Shown here: piece by piece, positions 1 to 64,000 of the stretch
How positions within the stretch are numbered: position 1 is the first letter of the stretch
How the letters are laid out: every line of letters starts with the position of its first letter
Assembly (NCBI RefSeq): GCF_009363055.1
Contig: NZ_CP045292.1
Location: 1,054,001-1,118,000 of the forward strand
From: Flavobacterium haoranii
GTDB lineage: Bacteria > Bacteroidota > Bacteroidia > Flavobacteriales > Flavobacteriaceae
Reading direction: 5' to 3'
Length of the DNA: 64,000 nucleotides
Made by a program: the position numbers and the translations under genes
The notes under the pieces: model-generated
Seen by the model: the letters and a program-made list of their open reading frames with translations, nothing else
Told to the model about the DNA's origin: nothing
The model's database searches: none

Positions 1-1
1 C

Positions 2-559
2 TTGCTACTTTTCTCTTTCATATTATTAACTTCATGTGTTCAGGGTAGTTTCAAAGGGTTATATAGTTATTATGACAGGTCAATAAAAGAAAAACCAGAA
101 ATTTTTATTAATACTAAGAATTTAGACACAATCAATGGTAAATTTTCTAAATTAGAAAACTATGTTTTTATAATTAATGGTAACGATTTAAAAAAATGTT
201 TAAAAGAAAACGACAAATCCTTCATATATATTTGGGGAGCAAAATGTAGTAGTAAAATCTGTTATCCTTTAGAATTAATAGACAATCATTGTAAAAAAAA
301 TAATGTTTCTCTTTTTATAGTTGCTGAATATTATGATTCAGAAAACATGTCATATGATTATGAACTAGACAAAAATATATTGGCTATAGATACTAAACAT
401 TACAATACAAATTTAACTTCTAAATACTTAAATTTATTTTTAAAGGACATTGATAATAATTTAAATTATGATAATATTCCTGAAAGATATTTATATTTTG
501 AAAAAGATAAATATATTAAAAGTTATGAATCGATATATGATTATAATGATGAAAAATAA
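2..559 (+). CDS. Thioredoxin-like lipoprotein, 5' end cut by window
   Basis: The frame is open to the window edge, so the true start is probably upstream. The visible N-terminus is hydrophobic and ends in LLTSC, a lipobox, so an outer-membrane or periplasmic lipoprotein is likely. Around residue 75 the segment FIYIWGAKCSSKIC, followed by a predicted helix and the strand VSLFIVAEYY, resembles a thioredoxin-fold core with a W-x-x-x-C approach, although no classical CxxC is present. The 3' end overlaps the start of the next gene by 11 bases, so the two are probably co-translated within one cassette. Function is unknown and the fold call is tentative. Confidence 0.55.
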   Translation: MLLFSFILLTSCVQGSFKGLYSYYDRSIKEKPEIFINTKNLDTINGKFSKLENYVFIINGNDLKKCLKENDKSFIYIWGAKCSSKICYPLELIDNHCKKNNVSLFIVAEYYDSENMSYDYELDKNILAIDTKHYNTNLTSKYLNLFLKDIDNNLNYDNIPERYLYFEKDKYIKSYESIYDYNDEK

Positions 560-950
560 ATTCTTATTTTTTCTTCTATTAATTCCTACAATTAATTACT
601 CGCAATCCGATGTTGATAAAATCTTAAAAGGTGGAGAAATAATTATTAATGGGTTATCATTTCTTAAAAAAGATAAATCAGAAGTCAAAGAAAACAATTC
701 TAAAATAATTGAAAGTATTTGTATAAAAAACAAACTTACAGACAAAATAACTTTTATCATTGTTGGAAAAGACGAGGAAGATAATACTATCAAAAAAGAA
801 ATGGTCATTCAAAAAGACGGAAAAGAATGCGTTTTTGACATTCCAAAAGGCATTTATACATATGAAATTGTTTTAGCCAACAAAGAAATTTATAAAAAAG
901 GTGAATACAAATTCAATGACGAAATTACTATAACAGTGAAGCCCGAATAA
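549..950 (+). CDS. Secreted hypothetical protein, cassette gene
   Basis: I start this gene at ATG 549 rather than at the upstream in-frame ATG 468, because 549 gives a clean signal peptide (MKNKFLFFLLLIPTINYSQS, cleavage after about residue 18-20) and an overlap with the preceding stop, typical of translational coupling. The mature part is about 115 residues, lysine and glutamate rich, with a beta-type pattern near the C-terminus (KECVFDIPKGIYTYEIVLAN) that may be a small beta sandwich. I do not recognise a family. It is the second gene of a two-gene cassette; an attC-like site starts about 10 bp after the stop. Confidence 0.6.
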   Translation: MKNKFLFFLLLIPTINYSQSDVDKILKGGEIIINGLSFLKKDKSEVKENNSKIIESICIKNKLTDKITFIIVGKDEEDNTIKKEMVIQKDGKECVFDIPKGIYTYEIVLANKEIYKKGEYKFNDEITITVKPE

Positions 951-951
951 A

Positions 952-1099
952 AGGCTACTTGTAACATTGCATATATTCAATAGCGGTTTTTGGGTAACAC
1001 CAAAAGCCGTTTTTGCACTTGTAATGTAATGTAAAAAACAAATAATATAGTAAATTTGTCCGCTACTAGAGTATATGCGGAACCGTTAGCTGCTATATT
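952..1099 (+). repeat. attC-like site 1
   Basis: The site opens with AAC at 963-965 and closes with GTT at 1085-1087. The left arm AACATTGCATATATTCAATA pairs imperfectly with the right arm ending CTACTAGAGTATATGCGG plus AACCGTT; the right arm carries extra unpaired bases. A smaller internal hairpin is present (GGTTTTTGG, then CCAAAAGCC). Its left arm is almost identical to that of site 8 near 35199, 34 kb away. Confidence 0.6.
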
Positions 1100-1120
1100 A
1101 CCCAACAGAACGAATAAACA

Positions 1121-1669
1121 ATGTTTAAAAAAATCTTTTCAATATTTAGTAAAAAACTGGAACTTGAAAATTTTGACGCTCTGCATCAAATTGAAAATAT
1201 TGGAGAGAGAAAAAAGATTGATTTATTAATTGGAGATAAAATTCTGGAAATAAAAACCCATTTTGAATATAGAAAAATAAATGATTGGCTTGATACAAGC
1301 ATTGCGTTCATACGTTTGGAGCGAAATGGAATAATTTGTTTTCCATATTCTGGAGATGAGGATTTTGAAAATGTGAATATTGAAATTAAAGCTGAACCAA
1401 TTCTTGAGAAATTCCAAAACATAATTTACGGAACCACAATTGAGGATATATATTATATTGTTGATGGCAATGAAGAATTTGATGAAATGCAAATGGGATA
1501 TTTTCTATTAAATAACGATTATATTTTAGAAGAAAACAGAATGTCCCCATCTGGAATTGGTGGAGCGGACATGTTTTGCAAAACTTCAGCAGAATTTGAA
1601 AAAGAAATACTTGAAAATAATATTTCAATTTATTCAGTAAAAAATAAAGCTATAAAATACAGCAGCTAA
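1121..1669 (+). CDS. Hypothetical protein, single-gene cassette
   Basis: A 182-residue soluble protein without signal peptide or membrane segment. It is acidic and rich in aromatic residues, with mixed alpha/beta character: a positively charged N-terminal helix (MFKKIFSIFSKKLELENF), then alternating strands such as KIDLLIGDKILEIK and GIICFPYSG. A glycine patch, SPSGIGGADMF, lies near residue 143. I recognise no family; size and acidity fit many small immunity-like or stress proteins, but nothing proves that. The TAA stop at 1667-1669 overlaps the AAC of the next attC-like site, so gene and site form a compact unit. Confidence 0.6.
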   Translation: MFKKIFSIFSKKLELENFDALHQIENIGERKKIDLLIGDKILEIKTHFEYRKINDWLDTSIAFIRLERNGIICFPYSGDEDFENVNIEIKAEPILEKFQNIIYGTTIEDIYYIVDGNEEFDEMQMGYFLLNNDYILEENRMSPSGIGGADMFCKTSAEFEKEILENNISIYSVKNKAIKYSS

Positions 1670-1836
1670 CAGCGGTTTTGTGAAAGCGGGGTTTTAGGAT
1701 TTATCGGTAATGGTCAGTGTTTGCACTTCGCTCCTATTTTTGAGCTTTTTTCTTTCAATCTTTTCGGTATATTTGTAAACATCAGTAACAAAAATCCCCG
1801 CCTTCACAAAGCCGGCGGGACGTTATAAGCTATTTT
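1655..1836 (+). repeat. attC-like site 2
   Basis: AAC lies at 1668-1670 and GTT at 1822-1824. The arms are strong and GC-rich: GCGGTTTTGTGAAAGCGGGG on the left pairs with CCCCGCCTTCACAAAGCCGGC on the right, with asymmetric extra bases (GGGAC) before GTT. The loop is about 80 nt and contains AAACATCAGTAAC, which recurs in the degenerate site near 35860. Confidence 0.65.
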
Positions 1837-2343
1837 ATGAAAAACTTGATAATCAAATTATTAAGTTTGTTTTTTTCAATTTGTTTTTTAAGTTGTAATC
1901 CAAATAAAAAAATTGATCGAGAAAACGAACCAACAATCTACAATATTCAAAGTGATGATTCTGAAATGAATCAAGCAATTGAAAATGCAAAACAAACACT
2001 AGATAGTTTTGACTTTGCTTTGAATAATAATACTCGAATTTTTACTTTTTTTGGATTAAAAAAAAGAGTTATTGAAAATGGATTTGTTGAACATATTTGG
2101 ATAGGAAATATCAAAAAACTTGATAATGAAAATTATATTGGCATTGTAGATAACTTACCAGAAAAAATAGAAAACATAAAATTAGGTGATACAGTACAAA
2201 TAAATAGAAAAGAAATAAGTGATTGGATGTACATAAAAAATTCAAAACTTCATGGCGGATTTTCAATTAAGCTACTAAGAGATAGAATGACAAAAGAAGA
2301 AAGGGAAAACTTCGACAGAGAAAGCGGAATGAAAATCGAATAA
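1837..2343 (+). CDS. DUF2314 domain lipoprotein, cassette gene
   Basis: A 168-residue protein with a lipoprotein signal ending in CFLSC (cysteine 20). From about residue 45 the sequence follows the DUF2314 (YegJ-like) pattern: an FFGLKKRV segment, then VEHIWIGNI, then a YIGIVDNLPEKIENIKLGD turn, and ISDWMYI with a following glycine (LHGGFSIKLLRDR). That order is characteristic of DUF2314, whose molecular role is unknown; members are often small and secreted. It is the only gene of its cassette: the ATG lies 13 bp after GTT and the next AAC lies 15 bp after the stop. The family call is from recognised motif order only. Confidence 0.7.
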   Translation: MKNLIIKLLSLFFSICFLSCNPNKKIDRENEPTIYNIQSDDSEMNQAIENAKQTLDSFDFALNNNTRIFTFFGLKKRVIENGFVEHIWIGNIKKLDNENYIGIVDNLPEKIENIKLGDTVQINRKEISDWMYIKNSKLHGGFSIKLLRDRMTKEERENFDRESGMKIE

Positions 2344-2344
2344 A

Positions 2345-2502
2345 AAAAACAGCTTATAACATCGGCTATAAATCATGGCTAGGTTTGCGCATATTTTCCG
2401 AATTTTCTCCGAAAATTCGAAATTAAATTCTATATTTGGAATGGCTCGGTTTGTGGTTTTCGCCACAATTTTATAGCCGAGGACCGTTGTGCGTAATACT
2501 AA
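2345..2502 (+). repeat. attC-like site 3
   Basis: AAC lies at 2358-2360 and GTT at 2486-2488. The main stem TCGGCTATAAA pairs with TTTTATAGCCGA; the left side has one unpaired A after AAC and the right side has the bulge GGACC before GTT. An internal hairpin CGAATTTTC-TCC-GAAAATTCG lies in the left half. This is one of the clearest copies. Confidence 0.7.
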
Positions 2503-2514
2503 AAAAACAAAACG

Positions 2515-3189
2515 ATGAAAAATAAAATAATCTTTTTTATCCTTTTTTCAATTTTATTTTCAAGTTGTGAAAGTGATCCTATTGAAGCAAACATTCAAAC
2601 GACTGTTCAAGGTGTAATTTTTGATAATGTAAATCAAGAGCCAATAGTAAATCAAGAATTAATTATTTCTGAATATAAAAAACGATTTGTTTCTGATGGA
2701 GGAACTGCTTATGACTTCATACAAAATGTTGGTTCTACAATCACGGATTCAAACGGTAATTATCATTTAACTTTTTCAACTTCTGGTAAAGGAGATTACT
2801 ATACAATAAGTCCTTCTCATAATAATTTAATATGGAATTATTATCAAGATAAACTTGAAATAGGAAATATTGGCTCAAACAATGTATTTAACTATAATTT
2901 TTTAAAACTTTACCCTTGCATCCTGACAATAAACACAAATAACATTCAAAATATTCCATTACATATTAGTCATTTTTTAACTTTAAATAGTGAATTAAGT
3001 AATATTACTGAATATAATGGAACAGAAACAAGAACAATCTACATTGACAAGAATACAAATCAAGAAGTTAAATTTTACAGAAACATTACTCCAAATAATT
3101 CTCAAATTGCAACCATAGTAATTCCAGCAACTAATATTAATCAACAAACTACTTTTGAAATTAATTTATCAGATAGTGATTTTCAATAA
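2515..3189 (+). CDS. Lipoprotein with carboxypeptidase-regulatory-like fold, cassette gene
   Basis: A 224-residue protein with a lipobox ending at cysteine 18 (LFSSC). Residues about 28-100 show the beta-sandwich pattern of carboxypeptidase-regulatory-like domains: VQGVIFDNVNQEPIVNQELI, then STITDSNGNYHLTF. The rest is asparagine and threonine rich and likely beta. Such domains usually build surface lipoproteins in Bacteroidota; no enzyme motif is visible. It sits alone in its cassette, 27 bp after GTT, with its stop about 11 bp before the next AAC. The gene is AT-rich like its neighbours. The exact role is unknown. Confidence 0.6.
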   Translation: MKNKIIFFILFSILFSSCESDPIEANIQTTVQGVIFDNVNQEPIVNQELIISEYKKRFVSDGGTAYDFIQNVGSTITDSNGNYHLTFSTSGKGDYYTISPSHNNLIWNYYQDKLEIGNIGSNNVFNYNFLKLYPCILTINTNNIQNIPLHISHFLTLNSELSNITEYNGTETRTIYIDKNTNQEVKFYRNITPNNSQIATIVIPATNINQQTTFEINLSDSDFQ

Positions 3190-3338
3190 GTACTACGCAC
3201 AACAGCGGTTAAAAAAAATGGCTAGGTCAAGAATTTCCCGAAAATTCTCCGAATTTTCTAAATTTTGTCTATTTTTGGTTTGGCTTGGTTTTGGCTCACG
3301 CCACTTTCTTTAGCCGCGGACCGTTAGCAGAAATTTTA
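3186..3338 (+). repeat. attC-like site 4
   Basis: AAC lies at 3201-3203 and GTT at 3323-3325. The arms GCGGTTAAA...ATGGC and GCCACTTTCTTTAGCCGC pair, with the right-side bulge GGACC before GTT. An internal hairpin GAAAATTC-TCC-GAATTTTC is present. The outer arm AGTACTACGCACAAC matches the start of its own cassette (GTTGTGCGTAATACT) at 14 of 15 positions in reverse complement. Confidence 0.7.
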
Positions 3339-3349
3339 AGAATAATATT

Positions 3350-4450
3350 ATGTTTGAAAATGAACCTAATGATTTTTTACTCCATAAAATTATGAATAGT
3401 GAAAATTATTCACATGAATATATTAAAGAAATGCATAATGAATTGGAAAAAAGAAGAATTAAAAATTCTTCAAATGAAATGCTGATATTTGAATTTATAT
3501 TTTCTGAAAAATATTCTAAAGAGAATTTAACAAATGTTGGATTAGAACTTAAAAATAGAGGAATAGATACATCAAAATTTGACGATTTTACTTATATTGA
3601 TTGTGTAGTGTTTCAATTTCCTAGTGGTTGGGAAAGTCTTTTAAAAGAGATGTTTTTAAAATTAAAAGACAATGGTTGGAATGCAGAAAACAGATTACAT
3701 TTTAATTTTTCATTTGGTTCAATTAATATTGAAGGATTAAGAAACAAGAGTAATCCTGTTCTAAACGATATTGTAGAAGATTATATTAGTGACCTTTTTA
3801 AAACTTGTTGTCATTGTTCTTCAACAGATAAAGTAGAATATTTTGAAGATTTATATTTATGTCCAAGCTGTATGCTTGAAATAATTAATAAAAGAGAGAT
3901 ATTAGAAATTTCTAAATTTGGGTTTGTTTATTATAATGGACCAATTTACGAGAATGAAATAGGCAGATTTGACAAAATAAGATGGAGTGAAATTAAATAT
4001 GTAGCTTTTGAACAAAATCTTGAATTAGATATAATAAAAGTTGACTTAAATAAATTAACTGAAGAGGAATTGTCATCAAATGAAGAAACATCAAACTCAT
4101 TTTTTAGAGATAACTATATTTCATTTAGTAGTGATTATCACATCAATTTTTTTGAATTATTAGGACATATTCCACAAAATATTTTATCAACTAAAATAAA
4201 AGAAGAAATAAATTATGTTTTAAAAAAAATTAAAAAATGTAAAGTTTGTGAAAAAAAAGCAATAATTAATGATAAATGTCTATTGTGTGGTAATTACAGC
4301 TCACAGATTGAAAAACCAAGAGAAATTTGGATAAAAAGGTTTGGAAGTAAAGAAAATTATTTACAATATTTAAAAGATAATTATTTAAATTTTACAAAAA
4401 ACAATTATTCTCATAATTATATATTAGAAAATGACAAATCTTTCAAATAA
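3350..4450 (+). CDS. Hypothetical protein with two zinc-ribbon-like Cys clusters
   Basis: A 366-residue soluble protein without signal peptide. Two metal-binding-like cysteine groups stand out: near residue 152 a CCHC cluster paired with CPSC about 20 residues later, and near residue 299 CKVCEKK paired with CLLCG. Both look like zinc ribbons. The N-terminal third is acidic and helical. The C-terminal tail WIKRFGSKENYLQYLKDNYL may be an amphipathic helix. I do not recognise the family. It is the sole gene of the last cassette before the island; the attC-like site following it starts normally (AACAGCGG) but lacks its right half nearby. Confidence 0.55.
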   Translation: MFENEPNDFLLHKIMNSENYSHEYIKEMHNELEKRRIKNSSNEMLIFEFIFSEKYSKENLTNVGLELKNRGIDTSKFDDFTYIDCVVFQFPSGWESLLKEMFLKLKDNGWNAENRLHFNFSFGSINIEGLRNKSNPVLNDIVEDYISDLFKTCCHCSSTDKVEYFEDLYLCPSCMLEIINKREILEISKFGFVYYNGPIYENEIGRFDKIRWSEIKYVAFEQNLELDIIKVDLNKLTEEELSSNEETSNSFFRDNYISFSSDYHINFFELLGHIPQNILSTKIKEEINYVLKKIKKCKVCEKKAIINDKCLLCGNYSSQIEKPREIWIKRFGSKENYLQYLKDNYLNFTKNNYSHNYILENDKSFK

Positions 4451-4530
4451 AAAAAACTTCTGCTAACAGCGGTTTGTTGTAATTACGCCTGTAAAGTACT
4501 ATATTTATTGATATTTTTAGTTTTCAAACA
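4450..4530 (+). repeat. attC-like site 5, left half (split by island)
   Basis: AAC lies at 4465-4467 in the context CTTCTGCTAACAGCGG. The outer arm matches the start of its own cassette (GTTAGCAGAAATTTT) at 14 of 15 positions in reverse complement, so this is the genuine left end of the site. No right end follows. Instead 4492-4510 (TAAAGTACTATATTTATTG) has its inverted partner at 31916-31934 with one mismatch, beyond the 27 kb island. Confidence 0.55.
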
Positions 4531-4537
4531 TTCATTA

Positions 4538-4561
4538 GTACAACATAAGTACAACAAATCA
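4538..4561 (+). other. Candidate attL of the island
   Basis: Two GTACAACA units lie 3 bp apart; the second extends to GTACAACAAATCA (4549-4561). The same arrangement, spaced 4 bp, occurs at 31838-31862 next to the tyrosine recombinase. The 13-bp direct repeat GTACAACAAATCA is the best candidate for an attachment core. The island's first gene ends within it. Confidence 0.5.
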
Positions 4562-5050
4562 GAACTTTTTTACATGCTTGTAAATACCTCTTTTTTTAAG
4601 TTGTGCTTTGCGATTCATTTTTTGAAATTCTGCTAATCGTCCACAATAATATTCGTCTGTTGCTTTTGCAAATCCATTGATCAAAAGCAAATCATTCAAA
4701 CACTCCCCTCCTGGCAAGATTACATATCCTAATTGTCGGTTCCAATAATCATAAAAGTTATCCTGTTCTGTAATTATCGTTACAACCGTTTTAGGCGGTG
4801 CCACTTCCAAAACATAATGTAAGGCTTCCAATCCTAATTGGATTAAAAATTGAGCAGCTAAACGTGTTTTCTGTTCGTCCTCTTTCATCTTTCTATTGTA
4901 CTTTACTTCTGGTGCATCTAAACCATATAGTCGTATCTCTTTTCGCAAACGAGTGAAAAGATTGCTAATGATTATGCTGTCCCCATCTTTGACTTCATCT
5001 ATTTGCCAATGGGTTTCCACTAAATAGGGTGCTTTTGCGTTATATTGCAT
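4559..5050 (-). CDS. SNase-like (thermonuclease family) nuclease
   Basis: A 163-residue protein of the staphylococcal nuclease-like family, which cleaves nucleic acids with Ca2+. Visible motifs are DGDS at residues 22-25 and RLYGLDAPE at 40-48, corresponding to the RLxGIDAPE active-site segment, and later YWNRQLGYVI, the usual second conserved block. Unlike secreted family members there is no signal peptide, so it would be cytoplasmic unless the start is misplaced. Its stop lies inside the candidate attL repeat, so it is the first gene of the island, divergent from the next gene with about 97 bp between. Its biological target is unknown. Confidence 0.75.
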   Translation of the reverse strand: MQYNAKAPYLVETHWQIDEVKDGDSIIISNLFTRLRKEIRLYGLDAPEVKYNRKMKEDEQKTRLAAQFLIQLGLEALHYVLEVAPPKTVVTIITEQDNFYDYWNRQLGYVILPGGECLNDLLLINGFAKATDEYYCGRLAEFQKMNRKAQLKKRGIYKHVKKF

Positions 5051-5147
5051 TGATTTTCAGTATTTTAAGTTATTGTAAATCAAAGATAATGAATGATATT
5101 TGAGTATAAAATTTCACTTAAATATTAACTTCTAAAATCTTTACAAA

Positions 5148-5950
5148 ATGGCTAGACAGAAAGGCGTTTTAAAGTATGTGGGGACTCTTGGAGATGTTCG
5201 CCACTTTAAAATTAAAGGGCAAGAAGGTTACTTTGCCGGAATGGTAGGTGGACCTTCAGGGGAGCAAGTATTAACTGCTCCAGAATTTGAAAGAACTCGT
5301 GAGAACATGAACGAGTTTGGTGCTTGTGCTAAAGCAGGAAAATCAGTTAGAACTGGTCTATCACAAATCGTGAAGCAAATGTCTGATACGCAAGTAGCAG
5401 GGCGTTTAACCGCTATCATGAAGAAAATCAATTTGGAAGACCAAACCGAAGCCAGAGGGTATCGAAAAATTGAGATTACCACTCAAAGAAATTACTTGGT
5501 AGGTTTTGAGTTTGACAAAACACTTCCTTAAATGGTATTTTCAATGCTCCTTACAGTGTTACGCATGACCCAGCAAGAAACACTGCTGATTTTGTAATTC
5601 CTGCGTTTAATCCAGCGAATTTGATTAATGCTCCTGCAGGTGCTACTCACTTTAGATTGATTCACACGCTTTCTGTAGTGAGTGACTTTGCTTACAATGC
5701 TGTAACGAATAGTTATGATCCTATTGACACAGCACAGAATGAAGTGAGTGATGTTCAATTCAGCACTTTCTTGGACTTGTATGCTCCTGCAACTGCTACT
5801 ACCATTACAGCAACTTTGCCAAATGGTATCACACCATCTGCAGATGTTACCGTTCTTCAAGGTATTGGAATTGAGTTCTACCAACAAGTAGGTTCAAACT
5901 ATTACTTATTTGCAAGTGGAAACTGCTTGAAAATTGAGGACGCATTTTAA
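5148..5950 (+). CDS. Bacteroidota phage-like hypothetical protein (MARQKG family), one-base frameshift
   Basis: The first frame ends at 5531 and the same protein continues in another frame from 5528 to 5950. Adding one T to the TT at 5528-5529 joins them into a 267-residue protein reading ...KTLPLNGIFNAPYSV. The start MARQKGVLKYVGTLGDV and the block GRLTAIMKKI match, from memory, a Bacteroidota family often found near DUF5675 genes in phage-like modules; the C-terminal half has a beta-rich pattern (ATHFRLIHTL). Function is unknown, possibly structural. The break looks like a homopolymer deletion in the sequence rather than decay, though a programmed -1 shift is not excluded. Confidence 0.6.
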
Positions 5951-5975
5951 GAATCCTACTTACAAATCCCTCAGC

Positions 5976-6003
5976 AACTCTGAGGGATTTTTTGTTTTAA
6001 CTT
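5976..6003 (+). terminator. Rho-independent terminator
   Basis: The hairpin ATCCCTCAG-CAACT-CTGAGGGAT is followed by a T-rich tract, 25 bp after the stop of the preceding gene and 16 bp before the next ATG. Confidence 0.75.
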
Positions 6004-6018
6004 ACTAATTCAATTCCC

Positions 6019-6471
6019 ATGGAAACAAAAATCATTCGCGTAGCACAGGGCAAACAAAGTACATTAAGCCAATTATATATCAATGGAGTATTTCAATGCT
6101 ATTTACTAGAGGATAAAATACGAACTGAAAAAATCAAGGAACAAACTGCCATACCTACTGGAACCTATTCACTGCAGCTTAATACTTGGGGTGCAAAAAA
6201 TGTGAACTACAAAAAAGCATTTGGAAAAGTTCATGAAGGTATGATTGAAATTACAGGATTACCAAATTTCAGTTATGTGTATATCCATACAGGAAATACG
6301 ATTGAAGATACCGCAGGATGTCCGCTTTGTGGATTTGGGTTCCAACTTATCCAGGGCGATTACCGCGTTACGCAAAGTGTTATGGCTTACCAAATGATTT
6401 ATCCTAAGCTAGCTGCATTAGCAAAGAACAAAGCAAACAAGATTAGTATCGAAAACAATTTTCAATTTTAA
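6019..6471 (+). CDS. DUF5675 family protein
   Basis: A 150-residue protein recognised as DUF5675: an N-terminal beta hairpin (STLSQLYINGVFQCYLLED), the TAIPTGTYSLQL turn, the ITGLPNFSYVYIHTGNT core with a conserved histidine, and the ENTxGC-like segment IEDTAGCPLCG. The family is common in Bacteroidota phages and phage-derived modules and its fold resembles L,D-transpeptidase-like or lytic accessory proteins; catalytic activity is not established. It stands directly downstream of the phage-like protein and upstream of two very small genes, giving a four-gene module on the plus strand. Confidence 0.75.
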   Translation: METKIIRVAQGKQSTLSQLYINGVFQCYLLEDKIRTEKIKEQTAIPTGTYSLQLNTWGAKNVNYKKAFGKVHEGMIEITGLPNFSYVYIHTGNTIEDTAGCPLCGFGFQLIQGDYRVTQSVMAYQMIYPKLAALAKNKANKISIENNFQF

Positions 6472-6483
6472 ACTTGTAATGCC

Positions 6484-6627
6484 ATGGCATTATTAATTAA
6501 AACCGAGTTTAAAAGTAGCAGTGATTTACTGAACCAAAAAGTAGATTATTTAGAACACCGAGTACAAAAATTAGAAATGCTTTGCATTCACGAACACCAA
6601 AGCGAAACAATTAAAAAAAATAAGTGA
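6484..6627 (+). CDS. Small hypothetical protein, 47 aa
   Basis: A short frame, MALLIKTEF followed by a heptad-like stretch (LLNQKVDYLEHRVQKLEML) that suggests a coiled coil. It starts 13 bp after the DUF5675 stop and its TGA overlaps a GTG that can open the next frame (GTGA), suggesting translational coupling. Too short for a family call; the position in a compact module and the coiled-coil pattern support it as real. Confidence 0.5.
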   Translation: MALLIKTEFKSSSDLLNQKVDYLEHRVQKLEMLCIHEHQSETIKKNK

Positions 6628-6914
6628 GTAATTATCCATCTTTAAAAATCACGAACATGAAAAGTAATGAAATGAATATCGTTCAAAGAGTAAAAGCTCC
6701 AACACCAAAGTTTTTCAAAGTATTGAGAACAATTGGTTTAGCCTTGGCAACCGTTGGAGGAACTATCATCGCTTCACCAATTGCATTGCCGGCTGGATTA
6801 GTTGCAGCTGCAGGTTATTTGGTTTTGGGCGGTGGTGTATTGTCGGCAGTATCGCAAACCGCTGTACAAGATGAAGAAGAACCGAGAGTTCCACAGGAAG
6901 ACAAGGTTCAATAA
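6624..6914 (+). CDS. Small membrane protein, holin-like in shape
   Basis: A 96-residue frame with two adjacent hydrophobic helices (VLRTIGLALATVGGTIIASP and LPAGLVAAAGYLVLGGGVL) and an acidic tail (DEEEPRVPQED). The start is uncertain: GTG at 6624 overlaps the preceding stop, while ATG at 6657 and 6672 are alternatives. Two helices with a charged tail fit a holin or a phage-derived membrane protein, and the DUF5675 neighbour supports a lysis-like module, but no motif proves it. A terminator follows 28 bp after the stop. Confidence 0.5.
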   Translation: MSNYPSLKITNMKSNEMNIVQRVKAPTPKFFKVLRTIGLALATVGGTIIASPIALPAGLVAAAGYLVLGGGVLSAVSQTAVQDEEEPRVPQEDKVQ

Positions 6915-6941
6915 AACTAAAATTGCTTACAAGTTGCAATC

Positions 6942-6970
6942 AAAAGCTCCTATTTCAGGGGCTTTTTTTT
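6942..6970 (+). terminator. Rho-independent terminator of the small phage-like module
   Basis: The hairpin AAAGCTCC-TATTTCA-GGGGCTTT (one G.T pair) is followed by eight or more T residues. Confidence 0.75.
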
Positions 6971-7117
6971 GTTTTATACTCAATTGCATCACTTTTTCCA
7001 ATTTTATTTAATTGGTGCGTTTATATTGCCGTTATGTATTGTTTTGCTTCGGGATAGGGATTGTTTTTGTAAATTTGATGAAATGAAAAAACCTAGCCCA
7101 TCGGGGCAAGGTTTGTG

Positions 7118-7480
7118 TTATTTGTTTCTGTAACGGAGTAAGATGGCGTTACGGATTTCGTTGATTAAGTGGATGTTTTTTGCGTGGTGTGCTTCTTGTT
7201 CTTGCAGCAGCTTGAGCGCTTGGATGTTTTTATGGTGCAGCTCGTGTTCACGCATTAATCGGGTGGCTTTTGGATTGAATTCTTTTTTGAATTCATAGAG
7301 GGATAAGAACGGAATAACCGAACCGCGAAGAAAAGGCATCCAGAATTGGGATTTCCATAGGCTCATGGCTATCCAAAAAATGTCTTCTTTTTGAGCTTCG
7401 GTTTGAAATACTAGTACAAAGCTGTTTGTAAAGGGTTCTATTTGTGGTTTGCCGCTATTAAATCCTTTGTTTGTAAATCG
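7118..7480 (-). pseudogene. 5'-truncated hypothetical protein
   Basis: The shortest frame starts at ATG 7366, but the same frame stays open upstream to about 7480 with convincing protein sequence (FTNSFVLVFQTEAQKEDIFW) before meeting a stop. The C-terminal part has a histidine-rich helical segment (EHELHHKNIQALKLLQEQE, EAHHAKNIHLINEI). The N-terminus thus seems to be missing and the gene was probably cut by recombination at about 7480-7500. No family is recognised. A short remnant of a different gene begins immediately beyond the break on the other strand. Confidence 0.45.
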
Positions 7481-7499
7481 TCAGCAAAAAGTGGACTGA

Positions 7500-7583
7500 T
7501 TTAATACTCACGGAATTCATCCAGAAATAGGTAAAGCCTTGAAACCTGTCACTAAATACATCATTAACAAGTATGTAAAATAA
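7500..7583 (+). pseudogene. C-terminal gene remnant
   Basis: An open frame without start codon encodes FNTHGIHPEIGKALKPVTKY followed by IINKYVK and TAA. It looks like the last 27 residues of a longer protein whose body is absent. It abuts the truncated minus-strand gene, marking a recombination scar at about 7480-7500. Confidence 0.3.
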
Positions 7584-7672
7584 TAATTATGAAATTCTAT
7601 AGAATTATTTAATTCAAGAATAAAATTATAATATTTAGAAAACTTTTAGTTTCTTTGAAAAAAATATAGATG

Positions 7673-7686
7673 TACGGATTTCCGTA
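7673..7686. promoter_or_regulatory. Palindrome upstream of the giant adhesin
   Basis: TACGGA-TT-TCCGTA is a perfect 6-bp inverted repeat about 147 bp before the adhesin start. It could be an operator for a dimeric regulator. The 7584-7832 stretch is otherwise without genes. Confidence 0.35.
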
Positions 7687-7749
7687 TTGAATAGTCCCCA
7701 ATTCAACCTATTTTTACTCACACCTTTTTCTGTAATAAAAAGATGTATA

Positions 7750-7777
7750 TTGATTTCATTTACAATCGGTTTATTTG
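7750..7777 (+). promoter_or_regulatory. Weak candidate promoter of the adhesin gene
   Basis: TTG at 7750-7752 and TTTATTTG at 7770-7777 are spaced 17 bp, one mismatch from the Bacteroidota TAnnTTTG element. Confidence 0.3.
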
Positions 7778-7832
7778 GTGCTGCAACATAGAAAATGTTG
7801 TAGAAAATTGAATTAAGTTAAAATATATTATC

Positions 7833-10800
7833 ATGGGAAAATTTTACAAGATTTTACTTTTAAGTTGCTTTTTTGCTTTAACTAGCTTTAATCTTTATTC
7901 ACAACAAATTAATCTTATTCGTTTTAACAACTCGGCAAGCTACACTCCTGGCTCAGGAGTTTCTGTAATTATTAACCCTACTGGTGTATTTGATTTGAAT
8001 AACCAGTTTATTTTAGAATTGTCTAATCCTGGAGGAGTATTTACTACACCAACGGTCTTAAACACTTTAAATGAGTTTTATGTACCAGCTATAAATGGAG
8101 TATTACCTAATGGCTTAGCTGCAGGAACTTACAAATTAAGAGTTCGATCGACAAATCCTGTTTTGAGTGTTGAGACTAATAGTTTTAATGTAATTAATGG
8201 AAGTGCAATTCAAGTTCCAAAAGCTTTATCTGCAATAACTGCAAACAGTAATTTTATTAATTGTATAAATTGTAGTAATGAGTTTACTATATTCGGTAGT
8301 TTAAACAGAAGTGATATTGCAACAGTTGGAAGTACTGGTGGTAACGGTATTAATCTCCCACAAAGAGACATATCAATTTGCAATTATGATAATAATTTTA
8401 GTTATACAATAAATCTTGTAAGTAAAATTGATGTACCAACTCCCTCAATTACAACAACTCCAATAGCTCATACAAATGGTATATTCAGTTTACCAACTAA
8501 CTTAGGAATTGGTACTTATATTTTTGAAATCCAAAAAAGCAATGTTAATTCAACATCTATTTACTCAATTGTATTTTTATTTCACGGAAATGCAACAAGT
8601 TTAGGGAACTCTTCAAGTGAACAAATATGTGTAAATGAAAATGTAACATTTGCAATTGACAAAACAATTACTGGAATTGGAAGAAATTATTATGGCTCAA
8701 AATACACTATTGATTTTGGTGATGGTACTGTCAATGAATACACTCATGCTCAATTACTCGAATTAATAACTATTGACCATACTTATACATCAGTCTCTTG
8801 TAATGAACCAAATGGTTCATATCTAATAAAAAAGGATTTATTTAATAAAGGTTTAAATAATACTTGCGCAACTTATACTGTCAATGGTAATGGAGTTTCA
8901 AAAAATGTAAATACAAGTAGTCCTCCTACAGCAAATTTTGAAATTCCTGAAAAACAATGTATCAATACAAACATTTTTGCTCAAAACACAACTATTCCAG
9001 GATCTTATGGTACAAATGGTTGTCTAAATGATGTTTTATATTATTGGTATTACAAAAGACCAAATGAGACTTCCTTTACATTAGTTCCTGCAAATAGCCC
9101 TTGGATAAATTCAACTTTTGATCTAACAATTCCAGCTACAACAGTAACAATCCCAGGTTGTTGGGAAATAAAACTTTTAGCAGTTAATCCAGATTTTTGT
9201 CAGATAGTTTCTGAAATGATCAAAACTATAAAAATTGAAGCTACCCCTACTCCTACATTCACCAATACACCACAATCTCCAATTTGTGCAGGTACTTCAG
9301 TTTTATTTACCAATACGTCTAATATTTTAAATATCCCTTGTCAGGAACCAGTTTATTCATGGTCGGTTACACCTGTTACTGGAACACCTGCCACTAGTAC
9401 CGGTTATCAATTTATTGCTCCTACTAATACATCTTCGCAAAACGCCAACATATTATTTACACAACCAGGATCGTATTCAGTTGTTTTAAATGTTACCAAC
9501 TCTTGTGGGACTTTTTCTTCAACTCCACAAATTATTGAAGTTTTTGGAGATCCTACTGTAAGCTTTAATCCTAATACATTAACTATTTGTGATACTGCTC
9601 CTGCTGGTTACACAATAGATTTTAGTCAAGTAGGTACTACTCCTACTTATAGTGTGGCACCATATGCTCCAACAAATTTTACATGGACAGTATCTGGTCC
9701 TGGTGTAACACCTGCTGATTATTCTTTTGTTGGTGGAACAAATGCAAATAGCCAATATCCTCAAATTAATTTTACAGCTTATAAAACGTATATTATAACT
9801 GTGCAAGTAAATGGAAATTGTGCAGGTTCTAATCAAGCTTCTTTTACATTCACATTAAAAGAAATGCCTACTATTACGAATACAAACTTGACTCAAACGA
9901 TTTGTACAGGGGGAACTACTTCTCCTATAAATCTTACTTCAAGTATGGCTTCTGGAACTATTTTTAATTGGGTAGTAACCGCTACAAATGGAATAACTGG
10001 TTTTACAACTCCGGGTACAGGAAACACAATACCTGGCGCTACTTTGGTAAATCCTAGTAACACTTCTGGTACGGTAACTTATACTGTTACTCCATCTAAT
10101 AATGGATGTGTTGGAACTCCTATAGATTTTGTGATAACTGTAAATCCATCTCCACTGGTTCCAGCACAAACTTTATCAGTATGTTCAGGCAATGCTTTTA
10201 CAGTTTCTTTAAGCAATAATCCTCCTAGCGTAATTTTACCTTTGGGTACTACTTTTACATGGACAGTTACAAGTCCTGTTGGGATTACAGGCGCTTCTAA
10301 TCAAACTACACCTGTTAGTTCTATTGGGCAAACATTGGTTAATACAACAAATGCTCCAATCGATGTAATCTACACAATTACTGCAAGTACTGGTTCTGCA
10401 CCTTCTATTTGCACTAGCAACTTTACATTGACCGTAACAGTTAATCCTAGGCCTCAAATACCTAATCAAACATTATCTGTTTGTTCTGGAAATGCTTTTA
10501 ACCTTTCCTTAAGTAATAATCCACCAAGTATAATTCTACCATCAGGAACTACTTACACTTGGACAGTAACAGCACCTGCAGGAATAACAGGTGCTTCTAA
10601 TCAAAACACCCCTATAAGTAATATAGGCCAGACACTTCTCAATTCAACTAGTAATCCAATAAATGTAGTTTATAATATCACAGCAACTTCTGGATCAGGT
10701 AGCAGCGTATGTACCAATAATTTTACCTTGACTGTAACAGTAAATCCAGCTCCAAGCGCAACAATTTCAGGAAATGCGAGTGTTTGCCAAAATTCTAATT

Positions 10801-13800
10801 CAGCTGTTATTACATTTACAGGTCTTAATGGAGTTGCTCCTTATACTTTTACTTATAGTATTAATGGAGGTGCTAACCAAACCATAACCACTATTTCTGG
10901 AAATTCTGTTACTTTAACCGCACCTACCTCTTCATTAGGTACATTTGATTATTGTTTACTAAGTGTTGTCGATTCTAGTACTTCATCATGTTTGAATACA
11001 AGTAACTCATGTGTTTCTGTAATTGTCAATCCATTACCTACGGTATCTACTCAACCAACAACAACACAATCTATTTGTGTGGGCGGAACTATTGCTCCAT
11101 TAACAGTAGCATATACAGGTGGTGTGGGAACTCCAACCTACCAATGGTATAGTAATACTACTAATAGTAACACTGGTGGTACTCTTATTGCTGGTGCTAC
11201 TAACGCAAGTTATACTCCTGCTGCATTTACTGCTGCTGGAACCTATTATTTCTATGCAACTATTACCCTTAGTGGGAATGGCTGTGGTAGCACTACTTCG
11301 GATACCGCTGAAGTTATTGTGGTTGCTGACCCTATTGTAGATACACAAGCTTTAGCTACTCAAACACTATGTCAAAATAGTACTCCAACCGATTTAACGA
11401 TTACTGTGTCTGGTGGTATTGGAACTTTTGCTTACCAATGGTACAGCAACACTACTAATAGTACTACTGGAGGTACACTTATTCCAGGTGCTACAAACGC
11501 AACATTTACTCCTCCTACTGCAACCGTAGGTACTCAATACTATTACTGTGTGGTTACTCAAAGTGGTGTAGGTTGTAATGTTACTAGTGCCGTGAGCACT
11601 GTAATTATTGTACCTGCTCCAGCTATTACTACACAGCCTGCTTCTAGTTCGGTTTGTGAAAATGGAACTCCTACTCTTCTAACGGTAGCTTACACTAACG
11701 GAACCGGAACACCAACATATCAATGGTTTAGCAATACTACTAATAGTACAATTGGTGGAACTGCAATTGCTGGTGCTACTACCGCTTCTTATAATCCTCC
11801 TGCTACTACAGTGGGTACTTTATACTACTATTGTGAGATTACTTTTTCTTCTGGTGGTTGTACTAGTGTACTTTCTAATACAGCGGAAGTAGTGATTAAT
11901 CCTTTACCAACAGTATCTACTCAACCGACAACAACACAATCTATTTGTGTGGGCGGAACTATTGCTCCATTAACAGTAGCATATACAGGTGGTGTGGGAA
12001 CTCCAACCTACCAATGGTATAGTAATACTACTAATAGTAACACTGGTGGTACTCTTATTGCTGGTGCTACTAACGCAAGTTATACTCCTGCTGCATTTAC
12101 TACTGCTGGAACCTATTATTTCTATGCAACTATAACCCTTAGTGGTAATGGTTGTGGTAGCACTACTTCGGATACCGCTGAAGTTATTGTGGTTGCTGAC
12201 CCTATTGTAGATACACAAGCTTTAGCTACTCAAACACTTTGTCAAAATAGTACTCCAACTGATTTAACGATTACTGTGTCTGGTGGTATTGGAACTTTTG
12301 CTTATCAATGGTACAGCAACACTACTAATAGTACTACTGGAGGTACACTTATTCCAGGTGCTACAAACGCAACATTTACTCCTCCTACTGCAACCGTAGG
12401 TACTCAATACTATTACTGTGTGGTTACTCAAAGTGGTGTAGGTTGTAATGTTACTAGTGCCGTTAGCACTGTAATTATTGTACCTGCTCCAGCTATTACT
12501 ACACAGCCTGCTTCTAGTTCGGTTTGTGAAAATGGAACTCCTACTCTTCTAACGGTAGCTTACACTAACGGAACCGGAACACCAACATATCAATGGTTTA
12601 GCAATACTACCAATAGTACAATTGGTGGAACTGCAATTGCTGGTGCTACTACCGCTTCTTATAATCCTCCTGCTACTACAGTGGGTACTTTATACTACTA
12701 TTGTGAGATTACTTTCTCTTCTGGTGGGTGTACTAGTGTACTTTCTAATACAGCCGAAGTTGTGATTAATCCTTTACCAACAATATCTACTCAACCTACA
12801 ACTACACAATCTATTTGTGTGGGTGGAACTATTGCTCCATTAACAGTAGCATATACAGGTGGTGTGGGAACTCCAACCTACCAATGGTATAGTAATACTA
12901 CTAATAGTAACACTGGTGGTACTCTAATTACTGGTGCTACTAACGCAAGTTATACTCCTGCTGCATTTACTGCTGCTGGAACCTATTATTTCTATGCAAC
13001 TATTACCCTTAGTGGGAATGGCTGTGGTAGCGCAACTTCGGATACCGCTGAAGTTATTGTGGTTGCTGACCCTATTGTAGATACACAAGCTTTAGCTACT
13101 CAAACACTTTGTCAAAATAGTACTCCAACTGATTTAACTATTAATGTGTCTGGTGGTATTGGAACTTTTGCTTACCAATGGTACAGCAACACTACTAATA
13201 GTACTACTGGAGGTACACTTATTCCAGGTGCTACTAACGCAACATTTACTCCTCCTACTGCAACCGTAGGTACTCAATACTATTACTGTGTGGTTACTCA
13301 AAGTGGTGTAGGTTGTAATATTACTAGTGCCGTGAGCACAGTAATTATTGTACCTGCTCCAGCTATTACTACACAGCCAGCTTCTAGTTCGGTTTGTGAA
13401 AATGGAACTCCTACTCTTCTAACGGTAGCTTACACTAACGGAACCGGAACACCAACATATCAATGGTTTAGCAATACTACCAATAGTACAATTGGTGGAA
13501 CTGCAATTGCTGGTGCTACTACCGCTTCTTATAACCCTCCTGCTACTACAGTGGGTACTTTATACTACTATTGTGAGATTACTTTCTCTTCTGGTGGTTG
13601 TACTAGTGTACTTTCTAATACAGCGGAAGTTGTGATTAATCCTTTACCAACAATATCTACTCAACCGACAACAACACAATCTATTTGTGTGGGTGGAACT
13701 ATTGCTCCATTAACAGTAGCATATACAGGTGGTGTGGGAACTCCAACCTACCAATGGTATAGTAATACTACTAATAGTAACACTGGTGGTACTCTAATTA

Positions 13801-16800
13801 CTGGTGCTACTAACGCAAGTTATACTCCTGCTGCATTTACTGCTGCTGGAACCTATTATTTCTATGCAACTATTACCCTTAGTGGGAATGGCTGTGGTAG
13901 CGCAACTTCGGATACCGCTGAAGTTATTGTGGTTGCTGACCCTATTGTAGATACACAAGCTTTAGCTACTCAAACACTATGTCAAAATAGTACTCCAACT
14001 GATTTAACTATTAATGTGTCTGGTGGTATTGGAACTTTTGCTTACCAATGGTACAGCAACACTACTAATAGTACTACTGGAGGTACACTTATTCCAGGTG
14101 CTACTAACGCAACATTTACTCCTCCTACTGCAACTGTAGGTACTCAATACTATTACTGCGTTGTTACTCAAAGTGGTGTAGGTTGTAATGTTACTAGTGC
14201 CGTGAGCACTGTAATTATTGTACCTGCTCCAGCTATTACTACACAGCCTGCTTCTAGTTCGGTTTGTGAAAATGGAACTCCTACTCTTCTAACGGTAGCT
14301 TACACTAACGGAACCGGAACACCAACATATCAATGGTTTAGCAATACTACTAATAGTACAATTGGTGGAACTGCAATTGCTGGTGCTACTACCGCTTCTT
14401 ATAATCCTCCTGCTTCAACAGTGGGTACTTTATACTACTATTGTGAGATTACTTTCTCTTCTGGTGGTTGTACTAGCGTACTTTCTAATACAGCGGAAGT
14501 AGTGATTAATCCTTTACCAACAGTATCTACTCAACCGACAACAACACAATCTATTTGTGTGGGCGGAACTATTGCTCCATTAACAGTAGCATATACAGGT
14601 GGTGTGGGAACTCCAACCTACCAATGGTATAGTAATACTACTAATAGTAACACTGGTGGTACTCTTATTGCTGGTGCTACTAACGCAAGTTATACTCCTG
14701 CTGCATTTACTACTGCTGGAACCTATTATTTCTATGCAACTATTACCCTTAGTGGGAATGGCTGTGGTAGCACTACTTCGGATACCGCTGAAGTTATTGT
14801 GGTTGCTGACCCTATTGTAGATACACAAGCTTTAGCTACTCAAACACTATGTCAAAATAGTACTCCAACCGATTTAACGATTACTGTGTCTGGTGGTATT
14901 GGAACTTTTGCTTACCAATGGTACAGCAACACTACTAATAGTACTACTGGAGGTACACTTATTCCAGGTGCTACAAACGCAACATTTACTCCTCCTACTG
15001 CAACCGTAGGTACTCAATACTATTACTGTGTGGTTACTCAAAGTGGTGTAGGTTGTAATGTTACTAGTGCCGTTAGCACTGTAATTATTGTACCTGCTCC
15101 AGCTATTACTACACAGCCTGCTTCTAGTTCGGTTTGTGAAAATGGAACTCCTACTCTTCTAACGGTAGCTTACACTAACGGAACCGGAACACCAACATAT
15201 CAATGGTTTAGCAATACTACCAATAGTACAATTGGTGGAACTGCAATTGCTGGTGCTACTACCGCTTCTTATAATCCTCCTGCTACTACAGTGGGTACTT
15301 TATACTACTATTGTGAGATTACTTTCTCTTCTGGTGGGTGTACTAGTGTACTTTCTAATACAGCCGAAGTGGTGATTAATCAGATTCCTGTTGTAAATAG
15401 CGTTTCTGCTATAATTTGTAGTGGAGAACAATACATTTTTAATTCAACAAATTCAAATGATGTATTACCTGTTGGTTTACAATATAGTTGGAATTTAGTT
15501 TCAATGACACCTTCTGGAACAGTAACAGGATCGGTAAATAATGGAACATTACAAAATCAATTTATTCAACAATTAGTGAATAATTCTAATGCTATTTCAA
15601 CCTTAGTATATGAAGTTACACCTATTGCAGGTATTTGTACGGGTAACACATACACAATTACAATTGAAGTTTACCCTAGACCTGATGTTACTTTTGACCT
15701 TCCAAATCAAACCATTTGTAATGAAACCAACACATCATTAGTTACTCTAAATTCAACCCTTCCAGGAAATATTACTTATGAATGGAATGCTACAATTCCA
15801 TCAGGAATTACTGGTGCTATTAGTAGTGGAACCAACATAATACCTGTTCAAACTTTGGTAAATAGTACGAATGCACCATTAACAATTACTTACAATGCAA
15901 CCGCTACTTTTAACAATAACGGTTCTTCTTGTGAAGGTAACGTGTTTACGTACAGTATAACCGTAAACCCTACGTTTTCTTCTTCTGGAGTGTTATCAAA
16001 TTATAATGGATATAATGTAAGTGTTTTTGGTGCAAACGATGGGGCAATTGACCTTACGACAATAGGAGGTTCAGGAACTTACACTTATAGTTGGACTGGA
16101 CCAAATGGATACACTTCAACTAATGAGGATATATCAGGATTATTAGCTGGGACCTATACTGTGACCATAAATGATGGTTACTGTGCGCCAATAATTTTAA
16201 CTTTTATATTAACCCAACCTCCTGAATTACTTATTCAGCAAGATTTAAGCCTTACGATAAACCTGATTTGTTTTGGAGACAATAATGGTGCTGTAGGAGT
16301 ATTAATCACTCAAGAATCGGTTCCTCCTTATGATTATGAATTATATGATAGTAATGGCAACCTAGTCACATCAATTATAAATTCTACGAACTTAAACCCT
16401 CAATTTACAGGATTAGTCGCTGGAGTATATTCACTAACAGTTATAGATGCTAATGGAGGAGGAAAAACAGTAACAGGACTTACTGTTACCCAACCAGATG
16501 ATATTATAATTACAGCAACCACAACACCGATTACTTGTTATGGCGCTAACAATGCTTCAATTACATTAACTGTAACTGGAGGAACAGGTCCATATCAAGC
16601 GCAATGGGATAATTTAGCTACTGGGTTTTATCAAAATAATTTAGCTGCTGGTAATTATTCAATTTTAGTGACTGATAGTAATGGTTGTACTAAAACAATT
16701 GTAGTAAATATTCCTGAAGCACCAATATTTACAATCAATCCGGTAGTCGTTAATATTTCTTGTTATGGTGCTAACGATGGAAGCATTAATCTAAACTTAG

Positions 16801-17962
16801 TTGGTGGAATACAACCAATCTCTTTAACTTGGAGTGATGGAAGTACTGCAGGTTTAGTTAGAAATAATTTGGCACCTGGGACATACACTGTTACTATAGT
16901 TGATTCAAAACCATGTACCATTGTTAGAACTTTCATCATTGTTGAACCACAACCACTTGTTTTAAGTGCAAATATTCAAAATGCTTTAGATTGTAATAAT
17001 GCGAATAGTGGTTCTATTAATCTATTAGTATCTGGAGGTACTCCTCCATTTACTTATAGTTGGTCAAATGGAGCAACTACTGAAGATTTAAATACTATTT
17101 CATCAGGAAATTATGCTGTTTTAGTGACTGATTCAAGAGGATGTACAAAATCAGCACAATATAGTGTAAACCGACCACAACCATTAACATTGAATGTAGA
17201 AACTGATACTAATGTTAATTGCGAAACAAGAGACATCAGTCAGATTTTTGAAGCACAAGTTTCTGGAGGTGTACCGCCAATACAATTAAGTTGGTCGAGC
17301 GGAACTGTTAGTGGCGCTAACAATGAATTTATGACCACTGATCAGGATGGTTTAGTGATTTTAACAGCTACAGATGCCTTAGGTTGTACCACTACTTACA
17401 GCTTAAACGTTGATATACCTGTTATAGGAAATGCATCTTTCGATCAAAATTCTTATGGATACACTGCCTATGGAATATATTCAATTTTAGATCCTATACA
17501 GTTTACAAATACGGCTACTGGTGATTATGTGAGTATATTATGGAACTTTGGTGATGGAACATTTTCAAACGAAGAAAATCCAATTCATACTTATGTACTG
17601 GAAGGAAACTATGTAGTAACTCAAACTGTTACTTATCCTTTTGGTTGTGTGTATGTTCATACAATAAGCTTACTAGTTGAAAAAGGATATTTACTTGTAG
17701 TTCCAACTGCATTTACACCAAATAATGACGCACTAAACGACACTTATAGACCTGTTACAAAAGGTTTAAAAATGTTCGTATGGATGTTTATGACACATGG
17801 GGTTCTTTAATCTATTCAGAAACTGGAGATGTACTTCGTGGCTGGGATGGCACAATAAAAGGTGTTAATGCTGAAAACGGAAATTACCATTGTAAGGTAA
17901 GCGCTGAAACGTTTTATGGAAGTATAATAAGAGCTGAAGAAACTTTTGTCTTAATTAAATAA
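7833..17962 (+). CDS. Giant T9SS-secreted repeat adhesin, frameshift near 3' end
   Basis: A surface protein of about 3376 residues. It has a signal peptide (residues 1-24), beta-sandwich/Ig-like modules to about 1066, five near-identical 290-residue units (about 1067-2516), SprB-like repeats (ITCYGANNASITLTVTGG type, about 2800-3120), a PKD-like domain (NFGDGTFSNEENPIHTY, about 3230-3280) and a C-terminal type B T9SS sorting domain (FTPNNDALNDTYRPVTKG onward). The reading frame breaks at the A5 run 17768-17772; one more A gives GLKNVRMDVYDTWG and restores the domain to the stop at 17962. Like SprB and its relatives it should be exported by T9SS and attached to the cell surface, and the PorP/SprF gene follows 13 bp later. 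It probably serves adhesion or gliding. Confidence 0.85.
11031..15380 (+). repeat. Five tandem 870-bp coding repeats
   Basis: Units start at 11031, 11901, 12771, 13641 and 14511, each exactly 870 bp. They are nearly identical at DNA level, with scattered third-position and a few coding changes (for example A/T/I substitutions). Each unit encodes three Ig-like modules of about 97 residues, seen by the recurring YQWYSNTTNS or YQWFSNTTNS core. Confidence 0.95.
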
Positions 17963-17975
17963 GAATTAGAAAAAA

Positions 17976-18989
17976 ATGAAATTTAAATTATATATATTAC
18001 TAGTCTTTGTTACCCATTTTATTGAAGTTAAGGCACAAGACCCTGTATTTACACAATTTTTAATAGTTCCTGAAACATTAAATCCGGGATTTACTGGATC
18101 TGCAAGTTCATGGAATGCAGGGATAATCCATAGGAGGCAATGGCCAGAAGGTAATAGACGAATTGATACCCAATATGGATTTGCTAATAACTTAGTGACC
18201 GACAATCTAGGCGTTGGGATAACTGTCTTAAATCAAAAAGAAACTTTCACAAATTATAACTATTTTCAATTTAATGGAGCCGTTTCTTATCGAATAGATT
18301 TAAATTATAACTGGCGTCTAAGATTAGGTTTAGAAGGAGGTTTTGGACGTAAAGATTTCAACTTTGGTAATTTACTATTAGAAGATCAGATAAACATCAA
18401 TGATGGTTCAATCTCAGGAAGTAGTATTGACCCAGGTTTTCTTAGATATAATAATCAAATCAATTTTGTAGATTTTTCTTTTGGAGTTTTAGTTGATGAA
18501 GAAAATGCATGGTTTGGAGCTGCCTTAAAACACTTAACTCGTCCTGACATTTCTTTTCTTGAAAATGGTAATGTGCCTTTAGATTTGTTCTTATCAGTAC
18601 ATGGTGGCTATTATTTTGCTTTAGATAATTCGCCAACTATGATTTTGCCTGCAGATACAGATTTATTAGTATCTTTTAATTACATGAGACAATCTCAATT
18701 TAATCGATTAGATATTGGTGCCTCTTTAGAAATGAATATGTTTTCGTTTGGAGTTATTGCAGCTACCAACCCAGAAGGAAGAAGTACAAATAGTCATCTT
18801 GTTACTTCTCTTAATCCTTTTGTCTCTATGAGAGCTGGCGAATTTAAATTTGGATATTCGTATGATATTAATACATCTAGATTTGGACAAAATCAAGGAG
18901 TTCATGAACTTACTCTAACTTGGCAATCTAAATATACTTGTAGAGATTGTGATAATTATCGAATGAAACTCAAAGATATTAGATGGTAA
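17976..18989 (+). CDS. PorP/SprF family T9SS outer-membrane protein
   Basis: A 337-residue protein with a signal peptide (MKFKLYILLVFVTHFIEVKAQ) and the family opening QDPVFTQFLIVPETLNPGFTGS. The body alternates amphipathic strands, fitting an outer-membrane beta barrel, and ends with aromatic-rich strands and a short cysteine-containing tail (CRDCDNYRMK). SprF-like proteins are needed for export or surface attachment of the adhesin encoded just upstream, here 13 bp away, so the pair should be one operon. Length is normal for the family. A strong hairpin terminator follows the stop. Confidence 0.9.
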   Translation: MKFKLYILLVFVTHFIEVKAQDPVFTQFLIVPETLNPGFTGSASSWNAGIIHRRQWPEGNRRIDTQYGFANNLVTDNLGVGITVLNQKETFTNYNYFQFNGAVSYRIDLNYNWRLRLGLEGGFGRKDFNFGNLLLEDQININDGSISGSSIDPGFLRYNNQINFVDFSFGVLVDEENAWFGAALKHLTRPDISFLENGNVPLDLFLSVHGGYYFALDNSPTMILPADTDLLVSFNYMRQSQFNRLDIGASLEMNMFSFGVIAATNPEGRSTNSHLVTSLNPFVSMRAGEFKFGYSYDINTSRFGQNQGVHELTLTWQSKYTCRDCDNYRMKLKDIRW

Positions 18990-18994
18990 AAAAT

Positions 18995-19029
18995 AAAGGC
19001 TAAAGAAACAATAGTTTTCTTTAGCCTTT
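18995..19029. terminator. Bidirectional terminator
   Basis: AAAGGCTAAAGAAA and TTTCTTTAGCCTTT form a stem of about 14 bp, flanked by A/T tracts. It serves the PorP gene on plus and overlaps the last codons of the convergent minus-strand gene. Confidence 0.7.
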
Positions 19030-19773
19030 AAAATTTTGTAGAATAGCAAGATAAAAATTTTCAACAGAAGGTCCTTCTAAATTCCCTAGTTTAAAATTTG
19101 CTGTTCTTTTAACTCTTCCAATAGAATCGTAATTTGTCAACAAACCCTCTATTTTTCCATCTTTTAAATTGTAAGTTGAAATAACATTTCCATTCTCATC
19201 ATAATCCTTTTTAAATCCATTATTAGGATCATACACTCCTCCCTTTTTATAAATGCTTACTTCATAAACTGTGTAAGTTTTTTTATTGGAGCCACCATAA
19301 TAATAATCATCATCATTATCACTATCCTCTTCACGATTATAAGCTATCTTTAAATAGAATAACTTATTCTCATAGGATGCTACAACACGATTATCTAATA
19401 TTTCCTCATCTGTTAATTTATAACCATTTGAAGAAACTTGTTGAATTATCGTATTGTAAAACTCTTTTTGCCTAAAACGATACATAATCTTATTTGGTAA
19501 CCCCTCATAATTATAAACATAAAACCATCCTTTAGCTTTTGCATTGTCATATAGGTTTCTTCCATGCGCCCAGGAAATTGTATTATAACCAATACCATCA
19601 CTTTCAGATGAATCATAATAATCCCAACCTTTGCTAATTAAAAACTTGTTTGTGGTTTCCCAATTTTTATAGCTGGCCATTGTATGTAACTCGTTAAGAG
19701 TTATTTTTTGGGCTGATAAATTTTGTACTGCGACTAAAGAAAATATTGAAATTATAAATTTTAAAAATTTCAT
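19021..19773 (-). CDS. Secreted protein with MORN-like repeats
   Basis: A 250-residue protein with a signal peptide (cleavage after about NLSAQ, residue 22). The middle contains an acidic stretch (EEDSDNDDDYYYGG). The C-terminal part shows the DENGNVISTYNLKDGKIEGL / YDSIGRVKRTANFKLGNLEG pattern of MORN or YwqK-like repeats, which form extended beta hairpins. Such proteins are common exported proteins in Flavobacteria; a specific role is not known. The gene is convergent with the PorP gene, sharing a terminator, and sits alone between the adhesin locus and the restriction locus. Confidence 0.6.
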   Translation of the reverse strand: MKFLKFIISIFSLVAVQNLSAQKITLNELHTMASYKNWETTNKFLISKGWDYYDSSESDGIGYNTISWAHGRNLYDNAKAKGWFYVYNYEGLPNKIMYRFRQKEFYNTIIQQVSSNGYKLTDEEILDNRVVASYENKLFYLKIAYNREEDSDNDDDYYYGGSNKKTYTVYEVSIYKKGGVYDPNNGFKKDYDENGNVISTYNLKDGKIEGLLTNYDSIGRVKRTANFKLGNLEGPSVENFYLAILQNFKG

Positions 19774-19864
19774 AATTAAATTAAGATTTGTTTTTTTAAT
19801 TAGTATACATATCTAATAAACGAAAGCAAAAAAAATCTGCGTAAAAGCTTCATAACAAATAAAA

Positions 19865-20323
19865 TTACTTACCCTCCAAAATTGTAATTACTTCCACAAT
19901 TTTTGCCACTTGTTGCTCTTCTGTGGCTACATCTTTTATGGCTTGTAAAAGTTCTTTTTGATAGGTTTTATCTTGTTTTTGAAAAACAGACAAAACATTA
20001 GCTTCGGCAAAACAATCTAAAATGGCTTGCTCGTTAGTCTTTTGGGTGTCTTCTAAAAATAAGGTAACCAATACTTTATCGCCACCTGTTTTTTGAATGG
20101 CATTTCGTATTTCAGAATTAACAGCCAGCTTTTTATCTCCATTTTTAACCGGTCCTAAATTCTTATGTTGAATAGCATAACCATCAATGGTACCTGATAC
20201 TTTTAAATCGCCCCATTTACCTTTAATGTCTTTAGTATTGGGAATAATCAATTGGTACGTCCAAGCGCCATTGCCTGGAATATACTGCAATTCTAAAAGT
20301 TCGTTTTCTATGATCATTCGCAT
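19865..20323 (-). CDS. DUF1905/YdeI-like protein
   Basis: A 152-residue soluble protein. Residues about 10-90 follow the DUF1905 beta-barrel pattern (WTYQLIIPNTKDIKGKWGDLK, then KVSGTIDGYAIQHKNL and a KTGGDKVLVTLFLED strand). The last third (YQKELLQAIKDVATEEQQ) resembles the YdeI/OmpD-associated C-terminal helix bundle. These proteins have been linked to bacteriocin or antimicrobial-peptide protection in some bacteria, but the mechanism is unclear. It follows hsdR by 13 bp on the same strand, so it is probably co-transcribed with the restriction locus as an accessory gene. The C-terminal assignment is less certain. Confidence 0.6.
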   Translation of the reverse strand: MRMIIENELLELQYIPGNGAWTYQLIIPNTKDIKGKWGDLKVSGTIDGYAIQHKNLGPVKNGDKKLAVNSEIRNAIQKTGGDKVLVTLFLEDTQKTNEQAILDCFAEANVLSVFQKQDKTYQKELLQAIKDVATEEQQVAKIVEVITILEGK

Positions 20324-20336
20324 ATTAAATTACTAT

Positions 20337-22693
20337 TTACACATACAAATACTTTTGATACTCTATAAAATTATTTCTGATGGTTTTTAAATCTCCAAGG
20401 ATTGGTTTTGCATCTGCGATGGTTTTGTATTTTAATTGGAGGAATGTTCCTAATTTTTCATCGTCTAGTTCGTAAACTCCGTTTAATATGTATTGGTTTA
20501 ATACAAATTCTAAAAATTCTTGGTGATTAGCATTTAACTCTTTGAAATGTTCTCTCATTTTAGCCGCTCGTTGTTCTCTTTCTAGAATTTCTGATTGGTA
20601 TGCTACATAGGATAGTACATCGTAAATATCACTATTTTCTGCACTGAGTATTTTTTGAAACTCCGATAATTGTTCTTTTGTATAGCCTTTTTCTTCTAAC
20701 TTACCTAACAAACTTTTGCGGGTTGCCGGTGTACTCCATTGTGTTTTTAAATCTTCTTCTGATTGAAATAAATCGGGAATTGTACCGTAAAGACTTTTTA
20801 AAAATTCTGTTGCTGTAATGGGTTTACCCTCTGGACTCCAAAAAGTAGTAGTTGTCATAGATTGTAACTGACGAACTTTTCCATCTGATAATACTACTTC
20901 GATTATTTCTTTTGATTGTCGCAACGGCAATCAATGTAACCGCACATTTCACATGGCTCTTTATCTGGTTTTGGACAAATGCATGGTTTTTGACCGCAAA
21001 CGGAACATTCTTTTAATGGCCCTCTAGGTTCTTTTGGTTCCGGTTCAAGTGGTTCGCCATCCCAAGCTGGGTCATTGAAATGTTTGTAAGCTTTTACAAA
21101 ATCGTAAATGGTGAAGTAATCTTTCCCTTCAAATAAACGTGTTCCACGCCCTACAATTTGCTTAAACTCAATCATAGAGTTAACCGGTCGCATTAAAACA
21201 ATATTGCGAATTTCAGGAGCATCTACACCTGTACTTAACTTTTGCGAGGTCGTAAGGATTGTAGGTATCGATTTTTCATTGTCTTGGAAATCTCTTAAAT
21301 GTTTTTCTCCTATTTCACCATCGTTTGCTGTTACTCTTTGACAATAATTAGGGTTTTTACTATCGCAGTGTTGATTGATTAAATCTCTTACCGCTAAAGC
21401 ATGGTCTTGTGTTGCACAGAAGACTAAGGTTTTTTGATTTTGATTGATCATTTTCAAAAATTCCTTTACACGGTATTCTTCTCTGGCTTTTATGGTTATG
21501 ATTCTGTTGAAATCGCTTTCTGTATATTCTCTTCCTTCTTCGACCATTCCTGATATTACATCATCATCTGAAGTGAATTGGTATTCATCGATATTGGTTT
21601 GAATTTGTTTTACTCGGAATGGTGTTAAGTACCCATCGTTGATTCCTTCTTTTAATGAATACACAGAAACTGGCTCGCCAAAGTATTTATAGGTATCGCC
21701 GTTTACATCGCGTTTTGGTGTAGCGGTTAATCCTAATTGGGTTGCGGGTTCAAAGTATTCCAAAATAGCTCTCCAAGTACTTTCGTCATTGGCACCACCA
21801 CGGTGACATTCGTCTACAATAATAAAGTCGAAGAAGTCTTTTGGATATTGACCGAAATTTGGCTCTTCTCCTGACATGAAGGTTTGGAAAATGGTAAAAA
21901 AGATACTTCCGTTTGTGGGTACTTTTCCTTCTTTTTTTATCTCTGATGGTTTAATTCTCTTTAATGCATCATCTTCAAAAGCACCGAAAGCATTAAAGGC
22001 TTGGTCTGCTAAAATGTTTCTGTCGGCAAGGAATAAAATTCGTGGGCTACGGATTCCATCTTTGTTGATGTTCCATTTGGCTTGAAATAATTTCCATGCA
22101 ATTTGAAATGAAACTGCTGTTTTTCCTGTACCGGTTGCTAATGTGATTAGTATTTTCTTTTGGTCGTTTGCAACCGCTTTTAATACTTTATTGATGGCAT
22201 TTTGTTGGTAATACCGTAGTTCCCAACTACCACCTTTGGTTTCGAAGGGTACATTAAAAAAGCGTTGTTCCCAATTAAAGGCTTCTTGGTTTTTCTTTTG
22301 TTCTTCTCCATACAATTTTTCCCATAATTGTTCTGGAGTAGGTACTTCTGTAATGTCCCCTTCATGTCCTTGAAGGTCTGCCATGTAATATTTTACACCA
22401 TTAGTACAAATGGCATATCTCAAATTTAAACGAGAGGCGTAATCTTTAGCTTGTGCCAAACCTTCGGTATAATAACAGCCTTCTGCTTTTGCTTCTAAAA
22501 CGGCTACATTACGATTGTTGAATTGCAGAATGTAATCGGCTTTATCTGGCATGGCACGTTTGCCACTGCCTATAAGACGCCCTTTTGTAATGGGATATTC
22601 TCTGCGAATTCTACTTTCAGGAACAATTGCCCAGCCTTGTTGTTGCAAGTGTGGGTCAATTAATTCGGCACGGGTTTCGGATTCGTTTCTCAT
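20337..22693 (-). CDS. hsdR: Type I restriction enzyme R subunit, one-base frameshift
   Basis: The ATP-dependent translocase/endonuclease subunit. The first frame (596 aa) has an N-terminal nuclease signature with D53 and E67-A-K69, Walker A ATGTGKT at 186-192 and DECH at 294-297, followed by helicase motifs (TATPKRD, VGRGTRLFEG) and a cysteine-rich zinc-binding-like linker (CSVCGQKPCICP, CEMCGYIDCRC). It stops at 20903, but the EcoEI-type C-terminal domain (LSDGKVRQLQSM, TFWSPEGKPI) continues in the next frame. One extra A at the run 20910-20913 merges both into 785 residues, a normal length. The start overlaps the RhuM-Fic stop. If the break is real the enzyme is probably dead; I judge it a sequence deletion. 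Confidence 0.85.
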
Positions 22694-23658
22694 TTGTTTC
22701 TATTTAATACACTTATCACTAATTTTTTAACAGTTTCCATTTCTTCTGCTTTACTAGAAGCAATAAACAACGTTAAACTAGCCAAAGTATCATTGCTAAT
22801 TATGGGTTTATTTTCATTAGTATACAACATTTTGTTTTGCTCTAAGAATTTAAGAAAACAAGCCGCTGCAATTCGTTTATTGCCATCTACAAAAGCATGG
22901 TTTTTTACAATTAAATACAACAATGTTGTTGCTTTTTCTTCTAAAGTTGAGTAAAAATCTTGGTTATCGAACCCTTTTTCGATTTGTGCAATAGCACTTT
23001 TAAATCCACCATCTTTTTCGATACCAAAAATAGCACTATCAAAATCTTGTAACATACTTTTTAGTACGTTTTGATAGTCTGACAAAGTAGGATAAACGGC
23101 TTGTTTTTTGGTTAAACCTTTCGTATCTAAACGTTCGTGGTCGTAGTCATCTAATAGCGTTAACCCTTTTGCAAAGGTTTCTAGAAAACTAGCGTTATTT
23201 TCTTGATTTTCGATAGCTTTACCAACGCTTCTTGCTAAAATTTGAATACCGTTTTTAAGTATTTTTATTTCTTGTTCTTTTTGTTCTAGGCGTTTTTCGT
23301 TGAGGGTATAACCTTGAACTAATAATTCTTTCAATCGTTTTGTAGCCCATTGACGGAATTGTGTACCTTGTTTTGATTTTACTCGATAGCCTACCGAAAT
23401 GATTACATCGAGATTGTAAAATTCAACTTGATAGGTTTTTCCATCATTTGCAGTTGTCGCAAATTTTGCGACAACTGATTTATGTTCTAATTCTTGATCG
23501 TTAAATATATTGCTGATATGCTTACCTATGGTTTTTATGTCTCTGCCAAAAAGTTTAGCCATTTGCTCTCTATTTAACCATACGCTATCACTTTCAAATT
23601 GAACTATAATTTCAACTTGATTGTCTGATGCTTTGTATATTTCGATTTGGCTATCCAT
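22690..23658 (-). CDS. RhuM family protein with Fic/Doc-like C-terminal domain
   Basis: A 322-residue protein. Residues 1-140 match the RhuM virulence-protein family (VWLNREQMAKLFGRD, then VEFYNLDVIISVGYRVKSKQGTQF), a DNA-binding-like region. The C-terminal half carries HAFVDGNKR at 254-262, the Doc-type variant of the Fic active-site loop, so it may transfer a nucleotide or phosphate group to a target protein. RhuM-Fic genes are often found between subunits of type I restriction systems, as here between hsdS and hsdR. The 4-bp overlap with hsdR argues for co-translation. Whether it acts as toxin, regulator or anti-phage effector is unknown. Confidence 0.8.
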   Translation of the reverse strand: MDSQIEIYKASDNQVEIIVQFESDSVWLNREQMAKLFGRDIKTIGKHISNIFNDQELEHKSVVAKFATTANDGKTYQVEFYNLDVIISVGYRVKSKQGTQFRQWATKRLKELLVQGYTLNEKRLEQKEQEIKILKNGIQILARSVGKAIENQENNASFLETFAKGLTLLDDYDHERLDTKGLTKKQAVYPTLSDYQNVLKSMLQDFDSAIFGIEKDGGFKSAIAQIEKGFDNQDFYSTLEEKATTLLYLIVKNHAFVDGNKRIAAACFLKFLEQNKMLYTNENKPIISNDTLASLTLFIASSKAEEMETVKKLVISVLNRNK

Positions 23659-23729
23659 GGGTATTGAAATTTACATTTTTCATTACGCTTTTTATGATTT
23701 ATACATAAGTTGAGATACTGTTTTACTTT

Positions 23730-24021
23730 TTAAAATTTTTCTTTTTGAACCGTGGCATTTTTTGCAACAGTTGTAAAATAATCTAATTCATTTTCTTTAA
23801 ATTGCTTAATTGGTTTGTGCAAAATTTGCACATACCTCTTTTACATTTAATTCGTTTTCCTTAAATATGTTTTTTAAATGTCTACCTATTACCGTTCTAT
23901 CTCTGTTAAATAATACTCCTAACTGGCTTTCATTCAACCAAACAGTATCGTTTTCAAATTGAACAATAACTTCAACTTGATTGTCAGATGATTTGTATAT
24001 TTCTATTTGGTTTTCCATCAC
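23730..24021 (-). pseudogene. RhuM remnants
   Basis: The first 71 codons (from 24021) copy the N-terminus of the neighbouring RhuM gene (NQIEIYKSSDNQVEVIVQFE, then VWLNESQLGVLFNRD) and stop after VCANFAQTN. A second, out-of-frame piece at about 23730-23805 encodes KQFKENELDYFTTVAKNATV, resembling the same family region from another copy. Together they look like a decayed, recombined duplicate. Unlike other breaks in the window, a single added base does not repair this one. Confidence 0.6.
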
Positions 24022-24118
24022 TTGTTAATATTTTCAATTTCGAAACACTATTTATTATGATGTAATCATAAAATTATGCTATTCTTTTTATTTTTTTAAA
24101 CTACTTTGCAATACACCA

Positions 24119-24693
24119 TTACACCAACTCCCCTTTAAACGCTTTTTCTAAAATACTTTTTTTAAGTTCTTCTAAGTTTGATAGATTCTTTTCTAAAATT
24201 GAATTTGATTGTTCAATAAAACCTAATGTTTGATTAAGTTTTGATACAATTGCTAATTGTTCATCAATTGGAGGTATAAATATTGGACATTCTAAAATAT
24301 CATTTTTTCTTAAATTGGTTTGATTCTCACCATTATCAAAATTCAAAAAATATTGATTTCTATTTATTTGAATTAAAAAAAAATCTAAATCTAAATCGTT
24401 AGTCCTTAATGCACAAACACGTTGATTTAATGTATATTTATTATCTTCATCTATCTTAAAACATTTTGCTAAAGTTTTACCATTTGGTACATCACTCATT
24501 ACTAATACAATGTCATTTTTAAATAATGGTAATAATTGAGAGTTACTTTTTTGTATATTTTACCATTACTCGAAACAAACTTTGAATTAACAACTATATA
24601 CTTACCATTTTCATCAATTATTTTTTCATGACCTTTACCATTTATAAACTCGCAAATTTCACCTACTGTCTTTATTTTCCAATTACTTTTCAT
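24119..24693 (-). CDS. hsdS: Half-size type I specificity subunit, one-base frameshift
   Basis: Two frames (24502-24693 and 24119-24499) fuse into 191 residues if one A is added to the T6 run at 24547-24552, reading KIYKKSNSQLLPLFKNDIVLV. The protein has one target-recognition domain (WKIKTVGEICEFINGKGHEK at the N-terminus; ECPIFIPPIDEQLAIVSKLN near residue 145) and one coiled-coil conserved region (FIEQSNSILEKNLSNLEELK). Canonical HsdS has two recognition domains and about 400 residues, so this is a half subunit that could only work as a homodimer with a palindromic target, or is a deletion product. It overlaps hsdM by 11 bp. Confidence 0.75.
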
Positions 24694-26161
24694 TATTCTC
24701 TATTAAGGTATTTAATAAATTCATTATTTCATTATTCTCTTCTTGAAGAGTAAAAATTTCATCTAATATAATTTCAGGCTCTCTTAACTGATTTAGTTCT
24801 GTTTTGTTAGGATTTTTTACAGATAAGTCACAAAATTTTTCATCAAAAGCTGAAATACTTATTTTCCAAGATTTTTCTGTAACACATTTAGTCTTTGAAA
24901 ATTCAATAAAATCTTTTAAATCATTATCATTAATTGGATTTTTTTTTCCTAAACTTCTTCCTGCATCTAACTGATAATACCAAATATCTTTGGTGGGTTC
25001 ACCTTTGGTAAAAAACAACACTACTGTTTTAACCCCTGCTCCCGTAAAAGTTCCAGCAGGCATATCAAGAATTGTATGTAAATTACAAGTTTCTAATAAG
25101 TGTTTTCTTAAGGAAATACTACCATTATCTACATTACTCAAAAACGTATTCTTAATTACTACCGCAGCACGACCGCCTGCTTTTAAAGACTTAATAAAGT
25201 GTTGCATAAATAACGATGCTGTTTCTCCTGTTTTGATGTCGAAGTTTTGTTGCACCTCGATACGTTCTTTTCCTCCAAATGGTGGATTAGCCAGGATGAT
25301 ATCGTAACGGTCTTTTTCTTGAATGTCGCGTATGTTTTCGCCAAGGGTATTGGTGTGCACAATGTTTGGTGCTTCGATGCCATGCAAAATCATGTTCATC
25401 GTACCGATGATGTAGGCTAAGTTTTTCTTTTCTTTTCCGAAGAAGGTATTGTCTTGCAACTGCTCTAAATTGGCAGCTGTTTTTTCCATTTTATCATATA
25501 GATACTCGTAGGCTTCACACAAGAAACCTGCAGAACCACATGCTGGATCGTATATTTTTTCTCCAATTTTCGGGTTCATTACTTTTATCATCGCACGAAT
25601 CAATGGTCGTGGTGTATAATATTGTCCACCATTACGACCGGCATTGCCCATGTTTTTAATTTTGGTTTCGTACAAATGTGATAGTTCGTGTTTGTCTACA
25701 CTGGTACCAAATGGTAAACCATCGACCATGTTGATGATTTCACGCATATTGTAGCCCGATTTGATTTTGTTACTCAATTCGGAGAAGATTTCGCCAATTT
25801 TATATTCGATGGTTTTTGGGTTATCGATGTGTTTTTCTTTGAAACTAGCTAGGTATGGGAATAATTCGAATTCTACAAACTTTACTAAATCGGGTCCAAT
25901 AAGTGCTTTGTGAATGTCGATTTCCCCTTTTTCATTCTTAGGAGCTGCCCAAGTTTCCCATTGGAATTTTGGTTCTAAGATAGGTGTAAAGTTTTTACCT
26001 TCTAGTATGGCTTCGTCTTCGCGGTTTTTGTCAAAACTGTCTAAGTATCTTAAAAACAATACCCAAGAGGTTTGCTCGATGTAATCGATTTCTGAATCTG
26101 CTCCTGAATCTTTATATAGTAAGTCGTCAATGTTTTTGAATGTTTGCTCGAAATTGGCCAT
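24683..26161 (-). CDS. hsdM: Type I N6-adenine methyltransferase subunit
   Basis: A 492-residue HsdM with the N-terminal helical domain, the SAM-binding motif DPACGSAGF at residues 205-213 and the catalytic NPPFGG at 292-297. Segment GGQYYTPRPLIRAMI and the later LDMPAGTFTGAGVKTVVLFF are typical of the family. With HsdS it methylates adenine in the split target sequence and protects the host from HsdR. It is the first gene of the minus-strand operon hsdM-hsdS-(rhuM remnant)-rhuM/fic-hsdR-DUF1905. The frame is intact and of normal length. Confidence 0.92.
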   Translation of the reverse strand: MANFEQTFKNIDDLLYKDSGADSEIDYIEQTSWVLFLRYLDSFDKNREDEAILEGKNFTPILEPKFQWETWAAPKNEKGEIDIHKALIGPDLVKFVEFELFPYLASFKEKHIDNPKTIEYKIGEIFSELSNKIKSGYNMREIINMVDGLPFGTSVDKHELSHLYETKIKNMGNAGRNGGQYYTPRPLIRAMIKVMNPKIGEKIYDPACGSAGFLCEAYEYLYDKMEKTAANLEQLQDNTFFGKEKKNLAYIIGTMNMILHGIEAPNIVHTNTLGENIRDIQEKDRYDIILANPPFGGKERIEVQQNFDIKTGETASLFMQHFIKSLKAGGRAAVVIKNTFLSNVDNGSISLRKHLLETCNLHTILDMPAGTFTGAGVKTVVLFFTKGEPTKDIWYYQLDAGRSLGKKNPINDNDLKDFIEFSKTKCVTEKSWKISISAFDEKFCDLSVKNPNKTELNQLREPEIILDEIFTLQEENNEIMNLLNTLIENNEK

Positions 26162-26268
26162 TGTATTTTTGTAAGTTTATTAATTGGTAAATATAGTGAA
26201 AAGCGTTAGAAAGAAAAATGAGGAAAACCGTATTTACGTTAAAAAAGAAGAAAAGTAAAGCAGATGAG

Positions 26269-26296
26269 ATCCTGAATCAAGTTCAGGATGACAAGG
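26269..26296. repeat. REP-like palindrome
   Basis: ATCCTGAATCAAGTTCAGGAT is an inverted repeat (ATCCTGAA / TTCAGGAT) followed by GACAAG, of the type scattered through Flavobacteriaceae genomes. Confidence 0.6.
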
Positions 26297-26496
26297 GTGT
26301 AGGGTGTAGGGAAAAAACGTGTAAAAGATTTTTATTTTTTCAGAAATAAAAAAAACAGATTTATTTGAGGAATTGGGTGCAAACTTCACGTACTAGTTTA
26401 TTGATTTGCTTTTAATTGTGCCGATGTTGCTAGAAAATTTGAAAAGTAAAAAAACTCAAAATGTTTGTGTGGAAATTTGGTTACACCCCTTACACC

Positions 26497-26525
26497 CCGA
26501 GCCCCCTAACCCCAAAGGGGGAATA
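26497..26525. repeat. REP-like palindrome
   Basis: CCCCCTAACCCCAAAGGGGG forms a short GC-rich hairpin, strongly contrasting with the AT-rich surroundings, just downstream of the primase gene. Confidence 0.6.
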
Positions 26526-26590
26526 AAAGGTGGTCAGTTGGCAGAAAAAAAAGTGGCAACTTGCGTTTACCACTTTTGATTTTTTTGGGT

Positions 26591-28814
26591 TTATATTTCG
26601 GATTGTCGGTTGGTTTGATCTACTTCTTCGTAGGTAAATTCTTTTACTGCGTAAACTGGACTCCCTTTTCGCATTAGTCTTGTGAAATTGTGTTTTTTTA
26701 AAGCTTTTCCTATTTTGTTTATTGTTCCATCGGTGATGGTGATTTTTGCTCTTTCGGCTAGTTTTGCTGCTATTTGTGAGGCGTTTAAATAGTGCAGCCC
26801 CCACCAACTCCCCCCGAAGGGTGGAGAGCCACAACGTTACCTTCATTATCTATATATTCATTTCTTTCGTTTTTAGTTACTGGTGAAAACCATGTTAAAA
26901 GCAATTCTTCTTCTGGGCTTCGTAGTTGGTATTGTTCGTTGTTTTCGGTGATGTTTTTGATTTCTTCTTGGTCGAACCAATGTCTGAATCCTGTTTTAAA
27001 CAAATACAAGGCTTGTGATAATACATTGTCAATATTGATTTCGTGTTGGTATTGAATGTTTTCCACTTCAAAACAAAGGAAACGTCTACTACCTGTACTG
27101 TCGTTTAAGAATTGCGCTGTGTTGACACTTCCGGCAAATGATGCGCGTCTTGGCATGGTTTCGTTGTTGTGTCCGTAGGCTTTTCTCATTCTGATTTGTG
27201 TCTTTGTGATGATTTCTTTTAAGCTTCCAATTTCGGAACGGTTTAGGTTTTCTAATTCGTCCAGGTTGATTAACATACATTCTGAAAGCTGCACTAAAGT
27301 GTCTTTGTTGTTTGGGTTTATGGTTCCAGAGAACAAATACTCTTTTAATTTTCTAGGTACTAGTTTTTCTACCCAAGTGGTTTTTCCTAATCCTTGTTTT
27401 CCACTGAATACAATTACCGTGTGATTGATTACTTTGTCATCCAATACACAACCCACCATTGCTACAATCCATTTTTTAAAACACTGTTGCCAAAGTTCTT
27501 GTTTTGTTGTAGTTATCGTATTTGCCAATTCTAAAATGTAATCTGTTTTTTCATCATACGATGGTAGATTGTAAAAGTAATCTTCGAATGGATTGTATAA
27601 TTCACAGAAATCGGAATACAATAGGTTTCGCAACGAAGAAAGGTTTGTTTTGATTCTTCCTTTTAAACATTCGCGAAGCATTGAGTTTTCAATGAAGTCG
27701 TTCATTACATGCCATTTTTTTTTGGCCCCACCCGACCTCCCCGAAAGGGAGGAGCTTGAAAGCTGTTGATATTCTAGTTTACCTGATACTATGTTGTGAC
27801 GGAAATTGTATCGAGATGTTAGAAAATTTTCTAGTTTGTCGATTGGTGTTATTCTTGTTTTTTCTTCTTCTTCGTCCTCATAGAAGTCGCCTCTCGACTC
27901 CGCTCGAGGTGACAAGTTTTGATTGTCTGATTTTTTTGTGTTGTTTTTAGTGTTTCTGTTCTTTTCAAAGTTTTCATCTTTACCAAATTCGTGAATGTTA
28001 CCGTAGGCGCTGTGAACGGTTTGTGTTACTTCTTTTTCGTCATAGCCAAAGTCTGTTAGTATGAAGCTTAGTGCTTCGTTTAATGATATGCCTTTTCGGT
28101 TTAGGTTGCACGCGAGTTGGTGTACGAATACGTTTCGGCTACCTGTCGCATATTGCACTTTTTTTCGGTGAAGCGGACGCAGTGATTATAAACAGCTTCG
28201 CTGTTAGTCGCAGTCGCAGTCGCAGTTGGCAGTTGTGTCACTTCGACAGGCTCAGTGTGACTGGATTGCTTCGTTTCACTCGCAAAGACGATAGCAGCTT
28301 CGTTTTGATAGAGGTTATCATCGAATGAGTAGAAACATAGTCGGGTTATGTCTTTTCCGGATTTGTCTATTTCATGGTTTAATAGGTTTTCATAGTGTTT
28401 TTGGATGGCCAAAAAGGTTTCTTTATGGTCTTCTTTTGTGGTGTTTACTTTTACTAAAATCTTTAATCCATTGCCTGATGGACTTATGAAACTTGAATAG
28501 GTGTATTCAGATTGATTGGCTTTGTGTTTTGCGTTTTGTAAATCGGTTTGACTTAATTTATCGATGTCTAGGATTATGAAATTGGAGTATGCTTCCAGAA
28601 ATTCCATTTTTCTTCCACCCACGAATTTTCCTGAAGGAGTGAATGCAGGTAATGATTTTTTGGCTTTTTCATAGGCTTCTAGTTTGTTTTCGGCTAATGA
28701 TTTACGCAAATACGTTATCCCAGGTCTGTACTTTCCTGTTTTGATTTCGTGCAGGATTTCGGGAATTGTTTTGTGTTCTATTACTTCGTTGAAGTTTTTG
28801 AATATCGTTATCAT
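26591..28814 (-). CDS. VirE/BT4734-type primase-helicase of a mobile island, two one-base frameshifts
   Basis: Three frames fuse into one 741-residue protein when one base is added to the T7 run 28159-28165 (plus strand; gives TEKKVQYATGSRN) and one to the C6 run 26810-26815. The N-terminal part (about 1-190) is a BT4734/VirE-N primase-like domain (FIILDIDKLSQTDL, SPSGNGLKILVKV). A linker with a short PriCT-like segment follows, then a VapE-type P-loop ATPase with GKQGLGKTTW near residue 475 and LINLDELENL. The C-terminus (YLNASQIAAKL...) is a winged-helix-like tail. Such proteins replicate or maintain mobile islands and satellites in Bacteroidota. Four REP-like elements are read in frame. 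Confidence 0.8.
26796..26830. repeat. REP-like element inside coding sequence (C-terminal)
   Basis: A GC-rich element containing CCCCCACCAACTCCCCCC and GAAGGGTGGAGAGC. After repair of the C6 run it is read in frame as LHPSGGSWWGLH within the primase gene. Confidence 0.6.
27725..27757. repeat. REP-like element inside coding sequence
   Basis: CACCCGACCTCCCC-GAAAGGGAGGAGCTT, an imperfect GC-rich palindrome, is read in frame as SSSLSGRSGGAKK. Confidence 0.65.
27886..27913. repeat. REP-like element inside coding sequence
   Basis: The palindrome GTCGCCTCTCGACTCC / GCTCGAGGTGAC is read in frame as LSPRAESRGDF, a peptide signature I associate with REP insertions in Bacteroidota proteins. Confidence 0.7.
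28232..28262. repeat. REP-like element inside coding sequence
   Basis: TCACTTCGACAGGCTCAGTG with flanking bases is read in frame as HTEPVEVTQL. Immediately left, CAGTCG is repeated in tandem (28208-28226), encoding alternating Thr-Ala. Confidence 0.7.
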
Positions 28815-28838
28815 GTTTGAGTGATTAGTGAATAGTGA

Positions 28839-28910
28839 TTAGTGAATAGTCTTAGTGGTTGTCCCTGTTTTACAGTCACAAACCTCACATGTTCCATTAC
28901 ATTTTTTCAT
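28839..28910 (-). CDS. Possible cysteine-rich micro-protein, 23 aa
   Basis: The frame MKKCNGTCEVCDCKTGTTTK plus three residues starts one base after the stop of the excisionase-like gene. Four cysteines in CNGTCEVCDC suggest metal binding. It is very short and unsupported by family recognition; it is listed because of its tight coupling to the upstream gene. Confidence 0.25.
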   Translation of the reverse strand: MKKCNGTCEVCDCKTGTTTKTIH

Positions 28911-28911
28911 A

Positions 28912-29193
28912 CTATTTTCCTTTGAATGATTTGTTGTAGTGTTCTTGTAGTAGTTTTTCAACATCAGAAAGTTTGTAGTAGATTTTACTTCCAACTTGAC
29001 TGAATGAGATTTTACCTTCATCTCTCCAGGTTTGTGCGGTGCGTTTTGAGACTTTCATGAGCATGATGAACTCTTGATTGTCTAAGAAGGTTTCTTTCTT
29101 TGGGTCTGGCTTGGCGTTTAGTTGGCTTTGAATTGCATCTAATTTTGCCATTAAGTCATTGTACTGGTCTTTTGTTAAAATAATTGCTTCCAT
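28912..29193 (-). CDS. Helix-turn-helix excisionase-like protein
   Basis: I start at 29193 (MEAIILTKDQY) because the longer frame from 29256 adds an unlikely hydrophobic leader and crosses the probable promoter. The 93-residue protein has an N-terminal helix and a MerR/HTH_17-like domain: FLDNQEFIMLMKVSKRTAQT, then WRDEGKISFSQVGSKIYYKL. This form is typical of excisionase or small regulatory proteins beside Bacteroidota tyrosine recombinases and primases. It lies directly upstream of the VirE-type gene on the same strand. It probably binds island DNA to control excision or primase expression; that is inference from family and context. Confidence 0.75.
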   Translation of the reverse strand: MEAIILTKDQYNDLMAKLDAIQSQLNAKPDPKKETFLDNQEFIMLMKVSKRTAQTWRDEGKISFSQVGSKIYYKLSDVEKLLQEHYNKSFKGK

Positions 29194-29281
29194 TTTCGTA
29201 GTTTTTAAAAGTTTATGGAGCAAAATTGTGAAGTAAAAAAAGTCCCTTAGTCCCAATCGGGTCCCAAGGGACTATTATTTT

Positions 29282-30189
29282 TTAGAGTAAGTTATCGAGG
29301 TCTATTCGTTTGTGGGTCTTTGGTCGTTTATCGCCTCTTGATGGTTTGAGGATGGTTTCGACTGTTTGGGGACTTATTTCGTTGTTGTCTTTGTCGATAA
29401 AGTTATTGACGATCATATTTACGATTTCGCCATTGGAAGCATCAATAAAAGATTTTCCATCAACAAATAGTTCACGACTTAGTTGGTAGAATATGTCTAC
29501 TAATTGGTTTAGATTTCCGTTAAATTTTAGTTTTTTAGTTATTAGTTTTTTCTCCAATTCTAGTTCTTTTTCCTTCTCAATTTCCGAACGCATTTTACGA
29601 AGCGTTTGTAATTTTTCAATGAATTGAGCGCATTGCTGGTCATAAGCTTGCAGCTTGTTATTGATTGAAATAATGTCGGCTTGTTTATATTCGAAAATTT
29701 CTTCGTTTAAAAACAAGATTTGATCATTGAACGATTCCATTTTTTCAACCTGATGTTTGATTTCAAAAAACGAAAAATAACGATCTTCCGATTCGGCATT
29801 GATTAACCTTTTTGGAGTACTTTGTTTGGTTTCTTTTACGCTCGAAGATTGCAGCTCCGTTCGTTTTTTCTCAATAATGTTGTACAATTTGTTGAATCTA
29901 CTCAGTGCCTTTTGACTAAAGAATAGTTCTTCATTATTGCTAATAATTTTTCGAATTTGTTTAACCAGGTGTTTCCGTCTTGGGCAATTTGGAGTTGGTA
30001 GTTAATGAATTCGGGTAGTTGGGATTGTGGGATTGTAAATACTTTTTCGAGTAAAGCAATACAATAGTTTTCCAGTGTGGGTTCCTGGTCGTGCGTAATG
30101 TCAAAAATAGAAGCTGCACTTTGTGCTGTGTCGATGGTTCTCCATTCTGAGAACAATGATTTTTTGATGTTTTGCCCTTTCAAGTTCAC
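29282..30189 (-). CDS. Coiled-coil island protein of unknown function, one-base frameshift
   Basis: Frames 29902-30189 and 29282-29887 fuse into 302 residues when one base is added to the T5 run 29947-29951, giving KFEKIISNNEELFFSQKALS and then RFNKLYNIIEKKRTEL. The start is probably GTG 30189 (VNLKGQNIKKSLFSEW) because the frame closes at a TGA a little upstream. The middle is a long charged coiled coil (FIEKLQTLRKMRSEIEKEKE) and the C-terminus is basic (SRGDKRPKTHKRIDLDNL). The pattern is reminiscent of RteC-like proteins of Bacteroidota mobile elements, but I cannot confirm that. It lies between recombinase and excisionase-like gene. Confidence 0.5.
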
Positions 30190-30476
30190 GTTTTTTGCCG
30201 GTGTTAAATTTGTTCATTATTTGTTATTTGGTTACACTTTTTCCAATGTCACGACTTGAAATGATATAGTCGCTTGAAGTTCAGGTATACTTCAAGTAAA
30301 TTTCAATATGATTTTGGAAGTTTTTTACTATTTGGGATGCCTAAAATTAGAACAAATTCAGTACCTGTTTGCGTTGTTTTTCGTACAAGTTTTTTACAAA
30401 ATTGCGAAGGCTTGTATTTGCTAGGGTTTTGGATTTAGAAAGTAAAAAAGAGTGAAATTTACCTTCGAAAAAGAAA
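30190..30476. promoter_or_regulatory. Gene-free stretch with inverted repeat
   Basis: No gene seen. At 30273-30296 CTTGAAGT-N8-ACTTCAAG forms an 8-bp inverted repeat, with a further ACTTGAA at 30254, upstream of the coiled-coil gene. It could be an operator or an accessory recombinase/excisionase site. Confidence 0.4.
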
Positions 30477-30509
30477 ACGAGAGTAATTTTTTGAAGTAAT
30501 TACTCTCGT
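30477..30509 (-). terminator. Terminator of the recombinase gene
   Basis: ACGAGAGTAATT pairs with AATTACTCTCGT, and on the minus strand the stem is followed by TTTTCTTTTT. It lies 7 bp past the recombinase stop. Confidence 0.75.
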
Positions 30510-30515
30510 TCTGTT

Positions 30516-31733
30516 TTAATTTATGTATTGGTCTACTGCTTTGTCTAATTCTTCATTTATGATTTTTGCATAGATTTGAGTAGTACTGATATCGTTGTGA
30601 TCCATTAGTTTTGATACGTGCTCAATTCTCATTCCGTTATTTAAAGCATTGGTTGCAAATGAATGTCTACTTACGTGAAATGAAACTGGTGTTTCTATTT
30701 TTAGTTTTTTAGCAATTCTTTTTAATTGAAAATTAGCAGAATGATTTTTACTTTTTATCATTTCATAACGATACTCTTCACTTCTTAAAAACAATTCTGT
30801 ATTTGGAATTACATTAAAAATTAAATCCTCTGGGTTAGAATCTTCATTTATATATTTGGTAATAATATCAAAAGCAATTTGTCCAATTTTAAACTGATGT
30901 AATCTACCCGTTTTATGTATTACTTTTTTAATTCTTTTTTCTTCCCAATTAAAATGTTTTGCTTGTAAACCTAATACATCTCCAAATCGTAAACCACCAG
31001 CATAAATTGAAAATACAAACATATCTCTATAAATATCTTCTAAATGTCCGGGTTTAGCTTTGTAATTTACATACGCTTCTATTTGTTCTTTTTTTAAAAA
31101 GTGCCTTTTACTTTTTTCTTTTTTTAAACTCAATTTACTAAATGGATACATTGTTGATGGAATAACATCTTCTTTTATTGCTTCTTTAAAAACAATCGCC
31201 AAAATCATAACTGAATATCTTTGAGTTGTATGATTATTTTTCAAAACATTACTCATATAACTCATGTATTCATTCAACATTTGAACTGTTATATCATCAA
31301 AATAAACATCTTTATTTCCATGCCAATTTTTAAATTTATTTATTAATAAATCATAATTATTATAGGTACTTAATGATTTATTTCCTTTGATTCTAGCAAG
31401 ATATTTTGTTGAATAATCGAAAAAGTTAGGCACATCTTTTCCTTTAATGGCTTCTTTTAATTTTCGAACTGAAATAGACTTTACCTTTCTTTCCATATCG
31501 GCAATTTGCGCTTCAGCATCAGCAATCTTCTGAGCCAAAGCTGCATTCATTCTAGCACTATTCGGATAGCTTTTCTTAACTCTCTGCTTTGCTTCATCCC
31601 AGTCACTTTCTTTAAGCTTGAGTCCGGCTGTGATAAATTTCGTTTTTCTATCTTTTATAATTCTAATGTACAAAGGGCTTTTGCCTGTTTGATCTTGCTG
31701 ATTTGAGCGAAGAACTAATTTAATTGATGCCAT
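30516..31733 (-). CDS. Tyrosine recombinase (phage-type integrase)
   Basis: A 405-residue site-specific recombinase starting at MASIKLVLRSNQQ; the longer frame from 31781 runs into the attachment region and is less likely. It has the Bacteroidota N-terminal arm-binding domain, a SAM-like core-binding domain and the catalytic domain with R249 (AGGLRFGDVLG), H353-x-x-R356 (FHVSRHSFAT), H379 (LMDHNDIST) and the nucleophile Y388. It sits with its 5' end next to the right attachment region and is transcribed into the island. It shows no sign of the extra IntI patch, so it is the island integrase and not the enzyme of the cassette array. Confidence 0.9.
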   Translation of the reverse strand: MASIKLVLRSNQQDQTGKSPLYIRIIKDRKTKFITAGLKLKESDWDEAKQRVKKSYPNSARMNAALAQKIADAEAQIADMERKVKSISVRKLKEAIKGKDVPNFFDYSTKYLARIKGNKSLSTYNNYDLLINKFKNWHGNKDVYFDDITVQMLNEYMSYMSNVLKNNHTTQRYSVMILAIVFKEAIKEDVIPSTMYPFSKLSLKKEKSKRHFLKKEQIEAYVNYKAKPGHLEDIYRDMFVFSIYAGGLRFGDVLGLQAKHFNWEEKRIKKVIHKTGRLHQFKIGQIAFDIITKYINEDSNPEDLIFNVIPNTELFLRSEEYRYEMIKSKNHSANFQLKRIAKKLKIETPVSFHVSRHSFATNALNNGMRIEHVSKLMDHNDISTTQIYAKIINEELDKAVDQYIN

Positions 31734-31752
31734 AAAGAAGAATTTAATGTAT

Positions 31753-31862
31753 TGTTGTACTATATTTGTAAAGTGGTGCAAACGAGTGAAAGTGTTGATT
31801 TTACTAGCATTTCAATCTAGTGCAACGGAGTACTAAGGTACAACAATTGGTACAACAAATCA
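31753..31862. other. Candidate attR and recombinase binding cluster
   Basis: Contains an inverted TGTTGTAC (31753-31760), GTACAACA (31838-31845) and GTACAACAAATCA (31850-31862, matching the left end), plus GTGCAAACGAGT at 31776-31787 and GTGCAACGGAGT at 31820-31831. A third GTGCAAACGAGT lies just outside at 31936-31947. The clustering suggests core and arm-type sites for the adjacent integrase. Confidence 0.5.
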
Positions 31863-31904
31863 AGTATTTTATTGCTTTTTTATGCTTAAATTTGCTTTAG
31901 TATT

Positions 31905-31948
31905 TTTTATAAAGTCAATAAATACAGTACTTTAAGTGCAAACGAGTT
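31905..31948 (+). repeat. attC-like site 5, right half
   Basis: CAATAAATACAGTACTTTA at 31916-31934 is the inverted partner, with one mismatch, of 4492-4510 on the other side of the island. GCAAACGAGTT then ends in GTT at 31946-31948 and can pair with the AACAGCGGTTTG opening at 4465. Confidence 0.45.
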
Positions 31949-31957
31949 CATACAAAA

Positions 31958-32113
31958 ATATAATGCCTACAACAGCGGTTTGCTTCAATGGCTACTTCCG
32001 GATTTTCCTACGGAAAATCCGCTGCTGAATGGAATGTTTTGTTATATTTGTAATGGCTTGGTGTTGGTGCATCGCCACTGAGAGCAAGCCGCAGAACGTT
32101 GTGCGTCATTTAA
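31958..32113 (+). repeat. attC-like site 6
   Basis: AAC lies at 31971-31973 and GTT at 32098-32100. The left AACAGCGGTTTGCTTCAATGGC pairs with the right half GCCACTGAGAGCAAGCCGC before AGAACGTT. It has an internal hairpin, CGGATTTTCC-TA-CGGAAAATCCG. No gene belongs to this site in the current arrangement. Confidence 0.6.
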
Positions 32114-32129
32114 GAAAATCCGAAAGACA

Positions 32130-32357
32130 ATGACAAGAATAGAATTTATTGAGTTTTTAAAAGAATTTAAAACTGACTTTGACCAAAACAAAGAAAATTG
32201 GGAAAACATCAATCTTTCTGATTTTTTAGAAAGTATGATTGCTTACACAGAAGATATTCAAGGCTTTTATGACAATATGGGAATGAAAATAAATGCAGAT
32301 AATCCAACTTGGGAAAATTTCAGTCATATCTTAAAAGGTGCTTCAATTTATGAGTAA
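32130..32357 (+). CDS. DUF7660-like small protein, first gene of a two-gene cassette
   Basis: A 75-residue acidic protein without signal peptide. The order RIEFIEFLKEFKTDF, ENWENINLSDFLESMIAYTE and PTWENFSHILKGASIYE resembles the DUF7660 family, small proteins of unknown function often found in mobile or defence-rich regions. The start is 30 bp after GTT. Its stop overlaps the start of the next gene in ATGAGTAA, so the two are translationally coupled and probably act together. Family assignment is from memory and moderate. Confidence 0.6.
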   Translation: MTRIEFIEFLKEFKTDFDQNKENWENINLSDFLESMIAYTEDIQGFYDNMGMKINADNPTWENFSHILKGASIYE

Positions 32358-32739
32358 ATTATACAAGATAACTTTAAACGGAACTCAAATCGGAACTTCT
32401 AAATTGGAAAAAGCCGATGCACCTATGGGAGTTGCATTTGGACAGTTAGAATTTAACGGAATTGAATCGCCCTACAAATTCCTCAAAGAATATTGTTTTA
32501 ATAATGAAATCGAACTCGCCTTTGATTATCCAGAAGTCAAAATGATTTCAACTATGAGTATTTCAGAAATTAAAATCACGAGTGACAAAGGAATTGAAAT
32601 TAAAGGAGTTGGAAATCAAATAACAGGAATGGATGAAGAAGAATACGAAATATCAATATTCGGAATTCCGTATCCATTTTACGAAGAAGAATTTCCAAAT
32701 CATGTGGCTGAATACCGATCAATGTTTGATGAAAAATAA
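32350..32739 (+). CDS. Hypothetical protein, second gene of the cassette
   Basis: I choose ATG 32350 (MSKLYKITLNGTQIGTSKLE) over the upstream ATG 32338, because 32350 lies within ATGAGTAA overlapping the previous stop. The 129-residue protein is acidic and soluble, with beta-rich N-terminus (ITLNGTQIGTSKLEKADAPM) and a tail of proline and aromatic residues (IFGIPYPFYEEEFPNHVAEY). No family is recognised; the DUF7660 partner suggests a two-component unit of unknown role. The attC-like AAC lies 12 bp after the stop. Confidence 0.6.
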   Translation: MSKLYKITLNGTQIGTSKLEKADAPMGVAFGQLEFNGIESPYKFLKEYCFNNEIELAFDYPEVKMISTMSISEIKITSDKGIEIKGVGNQITGMDEEEYEISIFGIPYPFYEEEFPNHVAEYRSMFDEK

Positions 32740-32891
32740 AAACGAACGCACAACATTGGTTAGCTTTTATTGTGGCTTCTCGCCTACTTCCGAATTTTCT
32801 CCGAAAATCCGAAAGTATTCGTATATTTGGTTTGGCTAGTAACAAAAACACCACAACATCAGCTAGCCAAGGACCGTTACAAGTAATTTTG
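32738..32891 (+). repeat. attC-like site 7
   Basis: AAC lies at 32752-32754 and GTT at 32876-32878. The stem TTGGTTAGCT / AGCTAGCCAA is followed by the right-side bulge GGACC and GTT. It has an internal hairpin, CGAATTTTC-TCC-GAAAATCCG. Confidence 0.7.
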
Positions 32892-33017
32892 TGACAAGCA
32901 AATCGTAAAATATTCCGAAGTATTTTACAAAAGGATAATGTTACTGCTTTAACCGAACGGTTTAACAAATCCTTTTCAACCGTCAGTTTGTAAACTGAAA
33001 AGGTTTAAATTACAATT

Positions 33018-34598
33018 ATGAAAAAAAATTCAATTAAAAGATTTTATTTTTTAGTCATTGCTCCATTCCTACTCTTAAGTAGTTGCTTAAATGAAGATGC
33101 GCTAGAAAAAGTTTCTCACGAACACAAACACAGGTTCAATCAGGAAATTGTTTCTTTCTCTAAAGTCAATTATTTAGAACCTCAAATCAACAGTTTTTAT
33201 CAAGCTCGAAATCAAAATTTGAGAACCAGCTCTACAGATTCTCTCAATCTTGATTTAAACCGAGTTTTAGTAATTGAAGACTCACAATCTAACTATAAAA
33301 GTTATTCAATCGTTATTAATAATTCAATTCCTGAAAATTCAACATATTTCTTTGAAAATTATCATATTATAGAAGAAGATGATATCATTCTTGATTCTTT
33401 TATATTTAGATGGACTTCAGATAATCCACAAGATGATTTTAACTTAAAAACATTTTCAGGAACTGTTCAAAAATTCGACATCAATTATAATTTGATTACT
33501 CAAAGTTTTTATATTAATGGTGTACTACAACAACAAAACTATAATGGAAATAAAAATATAGCTAGTAATAATGATACATTCGAGTATTATATGGCTTGTG
33601 ATGTAGTTACTACTTGTCCTTGTCAGGGGACAGGAAGTGGATACTGTAGTTGCGACCCTACTTCAGGTAGTTATACTGATAGCTGTGGAATGACCGTAGG
33701 TATTGTTTGCTATTTAACAGGTGGTGGCTCAGGTGATGGTGGTTCTGGTGATTCTGGTAGCGGACTTGGTGGTGAAGGTGGCGGCGGTGGTTCTAGTAAT
33801 AATGGACAAAATGACGATAATATTGGTGATAATGGTGACCCACTTCATCCTGTTGTGCCTCTAGAACCTTTAGAAGATACCGATTTTCTAGAAGAAGTTG
33901 TTACTGACCCTTGTGATAACTTGGAAACAAAAACTTCCAAAAAGTTAAATTATATGGCTAATTTTAATAACCTAAATCAACCTAATAAATATACTTTTCC
34001 TGAAGAAAGTGGATTTGTAGAAAAAAAAGTAAATGGGATGAGTCAATATCAATATATAGAAGGTGTTAATGGGAAAGCATTAAATTTTCCAGCAGGATCA
34101 TTAAATTTTACTCATGTTCATAATAATAAGCCTGCCGTTAACTCTGATGGACAAAATTATGATGAAGCTATTAAAATGTTTTCACCTAGCGATTTAAGTG
34201 GACTTTTAGGAAATTGTAAACGTTCATGTGAAATGGTAGGATTATCCTCAACAGATGCATTTGGAGTTCTGATTTCTAATGAGGGAATCTTTTGTATTTC
34301 TATAATTGCTAATATAACTCAAACAGAAATTGATTTTTACAATCAAAAATGGAATAAATTTCAAAATAGATATGAAACAAAATGTGTAAATCTTATGGTA
34401 GATTTTAACACATATACTCCTAACCAAAGAAAAGAAATATTACAAAAAATGTTTTTAAAAGAATTAGAGAAACTTCAGTTAAATGATAAAATTGGTTTTT
34501 TTGAAGGAGAGGTTTTAATTGAAAATGGAATAGAAAAACTAAAATGGAAAAGAAAAACATTAAATAACTCAGGCTCATTAGTAGAAACTCCATGTTAA
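33018..34598 (+). CDS. Large lipoprotein with Gly-rich linker and putative metalloprotease-like end
   Basis: A 526-residue protein with lipobox cysteine 23 (LLLSSC). A threonine- and cysteine-rich stretch (CDVVTTCPCQGTGSGYCSCD, about 196-215) leads to a Gly/Ser/Asp linker at about 235-265. The C-terminal domain has FTHVHNNKPAV and, about 27 residues on, MFSPSDLSGLL, which recalls the HxH...SxxD arrangement of JAB/JAMM proteases, though spacing is longer than usual. The modular lipoprotein-linker-domain plan is common in surface-exposed Bacteroidota proteins, possibly effectors. The leader (about 32965-33010) can form a hairpin, CAGTTT-GT-AAACTG flanked by CCTTTTCA and AAAAGG. It is the first gene of a 2.4 kb cassette, 16 bp before a second lipoprotein. 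Confidence 0.55.
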   Translation: MKKNSIKRFYFLVIAPFLLLSSCLNEDALEKVSHEHKHRFNQEIVSFSKVNYLEPQINSFYQARNQNLRTSSTDSLNLDLNRVLVIEDSQSNYKSYSIVINNSIPENSTYFFENYHIIEEDDIILDSFIFRWTSDNPQDDFNLKTFSGTVQKFDINYNLITQSFYINGVLQQQNYNGNKNIASNNDTFEYYMACDVVTTCPCQGTGSGYCSCDPTSGSYTDSCGMTVGIVCYLTGGGSGDGGSGDSGSGLGGEGGGGGSSNNGQNDDNIGDNGDPLHPVVPLEPLEDTDFLEEVVTDPCDNLETKTSKKLNYMANFNNLNQPNKYTFPEESGFVEKKVNGMSQYQYIEGVNGKALNFPAGSLNFTHVHNNKPAVNSDGQNYDEAIKMFSPSDLSGLLGNCKRSCEMVGLSSTDAFGVLISNEGIFCISIIANITQTEIDFYNQKWNKFQNRYETKCVNLMVDFNTYTPNQRKEILQKMFLKELEKLQLNDKIGFFEGEVLIENGIEKLKWKRKTLNNSGSLVETPC

Positions 34599-34614
34599 TT
34601 TATAAATTTATAAT

Positions 34615-35187
34615 ATGAAAAGAATAGTAAACATAATTATACTTTTTTTGATATTCTCAACGAATTCAAGCTGTCAAGTTACAGCAACGCTGCCATTAAA
34701 TAGTTATGATTATCCTAATGGAGCATACCTTAAAGATATTAACAATCAATTGCCATTTTATGTTGGTACTTGGGAGGGTATTCAAAATAATAAACAATAT
34801 ACTTTCCAATTTACAGTTTTTAACCAACAAATGATTGACTTTGGTAATGGTCATTATGAATACTTAGATGCTTTGGTTGCAAAATTTAAAGTTGTTGATT
34901 TATCCTCTTCAGAAGTGTTGTATGATAATTTATCAGCTGTAAATTATGATGATTATGAAATATTTTTAGGTTCAATACAACTTGGAACGTTTTTTTGTCT
35001 TGATAAGAATAATTGTAATAACTTAGCTAAGTTTAAGTTATATAAAGTAACTGGAACAACTAATCAGTTAAATTATAATGATTTTAGACTAGTAGAATTT
35101 GGAAGTATAGATGAATGTCCTTATACAAATCAAGAAGATATCCCAATATTTTTACCAACAGGTGATTTTATTTTAACAAAACAATAA
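34615..35187 (+). CDS. DUF6705 family lipoprotein
   Basis: A 190-residue protein with lipobox cysteine 20 (FSTNSSC). The pattern YDYPNGAYLKDINNQLPFYV, GTWEGIQNNKQYTFQFTVF and the later LAKFKLYKVTG matches the DUF6705 family, found in Flavobacteria as secreted lipoproteins; the role is unknown. The domain looks like a lipocalin-type beta barrel. It follows the large lipoprotein by 16 bp, so the two are co-transcribed in one cassette, which suggests a functional pair (for example surface protein and partner). The attC-like AAC lies 11 bp after the stop. Confidence 0.65.
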   Translation: MKRIVNIIILFLIFSTNSSCQVTATLPLNSYDYPNGAYLKDINNQLPFYVGTWEGIQNNKQYTFQFTVFNQQMIDFGNGHYEYLDALVAKFKVVDLSSSEVLYDNLSAVNYDDYEIFLGSIQLGTFFCLDKNNCNNLAKFKLYKVTGTTNQLNYNDFRLVEFGSIDECPYTNQEDIPIFLPTGDFILTKQ

Positions 35188-35338
35188 AAACTACTTGTAA
35201 CATTGTATATATTCAATAGCGACTTTTGTTTCAACATAAAAGTCGCTTTGTGTTTTTAAAGCTTGTAATAAAAGGAAAGTTTAATTACTTTTATTCCGCT
35301 ACTGTAATATATACAAAAACCGTTAACAGCTAGTATAC
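35184..35338 (+). repeat. attC-like site 8
   Basis: AAC lies at 35199-35201 and GTT at 35322-35324. The left arm ACTACTTGTAACATTGTATA is nearly the same as at site 1. An inner stem is visible (AGCGACTTTTGTTTC, then CATAAAAGTCGCT), and the right arm contains CCGCTACTGTAATATATA before AAAAACCGTT. Confidence 0.65.
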
Positions 35339-35366
35339 GAAACGAACAAAACAGATATGAATAAAA

Positions 35367-35777
35367 ATGTTTAATTCCGTAGAATTATATTTACTCAACA
35401 AACTACTCAACAAAATTAAATATTCTGATAGAGATCCATATGAATTGAATGAATTTGCATTTAGTCCAATAACAAATCAAATTATAGAGAAGCTCAAAAT
35501 AGAATTAAAGTTGAATGAACAAATAAAAAAGTTGTCTTCACAAAATCCAAAATTTAAAAACCTTACTTTTGAGTTTGACAATTATATAGGAAAAAACATA
35601 AAAGAAAATTTAATTTACCAAAGCGATTCTTCCTTCGAAGTAATTTCAAAATTTAACGATAATGAACTTGAAACATTTACTATAGATATAATTGGACCTA
35701 TTGATTTTGAAAAAACTGAATTGGAAAAATTAAAGAAATATATAGAAGAATTAGCTAAGAAAAATACCAGCAGTTAA
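35367..35777 (+). CDS. Hypothetical protein, last cassette gene
   Basis: A 136-residue soluble protein, lysine and glutamate rich, without signal peptide. The N-terminal half is helical (VELYLLNKLLNKIKYSDRDP, EKLKIELKLNEQIKKLSSQN); the central part has possible strands (FEVISKFNDNELETFTIDII). I do not recognise a family. The TAA stop at 35775-35777 overlaps the AAC of the following site, as for the gene at 1121, so gene and site are closely fitted. The start is 43 bp after the GTT. Confidence 0.55.
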   Translation: MFNSVELYLLNKLLNKIKYSDRDPYELNEFAFSPITNQIIEKLKIELKLNEQIKKLSSQNPKFKNLTFEFDNYIGKNIKENLIYQSDSSFEVISKFNDNELETFTIDIIGPIDFEKTELEKLKKYIEELAKKNTSS

Positions 35778-35917
35778 CATCGGCTATAAATTATGGCGGC
35801 GCTTGCGCATTTTTCCGAATTTTCTCAAAATATTCGAAAGTATTTTTCTATATGTAAACATCAGTAACGAAAAACTCCAACTTCTTAAAATCAGCATATC
35901 GTTGCAGTCTATCTCTG
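35762..35917 (+). repeat. attC-like site 9, chimeric
   Basis: The left half (AAC 35776-35778, then ATCGGCTATAAATTATGGC) is of the site-3 type. The right half (AACATCAGTAAC, then AACTCCAACTTCTTAAAATC, and GTT at 35901-35903) resembles the site-2 type and does not pair with the left. The site seems recombined, and the cassette that would follow is missing. Confidence 0.5.
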
Positions 35918-35973
35918 CTAAAAATCAGATGCTTTAAAATTTCTACTCTACCAATTTTCAATTAATTGTATTT

Positions 35974-36004
35974 TTGAATGTCCATTTTTAAATCATTACC
36001 TTTG
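35974..36004 (+). promoter_or_regulatory. Promoter of the SulP gene
   Basis: TTG at 35974-35976 and TACCTTTG at 35997-36004 are spaced 20 bp, a good fit to the Bacteroidota TTG/TAnnTTTG promoter. The start codon follows 29 bp after the element. Confidence 0.6.
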
Positions 36005-36033
36005 CGCTTTTAAGCCAAAAATGGACATTTAAG

Positions 36034-37569
36034 ATGCAAAAAGTATTCAACTTATTCGATTTTTCTCAAAAAGTAAATTATAAAACTGAAATTTTAGCCG
36101 GACTTACGGTAGCAATGACCATGATTCCCGAATCGTTGTCTTTTGCAATACTAGCAGGCTTCCCTCCTCTTGTAGGTTTATATGGGGCTTTTATCATGGG
36201 ATTAATTACCGCTATTTTTGGTGGTCGTCCAGGATTAATCTCCGGTGGAGCTGGAGCAACAGTAATTGTATTAATTGCTTTAATGAAATCTCACGGTTTA
36301 GATTATGTCTTTGGAGCTATTATTATTGCAGGTATTCTTCAAATACTGGTTGGAATATTTAAACTAGGTAAATTTATTCGCTTAGTTCCTCAACCTGTAA
36401 TGTATGGTTTTGTTAACGGATTGGCTGTCGTTATCTTCATGTCGCAATTAGAGCAATTTAAAACGGTTATCAATGGCGAAACTACTTGGTTAACTGGTAA
36501 TCCAATGTTTGTTATGTTAGGATTAGTTGCTTTAACTATCGGAATTGTTTACATATTTCCAAAAATCACAAAGGCAATTCCAGCTTCATTAGTAGCAATT
36601 ATGGTTGTTTTTGGTCTTGTTTTAGTTTTCGGAATTGAAACCAAACAAGTAAAAGATATTGCTTCTGTAAGCGGAAGCCTTCCTCCTTTACACATTCCTT
36701 CAATTCCATTCAATTGGGAAACTTTACAAATCATTTTTCCTTACGGATTAGTAATGGCTGCTGTAGGTTTAACCGAAGGTTTATTGACGTTAAATTTAGT
36801 TGACGAAATTACAGCAAGCAAAGGAAATAGTAACCGCGAATGTTTAGCACAAGGAACTGCTAATATTGCTAACGGCTTCTTCTTTGGAATGGGTGGTTGT
36901 CCAATGATTGCTCAAACCTTAGTGAACTTATCTGCTGGTTCTAGAGCTCGATTATCAGGAATTATTGGTGCTTTAACTATTTTAATCATCATTTTAGTTG
37001 GTGCTCCAGTTATTGAATTGTTACCAATGGCTGCATTAACAGGTGTTATGATAATGGTTGCCATCGGAACTTTTGAATGGACGAGTTTTAAGACCTTCAA
37101 CAAAATGCCTAAATCGGATATTTTTGTAATGATTATTGTTACATTAATTACGATTTTCATGCATAATTTGGCTTTGGCTGTTTTAATTGGAGTAATCATT
37201 TCTGCTTTAGTTTTTGCTTGGGAAAATGCAAAACGTATTCGTGCGCGTAAATATTTAGATGAAAATGGTGTAAAACATTATGAGATTTTCGGACCATTAT
37301 TTTTTGGTTCCACTACAGCATTTGCAGAGAAATTTGATATTCGAAACGACCCAAAAGAAATTATTATCGATTTTGCTGAAAGTAGAATTGCAGATATGAG
37401 TGCAATAGAAGCAGTAAATAATATTACAAGCAAATATGCGAAACTAGGTAAAACAGTTCATTTACGACATTTAAGTAGCGATTGTATTGCATTATTAAAA
37501 AACGCAGAAGCAATTATTGATGTCAACATCCTAGAAGATCCTTCTTATAATGTTATGCAAGGGAAATAA
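36034..37569 (+). CDS. SulP family anion transporter with STAS domain
   Basis: A 511-residue inner-membrane transporter. It begins with the SulP signature (AGLTVAMTMIPESLSFAILA) and has about 12 hydrophobic segments through residue about 395, including the conserved NGLAVVIFMSQLEQF and the FFGMGGCPMIAQTLVNLSAG region. The C-terminal about 110 residues form a STAS-like cytoplasmic domain (FGPLFFGSTTAFAEKFD, IIDFAESRIADMSAIEAV). Substrates in this family are sulfate, bicarbonate or other anions, and the sequence does not decide which. It starts the conserved chromosomal part after the cassette array, has its own promoter and is followed by a strong terminator. Confidence 0.9.
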   Translation: MQKVFNLFDFSQKVNYKTEILAGLTVAMTMIPESLSFAILAGFPPLVGLYGAFIMGLITAIFGGRPGLISGGAGATVIVLIALMKSHGLDYVFGAIIIAGILQILVGIFKLGKFIRLVPQPVMYGFVNGLAVVIFMSQLEQFKTVINGETTWLTGNPMFVMLGLVALTIGIVYIFPKITKAIPASLVAIMVVFGLVLVFGIETKQVKDIASVSGSLPPLHIPSIPFNWETLQIIFPYGLVMAAVGLTEGLLTLNLVDEITASKGNSNRECLAQGTANIANGFFFGMGGCPMIAQTLVNLSAGSRARLSGIIGALTILIIILVGAPVIELLPMAALTGVMIMVAIGTFEWTSFKTFNKMPKSDIFVMIIVTLITIFMHNLALAVLIGVIISALVFAWENAKRIRARKYLDENGVKHYEIFGPLFFGSTTAFAEKFDIRNDPKEIIIDFAESRIADMSAIEAVNNITSKYAKLGKTVHLRHLSSDCIALLKNAEAIIDVNILEDPSYNVMQGK

Positions 37570-37597
37570 GAATTTCAATTTTTAATAAATTATAATT

Positions 37598-37624
37598 AGC
37601 TTTACTTTTTGTAAAGCTTTTTTT
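37598..37624 (+). terminator. Terminator abutting the next start codon
   Basis: AGCTTTAC-TTTTT-GTAAAGCT is followed by a T tract that runs to within one base of the ATG of the peptidase gene at 37625. Confidence 0.75.
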
Positions 37625-39334
37625 ATGCGAAATTTATCAATACTATTCGTTTTTTGTGTCCAATTTATTACAGCTCAAAACCTAAAAACACCTTTCGAAT
37701 TAGGCAACGGAAATCAATCGACAACCTATGCAGAATGTATATCATTTTATGAAAAATTAGATCATCAATTCGAAACGATACTGATGCAAAAAATGGGGTT
37801 GACAGATAGCGGCGAACCGTTACATATTATTAGTTTTTCTTCAGATAAGAACTTTGATTACAACTCAAATAAAGCAGTCATTTTGGTCAACAACGGAATT
37901 CATCCTGGCGAGCCAGATGGAATTGACGCTACCATGATGTTCATGCGAGATTTAGCGACCAATAAAATTAAAGTCCCAAAAAATACAATTGTAGTGGCAA
38001 TTCCTGTGTATAATATTGGCGGAATGTTAAATAGAAATTCGCATTCACGCGCTAATCAAAACGGACCAGAAGCATACGGATTTAGAGGAAATGCTCGCAA
38101 TTATGATTTAAATCGAGATTTCATTAAATCGGATTCAAAAAACTCTAGAAGTTTCCAAGAAATTTTCCAATTGGTAAATCCAGATATGTTTATCGATAAT
38201 CACGTTTCAAACGGTGCCGATTATCAATATACTTTTACTTGTATTGCCACTCAGCATCAGCGCTTAGGTGGAAAATTAGGCGAATTCTATAAAAACGAAA
38301 TGCATCCTGCAATTATGCAAAAACTGAAGCAAAAAAATATTGAAAGTGTTCCTTATGTTAACATTCATGGCGATATGCCCGACAACGGATTTGCACAATT
38401 TATGGATACTCCTCGTTATGCTACTGGTTATACAACTCTTTTCAATTCCTTAGGTTCTGTTCCAGAAACGCATATGTTAAAACCTTTTAAAGATCGTGTA
38501 AAAGTTACTTACGAATATATGGTAGAAACAATAAATTATGTAGACCAAAACGTTTCAAAAATTAAGGCTTTAAAAAATCAAAACTTAGAAAATTATAAAG
38601 CAGGAATGCAATATCCTTTAAAATGGGAAATAGATTCTGCAAAAGTTTCTTACATCGATTTTATGGGTTATAAAGGTGGTTATAAACCAAGTGATGTTTC
38701 AGGAAAACAACGATTATATTACGATAAAAAACAACCTTTTACCAAGAAAATTCCGTTTTATAATGATTATAAAGCAACAAAAGAAGTTACAATTCCGAGT
38801 TTTTATGTTATTCCACAATCACAATGGCCCGTTATTGAGCTATTAAAACTGAATAAAATTGAAATACAACCATTAGCTCAAGATACTGAAATTGAAGTAG
38901 AAAGTTATAAAATTGCTTCATATGAAACGACTAAACATCCTTATGAAGGTCATTACGGACATTATAATACTTCGGTTTCAAAATCAACCCAAAAAATTAA
39001 GTTTAGAAAAGGAGATTTCATGGTTACAACCAATCAAAAAGGTGTAAAATTTTTATTGGAAACACTAGAACCTGAAGCTGTTGACAGTTATTTTAATTGG
39101 AACTTTTTTGATCCAATTTTACAACAAAAAGAATATTTTTCAGCTTATGTTTTTGAAGATTTGGCGAAAGAATTATTAGATAAAAACCCTGATTTAAAGA
39201 CTGAATTTGAAACTAAAAAACAAAACGATACAAAATTTTCTGAAAATGCTGAGGCACAACTCGATTGGATTTATAGTCATTCAGAATATTATGAAAAAGC
39301 ACATTTGCAGTATCCTATCTACAGAGTTTTATAA
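37625..39334 (+). CDS. M14 family zinc carboxypeptidase
   Basis: A 569-residue secreted peptidase with a signal peptide (about residues 1-18, ending FITAQ). The zinc site is visible as H93-x-x-E96 (GIHPGEPDG) and a later histidine, H193 (DNHVSNGADYQ), with the substrate-binding NYDLNRDF around 159-166, typical of M14. The region VPETHMLKPF may carry the catalytic glutamate. The rest (about 330-569) is a beta-rich accessory domain. It should remove C-terminal residues from peptides outside the cytoplasm. The ATG directly follows the T tract of the preceding terminator, so it either has very little leader or depends on read-through from sulP. Confidence 0.85.
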   Translation: MRNLSILFVFCVQFITAQNLKTPFELGNGNQSTTYAECISFYEKLDHQFETILMQKMGLTDSGEPLHIISFSSDKNFDYNSNKAVILVNNGIHPGEPDGIDATMMFMRDLATNKIKVPKNTIVVAIPVYNIGGMLNRNSHSRANQNGPEAYGFRGNARNYDLNRDFIKSDSKNSRSFQEIFQLVNPDMFIDNHVSNGADYQYTFTCIATQHQRLGGKLGEFYKNEMHPAIMQKLKQKNIESVPYVNIHGDMPDNGFAQFMDTPRYATGYTTLFNSLGSVPETHMLKPFKDRVKVTYEYMVETINYVDQNVSKIKALKNQNLENYKAGMQYPLKWEIDSAKVSYIDFMGYKGGYKPSDVSGKQRLYYDKKQPFTKKIPFYNDYKATKEVTIPSFYVIPQSQWPVIELLKLNKIEIQPLAQDTEIEVESYKIASYETTKHPYEGHYGHYNTSVSKSTQKIKFRKGDFMVTTNQKGVKFLLETLEPEAVDSYFNWNFFDPILQQKEYFSAYVFEDLAKELLDKNPDLKTEFETKKQNDTKFSENAEAQLDWIYSHSEYYEKAHLQYPIYRVL

Positions 39335-39340
39335 AAAAGA

Positions 39341-39368
39341 AAAGCCATTGCAAATTGCAATGGCCTTT
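39341..39368. terminator. Bidirectional terminator
   Basis: GCCATTGCAA-A-TTGCAATGGC flanked by A and T tracts, between the convergent peptidase and efflux genes. Confidence 0.8.
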
Positions 39369-39387
39369 CAAAAAAAAACCTAAAAAA

Positions 39388-40823
39388 TTAATTCCAGCCA
39401 CCGCCTAAAGCGCGATACAAATTAATAGTAGCAATCATTTGATCTCTACGAGTATCAATTAATGCTGTTTTTGCTTCTAATACATCACGTTGCGTTAACA
39501 AAACTTCCATATAATCAGCACGAGCCGATTGGAATAATTGATTTGCAATTTCTACAGATGCATCTAAAGAACTAACTTGATCATTCTTTAATTGGTAGTT
39601 GTTCTGTAAATTATCTATTTTAGACAATTGATTAACTACCTCAATATAAGCGTTTAATAACGTTTGTTCATATTCGTATGCTGCTTGAACTTGTTTAGCA
39701 TTTGCATTTTTATAGGTTGCTTTAATAGCATTTCTATTTACCAATGGCATTAATGCTTCACCAGCAACAGAGTACAATAATGATGCTGGAGATTCTAATA
39801 AAAACTCAGGATTGAAAGCTTCAAAACCTACACCAGCTTTTAGACCTAAAGAAGGATAAAAATTTGCTTTTGCTACTTTGATATTCAATTTTGCAGCTTG
39901 CATTTCTAATTCTGCTTTTCTTACATCTGGTCTATTTTCTAATAATTGAGATGGTAAACCTGAGTTAACAAACTTAGGTTGTGTGTTCATAAAATTATCA
40001 GATGTTCTTATTACAGCTTGTGGAGTTCTACCTACTAAAAAGTTAATTCTGTTTTCAGTTTCTACAATTTCTTGCTTTAAACTATACATTTCACTTTTAT
40101 TCTTTTGAACTTCAGCTTCAAATCGTTTTACTGCTAATGAAGTGGTCCTTGCAGATTCCTTTAGCAGTTTTACAATTTCTAATGCATTGGTTTGAATAGC
40201 TATATTTTGTTCTAAATTTTTTAATTGGTTATCTAGAGCAACTAATTCATAATAAGATGAAGCAATTTCGGCTACTAAGTTAGTTACTAAGAAATTTTTT
40301 CCTTCTTGAGATGCCATATATTCCATTACTGCAACTTTTTTTGCATTGCGTAATTTTTTCCAAATATCTAGTTCCCAATTACTATAAAGTCCATATTGAT
40401 AATTTGTAAGAGGTTCAGGAAAAGCTTTTCCATCTCTAATTGGAAGATTTTTCTCAACTGCTCCGTTACGTGTAAACTCACCTACTTTATCAACATCTGC
40501 ACCAAGTCCAAGATTTACACTTGGTAAATACTCACCTTTTCTAGCTTGAATTTCATTTGCAGCCATATTAACCTTCTGCATTAAAATATTAAGCTCTTTA
40601 TTGTTTACTAAAGCTGAATCGATTAATTGATTTAAGTTCGCATCATCAAAAAATCTTTCCATTTAAGTTGCGCAACACTAGTGGAATCCACAGAGTTATT
40701 TGCATAACTCGATGGTAAATTCACACTATTTTCTTTTGTAGTTACTTTAGGTATTCCACAAGAATACACTAGAACTACAAAAGCACTCGCTAGTATTCCT
40801 TTGATTATATCAGTGGTTTTCAT
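39388..40823 (-). CDS. TolC-like outer-membrane efflux lipoprotein (OMF), one-base frameshift
   Basis: Two frames join into 478 residues when one T is restored in the run 40648-40653 (plus strand A6), giving LKWKDFFDDANLNQLIDSAL. I start at 40823 (MKTTDIIKGILASAF) with lipobox cysteine 22 (LVYSC). The body is the OEP-type helical tunnel: QARKGEYLPSVNLGLG, a FLVGRTPQAV turn and ENRPDVRKAELEMQAAKLN, each typical of RND-associated channels. It is the outer-membrane part of the tripartite pump with the upstream RND and membrane-fusion genes. Its start overlaps the RND stop by 14 bp, so translation is coupled. Confidence 0.85.
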
Positions 40824-43800
40824 CTGTCTTTTCTTCTTTATTCTTAACTTCATTATACTTGTAATCTTCCGTTAAAGGAGTAAAATCTTCATGTTTAATT
40901 AGTTTTCTACCTTCAGCTAGTTTACCAAAAATGTAATATAAACCAGGTATTAATAAAACTCCGAAAATAGTACCAAACAACATTCCTCCTAATGCAGAAG
41001 TACCAATTGTTCTGTTACCAATTGCACCAGCTCCTGTAGCTTTTACTAGCGGAATTAATCCGGCGATAAATGCGAACGAAGTCATTAAAATTGGACGGAA
41101 ACGTACTTTTGCACCTTCAATAGCCGCATCTAAAATCGACATTCCTTGTTGGTTTTTCTGGACGGCATACTCGACAATTAACACGGCATTCTTACCGAGT
41201 AATCCCACGAGCATTACAAGTCCAACCTGAGCATAAATATCATTTGCTAAACCAAATAATTTTAACAATAAGAACGTTCCAAAAATACCAGCTGGCAACG
41301 ATAGTACTACAGCAAACGGTAAAATGAAACTTTCATATTGGGCAGCTAATACAAAGTATACGAAAATTAATACAATAATAAAGATTACAATAGCTTCATT
41401 TCCTCTTCTTGCTTCATCGAAAGTTAAACCTTCCCAATCAATGTCGTAACCTGTCGGTAAATGAGTATCAGCAACTTCTTTAATTGCAGTAATAGCATCA
41501 GCAGTTGTGTAACCTTTTGCTGGTACTGCTCTAATTGCAGCCGAATTATACAAGTTATAACGTGTAATCTCATTTGGCCCTTGACGTTTTTTAAGTTTCA
41601 TGAATGCTGAGTAAGGAACCATTTCTCCTTTATCATTTTTTACATAATAGCTTAACAAATCGCTTGCGTATCTTCTATATTGTGGATCGGCTTGAACATA
41701 CACTTTAAAGAAGTTATTGAAACGAATAAATCCTTGTTCGTATGTACTACCAATTAGAATATTAAGGTTCTCCATAGCATCACCAATTGAAACACCTTTT
41801 TGCATTGCTGCTTGGTTATCAATTTCAATTTCATATTGAGGATAATTTGCCGCATAGAATGTAAATAAACCTGTTAACTCTTTACGTTTACCAAGTTCGT
41901 TCATAAAATCTTTATTGATTTTATCGAAAGCATGATAATCTTCGCCATTTGTTTTATCTAACATACGTAAAGAAATACCTCCAGCTGCACCATAACCTGG
42001 TACTGCAGGTGGCTCGAAATACTCAATTACAGCACCAAAGTCTTTAGATTTTTCTTCTAATTCTTCAATAATTTCAGTAACTGAATGATGACGGTGTTCC
42101 CAACTTTTTAAGTTAATTAAACATGTACCGGCATTTGAACCACGACCTTCTGTTAATACCTCATAACCTGCTAATGAAGAAACTGATTGAATTCCATCAA
42201 TTTTTTCTGCTAAACCTTGTAATTTACGAGCAACTGCATTTGTAGCTTCTAATGTTGTTCCTGGAGGTGTTTGAATGATGGCATAAATCATCCCTTGATC
42301 CTCACTTGGAATAAATCCGGCTGGTAATGTTTTATCTATAAAGAATGTTCCAAAAGCAAATCCTCCTAAAACTAAAACTGTAACTAATCTTCTACTTACA
42401 ATTTTGGTTAAAATATTTGTGTATCTACCTGTTAACTTCTCGAACCATCTATTAAAAGCGTCAATAAAAATATTGATAGGTGATTTCTTTCTTGGTTTAC
42501 CATGATTGTTTTTCAAAATCATAGCACACAATACTGGTGTTAACGTTAATGCTACAACCCCAGATAATACAATTGACGAAGCCATGGTAATGGAGAACTG
42601 TCGATAGAAAACCCCAACAGGTCCAGACATAAAGGCTACTGGTATAAATACCGATGTCATTAATAACGTAATGGCTACTACTGCTCCACCAATTTCACCT
42701 AATACTCTTTGTACAGCCTTATACGGTCCAATGTGATCTTCTTCCATCTTGAGGTGGACGGCTTCTACCACAACTATGGCGTCATCCACAACAACTCCAA
42801 TCGCTAATACTAGGGCAAAAAGGGTAATTAAGTTGATTGTTAAACCAAACATTTTCATAAAAATGAAAGCTCCAATTAACGAAATAGGTACGGCAATAAT
42901 TGGGATTAATGTTGAACGCCAATCTCCTAAGAAAATAAATACTACTAAAGCAACTAATACGAATGCTTCACCTAAAGTGTGTACCACTTTATCTATAGAA
43001 GCATCTAAGAAAGTAGAAACGTCATAACTTACTTCATATTCCATTCCTGGAGGGAAAGACGTTTTAAGTTCTTCCATTTTATCTTTTACTCTATCAATTA
43101 CATCACTCGCATTACTTCCATAAACTTGTTTTAACTGAATAGCTGCAGAAGGATGTCCGTCTTTATTTGAATAGATATCAAAGAATTCACTACCAAAAGC
43201 TACTTTACCAATATCTTTTAGTTTTATAATTTCACCATCGGAGCTAGCTCTGATAATGATGTCTTCATACTGTTCTGGTTTATTATAACGACCTTGGTAA
43301 ACCAATACATATTCTAATGATTGTGCTTTAATACCGGTTGCTTGTCCTAAACGTCCTGGCCTACCAATGATACTTTGCTCTGCCATGGCTTCCATCACTT
43401 CATCGATAGAAACTTTATAAGCTCGCATTCTATCTGGATTTAACCATACACGCATAGCATAGTTACGGTTACCTAAGATTTGAGCTTGAGAAATACCATT
43501 AATACGCTGAATTTCAGGAATAATATTTACGTTTGCGTAGTTATAAAGGAATTTTTCATCGGCATGTTTATCGTTACTGTATAAGTTAATATACATCAAC
43601 ATACTTGGCTGTACAACATTTACAATAACCCCTCTAACTGAACTAAGTGTGGTAAATTATTAATTACCTTATCTACACGGTTTTTAACGTTAACAACTGC
43701 TTGATTTGGATCGGTTCCTAATTCGAAAATAATTTGAATAGTTGCCTCACCAGCACTGGTTGCATCGGAAACCATATATTTCATTCCAGGAACACCATTA

Positions 43801-44006
43801 ATAGAACGTTCTAGTGGAATTAAAGCAGATTTTACTAATACATCTGCACTTGCTCCAGGATAAGCTAAAGTTACAATTACCCTTGGCGGTGCAATTTCTG
43901 GGAACTGAGAAATAGGCAATGTTTTGATTGATAACATTCCTAAGAATACAATAATGAGCGACACAACGATCGCCATTACTGGTCGTTTGATAAAATTCTT
44001 AAACAT
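40810..44006 (-). CDS. RND efflux transporter, HAE1 (AcrB) type, one-base frameshift
   Basis: The inner-membrane proton-driven pump, 1065 residues after repair. The N-terminal frame (43620-44006) starts MFKNFIKRPVMAIVVSLIIV and ends early; adding one G to the C4 run 43629-43632 (plus strand) gives LVQLEGVIVNVVQPSM and joins the long frame. Hallmarks are the proton-relay segment GVVVDDAIVVVEAVH in TM4, two large periplasmic loops and the second helix set near LVGLLGKNAVLIVEYAV. Substrates (drugs, bile salts, dyes) cannot be read from sequence. It forms an operon with the membrane-fusion gene 21 bp upstream and the OMF downstream. Confidence 0.9.
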
Positions 44007-44027
44007 AATTTTTTCTTTTTATGTTAA

Positions 44028-45116
44028 TTATTCAGCATAAAGCTCTAAAGAAGACAATACTTTTTCAGGTTTCTGGAAATCAACTTCAATTTTTTCTCCA
44101 TTTTTAACCTTACGTATTCCCTCTAAAAGAATTCTATCATTAGGTGTTAAACCTTTAGTAACAATAAAAAGATAAGGAAGTTCCTCTTTAGCAATTGTAA
44201 TTTCTTTTTGGTGTACTACATTATTTTTATCTACAACAAAAACAAATTTTTTATCTAATACTTCAAAAGTTGCTTTTTGAGGAATTAAAATTGCATTTTT
44301 ATATGGATTTTTAACTATAACATTACCTGTTTCCCCGTGTCTTAATAATCTATCAGGATTATCAAACGTTGCTCTAAATGCAATGTTACCAGTTTCGTTA
44401 TCAAATTCTCCTTCAATTGTTTCTACAATTCCTTCATGATTAAAGAATTGACCATTAGCCATCTCTAAATCTACTTTTAAAGGTTCATTTTTAGCTTTAC
44501 TTATCATGTAAGTTAAATATTCCGCTTCTGGAACATTAAAATAAACCCACATTTTGCTATTATCTGAAAGTGTTGTTAATAATTCACCTTCTTCTAATAA
44601 ACTTCCTTCTCTTACATGTAAATGGTCCATAATTCCAGCAAATGGAGCATTAATATTTGTAAAACCTAAATGTGTTTGAGATAATCTAACCTCTGAATTT
44701 GCTTTTTCTAATTTTGCTTTAGCTAAAGCTAATTCGTTTTGAGATACAACATTTTTATCTGCAAGTAATTTTGTGTTTTTATATTCAATTGCTGCAGTTT
44801 GAGCTTCAGCTTGAGCAATTTGTAACTCAGACTCATATACATTCGGCATAATTTTAAACATGGGCTGACCTAATTTTACCGCTTGTCCTTCATCTACAAA
44901 TATTTTTTGTAAATAACCTCTTTCTAAAGCTCTTAATTCGATATGACGAATTGAATGTATTTGAGATACATATTTTCTTGAAATTAATGTATCTTTTTGT
45001 ATTGGACTTGTTACTAAGAATTTAGCAATTTCTTCTTTTTCTTCTTTTTTAGATTGGCAGCTTGTTAAAACTATAACAGAACACAAGCTAAGAAGCATAA
45101 AAAATCTTTTAGCCAT
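44028..45116 (-). CDS. RND membrane-fusion lipoprotein (AcrA-like)
   Basis: A 362-residue periplasmic adaptor with lipobox cysteine 20 (IVLTSC). It shows the lipoyl half-motifs (VDEGQAVKLGQPMFKI and later TNINAPFAGIMDHLHVREGS), an alpha-helical hairpin (EAQTAAIEYKNTKLLADKN) and a beta-barrel region (GNIAFRATFDNPDRLLRHGE). It links the RND pump to the OMF and is the first gene of the minus-strand operon. Upstream, between this start and the next gene, lie two palindromic sites that may bind a repressor. Confidence 0.9.
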   Translation of the reverse strand: MAKRFFMLLSLCSVIVLTSCQSKKEEKEEIAKFLVTSPIQKDTLISRKYVSQIHSIRHIELRALERGYLQKIFVDEGQAVKLGQPMFKIMPNVYESELQIAQAEAQTAAIEYKNTKLLADKNVVSQNELALAKAKLEKANSEVRLSQTHLGFTNINAPFAGIMDHLHVREGSLLEEGELLTTLSDNSKMWVYFNVPEAEYLTYMISKAKNEPLKVDLEMANGQFFNHEGIVETIEGEFDNETGNIAFRATFDNPDRLLRHGETGNVIVKNPYKNAILIPQKATFEVLDKKFVFVVDKNNVVHQKEITIAKEELPYLFIVTKGLTPNDRILLEGIRKVKNGEKIEVDFQKPEKVLSSLELYAE

Positions 45117-45151
45117 AATATTTTTTAATTAATTTTTTAAGTTTGATTTAT

Positions 45152-45184
45152 TTTGTGTACACAAACAAATGCATACAAATATGC
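45152..45184. promoter_or_regulatory. Palindromic operator candidates of the efflux operon
   Basis: TTTGTGTACACAAA (45152-45165) is a perfect 14-bp palindrome 36 bp upstream of the adaptor start; GCATA-CAAA-TATGC (45171-45184) follows 5 bp later. Their position fits repressor binding near the operon promoter. Confidence 0.5.
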
Positions 45185-45256
45185 TTGTCTCATTTTAGAA
45201 TTTAAAAATGACTACAAACAAAAAAACGATGACAAATTAATGCCGTCTAAAATAAA

Positions 45257-45673
45257 TCAAAGCCTAAACACTCTAAAAGCGATATAGAGTGCATCTAAAG
45301 AAGAATAGTAATTGAAGTGACTTCTACTAGGTAGAACATCATGTTTTAAAGTCTTTAAATTGTTTAAAAACGAATAACCAGCTAAGAAGTGAGAATAGAA
45401 ATTAAAATATTCTACTTGAAATATTTCGCTCTCACTTTGTTCAGAATCTTCTCCTTCATTTTCACCATCTTGATCATTAGACTCCGATTGAAATTTAATA
45501 ATTAAATTGTGATTTGAACTAAAAGATCGTTTTTGAGGTCCGTTTTGTGTTGAGCTATTGATACTAATTAAATCTCTAATAATATAGTTAGCTCCTGTTG
45601 TGTAAAACAAAAAGTTTACACACAACAAAGTAATGCATAACGATAATAGATATTTAAAGTTCTCTTTTCTCAT
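45257..45673 (-). CDS. Hypothetical membrane-anchored protein
   Basis: A 138-residue protein with one N-terminal hydrophobic segment (YLLSLCITLLCVNFLFYTTG) that may be a signal anchor, an acidic stretch (SESNDQDGENEGEDSEQSES) in the middle and an aromatic-rich C-terminus (EYFNFYSHFLAGYSFL). No family is recognised. It lies just upstream of the efflux operon on the same strand, with about 140 bp between that hold the palindromic sites, so it is probably a separate transcript. A role in stress response or efflux is only suggested by neighbourhood. Confidence 0.45.
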   Translation of the reverse strand: MRKENFKYLLSLCITLLCVNFLFYTTGANYIIRDLISINSSTQNGPQKRSFSSNHNLIIKFQSESNDQDGENEGEDSEQSESEIFQVEYFNFYSHFLAGYSFLNNLKTLKHDVLPSRSHFNYYSSLDALYIAFRVFRL

Positions 45674-45749
45674 TTTCAGGACAAAAGTAGATAAAGAATA
45701 GATATACGCAAATTAATTTTTGCTTAAAGTATTGTTAAAGGTTAAAATT

Positions 45750-46349
45750 TTACTCGCAATTCTCTAATTCAAACAACAATTTAATGTTTTCATAAGAGTT
45801 TTCAAGTATCGATTCTATTTCCGATGGTTTAATCCATGCTACTTTTTCTATTCCCTCTTCAATTTGACCTTCAGGAGTGCCATCAAAATTTGTTTGCATT
45901 TCAAACCAATAGGTTTGTTTTAACTTATAACGACCATTTCGTTTAAAAACATGATACGTTTTAGTAAGTTTTTTTACAATTTTTAATCCGTTAACACCAG
46001 TTTCTTCCTCAACTTCACGCATGGCAGTCTCTTCCATTGTTTCTTTTTTCTCTGTGCCTCCTTTAGGTAAATCCCACTTTCCGTTTCTGAAAATAAAAAG
46101 TACTTCTCCTTTCTTGTTAAAAACTAATCCACCACCTGCTTTAACAACTGGAATTTTAGCTTTTAATGTTTTCATAATCAGCTTTTCATCAGGATGATAC
46201 AAAAATGCCTTTTGTATTTTATTTTGAAACATTTTAACTATAAGCTTCTTAATATCAACACTTTCTAGTAGAAAAAGTTGAAAATCAGTTTCCTTTTGAA
46301 CCTCATTGGTCAAAAAAAGTGGTTTATCGTTGACAAAAACTTTATACAT
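45750..46349 (-). CDS. Nudix hydrolase
   Basis: A 199-residue protein starting at MYKVFVNDKPLF (46349), preferred over the longer frame because it leaves room for the divergent pyrE start. The Nudix box is complete: GGTEKKETMEETAMREVEEE followed by TG, i.e. GX5EX7REUXEEXGU, preceded by FRNGKWDLPKGG. It should hydrolyse nucleoside-diphosphate-linked substrates with Mg2+ or Mn2+; the exact substrate is unknown. The N-terminal about 60 residues form an extra domain. Its start codon is only 7 bp from that of pyrE on the opposite strand. Confidence 0.85.
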   Translation of the reverse strand: MYKVFVNDKPLFLTNEVQKETDFQLFLLESVDIKKLIVKMFQNKIQKAFLYHPDEKLIMKTLKAKIPVVKAGGGLVFNKKGEVLFIFRNGKWDLPKGGTEKKETMEETAMREVEEETGVNGLKIVKKLTKTYHVFKRNGRYKLKQTYWFEMQTNFDGTPEGQIEEGIEKVAWIKPSEIESILENSYENIKLLFELENCE

Positions 46350-46352
46350 TTG
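46345..46352 (+). promoter_or_regulatory. Possible -7 element of pyrE
   Basis: TACATTTG fits TAnnTTTG and ends 4 bp before the pyrE ATG, so transcription might start at the start codon. It is embedded in the near-palindrome ATACA-TT-TGTAT shared with the Nudix start. No well-placed TTG is seen at the usual distance, so this is weak. Confidence 0.3.
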
Positions 46353-46356
46353 TATT

Positions 46357-47007
46357 ATGATTTTTGATAACAACACAGCAGAAAAAACAGCCGAATTGCT
46401 TTTACAAATAAACGCAATTAAATTAAATTCTAAAAATCCTTTTACATGGGCTTCGGGCTGGAAGTCACCAATTTATTGTGATAATCGCATAATCCTTTCA
46501 TTTCCAGCGGTTAGAAATTTTGTTCGCGAAGCATTTGCAAAGCACATTGAAGAAAAATTTGGTAAACCAGATGTCATTGCTGGTGTAGCAACTGGCGCAA
46601 TTGGAATTGGTATACTTGTTGCAGAATACATGGGATTACCTTTTGTTTATGTACGTCCTGAGCCTAAAAAGCATGGTCGTCAAAATCAAGTAGAAGGTTT
46701 TTTACAAAAAGGTCAAAATGTAGTAGTTGTTGAAGATTTAATTAGTACTGGTGGAAGTAGTTTACTTGCAGTTGAAGCTTTAAGAAACGAAGGTGCAGTT
46801 GTAAAAGGAATGGCGGCGATTTTTACTTATGGATTTGATATTTCTGAAACGCGCTTTAAAGATGCTAATTTAGAAGTATTTACTTTAAGTAATTACACTA
46901 CTCTATTAAAACAGGCTGTTGTAAAAAAATATATTTCTGAAAGTGAATTGCTAACGATAGAAGATTGGGGTAAAAATCCTTCAGAATGGAATGTTGAAGT
47001 TAATTAA
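46357..47007 (+). CDS. pyrE: Orotate phosphoribosyltransferase
   Basis: A 217-residue enzyme, starting at MIFDNNTAEKTAEL rather than at the earlier ATG 46306, which overlaps the Nudix gene. It converts orotate and PRPP to OMP in pyrimidine synthesis. The PRPP-binding motif VVVVEDLISTGGSS lies at 122-135, with SGWKSPIYCDNR and VYVRPEPKKHGRQN (the flexible catalytic loop) also clear. It is followed after 13 bp by an SRPBCC gene on the same strand. Confidence 0.93.
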   Translation: MIFDNNTAEKTAELLLQINAIKLNSKNPFTWASGWKSPIYCDNRIILSFPAVRNFVREAFAKHIEEKFGKPDVIAGVATGAIGIGILVAEYMGLPFVYVRPEPKKHGRQNQVEGFLQKGQNVVVVEDLISTGGSSLLAVEALRNEGAVVKGMAAIFTYGFDISETRFKDANLEVFTLSNYTTLLKQAVVKKYISESELLTIEDWGKNPSEWNVEVN

Positions 47008-47020
47008 TAATACACTATAA

Positions 47021-47413
47021 ATGAATTTAGAAAGTCCAAAAGTAACCGTAGAAAAATCGGCTGAATATATTTTTAATGCATTAACTGATATTAAAAATTT
47101 TGAAAAACTAATGCCAGAAAATATTGCTAAATTTGAAGTAATTGATGAAAATTGTTTTGAATTTGGTTTAAAAGGAATGCCTGAAATTAAATTGGTAAAA
47201 AAAGAAGCAATCCCTAATGATAAAATTGTTTTAGGAGCCGCATCTAGCAAATTACCATTTACTTTAACTGGAAACTTAAATGAAGTTGAAGCAGGTAAAA
47301 CTGAAGTTCAATTATTATTTGAAGGTGACTTTAACCCTATGATGGCAATGATGGTTAAAGGTCCAATTGGTAAGTTTATTGAAACACTTGCTAATAACAT
47401 GAATAAATTATAA
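47021..47413 (+). CDS. SRPBCC superfamily protein
   Basis: A 130-residue soluble protein with the START/Bet v1-like (SRPBCC) pattern: VTVEKSAEYIFNALTDIKNF (strand and helix), then EKLMPENIAKFEVID, and a long C-terminal helix (MMVKGPIGKFIETLANNMNK). Such folds bind small hydrophobic ligands; the ligand here is unknown. The 13-bp gap from pyrE suggests one transcript, an association I believe common in Flavobacteria. A terminator follows 22 bp after the stop. Confidence 0.75.
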   Translation: MNLESPKVTVEKSAEYIFNALTDIKNFEKLMPENIAKFEVIDENCFEFGLKGMPEIKLVKKEAIPNDKIVLGAASSKLPFTLTGNLNEVEAGKTEVQLLFEGDFNPMMAMMVKGPIGKFIETLANNMNKL

Positions 47414-47435
47414 TTTTTTTTTACTTTTATAAACG

Positions 47436-47462
47436 AACTCCTGTTTTACAGGAGTTTTTTAT
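47436..47462 (+). terminator. Terminator of the pyrE transcript
   Basis: AACTCCTGT-TTT-ACAGGAGTT followed by a T tract. Confidence 0.8.
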
Positions 47463-47477
47463 TTTAAAAACAATCTT

Positions 47478-48212
47478 ATGTTCCAAAAAGTTAGCATTCT
47501 ATTTCTATTTTTGTCGTTATTAGCGGAAATTATTGGTACAGTTGGAGGATTTGGTTCTTCAGTATTTTTTGTGCCTATTGCTAACTTCTTTTTCGATTTT
47601 CAATCTGTATTAGGACTAACTGCATTGTTTCATGTTTCTAGTAATTTGAGTAAAATTGCGCTTTTTAGAAAAGGTTTAGATAAAAAATTGTTACTCACTA
47701 TTGGTATACCTTCAGTCATATTTGTAATTATTGGCGGACTTCTAACTAACTATGTAAATACATTGGTACTAGAAATTGCATTAGGTATCTTTTTAGTAGC
47801 TTTTAGTTTATTATTTCTAATTAAAAAAGATTTAGTTATAAATCCAGAACCAAGAGAATCTATTATTGGCGGAGCAATTTCGGGTTTTAGTGCAGGTTTA
47901 TTAGGAACTGGTGGTGCGATAAGAGGAATTACTATGGCAGCATTTGATTTAGAAAAAAGTGTTTTTATTGCAACCTCAGCAGCGATTGATTTTTCGATTG
48001 ATGCTACTAGAACTATAGTATATTTTGAAAACGGCTTTATTCACACACACGATTTAATTTATGTTCCGTTTTTGATTATTATAAGTTGGATTGGGACTTA
48101 TATAGGGAAATACATCTTACAATTTATTCCTCAAAATAAATTTAAGCAAATTGCTTTGTTTCTAATTCTGGGAATTGGTTTACTGATGCTTATTAAAAGT
48201 ATTATAAAATAA
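47478..48212 (+). CDS. TauE/SafE family membrane transporter
   Basis: A 244-residue inner-membrane protein with about seven hydrophobic segments. The two repeated glycine-rich signatures of the family are visible (AEIIGTVGGFGSSVFFVPIA near residue 16 and IGGAISGFSAGLLGTGGAIR near 130). Relatives move sulfite, sulfoacetate or other organosulfur anions, but the substrate cannot be deduced. It starts just after the pyrE terminator and ends next to a hairpin shared with the convergent tRNA gene. Confidence 0.85.
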   Translation: MFQKVSILFLFLSLLAEIIGTVGGFGSSVFFVPIANFFFDFQSVLGLTALFHVSSNLSKIALFRKGLDKKLLLTIGIPSVIFVIIGGLLTNYVNTLVLEIALGIFLVAFSLLFLIKKDLVINPEPRESIIGGAISGFSAGLLGTGGAIRGITMAAFDLEKSVFIATSAAIDFSIDATRTIVYFENGFIHTHDLIYVPFLIIISWIGTYIGKYILQFIPQNKFKQIALFLILGIGLLMLIKSIIK

Positions 48213-48235
48213 AAAGCTCAGATAAATCTGAGCTT
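48213..48235. terminator. Bidirectional terminator
   Basis: AAAGCTCAGAT-A-ATCTGAGCTTT, a near-perfect hairpin with A/T flanks, between the TauE gene and the tRNA. Confidence 0.7.
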
Positions 48236-48245
48236 TAATTTTTAG

Positions 48246-48320
<75 letters not shown>

Positions 48321-48359
48321 GTTTGTTATACAAAACAGTATTATTCCGTTTTGCGAGTG

Positions 48360-48389
48360 CAAATATAGATGTTTCCTACAATCTAACAA
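48360..48389 (-). promoter_or_regulatory. Promoter of tRNA-His
   Basis: On the minus strand TTG (48387-48389) and TATATTTG (48360-48367) are spaced 19 bp, matching the Bacteroidota consensus. Confidence 0.6.
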
Positions 48390-48406
48390 AGATTTTTTTT
48401 GTTTTT

Positions 48407-49126
48407 TTACTTCAAATCTGCTAAACTATTGACAGCCAAATATCTTTCAGCAGTAAAACCTTCTGCAAAATCTACTCCAACTAACCTTCCTAGGTCTTGT
48501 GCACGATAAGTAATACTGTCTAAAAAGTTTTTAGAAGTAATTGGAGTTGCTGGTTCATTAGAATTTGGAATATAAAATTGAGATCCATAAGCAAGAACAG
48601 CTTCCATCTTTTTATCCATAAAATCTGAAACATCTACCACAAAATCAGGTTTAATGTTTTGCCATTGAATATAATGATAGACTACTTTTGGACGCCAAGC
48701 TGCTTGTTTTTCGTTATTCAATTCGGTTTCAATTTTTGTTAAACCCGATAAAAAACAAGCATCGCTAACCAATTTACTTCCTTTTCCATGATCTATGTGG
48801 CGGTCTTGTATTGCGTTACATAAAACAATTTCTGGTTGGTATTTGCGAAGCATTTTAATAATTTCTAGTTGATGCTTTTCATCGTTTGCAAAAAATCCAT
48901 CTCTAAATTGTAAATTTTCTCTAACAGAAACACCTAATATTTTTGCAGCAGCGGCTGCTTCCTTGTCTCTAATTTCTGCAGAACCTCTTGTTCCTAATTC
49001 GCCACGAGTTAAATCGATAATCCCAACTTTTTTACCTTGAGCAATTTCTTTAGCTAATGTTCCGCTACACCCTAATTCTACATCATCGGGATGTGCTCCA
49101 AAAGCTAAAATATCTAACTTATTCAT
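48407..49126 (-). CDS. bshB1: Bacillithiol biosynthesis deacetylase
   Basis: A 239-residue zinc-dependent deacetylase of the LmbE/PIG-L family. The metal motif AHPDDVE lies at 11-17, followed by the family segment DLTRGELGTRGSAEIRDKEA and the distal metal-histidine region QDRHIDHGKGS. BshB1 removes acetyl from GlcNAc-malate in bacillithiol synthesis, the low-molecular-weight thiol used in many Bacteroidota. It overlaps the following (upstream on the minus strand) isochorismate-synthase-like gene by 8 bp, so it is co-translated with it. Confidence 0.9.
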   Translation of the reverse strand: MNKLDILAFGAHPDDVELGCSGTLAKEIAQGKKVGIIDLTRGELGTRGSAEIRDKEAAAAAKILGVSVRENLQFRDGFFANDEKHQLEIIKMLRKYQPEIVLCNAIQDRHIDHGKGSKLVSDACFLSGLTKIETELNNEKQAAWRPKVVYHYIQWQNIKPDFVVDVSDFMDKKMEAVLAYGSQFYIPNSNEPATPITSKNFLDSITYRAQDLGRLVGVDFAEGFTAERYLAVNSLADLK

Positions 49127-50180
49127 TATAATATTTTTTTATCGTTTCCGATTTATTTACTGTTTCTATAAATTCTAATTCTGGGTTGCTATCTTCCGTT
49201 ATACCACAACCAATGAAAATCTTAGCAACTTGATCTTCAATTTTACAACATCTTAAATTTACAAACAAATCTGTATCAGTTGTATGCTTTTCGTTTATTT
49301 TAAAATTCCATTCTCCTAAAAATCCAGCATAAAAATCTCTAGCATAACCTTCATTCTTTATAATGAAATCTCTAGCATAATCTTTTGGGAAACCGCAAAC
49401 TGCTGGTGTTGGATGTAAAACTTGAACAACTTTATCTTTGTGGTTATTATCTTTTAAAATAGCTTTTATATCAGTTTTAATATGTAATAATTTACCTGCT
49501 TGATAAGTGTAAGGTTCAGACAAAGTTAATTTATCTACAAAAGGTTCTAGGCTTTCACTAATAAAATTAGTTACCAATTGTTGCTCAATTTTTTCCTTTT
49601 CTCCCCACTCTTTTTCTAATTCATTTATTGTTTTAGTACCCGCAAGTGCAACTGTAGAAATTTCGTTATTATTAACTTTTAAAAGTTGTTCAGGAGTTGC
49701 GCCTAACCACATTCCTATTTCAGGATGAAAAAAGCAATATTTAAAAGCTGTAGGATACAAATAAACCATTCTTTTAAAAGATTTTTCTACATCAAAATCT
49801 TTAAGCTCGAATTTTTCACATCGAGAGGCTACAATTTTTGAGCAGGAACCACTTCTAATCTCTTTAACAAATAGACTCACTAAATTTTCAAAATCAGTTT
49901 TTGCTTCTTGCGTAAATGATTGTTCAAACTCGTTATATTGAACTTCCTTAATTGTATTTTCAACTGAAATCAACTCCGATTCAGCAATTGGAATAATATA
50001 ATTTACATCGTTATAAAAAGACGCAAAAACAAAACCTGAACTATTTTCACTTTCTAATTCATGTAACGTATCATTTTGTTGAAACAAACCATTTGAAACG
50101 TGATCATTTGGTTTAGAATAAATTACAAAAGGAAGATTTTGCTCAAGTTGTGAATATAATTTAGAAAATAATTCGGTCAT
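49119..50180 (-). CDS. menF: Isochorismate synthase-like chorismate-binding enzyme
   Basis: A 353-residue member of the chorismate-binding family. The C-terminal half shows the signature order SCSKIVASRCEKFEL, EIGMWLGATPEQLL, STVALAGTKTINE and the catalytic-site region LHPTPAVCGFPKDYARDF, then YAGFLGEWNF. In a menaquinone-using bacterium it most likely converts chorismate to isochorismate. It is shorter than many homologues, with a reduced N-terminal domain. The adjacent hotdog thioesterase supports a menaquinone role. The symbol is by context, since anthranilate or salicylate synthases share the fold. Confidence 0.8.
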   Translation of the reverse strand: MTELFSKLYSQLEQNLPFVIYSKPNDHVSNGLFQQNDTLHELESENSSGFVFASFYNDVNYIIPIAESELISVENTIKEVQYNEFEQSFTQEAKTDFENLVSLFVKEIRSGSCSKIVASRCEKFELKDFDVEKSFKRMVYLYPTAFKYCFFHPEIGMWLGATPEQLLKVNNNEISTVALAGTKTINELEKEWGEKEKIEQQLVTNFISESLEPFVDKLTLSEPYTYQAGKLLHIKTDIKAILKDNNHKDKVVQVLHPTPAVCGFPKDYARDFIIKNEGYARDFYAGFLGEWNFKINEKHTTDTDLFVNLRCCKIEDQVAKIFIGCGITEDSNPELEFIETVNKSETIKKYYNE

Positions 50181-50181
50181 T

Positions 50182-50604
50182 TTATCTTCTTCTTGGTAAT
50201 ACCATATTCGTTAACTTACAAAGCGAAATTAAAGCTCCTTGTTCGTCAACAATTCTAATTTCCCACAAATGAATACTTTTTCCTTTATGAATAACTTTTG
50301 CAGTAGCATAAACAGTTCCTTCTCTTTTACTTTTCAAATGATTGGCACTAATTTCTATACCTCTCACTTCAGTAACTTCAGGGTTTATAAACATAATTGA
50401 TGCGGCACTACCAACACTTTCTGCTAAAGCAACACTAGCACCACCATGTAAAAGCCCCATTGGTTGATGTACTCTAGGATTTACAGGCATTTTTGCCGTT
50501 AGAAAATCTTCACCAGCATCTATAAATTCAATTTCTAATGTTTCCATTAATGTATTCTCAGAAAGCTTTGCACAAAGCTTCAAAAAAGCATCTTTATCAA
50601 ACAT
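50182..50604 (-). CDS. PaaI-like hotdog thioesterase
   Basis: A 140-residue hotdog-fold protein with the signature VHQPMGLLHGGASVALAESV containing the HGG helix. The family hydrolyses acyl-CoA thioesters. Next to the isochorismate synthase gene (one base between) it may act as DHNA-CoA thioesterase in menaquinone synthesis, an attribution based on neighbourhood. It is the first gene of the minus-strand operon thioesterase-menF-bshB1. Confidence 0.85.
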   Translation of the reverse strand: MFDKDAFLKLCAKLSENTLMETLEIEFIDAGEDFLTAKMPVNPRVHQPMGLLHGGASVALAESVGSAASIMFINPEVTEVRGIEISANHLKSKREGTVYATAKVIHKGKSIHLWEIRIVDEQGALISLCKLTNMVLPRRR

Positions 50605-50714
50605 GATTATTTTTTTTGTAAAATTACTATTTTCTGCTCGAAAGAAATAAACTAAAACTTACAATATTTCGTTATGTAAAAAATAGTAGTATTTTTACCT
50701 AAAAAAGATTCTAA

Positions 50715-52304
50715 ATGAAACATTATATCATTGCCTTTTTAACCATATTTACCATATTAACTACATCTTGTCGAAATGATTTTGATTTTGAGCCTAATGT
50801 TGGCAACCTTAAATTTTCTAGAGACACTATTTATTTAGATACCGTTTTTACAACAATTGGGTCCAGTACTTATACTTTAAAAGTTTATAATAAATCAGAT
50901 AAAAACATTTCTATTCCTAATTTACGACTTGGTAAAGGTGAAAGTTCAAAATACAGACTAATGGTTGATGGAATGCCAGGAAAAGTTTTTGAAAACGTTG
51001 AACTTTTGGCAAAAGACAGCATGTTTATTTTTATTGAAGTAACAGCCGATGTTGCTGATGCAAATCCGGGAGACTTCCTTTATACTGATCAAATACAATT
51101 TGGAAATAATTCTGAATTTCAAACAGTTGAATTAGTTACTTTAATTCAAGATGCCTATTTTATTTTTCCGCAAAGAACTTTAAATCCTGATGACACTTAT
51201 ACTTATGAATCTTTAACACTAGGTCTTGACGAAGAAGGAAACCCTATTACGATCCAAGGGCAGTTTTTAGATTCAGCTGATCCTGATAATGGTAATGAAT
51301 TACATTGGACCAATGAAAAACCCTATGTAATTTATGGCTATACTGCAGTACCTCCTAATGAAACTTTGGTTGTTGATGCTGGCGCTCGCATTCATTTTCA
51401 TGCCGAATCGGGTTTGATTGTCGCAAACAATGCTTCTTTACATGTTGAAGGAGATTATTCAACAACAGAAGCATTAGAAAATGAAGTTATTTTTGAAGGA
51501 GATCGTTTAGAACCAAGTTTTTCTGACGTTCCAGGTCAATGGGGAACTATATGGTTTACTCAAGGTAGTACAAATAATATCATTTCTAATTTAACAATCA
51601 AAAACGCAACAGTAGGAATGTTAATTGAAGGAAATGATGGAACTACATCTCCAACAATTGATATGAAAAATGTTCAAATTTACGATTGTTCCAATGTAGG
51701 CGTTTTGGCAAGAACAGGAAATATTGTTGGAAAAAATATGGTTGTAAACAATTGTGGTCAGGCAAGTATTGCTTGTACATTAGGCGGAAGTTACGATTTT
51801 ACACATTGTACTTTTGCAAACTATTGGCCAATTCCTAAACAATATTGCGTTGTAATTAACGATTATTTAGAAACTTCAGATCAAACAATTGTAGAACCAT
51901 TAGTAAAAGCAGATTTTAAAAATTGTATTTTATATGGTTCACCAAATTTATCTTTATCTATAGACAAACAAGGAAATGGACCTGATATAAACGATCCAAA
52001 CTTCAATTATTCTTTTGACAGTAGTTTGATAAAATTTGTTGATTTGTCACATATATACAGTTCACATCCCTTATATCAATTTACTGGAGCTAATTATACA
52101 AATTGTTTAATTGCAACGAATTCAACAAATAATAGACCCGACTTCAAAGACCCAAATAATAATGAATTAATCATTGGTGAAGATTCTTCTGCAAGAGGTT
52201 TAGCAAATAGTTCTTATGCTACATTTAATGATATACTAAACAATCAACGTAATTCAACAGTTGGTTTCGACAGTGGAGCATATAATTGGATAATATTTGA
52301 ATAG
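50715..52304 (+). CDS. Beta-helix-like surface lipoprotein
   Basis: A 529-residue protein with lipobox cysteine 19 (TILTTSC). The first 150 residues look like an Ig-like or Bacteroidota lipoprotein domain (FSRDTIYLDTVFTTIGSSTY). From about 220 a right-handed parallel beta-helix pattern appears (LTIKNATVGMLIEGNDG, VQIYDCSNVGVLARTG, MVVNNCGQASIACTLGGSYD), as in pectate-lyase-like or adhesive surface proteins. No catalytic residues can be identified. It faces away from the menF operon and precedes purL. Confidence 0.65.
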   Translation: MKHYIIAFLTIFTILTTSCRNDFDFEPNVGNLKFSRDTIYLDTVFTTIGSSTYTLKVYNKSDKNISIPNLRLGKGESSKYRLMVDGMPGKVFENVELLAKDSMFIFIEVTADVADANPGDFLYTDQIQFGNNSEFQTVELVTLIQDAYFIFPQRTLNPDDTYTYESLTLGLDEEGNPITIQGQFLDSADPDNGNELHWTNEKPYVIYGYTAVPPNETLVVDAGARIHFHAESGLIVANNASLHVEGDYSTTEALENEVIFEGDRLEPSFSDVPGQWGTIWFTQGSTNNIISNLTIKNATVGMLIEGNDGTTSPTIDMKNVQIYDCSNVGVLARTGNIVGKNMVVNNCGQASIACTLGGSYDFTHCTFANYWPIPKQYCVVINDYLETSDQTIVEPLVKADFKNCILYGSPNLSLSIDKQGNGPDINDPNFNYSFDSSLIKFVDLSHIYSSHPLYQFTGANYTNCLIATNSTNNRPDFKDPNNNELIIGEDSSARGLANSSYATFNDILNNQRNSTVGFDSGAYNWIIFE

Positions 52305-52318
52305 AATAAAATATTACT

Positions 52319-52348
52319 TTGAACTTCTGTTTTTTTGAGATAAATTTG
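52319..52348 (+). promoter_or_regulatory. Promoter of purL
   Basis: TTG (52319-52321) and TAAATTTG (52341-52348) are spaced 19 bp, a textbook Bacteroidota promoter 33 bp before the start codon. Confidence 0.7.
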
Positions 52349-52380
52349 CATTTTCAACAACACACTAACTTATACATACA

Positions 52381-55300
52381 ATGATTCATTTCTTCGGAAA
52401 CCAATCCAATGTAGTTTATGCGGTACAATCGCAAAACGAATTATCGACTGAAGATATCAACAAATTAAACTGGTTATTCAACTCGCAACTAGACAACATT
52501 TACACGAAAATAAATACTAAAGAGGCATCGCTTGATGCTTTTTTTGTTGGACCTCGTGCCGCAATGGTTACACCTTGGAGTACCAATGCTGTTGAAATAA
52601 CTCAAAATATGGGGATTTCTGGAATTATTCGAATTGAAGAATTCCAAAAAGTGGATAGTGCTTTTACTGATTTCGATCCGATGTTATCACAAAAGTATTC
52701 TGAACTAAATCAAGAAATTTATACAATCAATATTCAACCAGAACCAATTTTAGAAATTGAAGATATTGATGCTTATAACCAACAAGAAGGTTTAGCACTT
52801 AGTGCTGAAGAAGTTGAATACTTACATAACTTATCAAACAAAATTGGAAGAAAATTAACAGATTCTGAAATCTTTGCTTTCTCACAAGCGAATTCAGAAC
52901 ACTGTCGTCACAAAATTTTCAACGGAACGTTTGTTATTGATGGTGAAGAAAAACCAACTTCCTTATTCAAATTAATCAAGAAAACATCGGAGACGCATCC
53001 AAACGATATTGTTTCGGCTTATAAAGATAACGTAGCTTTTGTAAAAGGTCCGAAAGCTACACAATTTGCTCCAAAAAGCGCTGACAAACCCGATTTTTAT
53101 CAAGAAAAAGAGTTTGACTCGGTTTTATCATTAAAAGCGGAAACACACAACTTCCCTACTACGGTTGAGCCTTTCAATGGTGCTGCAACAGGTTCTGGTG
53201 GTGAAATTCGTGACCGTTTAGCTGGTGGACAAGGTTCGTTGCCATTAGCGGGAACTGCTGTTTACATGACTTCATACTCAAGACTTGAAGAAACTCGTCC
53301 TTGGGAAAAAGGCATGGAAGAAAGAAAATGGTTGTACCAAACACCAATGGATATCTTAATCAAAGCTTCGAATGGTGCTTCTGATTTCGGCAACAAATTT
53401 GGGCAACCGTTAATTACAGGTTCTGTTTTAACTTTCGAACATGAAGAAGAAGCTCGCAAATTAGGTTTCGATAAAGTAATCATGTTAGCAGGTGGTGTTG
53501 GATATGGAAAATTAGATCAAGCGATAAAACACGAACCTAAAGAAGGCGATAAAATCGTTATTCTAGGTGGTGAAAATTATAGAATTGGTATGGGTGGAGC
53601 TGCGGTTTCATCTGCAGATACTGGAGCTTTTGGTTCTGGAATTGAATTAAATGCGATTCAACGTTCGAATCCTGAAATGCAAAAACGTGCTGCTAATGCT
53701 ATTCGTGGTTTAGTGGAAAGTGATAACAATCCTATTGTTTCAATTCACGATCACGGTGCAGGTGGACACTTAAACTGTTTATCTGAATTAGTGGAAGCTA
53801 CTGGAGGTTTAATCGATTTAGACAAATTACCAGTTGGTGACCCAACGCTTTCGGCTAAAGAAATTATTGGTAACGAATCGCAAGAAAGAATGGGATTGGT
53901 TATTGGTGAAAAAGATATCGATACCTTACAAAGGATAGCTGAAAGAGAGCGTTCTCCAATGTACACTGTTGGTGATGTTACTAACGACCATAGATTTACA
54001 TTTGTAACCCGCAATGAAAAATATTTTTTACCAAAAGACGAGCGGGTTCTTGACTTCCAAAATTCAAATAATACTGAGGAAAAATCGAAAACTACTGGGG
54101 CAAAACCAATGGATTATGCTTTAGAAGATTTCTTCGGAAGTTCTCCAAAAACCATTATGAACGACAAAAATGTAGCTCGTAATTATGCAAATCCTGATTA
54201 TTCGATTTCAGAAATTCCAAATTACTTAAACCAAGTTTTACAGTTAGAAGCGGTTGCTTGTAAAGATTGGTTAACGAATAAAGTAGACCGTTGTGTGGGT
54301 GGTCGCGTTGCAAAACAACAATGTGCTGGACCGTTACAATTGCCTTTAAATAACGTAGGTGTAATGGCATTAGACTTCAAAGGAAAAGAAGGAATTGCTA
54401 CGACTATCGGACACTCACCTGTATCAGCTATTGTTGATCCAGTTGCGGGTTCTAAAAATTCAATTGGTGAAGCCTTATCGAACTTAGTTTGGGCACCATT
54501 AAAAGATGGTTTACAATCGGTTTCGTTATCAGCAAACTGGATGTGGGCTTGTAAAAATGAAGGTGAAGATGCTCGTTTATACGATGCAGTTCAAGGTTGT
54601 TCGGAATTTGCTATTGAATTAGGAATCAATATTCCAACTGGAAAAGATTCGTTATCCATGAAACAAAAATATCCAAACGATGAAGTAATTGCTCCGGGAA
54701 CGGTTATTATTTCAGCTATTGGAAATTGTTCAAATATTACAAAAGTAGTAGAGCCAGTTTTAAAAAGAAATGGTGGTAATATCTACTACATAAACTTATC
54801 ACAAGATTCTTTTAAATTAGGTGGAAGTTCATTCTATCAAATTTTAAATAAAGTGGGTTCTGAAGTTCCAACCGTTAAAAATGCTGATTATTTCAAAAAA
54901 GCGTTCAATACGTTACAAGATTTAATCAAAGAAAGAAAAATTAAGGCTGGACACGATATTGGAAGTGGTGGTTTAATCACAACTTTATTAGAAATGTCTT
55001 TTGCTGAAGTTGGTGTAGGTGCCAACTACGATTTATCTGTTTTAGGAGAATCGGATTCTGCAAAAGCGTTATTTAATGAAAATATTGCTGTTGTTTTCCA
55101 AGCAGATGCTGAAGTTGAAGCCGTTTTCAAAGCAAACGGAATTGAAATATTCAATATTGGTTCGGTTGTAGAAGGTGATTTCGTTTCTATAAAAAATGGA
55201 AATGACAACTTCAATTTCTCAGTTACTGAAACGAGAGATACTTGGTACAAAACATCGTATTTATTAGATACAAAACAATCTCGTAATGGTATGGCAGAAG

Positions 55301-56157
55301 CGCGTTATGCGAACTATAAAAACCAACCATTAGAATTTACTTTCCCTGCTAACTTTGATGGTACCCTTCGACAAGCTCAGGGTGACGTTGCTCCTATTGG
55401 TTCTAGACCAAAAGCAGCTATTATTCGTGAAAAAGGAAGTAATTCGGAACGCGAAATGGCAAATGCTATGTATTTAGCTGGATTTGATGTAAAAGACGTT
55501 CACATGACGGATTTAATTTCAGGTCGTGAAACATTAGAAGATATTCAGTTTATTGGTGCTGTTGGTGGATTCTCTAACTCTGACGTTTTAGGTTCTGCTA
55601 AAGGTTGGGCTGGTGCTTTCTTATACAATGAAAAAGCCAATACTGCATTGAAAAACTTCTTCAAAAGAGAAGATACACTTTCTGTTGGAATTTGTAATGG
55701 ATGTCAGTTACTAATGGAATTAGAATTGATAAATCCAGAGCATGAAGTTCATGGAAAAATGCACCACAATACTTCAAATAAACACGAAAGCGGATTTACT
55801 TCAGTAAAAATTCAAAAGAATAATTCTGTAATGCTATCTTCTTTAGAAGGATTAACGTTAGGCGTTTGGATTTCACATGGAGAAGGTAAATTCAAATTAC
55901 CTTATGCTGAAGATAAATATAACATTGTAGCAAAATATGCTTATGAAGGTTATCCTGCAAATCCTAATGGTTCTGATTTCAATACAGCTATGATGTGTGA
56001 TACAACAGGAAGACATTTAGTAATGATGCCACATATTGAACGTTCAACTTTCCCTTGGAACTGGGCAAATTATCCAGAACGCGGACAAAAAGACGAAGTT
56101 TCACCATGGTTAGAAGCATTTGTAAATGCCAGAAAATGGATTGAAAATCAAAAATAA
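52381..56157 (+). CDS. purL: Phosphoribosylformylglycinamidine synthase, large fused form
   Basis: A 1258-residue single-chain FGAM synthase: an N-terminal PurS-like region, the ATP-dependent synthase core (QANSEHCRHKIFNGTF near 163, HNFPTTVEPFNGAATGSGG near 258) and a C-terminal glutaminase with the nucleophile cysteine in GICNGCQLL and the HIERS histidine. It makes FGAM from FGAR, glutamine and ATP in purine synthesis. At about residues 994-1002, in the linker before the glutaminase, a REP-like palindrome is read in frame as TLRQAQGDV. A strong promoter lies directly upstream and a terminator 11 bp after the stop. Confidence 0.93.
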   Translation: MIHFFGNQSNVVYAVQSQNELSTEDINKLNWLFNSQLDNIYTKINTKEASLDAFFVGPRAAMVTPWSTNAVEITQNMGISGIIRIEEFQKVDSAFTDFDPMLSQKYSELNQEIYTINIQPEPILEIEDIDAYNQQEGLALSAEEVEYLHNLSNKIGRKLTDSEIFAFSQANSEHCRHKIFNGTFVIDGEEKPTSLFKLIKKTSETHPNDIVSAYKDNVAFVKGPKATQFAPKSADKPDFYQEKEFDSVLSLKAETHNFPTTVEPFNGAATGSGGEIRDRLAGGQGSLPLAGTAVYMTSYSRLEETRPWEKGMEERKWLYQTPMDILIKASNGASDFGNKFGQPLITGSVLTFEHEEEARKLGFDKVIMLAGGVGYGKLDQAIKHEPKEGDKIVILGGENYRIGMGGAAVSSADTGAFGSGIELNAIQRSNPEMQKRAANAIRGLVESDNNPIVSIHDHGAGGHLNCLSELVEATGGLIDLDKLPVGDPTLSAKEIIGNESQERMGLVIGEKDIDTLQRIAERERSPMYTVGDVTNDHRFTFVTRNEKYFLPKDERVLDFQNSNNTEEKSKTTGAKPMDYALEDFFGSSPKTIMNDKNVARNYANPDYSISEIPNYLNQVLQLEAVACKDWLTNKVDRCVGGRVAKQQCAGPLQLPLNNVGVMALDFKGKEGIATTIGHSPVSAIVDPVAGSKNSIGEALSNLVWAPLKDGLQSVSLSANWMWACKNEGEDARLYDAVQGCSEFAIELGINIPTGKDSLSMKQKYPNDEVIAPGTVIISAIGNCSNITKVVEPVLKRNGGNIYYINLSQDSFKLGGSSFYQILNKVGSEVPTVKNADYFKKAFNTLQDLIKERKIKAGHDIGSGGLITTLLEMSFAEVGVGANYDLSVLGESDSAKALFNENIAVVFQADAEVEAVFKANGIEIFNIGSVVEGDFVSIKNGNDNFNFSVTETRDTWYKTSYLLDTKQSRNGMAEARYANYKNQPLEFTFPANFDGTLRQAQGDVAPIGSRPKAAIIREKGSNSEREMANAMYLAGFDVKDVHMTDLISGRETLEDIQFIGAVGGFSNSDVLGSAKGWAGAFLYNEKANTALKNFFKREDTLSVGICNGCQLLMELELINPEHEVHGKMHHNTSNKHESGFTSVKIQKNNSVMLSSLEGLTLGVWISHGEGKFKLPYAEDKYNIVAKYAYEGYPANPNGSDFNTAMMCDTTGRHLVMMPHIERSTFPWNWANYPERGQKDEVSPWLEAFVNARKWIENQK
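55363..55386. repeat. REP-like element inside purL
   Basis: ACCCTTCGACAAGCTCAGGG plus TGAC, a short palindromic element (CCCT/AGGG ends) common between genes in this group, is read in frame here in a linker of PurL. Confidence 0.75.
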
Positions 56158-56168
56158 TTAAACAAAAG

Positions 56169-56193
56169 AGCCATTCGTTCGAATGGCTTTTTT
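56169..56193. terminator. Terminator after purL
   Basis: AGCCATTCG-TT-CGAATGGCT followed by a T tract; it may also serve the convergent phosphatase gene. Confidence 0.85.
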
Positions 56194-56211
56194 TATATTT
56201 TAAATTAAAAT

Positions 56212-56784
56212 TTATTTCACAGAATCTTTTCTTGAAATATACGAATGAAGAAAATCTCCTTTTGGTTTTCCTAAATCAAATGAAGACCATTTTGTTAAGA
56301 AACGAGTTGAAGTACGCGCTTCATCTCTATCCATTCCTTCATATTCTATTCTGTAAATTGCTGAATACATTTCTGCTCTACCTACTCCGTGATAACAATG
56401 AATTAAAACAGGATAATTGGTAGAATCATCCATAATCTTGAAGAAGTAATCTAAATTGTGTTTCTTTGGTACTTGATCAGAACCGTTATTATAGTAATTA
56501 ACACCAGGAATTTTAGCAATTGCTTCCTTTTCTGCGATCAATTCTTCAGGAACTTCAGGATTGTTTTCTAAATCTCCAGTTCCAGGAAAACGTAAATCAA
56601 CAACACTTTTAATGTTATTTTCTTTGATGTAAGCTTCTAACTCGTCTGGAGGAATAACTCCCGATTTATAAACTTTTCCTTCTGTAATTGTTTCAAAATT
56701 GTGGTTAATATGCATATCATACACATATTTTCCCCCGAAAATAGCTCCTGCAACTAGTACTGCTATTAAAATTTTTTTTACCAT
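56212..56784 (-). CDS. Membrane-anchored dual-specificity/tyrosine phosphatase-like protein
   Basis: A 190-residue protein with one N-terminal membrane segment (ILIAVLVAGAIFGGKYVY) and a cysteine-phosphatase loop HCYHGVGR with C130 and R136; D63 and nearby residues (VVDLRFPGTGD) may be the general acid region. The substrate could be a phosphoprotein or a phospholipid-like headgroup. Its start overlaps the stop of the upstream LTA-synthase-like gene by 7 bp, so the two are co-translated and the phosphatase may act on envelope phospho-substrates; that is inference. Confidence 0.8.
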   Translation of the reverse strand: MVKKILIAVLVAGAIFGGKYVYDMHINHNFETITEGKVYKSGVIPPDELEAYIKENNIKSVVDLRFPGTGDLENNPEVPEELIAEKEAIAKIPGVNYYNNGSDQVPKKHNLDYFFKIMDDSTNYPVLIHCYHGVGRAEMYSAIYRIEYEGMDRDEARTSTRFLTKWSSFDLGKPKGDFLHSYISRKDSVK

Positions 56785-58711
56785 GGTTTATCTAATTTTT
56801 GGTCAATTATTTTTTCCATATAATCTTGAACAAATGCTTTACAAGCTTCACCTACTTTCTCCATCTCAGGAGTTTTTTTGTCAATTAAATTATGTTCAAG
56901 CCCTTTATCTTTTATATCGTAATAACCCGTTATGTTTTTACCATCAAAATTACAAATATAATTCCCCATTTGTAATTGATAACCTCCACTATTATAACTA
57001 ATAACAAATGGTTTTATTTCATAATCTCCAACTAAACTTCTTCCCCAACTTCTAAATGGCTGTTTATAACCAATTAAATCCATAATTGTTGGATAGATAT
57101 CAATTTGTTGCGCTAATTCTTTATGTACTCCTACTAAATCACTATTAGGTTTGAAGATTAAAATTGGAACGGCATCGCGATTCAATACTTTTTTATATTC
57201 GTCGTAATATTTTAAATTACCATGATCAGCAGTTATAATAAAAATTGTATTGTTATACCAAGGCATTTTTTTAGCTTCTTCGAAAAACTTTTTAAATGCA
57301 TAATCAGTATAACCTACACATTTATGAATAGCAATATCGCCTGCAGGAAACTTATCCTTGTACTTTTCAGGAACTGTGTAAGGTTCGTGAGAAGATACTG
57401 TAAAAATGGTGCTAAAAAATGGCGCTTTCTTTTTGTCTAGAGTTTCTTTCATAAAATGGAAAAAAGGTTCATCCCAAATTCCCCAAGAACCATCAAACTC
57501 ATCATCATTGTTAAACTCAGTTTTACCATAATAATGATCAAATCCTAAAATATTTGAAAAACCTAAAAATCCCATTGAACCATTTGGCGCTCCGTGGAAA
57601 AAAGATGTATCATAACCCAATTCGTTCAAAATTGAAACAATAGATTGAATTTTTTGTTTCGGATAAGGCGATGATGTAAACGCATCTTTAAAAGATGGAA
57701 TTCCACTTAAAACAGAAGACATTCCGTGAATTGATTTTCTTCCATTTGCATAAGCATTCGTATAAATTAAACTATGCTGTGCTAGAGAATCAATAAACGG
57801 TGTATATCCTTTGTAGTTTGGAATATTCATATCTTTATTAAAAGAACCTAAATATTCTCTTCCGTAGCTTTCTGTAATAAACAAAACAATATTTGGTCTC
57901 GATTCAGGAAAATTAGCATATTGCTTTTTGGGTTTAAAATATTGATTAACCAAAGTAGAATCTACTAAATTTATTTTTTTAAAACTCGTTTGATTAATTG
58001 TTCTAATAATTGAAAACGGAGTATTTAATACTATATCAGCATGTTGTGGTTGTTTAACATGTCGATTCGCATCAATCATATTAATTGGTCGCGTACTTTT
58101 TTTAAAATCGCCTCTAATGCCACCAACAACTAATAATCCTGCGATAACAAATCCAATTGCAGAAAAAGAAAAATATTTTACTTTAGAACTTGGAACTTGC
58201 TCTTTTACTTTTACTTTTTTGTATAGATATATCCACGCAAAAGCACAAACAACAAAAGCTAAATAAACATGCCAATAGCTTACTAAGAATCTAAAAAACA
58301 TATTTGCTTTATTAGTTTCATTTTCTAGAACACTATAAACAGCTACGGTTGTTCTTGAAAAATATACTTGTAATATATAAAATCAATGAAGTTTGTAGCA
58401 AAAGCAATTAAGTTTAAAGTAAAATACACATAGGTTAAGAATTTTTGATAACCTTTACTAGTGTTGTACCAAATAGGAATTATGGAAAGTACAATAAATA
58501 AACTATTTGCATATAAAATAGCCGCAGTATCAAAAGCTAATCCATAGTACGCCAGTTCAAAAAACTCACCTATCGAATTTACTTTTAAAAGACTATAATT
58601 GTATATAAAAAATAAAACTCTAACTATAAAGTAAAAAACGTAAGCTAAAAGTAATCGATACAATAAAACAGAATATTCTTGAAATCGAAATATCTTATTG
58701 AATTTGTTCAT
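56778..58711 (-). CDS. LTA synthase family sulfatase-like membrane enzyme, one-base frameshift
   Basis: The frames 58343-58711 and 56778-58301 merge into 644 residues when one base is added to the A5 run 58358-58362, giving KYIFSRTTVAVYSV. About five membrane helices (residues 1-170) precede a periplasmic alkaline-phosphatase-type domain: NIVLFITESYGREYLG (metal and nucleophile region; the Thr of ITES is the likely nucleophile), SIHGMSSVLSGIP and FIITADHGNLKYYDE. The family transfers phosphoglycerol or phosphoethanolamine onto glycans or lipids. It is the first gene of a pair with the phosphatase. Normal length after repair. Confidence 0.85.
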
Positions 58712-58777
58712 GTTGCAATTTTGAACGACAAAAATACAAAATCTAATAGTTTAAAAATTGTTAAATAATTTTTATAA

Positions 58778-58799
58778 AATATTATGCATGCATAATATT
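58778..58799. promoter_or_regulatory. Perfect 22-bp palindrome before acyl-CoA synthetase 1
   Basis: A palindrome with the core TATGCATGCATA and arms extended by AATAT/ATATT, 113 bp upstream of the synthetase start. The same core precedes marR at 63505-63530, so it is a probable MarR operator. Confidence 0.6.
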
Positions 58800-58912
58800 C
58801 AGAAAATCAACACAATAGCTTAAAAATCAAGGTTTTTCAAATAAGAAGATGCTAAAAAATGTCCTAAATATTTAAAAATTCCTTAATTTGCAGGCACTAA
58901 TTTTCTGAAAAA

Positions 58913-60685
58913 ATGAATAAAATTACTAGGATTTTTGATTTTCCTTACTATCAATTAGAAAACTACAATCTTAAAGATGCTTTTGTTTCCAAAGTAGATG
59001 GAATTTGGGTAAAAACATCAACATCAGAATATATAGAAAAAGCAAATGCTATTTCAAAAGCATTATTACATCTTGGATTAAAAAAAGGAAGCAAAATTGC
59101 CCTAATTTCTTCTAATAATAGAACAGAATGGAACATTATGGATATCGGAATTTCTCAAATTGGTGCTGTTTCTATTCCAATTTATCCAACAGTTTCTGCT
59201 GAAGAATTTGATTATATTTTTAACCATTCTGAAGCCGAACTTTGTATTCTTTCAGATGAAATTTTATTCGAAAAAATTAATGCAATTAGAAGTCAACTTC
59301 CTTTTGTAAAAGAAATTTATTCTTTTGATGTTGTTAAAGGTTGTAAAAATTGGAACGAATTATTAGAATTAGGAAACTCTTTAAATAATTTAGACCAAGT
59401 TGAAGAAGCAAAAAATAAGGTTGACACAAAAGATTTGGTAACCATTATTTACACTTCAGGAACAACAGGAAAACCAAAAGGTGTAATGCTTTCTCATGAA
59501 AACTTAGTAAGTGATACATTGGGTTCGTTTAAAAGAGTTCCACTTAAATTTGGTGATAGTAGAGCAATGAGCTTCTTGCCTATTTGCCACGTTTTCGAAA
59601 GAGTATTAACTTACATCTATCAATATTCAGGAATTTCAATTTATTATGCCGAGTCTATCGATAAAATTGCCGAGAATATTAAAGAAGTAAAGCCAAATGT
59701 AATGACCGTTGTACCAAGACTTTTAGAAAAAGTTTACGATAAAATTATAGAAAGAGGTTCTGAACTTTCAGGAATAAAAAGAGCACTTTTCTTTTGGTCA
59801 GTTAAAATTGGTGAACAATATCAACCTTATGGTGCTAATGGTTGGTTTTATAGTTTAAAATTAGCAATTGCAAACAAATTAGTTTTAAGCAAATGGAAAG
59901 AAGGTCTTGGTGGAAATCTTGAAATTATTGTTTCCGGAAGTGCTCCTTTACAACACCGATTAATAAAAATATTTACAGCGAGTAAAATTACAGTTATGGA
60001 AGGTTACGGTTTAACTGAAACTTCACCTGTAATAGCTGTTAACGACATGAGAAATGGCGGATTCAAAATAGGAACTGTTGGTAAACCTTTAGATAATATT
60101 GAAGTTAAAATAGCTGAAGATGGTGAAATTCTTTGTAAAGGACCAATTGTAATGATGGGCTATTATAAAGATGAAGAAAAAACAGCAAGTATTATTAAAG
60201 ATGGCTTTTTTCATACAGAAGATATTGGCGAACTAGATGCTGAAGGCTTTTTAAAAATTACAGATCGTAAAAAGGAAATGTTCAAAACATCGGGTGGCAA
60301 ATATGTGGCACCTCAAGTCTTAGAAAACGACTTTAAACAATCGCGTTTTATAGAACAAATTATGGTAATTGGTGAAGGTCAAAAAATGCCAGCCGCTTTT
60401 ATTCAGTTAGATTTTCAATTTGTAAAACAATGGGCAGAAAAAAAGCATTTAAACATTGGAAATACAAACGAAGAAATAATTAATAATCCTCAAGTTAGAG
60501 AACGTGTTCAACATGTTTTAGATTCTATTAATCCGAAATTTGGAAAATGGGAACAAATAAAAAGATTTGAATTAACTCCTGAAGTCTGGTCAATTGAAGG
60601 CGGCGAACTAACTCCTACTTTAAAAGTAAAAAGAAAACAGATATTAAGTAAGTATAAAGACTTGTACGATAAGATTTACAATTAG
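58913..60685 (+). CDS. Long-chain acyl-CoA synthetase (AMP-forming), copy 1
   Basis: A 590-residue AMP-binding enzyme that activates fatty acids to acyl-CoA. The P-loop-like motif IIYTSGTTGKPKGVM lies near 178-192, followed by the YGLTETSP adenine motif (about 365) and GFFHTEDIGELDAEGFLKIT with the hinge DRKKEMFKTSGGKY. The start ITRIFDFPYYQLENYNLKDA is typical of the Bacteroidota FadD-like group. It is an intact paralogue of the next gene. The palindrome upstream suggests control by the MarR regulator encoded 4.6 kb downstream. Confidence 0.9.
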   Translation: MNKITRIFDFPYYQLENYNLKDAFVSKVDGIWVKTSTSEYIEKANAISKALLHLGLKKGSKIALISSNNRTEWNIMDIGISQIGAVSIPIYPTVSAEEFDYIFNHSEAELCILSDEILFEKINAIRSQLPFVKEIYSFDVVKGCKNWNELLELGNSLNNLDQVEEAKNKVDTKDLVTIIYTSGTTGKPKGVMLSHENLVSDTLGSFKRVPLKFGDSRAMSFLPICHVFERVLTYIYQYSGISIYYAESIDKIAENIKEVKPNVMTVVPRLLEKVYDKIIERGSELSGIKRALFFWSVKIGEQYQPYGANGWFYSLKLAIANKLVLSKWKEGLGGNLEIIVSGSAPLQHRLIKIFTASKITVMEGYGLTETSPVIAVNDMRNGGFKIGTVGKPLDNIEVKIAEDGEILCKGPIVMMGYYKDEEKTASIIKDGFFHTEDIGELDAEGFLKITDRKKEMFKTSGGKYVAPQVLENDFKQSRFIEQIMVIGEGQKMPAAFIQLDFQFVKQWAEKKHLNIGNTNEEIINNPQVRERVQHVLDSINPKFGKWEQIKRFELTPEVWSIEGGELTPTLKVKRKQILSKYKDLYDKIYN

Positions 60686-60817
60686 AACATTTTAACATAT
60701 TTTGAAAAAATATTAATATAAGTTCTGCAAATAATGTTAATATTTTTTATCATCTATAAAAAAATTTGGGTTTAAAATACAAATTCACTAATTTGCTACT
60801 CTTAATTATAAAAAATA

Positions 60818-62602
60818 ATGAACGAAATTACGCGCTTATTTGATTTTCCTTATTACCAATTGCAAAAATATAACTTAGATGCTGCTTTGGTAACTAAATA
60901 TAATGGAAAATGGGTAAAAACTTCAACCCAAAAATACATCGATGAATCTAATAAACTTTCAAGAGCTTTATTAAGATTAGGAGTCGAAAAAAACCAAAAA
61001 ATTGCCATAATTTCTTCTACCAACAGAACAGAATGGCACATGTGCGATATTGGTATTCTTCAAATTGGAGCACAAACAGTTCCTATTTACCCAACAATCG
61101 CTGCAGATGATTATGAATATATTTTAAATCACTCAGAATCTAGCTATTGCTTTATTTCTGATGCAGAAGTGTTTGAAAAAATAAATTCTATAAAACACAA
61201 AGTTCCTTCATTAAAAGAAATTTATTCTTACGATGAAATTAATGGTTGTAAAAACTGGAATAAAGTTCTTAGTCTTGGTGAAGATCAATCGAACCAAAAT
61301 GAAGTAGAAAATAGAAAGGATAGTATTGTAACTACTGATTTAGCTACAATTATTTATACATCTGGAACTACAGGAAGACCAAAAGGTGTTATGTTAACTC
61401 ATGAAAATATCGTTTCTGATGTTTTGATGAGTGCACCACGCGTTCCATTTGAACCAGGCGCTTATAAAGCATTAAGTTTCTTGCCTATTTGTCATATTTT
61501 CGAAAGAATGATTACTTATTTGTATCAGTATCTCGGTGTATCAATATATTTTGCTGAAAGTATTGAAAAAATATCAGACAATTTAAAAGAAGTGCATCCA
61601 AATGTAATGACAGTTGTACCACGTCTTTTAGAAAAAGTTTATGATAAAATTTATGCTAAAGGTGCCGAGTTAACCGGAATTAAAAAGAAACTTTTCTTTT
61701 GGGCTACAGGTTTAGGAATTCAATACAAACCTTATGAAGAAAATGGTTGGTGGTATGAATTTCAATTAAAAATTGCACGTAAATTAATTTTCTCTAAATG
61801 GCAAGAAGCTCTTGGTGGAGAATTAAAATTACTTGTTTCGGGTAGTGCTGCATTACAACCAAGATTAACAAAAGTCTTTACAGCTGCCGGAATTCCCGTT
61901 ATGGAAGGTTATGGTTTAACTGAAACTTCTCCTGTTATTTCGGTAAATGATATGCGAAATAGAGGTTTCAAAGTTGGAAGTGTTGGTAAAGTTTTAAACG
62001 GAGTTGAAGTTAAAATTGCAGAAGACGGCGAAATTCTTTGTAAAGGACCAAATGTAATGATTGGTTATTATAAAGATGAGGAAAAAACCAATGAAGTTTT
62101 ACAAAATGGATATTTTCACACTGGTGATATTGGAGAAATCGACGCTGAAGGTTTCTTAAAAATTACCGATCGTAAAAAAGAAATGTTCAAAACTTCTGGT
62201 GGTAAATATGTAGCACCTCAGTTATTAGAAAATACATTTAAACAGTCTCGTTTTATAGAACAAATTATGGTTATTGGTGAAGGCGAAAAAATGCCTGCTG
62301 CTTTTATACAACCAAGTTTTGAGTTTGTTCAAGAATGGGCTTCAAGACATGGTAAATCAAACATTGGTACAACAAACGAAGAAATTTGTAAAAACGAAGA
62401 AGTTATTCAAAGAATTCAAGAAGAAGTAGATCACTACAATGAAAAGTTTGGTAATTGGGAAAAAGTTAAAAAGTTCGAATTAACTCCCGATGTTTGGGGA
62501 ATCGATTCTGGACATTTAACGCCAACCATGAAACTGAAAAGAAAAATTATTCTTGAAAAATATAAAAATCTATACGAAAAGATTTACGGAAGTCAAGAAT
62601 AA
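60818..62602 (+). CDS. Long-chain acyl-CoA synthetase (AMP-forming), copy 2
   Basis: A 594-residue tandem paralogue of the preceding gene, with the same motif order (IIYTSGTTGRPKGVM, YGLTETSP, GYFHTGDIGEIDAEGFLKIT). The two share high identity along their length, for example in the N-terminal DFPYYQLxxYNL and the central FLPICHxFER region, so they arose by local duplication. Differences in the region before the hinge may alter chain-length preference. It lies 132 bp after copy 1 with its own AT-rich upstream region and no visible palindrome. Confidence 0.9.
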   Translation: MNEITRLFDFPYYQLQKYNLDAALVTKYNGKWVKTSTQKYIDESNKLSRALLRLGVEKNQKIAIISSTNRTEWHMCDIGILQIGAQTVPIYPTIAADDYEYILNHSESSYCFISDAEVFEKINSIKHKVPSLKEIYSYDEINGCKNWNKVLSLGEDQSNQNEVENRKDSIVTTDLATIIYTSGTTGRPKGVMLTHENIVSDVLMSAPRVPFEPGAYKALSFLPICHIFERMITYLYQYLGVSIYFAESIEKISDNLKEVHPNVMTVVPRLLEKVYDKIYAKGAELTGIKKKLFFWATGLGIQYKPYEENGWWYEFQLKIARKLIFSKWQEALGGELKLLVSGSAALQPRLTKVFTAAGIPVMEGYGLTETSPVISVNDMRNRGFKVGSVGKVLNGVEVKIAEDGEILCKGPNVMIGYYKDEEKTNEVLQNGYFHTGDIGEIDAEGFLKITDRKKEMFKTSGGKYVAPQLLENTFKQSRFIEQIMVIGEGEKMPAAFIQPSFEFVQEWASRHGKSNIGTTNEEICKNEEVIQRIQEEVDHYNEKFGNWEKVKKFELTPDVWGIDSGHLTPTMKLKRKIILEKYKNLYEKIYGSQE

Positions 62603-62717
62603 AAAAGAATAACTTTTTTATAGTATAACAATTGTATAAATGTTAACTAAAATCATGTAACACATTTTTTTAAGCAATTACTGAAATTTGTACCATTAAC
62701 ATTAAAAACAATTTGCT

Positions 62718-63476
62718 ATGAAAAAGTTATTTTTATTTTTAGGTTTAATCTCACTAGGTCTAGTATCATGTAACGATGATTCAAATTCAGATCAATCTTA
62801 CACTTACAAAGTTAGCATGACAGATGCTCCTGCTCCTTATGATGCAGTTTTTGTTGATGTTCAAGGTGTAGAAGTAATTACTTCTGATGGATCTAGTTTT
62901 GCTTTAGAAACTGAAGCTAATATTTATAATTTATTAGAATTGTCGAATGGTTATAGTATTCAAATTGCATCAGATATTATTACCGAAGCTAATGTTTCTC
63001 AAGTGCGTTTAATTTTAGGACCTAATAATTCAATTGTAGTAGACGGACAAACTTACCCTTTAAGCACTCCAAGTGCGGAACAATCGGGATTAAAACTAAA
63101 TGTTCACCAACAATTATTAGCTAATGTAGACAATACATTATTAATTGATTTTGATGCACACCAGTCTATTGTTGAACAAGGAAATGGAAGTTATAGTTTA
63201 AAACCCGTTTTAAGAGTTGTCGATGTTCAAGTAACAGGAACAATTAGTGGATCAATCTCAATTTTAGGAGTTAATGCTACAATTACAGCGATTTCATCTA
63301 CAGGCGAAGAATTTACAACAATTACTAATGAAGAAGGTGCATTTCAATTATCTGGATTACAATCAGGGACTTACACACTAATTATTACACCCGAAACTCC
63401 TTACCTACCATTAACAATAGATAATGTTATCGTTCAAACCGGATTAACAACCGATTTAGGAGTCCAAGTGTTATAA
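62718..63476 (+). CDS. DUF4382 lipoprotein
   Basis: A 252-residue protein with lipobox cysteine 18 (LGLVSC). Residues about 27-165 follow DUF4382 (YKVSMTDAPAPYDAVFVDVQ, IYNLLELSNGYSIQIASDI, SQVRLILGPNNSIVVDG), and the C-terminal part is a carboxypeptidase-regulatory-like beta sandwich (VTGTISGSISILGVNATITA, EEGAFQLSGLQSGTYTLIIT). The role is unknown, probably on the cell surface. It stands between the synthetases and marR; the palindrome at 63505 lies just after it. Confidence 0.8.
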   Translation: MKKLFLFLGLISLGLVSCNDDSNSDQSYTYKVSMTDAPAPYDAVFVDVQGVEVITSDGSSFALETEANIYNLLELSNGYSIQIASDIITEANVSQVRLILGPNNSIVVDGQTYPLSTPSAEQSGLKLNVHQQLLANVDNTLLIDFDAHQSIVEQGNGSYSLKPVLRVVDVQVTGTISGSISILGVNATITAISSTGEEFTTITNEEGAFQLSGLQSGTYTLIITPETPYLPLTIDNVIVQTGLTTDLGVQVL

Positions 63477-63504
63477 TAATATTAAAAAAAATAAAATAAT
63501 TTAT

Positions 63505-63530
63505 AAAATACTATGCATGCATAGTATTTT
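63505..63530. promoter_or_regulatory. Perfect 26-bp palindrome before marR
   Basis: A palindrome with the core TATGCATGCATA extended by AAAATAC and GTATTTT, 34 bp before the MarR start. It fits an autoregulatory operator and shares its core with 58778-58799. Confidence 0.65.
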
Positions 63531-63563
63531 TTTTATATTTGAAAACGTTTTAGTTAATTATTC

Positions 63564-64000
63564 ATGAAAGATAAAACAATAGATTATGCTTTAAGAGCAA
63601 CTTGGCAAGCTGTTTCAAGAATGTATAACGAAGAAGCAACCAAATATGGTGCTACAATGGCTACAGGTTTTGCTCTTTTAAGTATCGATAAAGAAGATGG
63701 AACACCTTCTACTACTTTAGGACCTAGAATGGGAATGGAACCTACAAGTCTTACCAGAACTTTAAAATCAATGGAAGAGAAAGGTTTAATTACCAGAAAA
63801 AAAAATCCAGAAGATGGTAGAGGCGTTTTAATTTATTTAACCAAAGAGGGTAAAGAAAAAAGGGAATTATCCAAAGCAACAGTTTTAAGATTTAACGACA
63901 CTATAAAAAATAATATCAGTGAAGAAAAAATAAATCATTTTATGGAAGTTATAGAACTGATTAATGAAATGATTTCCGATAAAAAAATTTTTACTAACGA
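63564..64000 (+). CDS. MarR family regulator, 3' end cut by window
   Basis: The frame MKDKTIDYALRATWQAVSRM runs open to the window end. It contains the winged-helix core: the helix MATGFALLSIDKEDGTPS, recognition helix MGMEPTSLTRTLKSMEEKGL and the wing ITRKKNPEDGRGVLIYLTKE (with the conserved DGR). At least 145 residues are visible. MarR proteins bind palindromes as dimers and often respond to small aromatic or acyl ligands. A perfect palindrome lies just upstream and a sister site precedes the first acyl-CoA synthetase, which suggests control of fatty-acid activation by acyl-CoA, inferred from context. Confidence 0.88.
   Translation, partial: MKDKTIDYALRATWQAVSRMYNEEATKYGATMATGFALLSIDKEDGTPSTTLGPRMGMEPTSLTRTLKSMEEKGLITRKKNPEDGRGVLIYLTKEGKEKRELSKATVLRFNDTIKNNISEEKINHFMEVIELINEMISDKKIFTN

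Follow-up and report, generated by a model that had tools for sequence, protein, structure and literature searches.

Gene cassettes in Flavobacterium haoranii raise the question of which recombinase moves them, and of what a single mismatch that recurs in their ends is for. The window (the whole 64,000-nt stretch of DNA that we analysed) takes in the last 35.9 kb of an 84-kb array with 58 sites in all, on a Flavobacterium-like chromosome. The cassettes of this genome stand in a row in one orientation, each with its own hairpin site running from AAC to GTT (Table 1). Such sites are 116-188 nt long, and 180 of the 181 used (nine matches cut by locus ends were left out) have AAC at the start and GTT at the end, both triplets being built into the search model. 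The element inserted in site S5 also carries excisionase-like, primase/helicase and methyltransferase-like genes.

Table 1. Array features in the window, by position
Feature	Position	Strand	Details
attC-like site S1 (AAC...GTT)	963..1087	+	
Cassette 1	1085..1670	+	start arm 1085-1099 (A at 1095); end arm 1656-1670 (C at 1660); ORF 1121-1669
attC-like site S2	1668..1824	+	
Cassette 2	1822..2360	+	arms 1822-1836/2346-2360; ORF 1837-2343 (DUF2314)
attC-like site S3	2358..2488	+	
Cassette 3	2486..3203	+	arms 2486-2500/3189-3203; ORF 2515-3189
attC-like site S4	3201..3325	+	
Cassette 4	3323..4467	+	arms 3323-3337/4453-4467; ORF 3350-4450; site S5 split by inserted element
Inserted element, ~27.5 kb, within site S5	4465..31982		direct copies of AACAGCGGTTTG at both ends (4465-4476 and 31971-31982)
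Tyrosine integrase of the inserted element	30516..31781	-	
attC-like site S5, complete right copy	31971..32100	+	
Cassette 5	32098..32754	+	start arm 32098-32112; end arm, to 32754, has one extra base before A·C
attC-like site S6	32752..32878	+	best match to model R1
Cassette 6	32876..35201	+	arms 32876-32890/35187-35201; ORFs 33018-34598 and 34615-35187 (DUF6705)
attC-like site S7	35199..35324	+	
Cassette 7	35322..35778	+	arms 35322-35336/35764-35778; extra mismatch at position 7, A·C at 11; ORF 35367-35777
Last site S8, array end	35776..35903	+	left half S3-like; right half without matching L' box

By “arm” we mean either end segment of a cassette. The original prediction held that start and end arms are reverse complements with a recurring A·C mismatch at position 11. 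All five pairs that it quoted are present (1085-1099/1656-1670 through 32876-32890/35187-35201), and the cassettes at 32098 and 35322, which it omitted, also fit the pattern, with an extra base and an extra mismatch, respectively. A larger set in which the cassette ends do not covary had been named beforehand as the refuting outcome, and the ends do covary: across three locus sets, matching ends occur in 251 of 272 between-site intervals. Start and end arms in these 251 pair at positions 1-10 and 12-15, and the pairing ends at 15. The recurring A·C is borne out as well, since A occupies position 11 of the start arm in 251/251 and the opposite base is C in 248/251 (missing in three); in the 21 intervals without matching arms, the start arm still has A at 11. 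Counted over distinct sites, A stands at +11 in 326/328 and C opposite in 321/328, allowing a one-base slip. The arm observation is real and general. Its proposed extent of 10-15 bp beyond AAC/GTT needs correcting, however: the arms are 15 nt long, which is 12 nt past GTT.

The pairing is specific to each cassette. Among 156 cassettes (158 minus the interval that the 27.5-kb element splits and one starting with ATT), within-cassette agreement at positions 4-10 is 6.60 of 7, versus 2.89 of 7 across different cassettes, and at positions 12-15 it is 3.56 of 4 versus 1.71 of 4; from position 16 onward, agreement is at or below chance. All 156 start arms have A at 11, and all 156 have C opposite if one extra end-arm base is allowed. 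Three sub-types can be distinguished: position 10 paired (108), position 10 unpaired (31) and one extra end-arm base (17). Within array sites, the arms of neighbouring cassettes pair at 2.93 of 7, barely higher than random (2.69 of 7, sd 0.08); the 15-nt stem therefore cannot be what excision from the array depends on.

Whole cassettes turn up again elsewhere and in further genera, their edges lying at GTT, which suggests that cassettes move. For example, a 967-bp unit is common to this genome and Algibacter onchidii (95.2% identical, flanks unrelated), a 388-390 bp cassette occurs at four places of this array (93-98% identical), and there is a tandem exact duplicate of 758 bp. The stretch that common cassettes share opens precisely at GTT and, when the match runs the whole length, closes just ahead of the next GTT. 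Recombination had been predicted between G and TT; the edges of shared cassettes place the exchange at GTT, but they resolve it only to within that triplet and not to the G/TT step.

Read on the bottom strand, the top-strand A·C becomes a T·G wobble. With a wobble on one strand and a true mismatch on the other, the pair would favour bottom-strand folding. The arms alone fold better on the bottom strand in 246/251 cases (mean 1.05 kcal/mol), and for the whole circular hairpin the bottom strand is better in 224/250 (mean 3.2 kcal/mol) and the top strand in 23/250. The L stem has 94.4% paired cells versus 66.6% in shuffles, and double changes occur at all 15 stem pairs beyond AAC/GTT, in an alignment that was itself fitted to the structure. 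At L-stem columns 10/247, however, the commonest pair is T·G on the top strand (75/125), i.e., A·C on the bottom, in the opposite sense to the arm mark, so a simple rule that wobble favours the bottom strand is not valid for every pair.

We think it very probable, from sequence comparisons, that the window holds the far end of a large integron-like array on the chromosome, that the recombinase acts at GTT and that A·C is a polarity mark. The recombinase would excise and insert cassettes at GTT via a folded bottom strand, as IntI does. The full-length recombinase-binding arm would be rebuilt only when a cassette's own ends meet, either in the free circle or across a looped-out cassette. A·C would then be a fixed mark, with A in the right half and C in the left half, that survives every exchange. 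Our best reading is that this mark makes the bottom-strand hairpin the better substrate, and it may stand in for the extrahelical bases read by classical IntI, the enzyme here having no IntI-specific domain. Alternatively, cassette formation could involve copying the start arm into the end arm, leaving A·C as a fixed scar and not a functional mark. This would suit arms that are near-perfect copies with one fixed difference and one fixed length, and inside homologous cassette families there is a single clear compensatory change, at position 10 (L081 3177 versus L082 12909), found by eye without a systematic count. The mark is nevertheless kept in homologous cassettes that differ by 5-13% elsewhere, so it appears to be maintained after cassette birth, and the three sub-types, with their position-10 changes and extra base, argue for drift under selection. 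We therefore regard a scar as unlikely.

The candidate for the recombinase of a functional mark is a tyrosine recombinase whose gene lies 48 kb upstream of the window, its stop 38 nt before the array's first start arm. Among solved relatives, sequence comparison and Foldseek both place IntI4 nearest to its catalytic domain, and VIA-align places archaeal Xer proteins nearest. The IntI-specific insertion is absent: 21 residues (470-490) lie between two matched blocks, versus 63 in IntI4 (181-243). TIGR02249 matches the integrase as two pieces (215 bits versus a cut-off of 265), and NF040815 gives 197 bits, below its cut-off. In a tree of 65 rows (three truncated rows left out, root arbitrary), the 13 classical IntI of the phylum lie on one side of a 100/100 branch and all the new integrases on the other. 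A section of one account treats the IntI-specific additional domain around patch III as defining for IntI integrons (PMC9668308). As read from its DNA, the system appears to work like an integron, yet its integrase lacks the IntI domain, one defining test. In catalytic domain and missing insertion it is like the XerA/XerC-like “simple” recombinases (NF040815; archaeal 4a8e, XerA 5hxy). Unlike them, it is tied to a cassette array and has extra N-terminal sequence, in a long form and short forms, read as one or three ~70-aa modules. Four divergent loci have integrases of 272-306 aa without this module and the same arms, so the module is not the reader of the distal arm segment everywhere.

In this genome an attI-like point adjoins the recombinase gene, and the same order of integrase, attI and array is found repeatedly across Bacteroidota. 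A matching first start arm lies at most 320 nt from the integrase ORF in 32 of 38 loci, which were chosen for holding an integrase relative and at least one site. Among the layout loci, L242 is a weak match and L237 borders masked bases; at L068 and L233 the script's ORF edge is off, yet the arm is equally near the integrase. Conserved bases precede GTT at attI in 30 of those 32 stretches examined (e.g., A at -8 in 29/30). The attI is AT-rich. Across sampled genomes of the phylum, sites occur in 117/247 and the integrase in 82; sites were found in 69 of the 82 integrase-bearing genomes (not found in 13) versus 48 of the 165 others (p=1e-16). Near relatives agree, with sites in 20/24 with the integrase versus 10/36 without.

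Could this be an ordinary integron, with a classical IntI elsewhere in the genome serving the sites and the long arms being strongly paired R boxes? The AAC/GTT ends, hairpin, array, integrase and attI all share integron logic, and sites found with model R2 also occur in 27/72 genomes with a classical IntI. Classical integrons (class 1, Vibrio superintegrons; Chlorobi, Ignavibacteriae, Salinibacter) likewise have co-oriented cassettes, attC hairpins with AAC/GTT, cassette-specific end pairing, an adjoining tyrosine recombinase with attI, and, as here, a better-folded bottom strand. However, a TIGR02249 search of this genome gave no match above cut-off, a scan of 303 kb around classical IntI (20 loci) with model R2 found no site, and R2 sites show no positive association with a classical IntI (odds ratio 0.57). 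Pairing in 29 cassettes that adjoin classical IntI genes of this phylum reaches only position 10-11: 72% match at position 11, agreement over positions 12-15 is at chance with a full match in 0/29, and these cassettes do not show the A·C mark. We consider this explanation very improbable.

The same 29 cassettes, without distal pairing, support the prediction of a site architecture distinct from classical attC. Its wording, “far more than” in classical attC sites, was overstated: classical sites already self-pair over 9-11 nt (per a section of PMC2727003), and what is new is the mismatch plus a 4-nt distal segment with a sharp end at 15. Here, then, the arms run to 15 nt, and the A·C at 11 is nearly invariant. 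Other differences from classical integrons are a recombinase that falls outside the IntI clade, a left-hand spacer of 2 nt with a right-hand one of mostly 5-7 nt, and an integrase mostly co-directional with the array (28/32 loci). In IntI integrons, extrahelical bases in the L'' box determine the strand; among the 125 sites aligned here, in an alignment fitted to the model, 79 have an internal loop of 3/3 nt and 45 one of 3/4 nt.

The arms might instead pair in the cassette transcript, for protection or termination, with the site secondary. In our organism's genus, a TANNTTTG box, which we take to be the flavobacterial -7 element, stands in the transcribed direction in 136/179 sites versus 5/179 reversed; transcription of the cassettes therefore probably starts in the preceding site. 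Against an RNA role, sense RNA would hold an A·C mismatch and not a wobble, the other two sets keep the arms with no clear direction bias of the box (12 versus 7 of 57; 12 versus 9 of 92), and cassettes move as units with edges in GTT, which makes such a role very improbable indeed. The dif site is 28 bp, and XerCD-dif modules have short dif-like sites and no recombinase of their own. That housekeeping XerC/XerD move these units via dif-like sites, the adjoining recombinase being incidental, gains something from a Xer-like recombinase and an AT-rich attI but is extremely improbable, since the sites are long hairpins and the recombinase stands at the array start in the 32 of 38 loci (chosen for holding one), goes with sites across genomes and is apart from this genome's two Xer proteins in the tree.

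Returning to an integron-like system with a polarity mark, we lean towards a second kind of integron in Bacteroidota, in which Xer-like recombinases lack the IntI domain and a wobble/mismatch in the outer arm, not extrahelical bases, sets strand and polarity. With A·C-marked arms and a DNA-joining enzyme that lacks the hallmark IntI part, these systems look like an overlooked branch of gene-collecting systems. In the literature searched we found no description of such an integrase-array system, and current integron detection presumably misses it because the integrase profile is built on IntI. One possible lead comes from Riemerella anatipestifer, a Bacteroidota species in which aph(3')-IVb integrates independently of homology: the gene enters together with 27 bp from its 5' side and 140 bp from its 3' side, and the 140 bp folds like attC (PMC13148043). 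In size, the first piece would suit a start arm and the second an end arm joined to a ~125-nt site, a comparison by description only, the section concerned describing no integrase, arms or mark.

The arrays may account for the gene uptake without homology that has been published for Riemerella. The fixed A·C pair offers a directly testable rule for how a recombinase distinguishes hairpin strands. If the arrays are active, then integrons exist without the IntI domain, and a large gene-exchange system of a major phylum has stayed unnamed.

In the window we placed seven hairpin sites, S1-S7, and a damaged final one, S8, and a covariance model (R1) was built from S1-S7 with the outer arms excluded, so the arms remain an independent test. 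In this 2.87-Mb, single-contig genome, R1 gave 37 matches with E no higher than 0.1; every one lies on the + strand, and 36 fall in one region (see table). A finer search of the stretches upstream of the window gave 50 distinct sites (one overlap removed), which with the window's eight makes an array of 58 sites. S8 is probably the broken or recombined end of this array. Of the 181 sites used, a number that leaves out 9 further matches truncated at locus ends, 180 begin with AAC and end with GTT. The closest named proteins to the array's integrase (A5, a tyrosine recombinase beside the array start) come from two MAGs, one of Flavobacteriaceae (94%) and one of Flavobacterium haoranii (96% over 63%).

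Array, sites and inserted element (C1, chromosome coordinates; window, positions within the window)
Feature	Location	Description
Window	C1:1054001-1118000	
Whole array	C1:1005846-1089903	first start arm to last site
R1 matches	C1:1009761-1089903	36 of 37
S3	window 2358-2488	site carrying TANNTTTG
Inserted mobile element	window 4465-31982	27.5 kb; own tyrosine integrase; inside attC-like site
Repetitive ORF	window 7833-17810	3325 aa; 870-nt repeats; within inserted element
S8	window 35776-35903	left half resembles S3; right tail resembles S2, pairing lost
Isolated degenerate site (L031)	C1:1219226-1219350	~129 kb past array

For each cassette, the start arm (15 nt from GTT) was compared, position by position, with the reverse complement of the end arm (15 nt up to the next AAC). 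Our first set came from this genome and five relatives of its genus (G009, G011, G012, G021 and G023), and 156 of its 158 distinct neighbour-site intervals were used, leaving out one containing the inserted element and one starting ATT. The arms agree in 95-100% of cases at positions 4-9, 69% at 10, 2% at 11 (three cases with an extra base), then 95, 92, 90 and 79% at positions 12, 13, 14 and 15, dropping to 11% at 16 and to chance level beyond. Agreement between cassettes is only 26-58% at positions 4-15 except 11, and the set holds 143 distinct arm pairs. Every start arm has A at position 11, and C stands opposite it on the top strand in every case if an extra end-arm base is permitted (17 cases).

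Two further sets confirmed this pattern. The second came from named genomes in a single collection scan that retained its 80 best loci; R1 was applied to 61 of these, and 62 of its 63 matches were used. Of the 42 intervals in this set, 39 have arms, with A in all 39 and C opposite in 38. The third comprised 20 stretches from genomes across the phylum, searched with a second model (R2): 57 of 74 intervals have arms, with A in all 57 and C opposite in 55. The three armed cassettes lacking the opposite C lie in different loci (L139, L235 and L244). Among the named genomes, fitting arms occur in Algoriphagus, Cyclobacterium, Aquiflexum, Flavobacterium aciduliphilum, F. enshiense, Algibacter, Winogradskyella, Seonamhaeicola and Alkalitalea; some of these nine show them in just a single cassette. 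Counted by site, A is at +11 in 326/328 and C in 321/328, so the A·C pair belongs to nearly every site.

The original prediction held these arms to be far longer than classical ones. However, PMC2727003 already gives 9-11 consecutive complementary nucleotides for most gene cassettes, and in 29 control cassettes beside classical IntI within the phylum, drawn from 5 of the 20 loci fetched, the arms agree in 90% at position 10, 72% at 11 and at chance from 12. None of the 29 agrees fully at 12-15 or has an A·C pair of this kind at 11. Long arms are therefore nothing new; what is new is the mismatch fixed at position 11, the segment distal to it and the abrupt stop at 15. Bacteroidota are counted among integron phyla (PMC9668308, PMC8618304), complete integrons are reported for Chlorobi, Ignavibacteriae and one Salinibacter (PMC9024848), Treponema integrons are the subject of PMC3607928, and Riemerella anatipestifer is reported to take up a gene without homology, with flanks of 27 and 140 bp, the latter folding attC-like (PMC13148043). 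We found no description of these arrays or of the A·C rule in the accessible parts of the open-licence literature, a scope that excludes preprints.

Among 201 units (a cassette plus its site), a 967-bp unit of this array recurs in Algibacter onchidii (95.2%), four copies of a 388-390 bp unit lie within the array (93-98%), a 1.4-kb unit is common to F. enshiense and two other genomes (96-99% within the matched portion), and one 758-bp tandem duplicate is exact. Unit matches begin with the G of GTT, and pairs that match to the end finish just short of the next GTT; flanks are unrelated in most. These edges narrow the exchange point to the GTT triplet and no further, so the predicted cut between G and TT is not placed that precisely.

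In 129 R1-aligned sites, an alignment fitted to the structure, 94.4% of cells pair (66.6% in shuffles) and two-sided changes occur at all 15 pairs outside the AAC/GTT triplets. The spacer beside the triplets is asymmetric in 125 sites (left 2 nt, right mostly 5-7 nt), and one L-stem pair is T·G on the top strand in 75/125, in the opposite sense to the arm mismatch.

TANNTTTG, the flavobacterial -7 promoter box, is in 136/179 sites of the first set in the transcribed direction versus 5/179 reversed, mostly 47-73 nt ahead of the site end, and each site may thus carry the next cassette's promoter. At the boundaries of the inserted element stand 12-bp copies of AACAGCGGTTTG (the site's R''/L'' start), and the element seems to take an attC as its attachment site. 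By our reading, the long-form integrase (A5) has three copies of a ~70-aa N-terminal module, whose resemblance to the HARP domain of SMARCAL1 is weak (Foldseek E of only 0.54). A divergent variant (L235, L236, L244 and L245) has a 272-306 aa integrase without this module, whose reading direction points away from the array, the classical integron arrangement, and keeps the same 15-nt arms.

Strand choice in classical sites is by extrahelical bases, according to PMC2727003. Here, arms folded alone favour the bottom strand in 246/251, and the whole circular hairpin does so in 224/250 (opposite in 23). We infer that the integrase, like IntI, would use the bottom strand in its folded form and act at GTT. 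In a free circle the cassette's own ends would form a 15-nt stem, whereas neighbouring arms in the array barely pair (2.93 vs 2.69 of 7), so the circle is expected to be the better substrate. This would tilt the system toward capture over loss, and the A·C pair would keep left distinct from right, and top from bottom, across every exchange.
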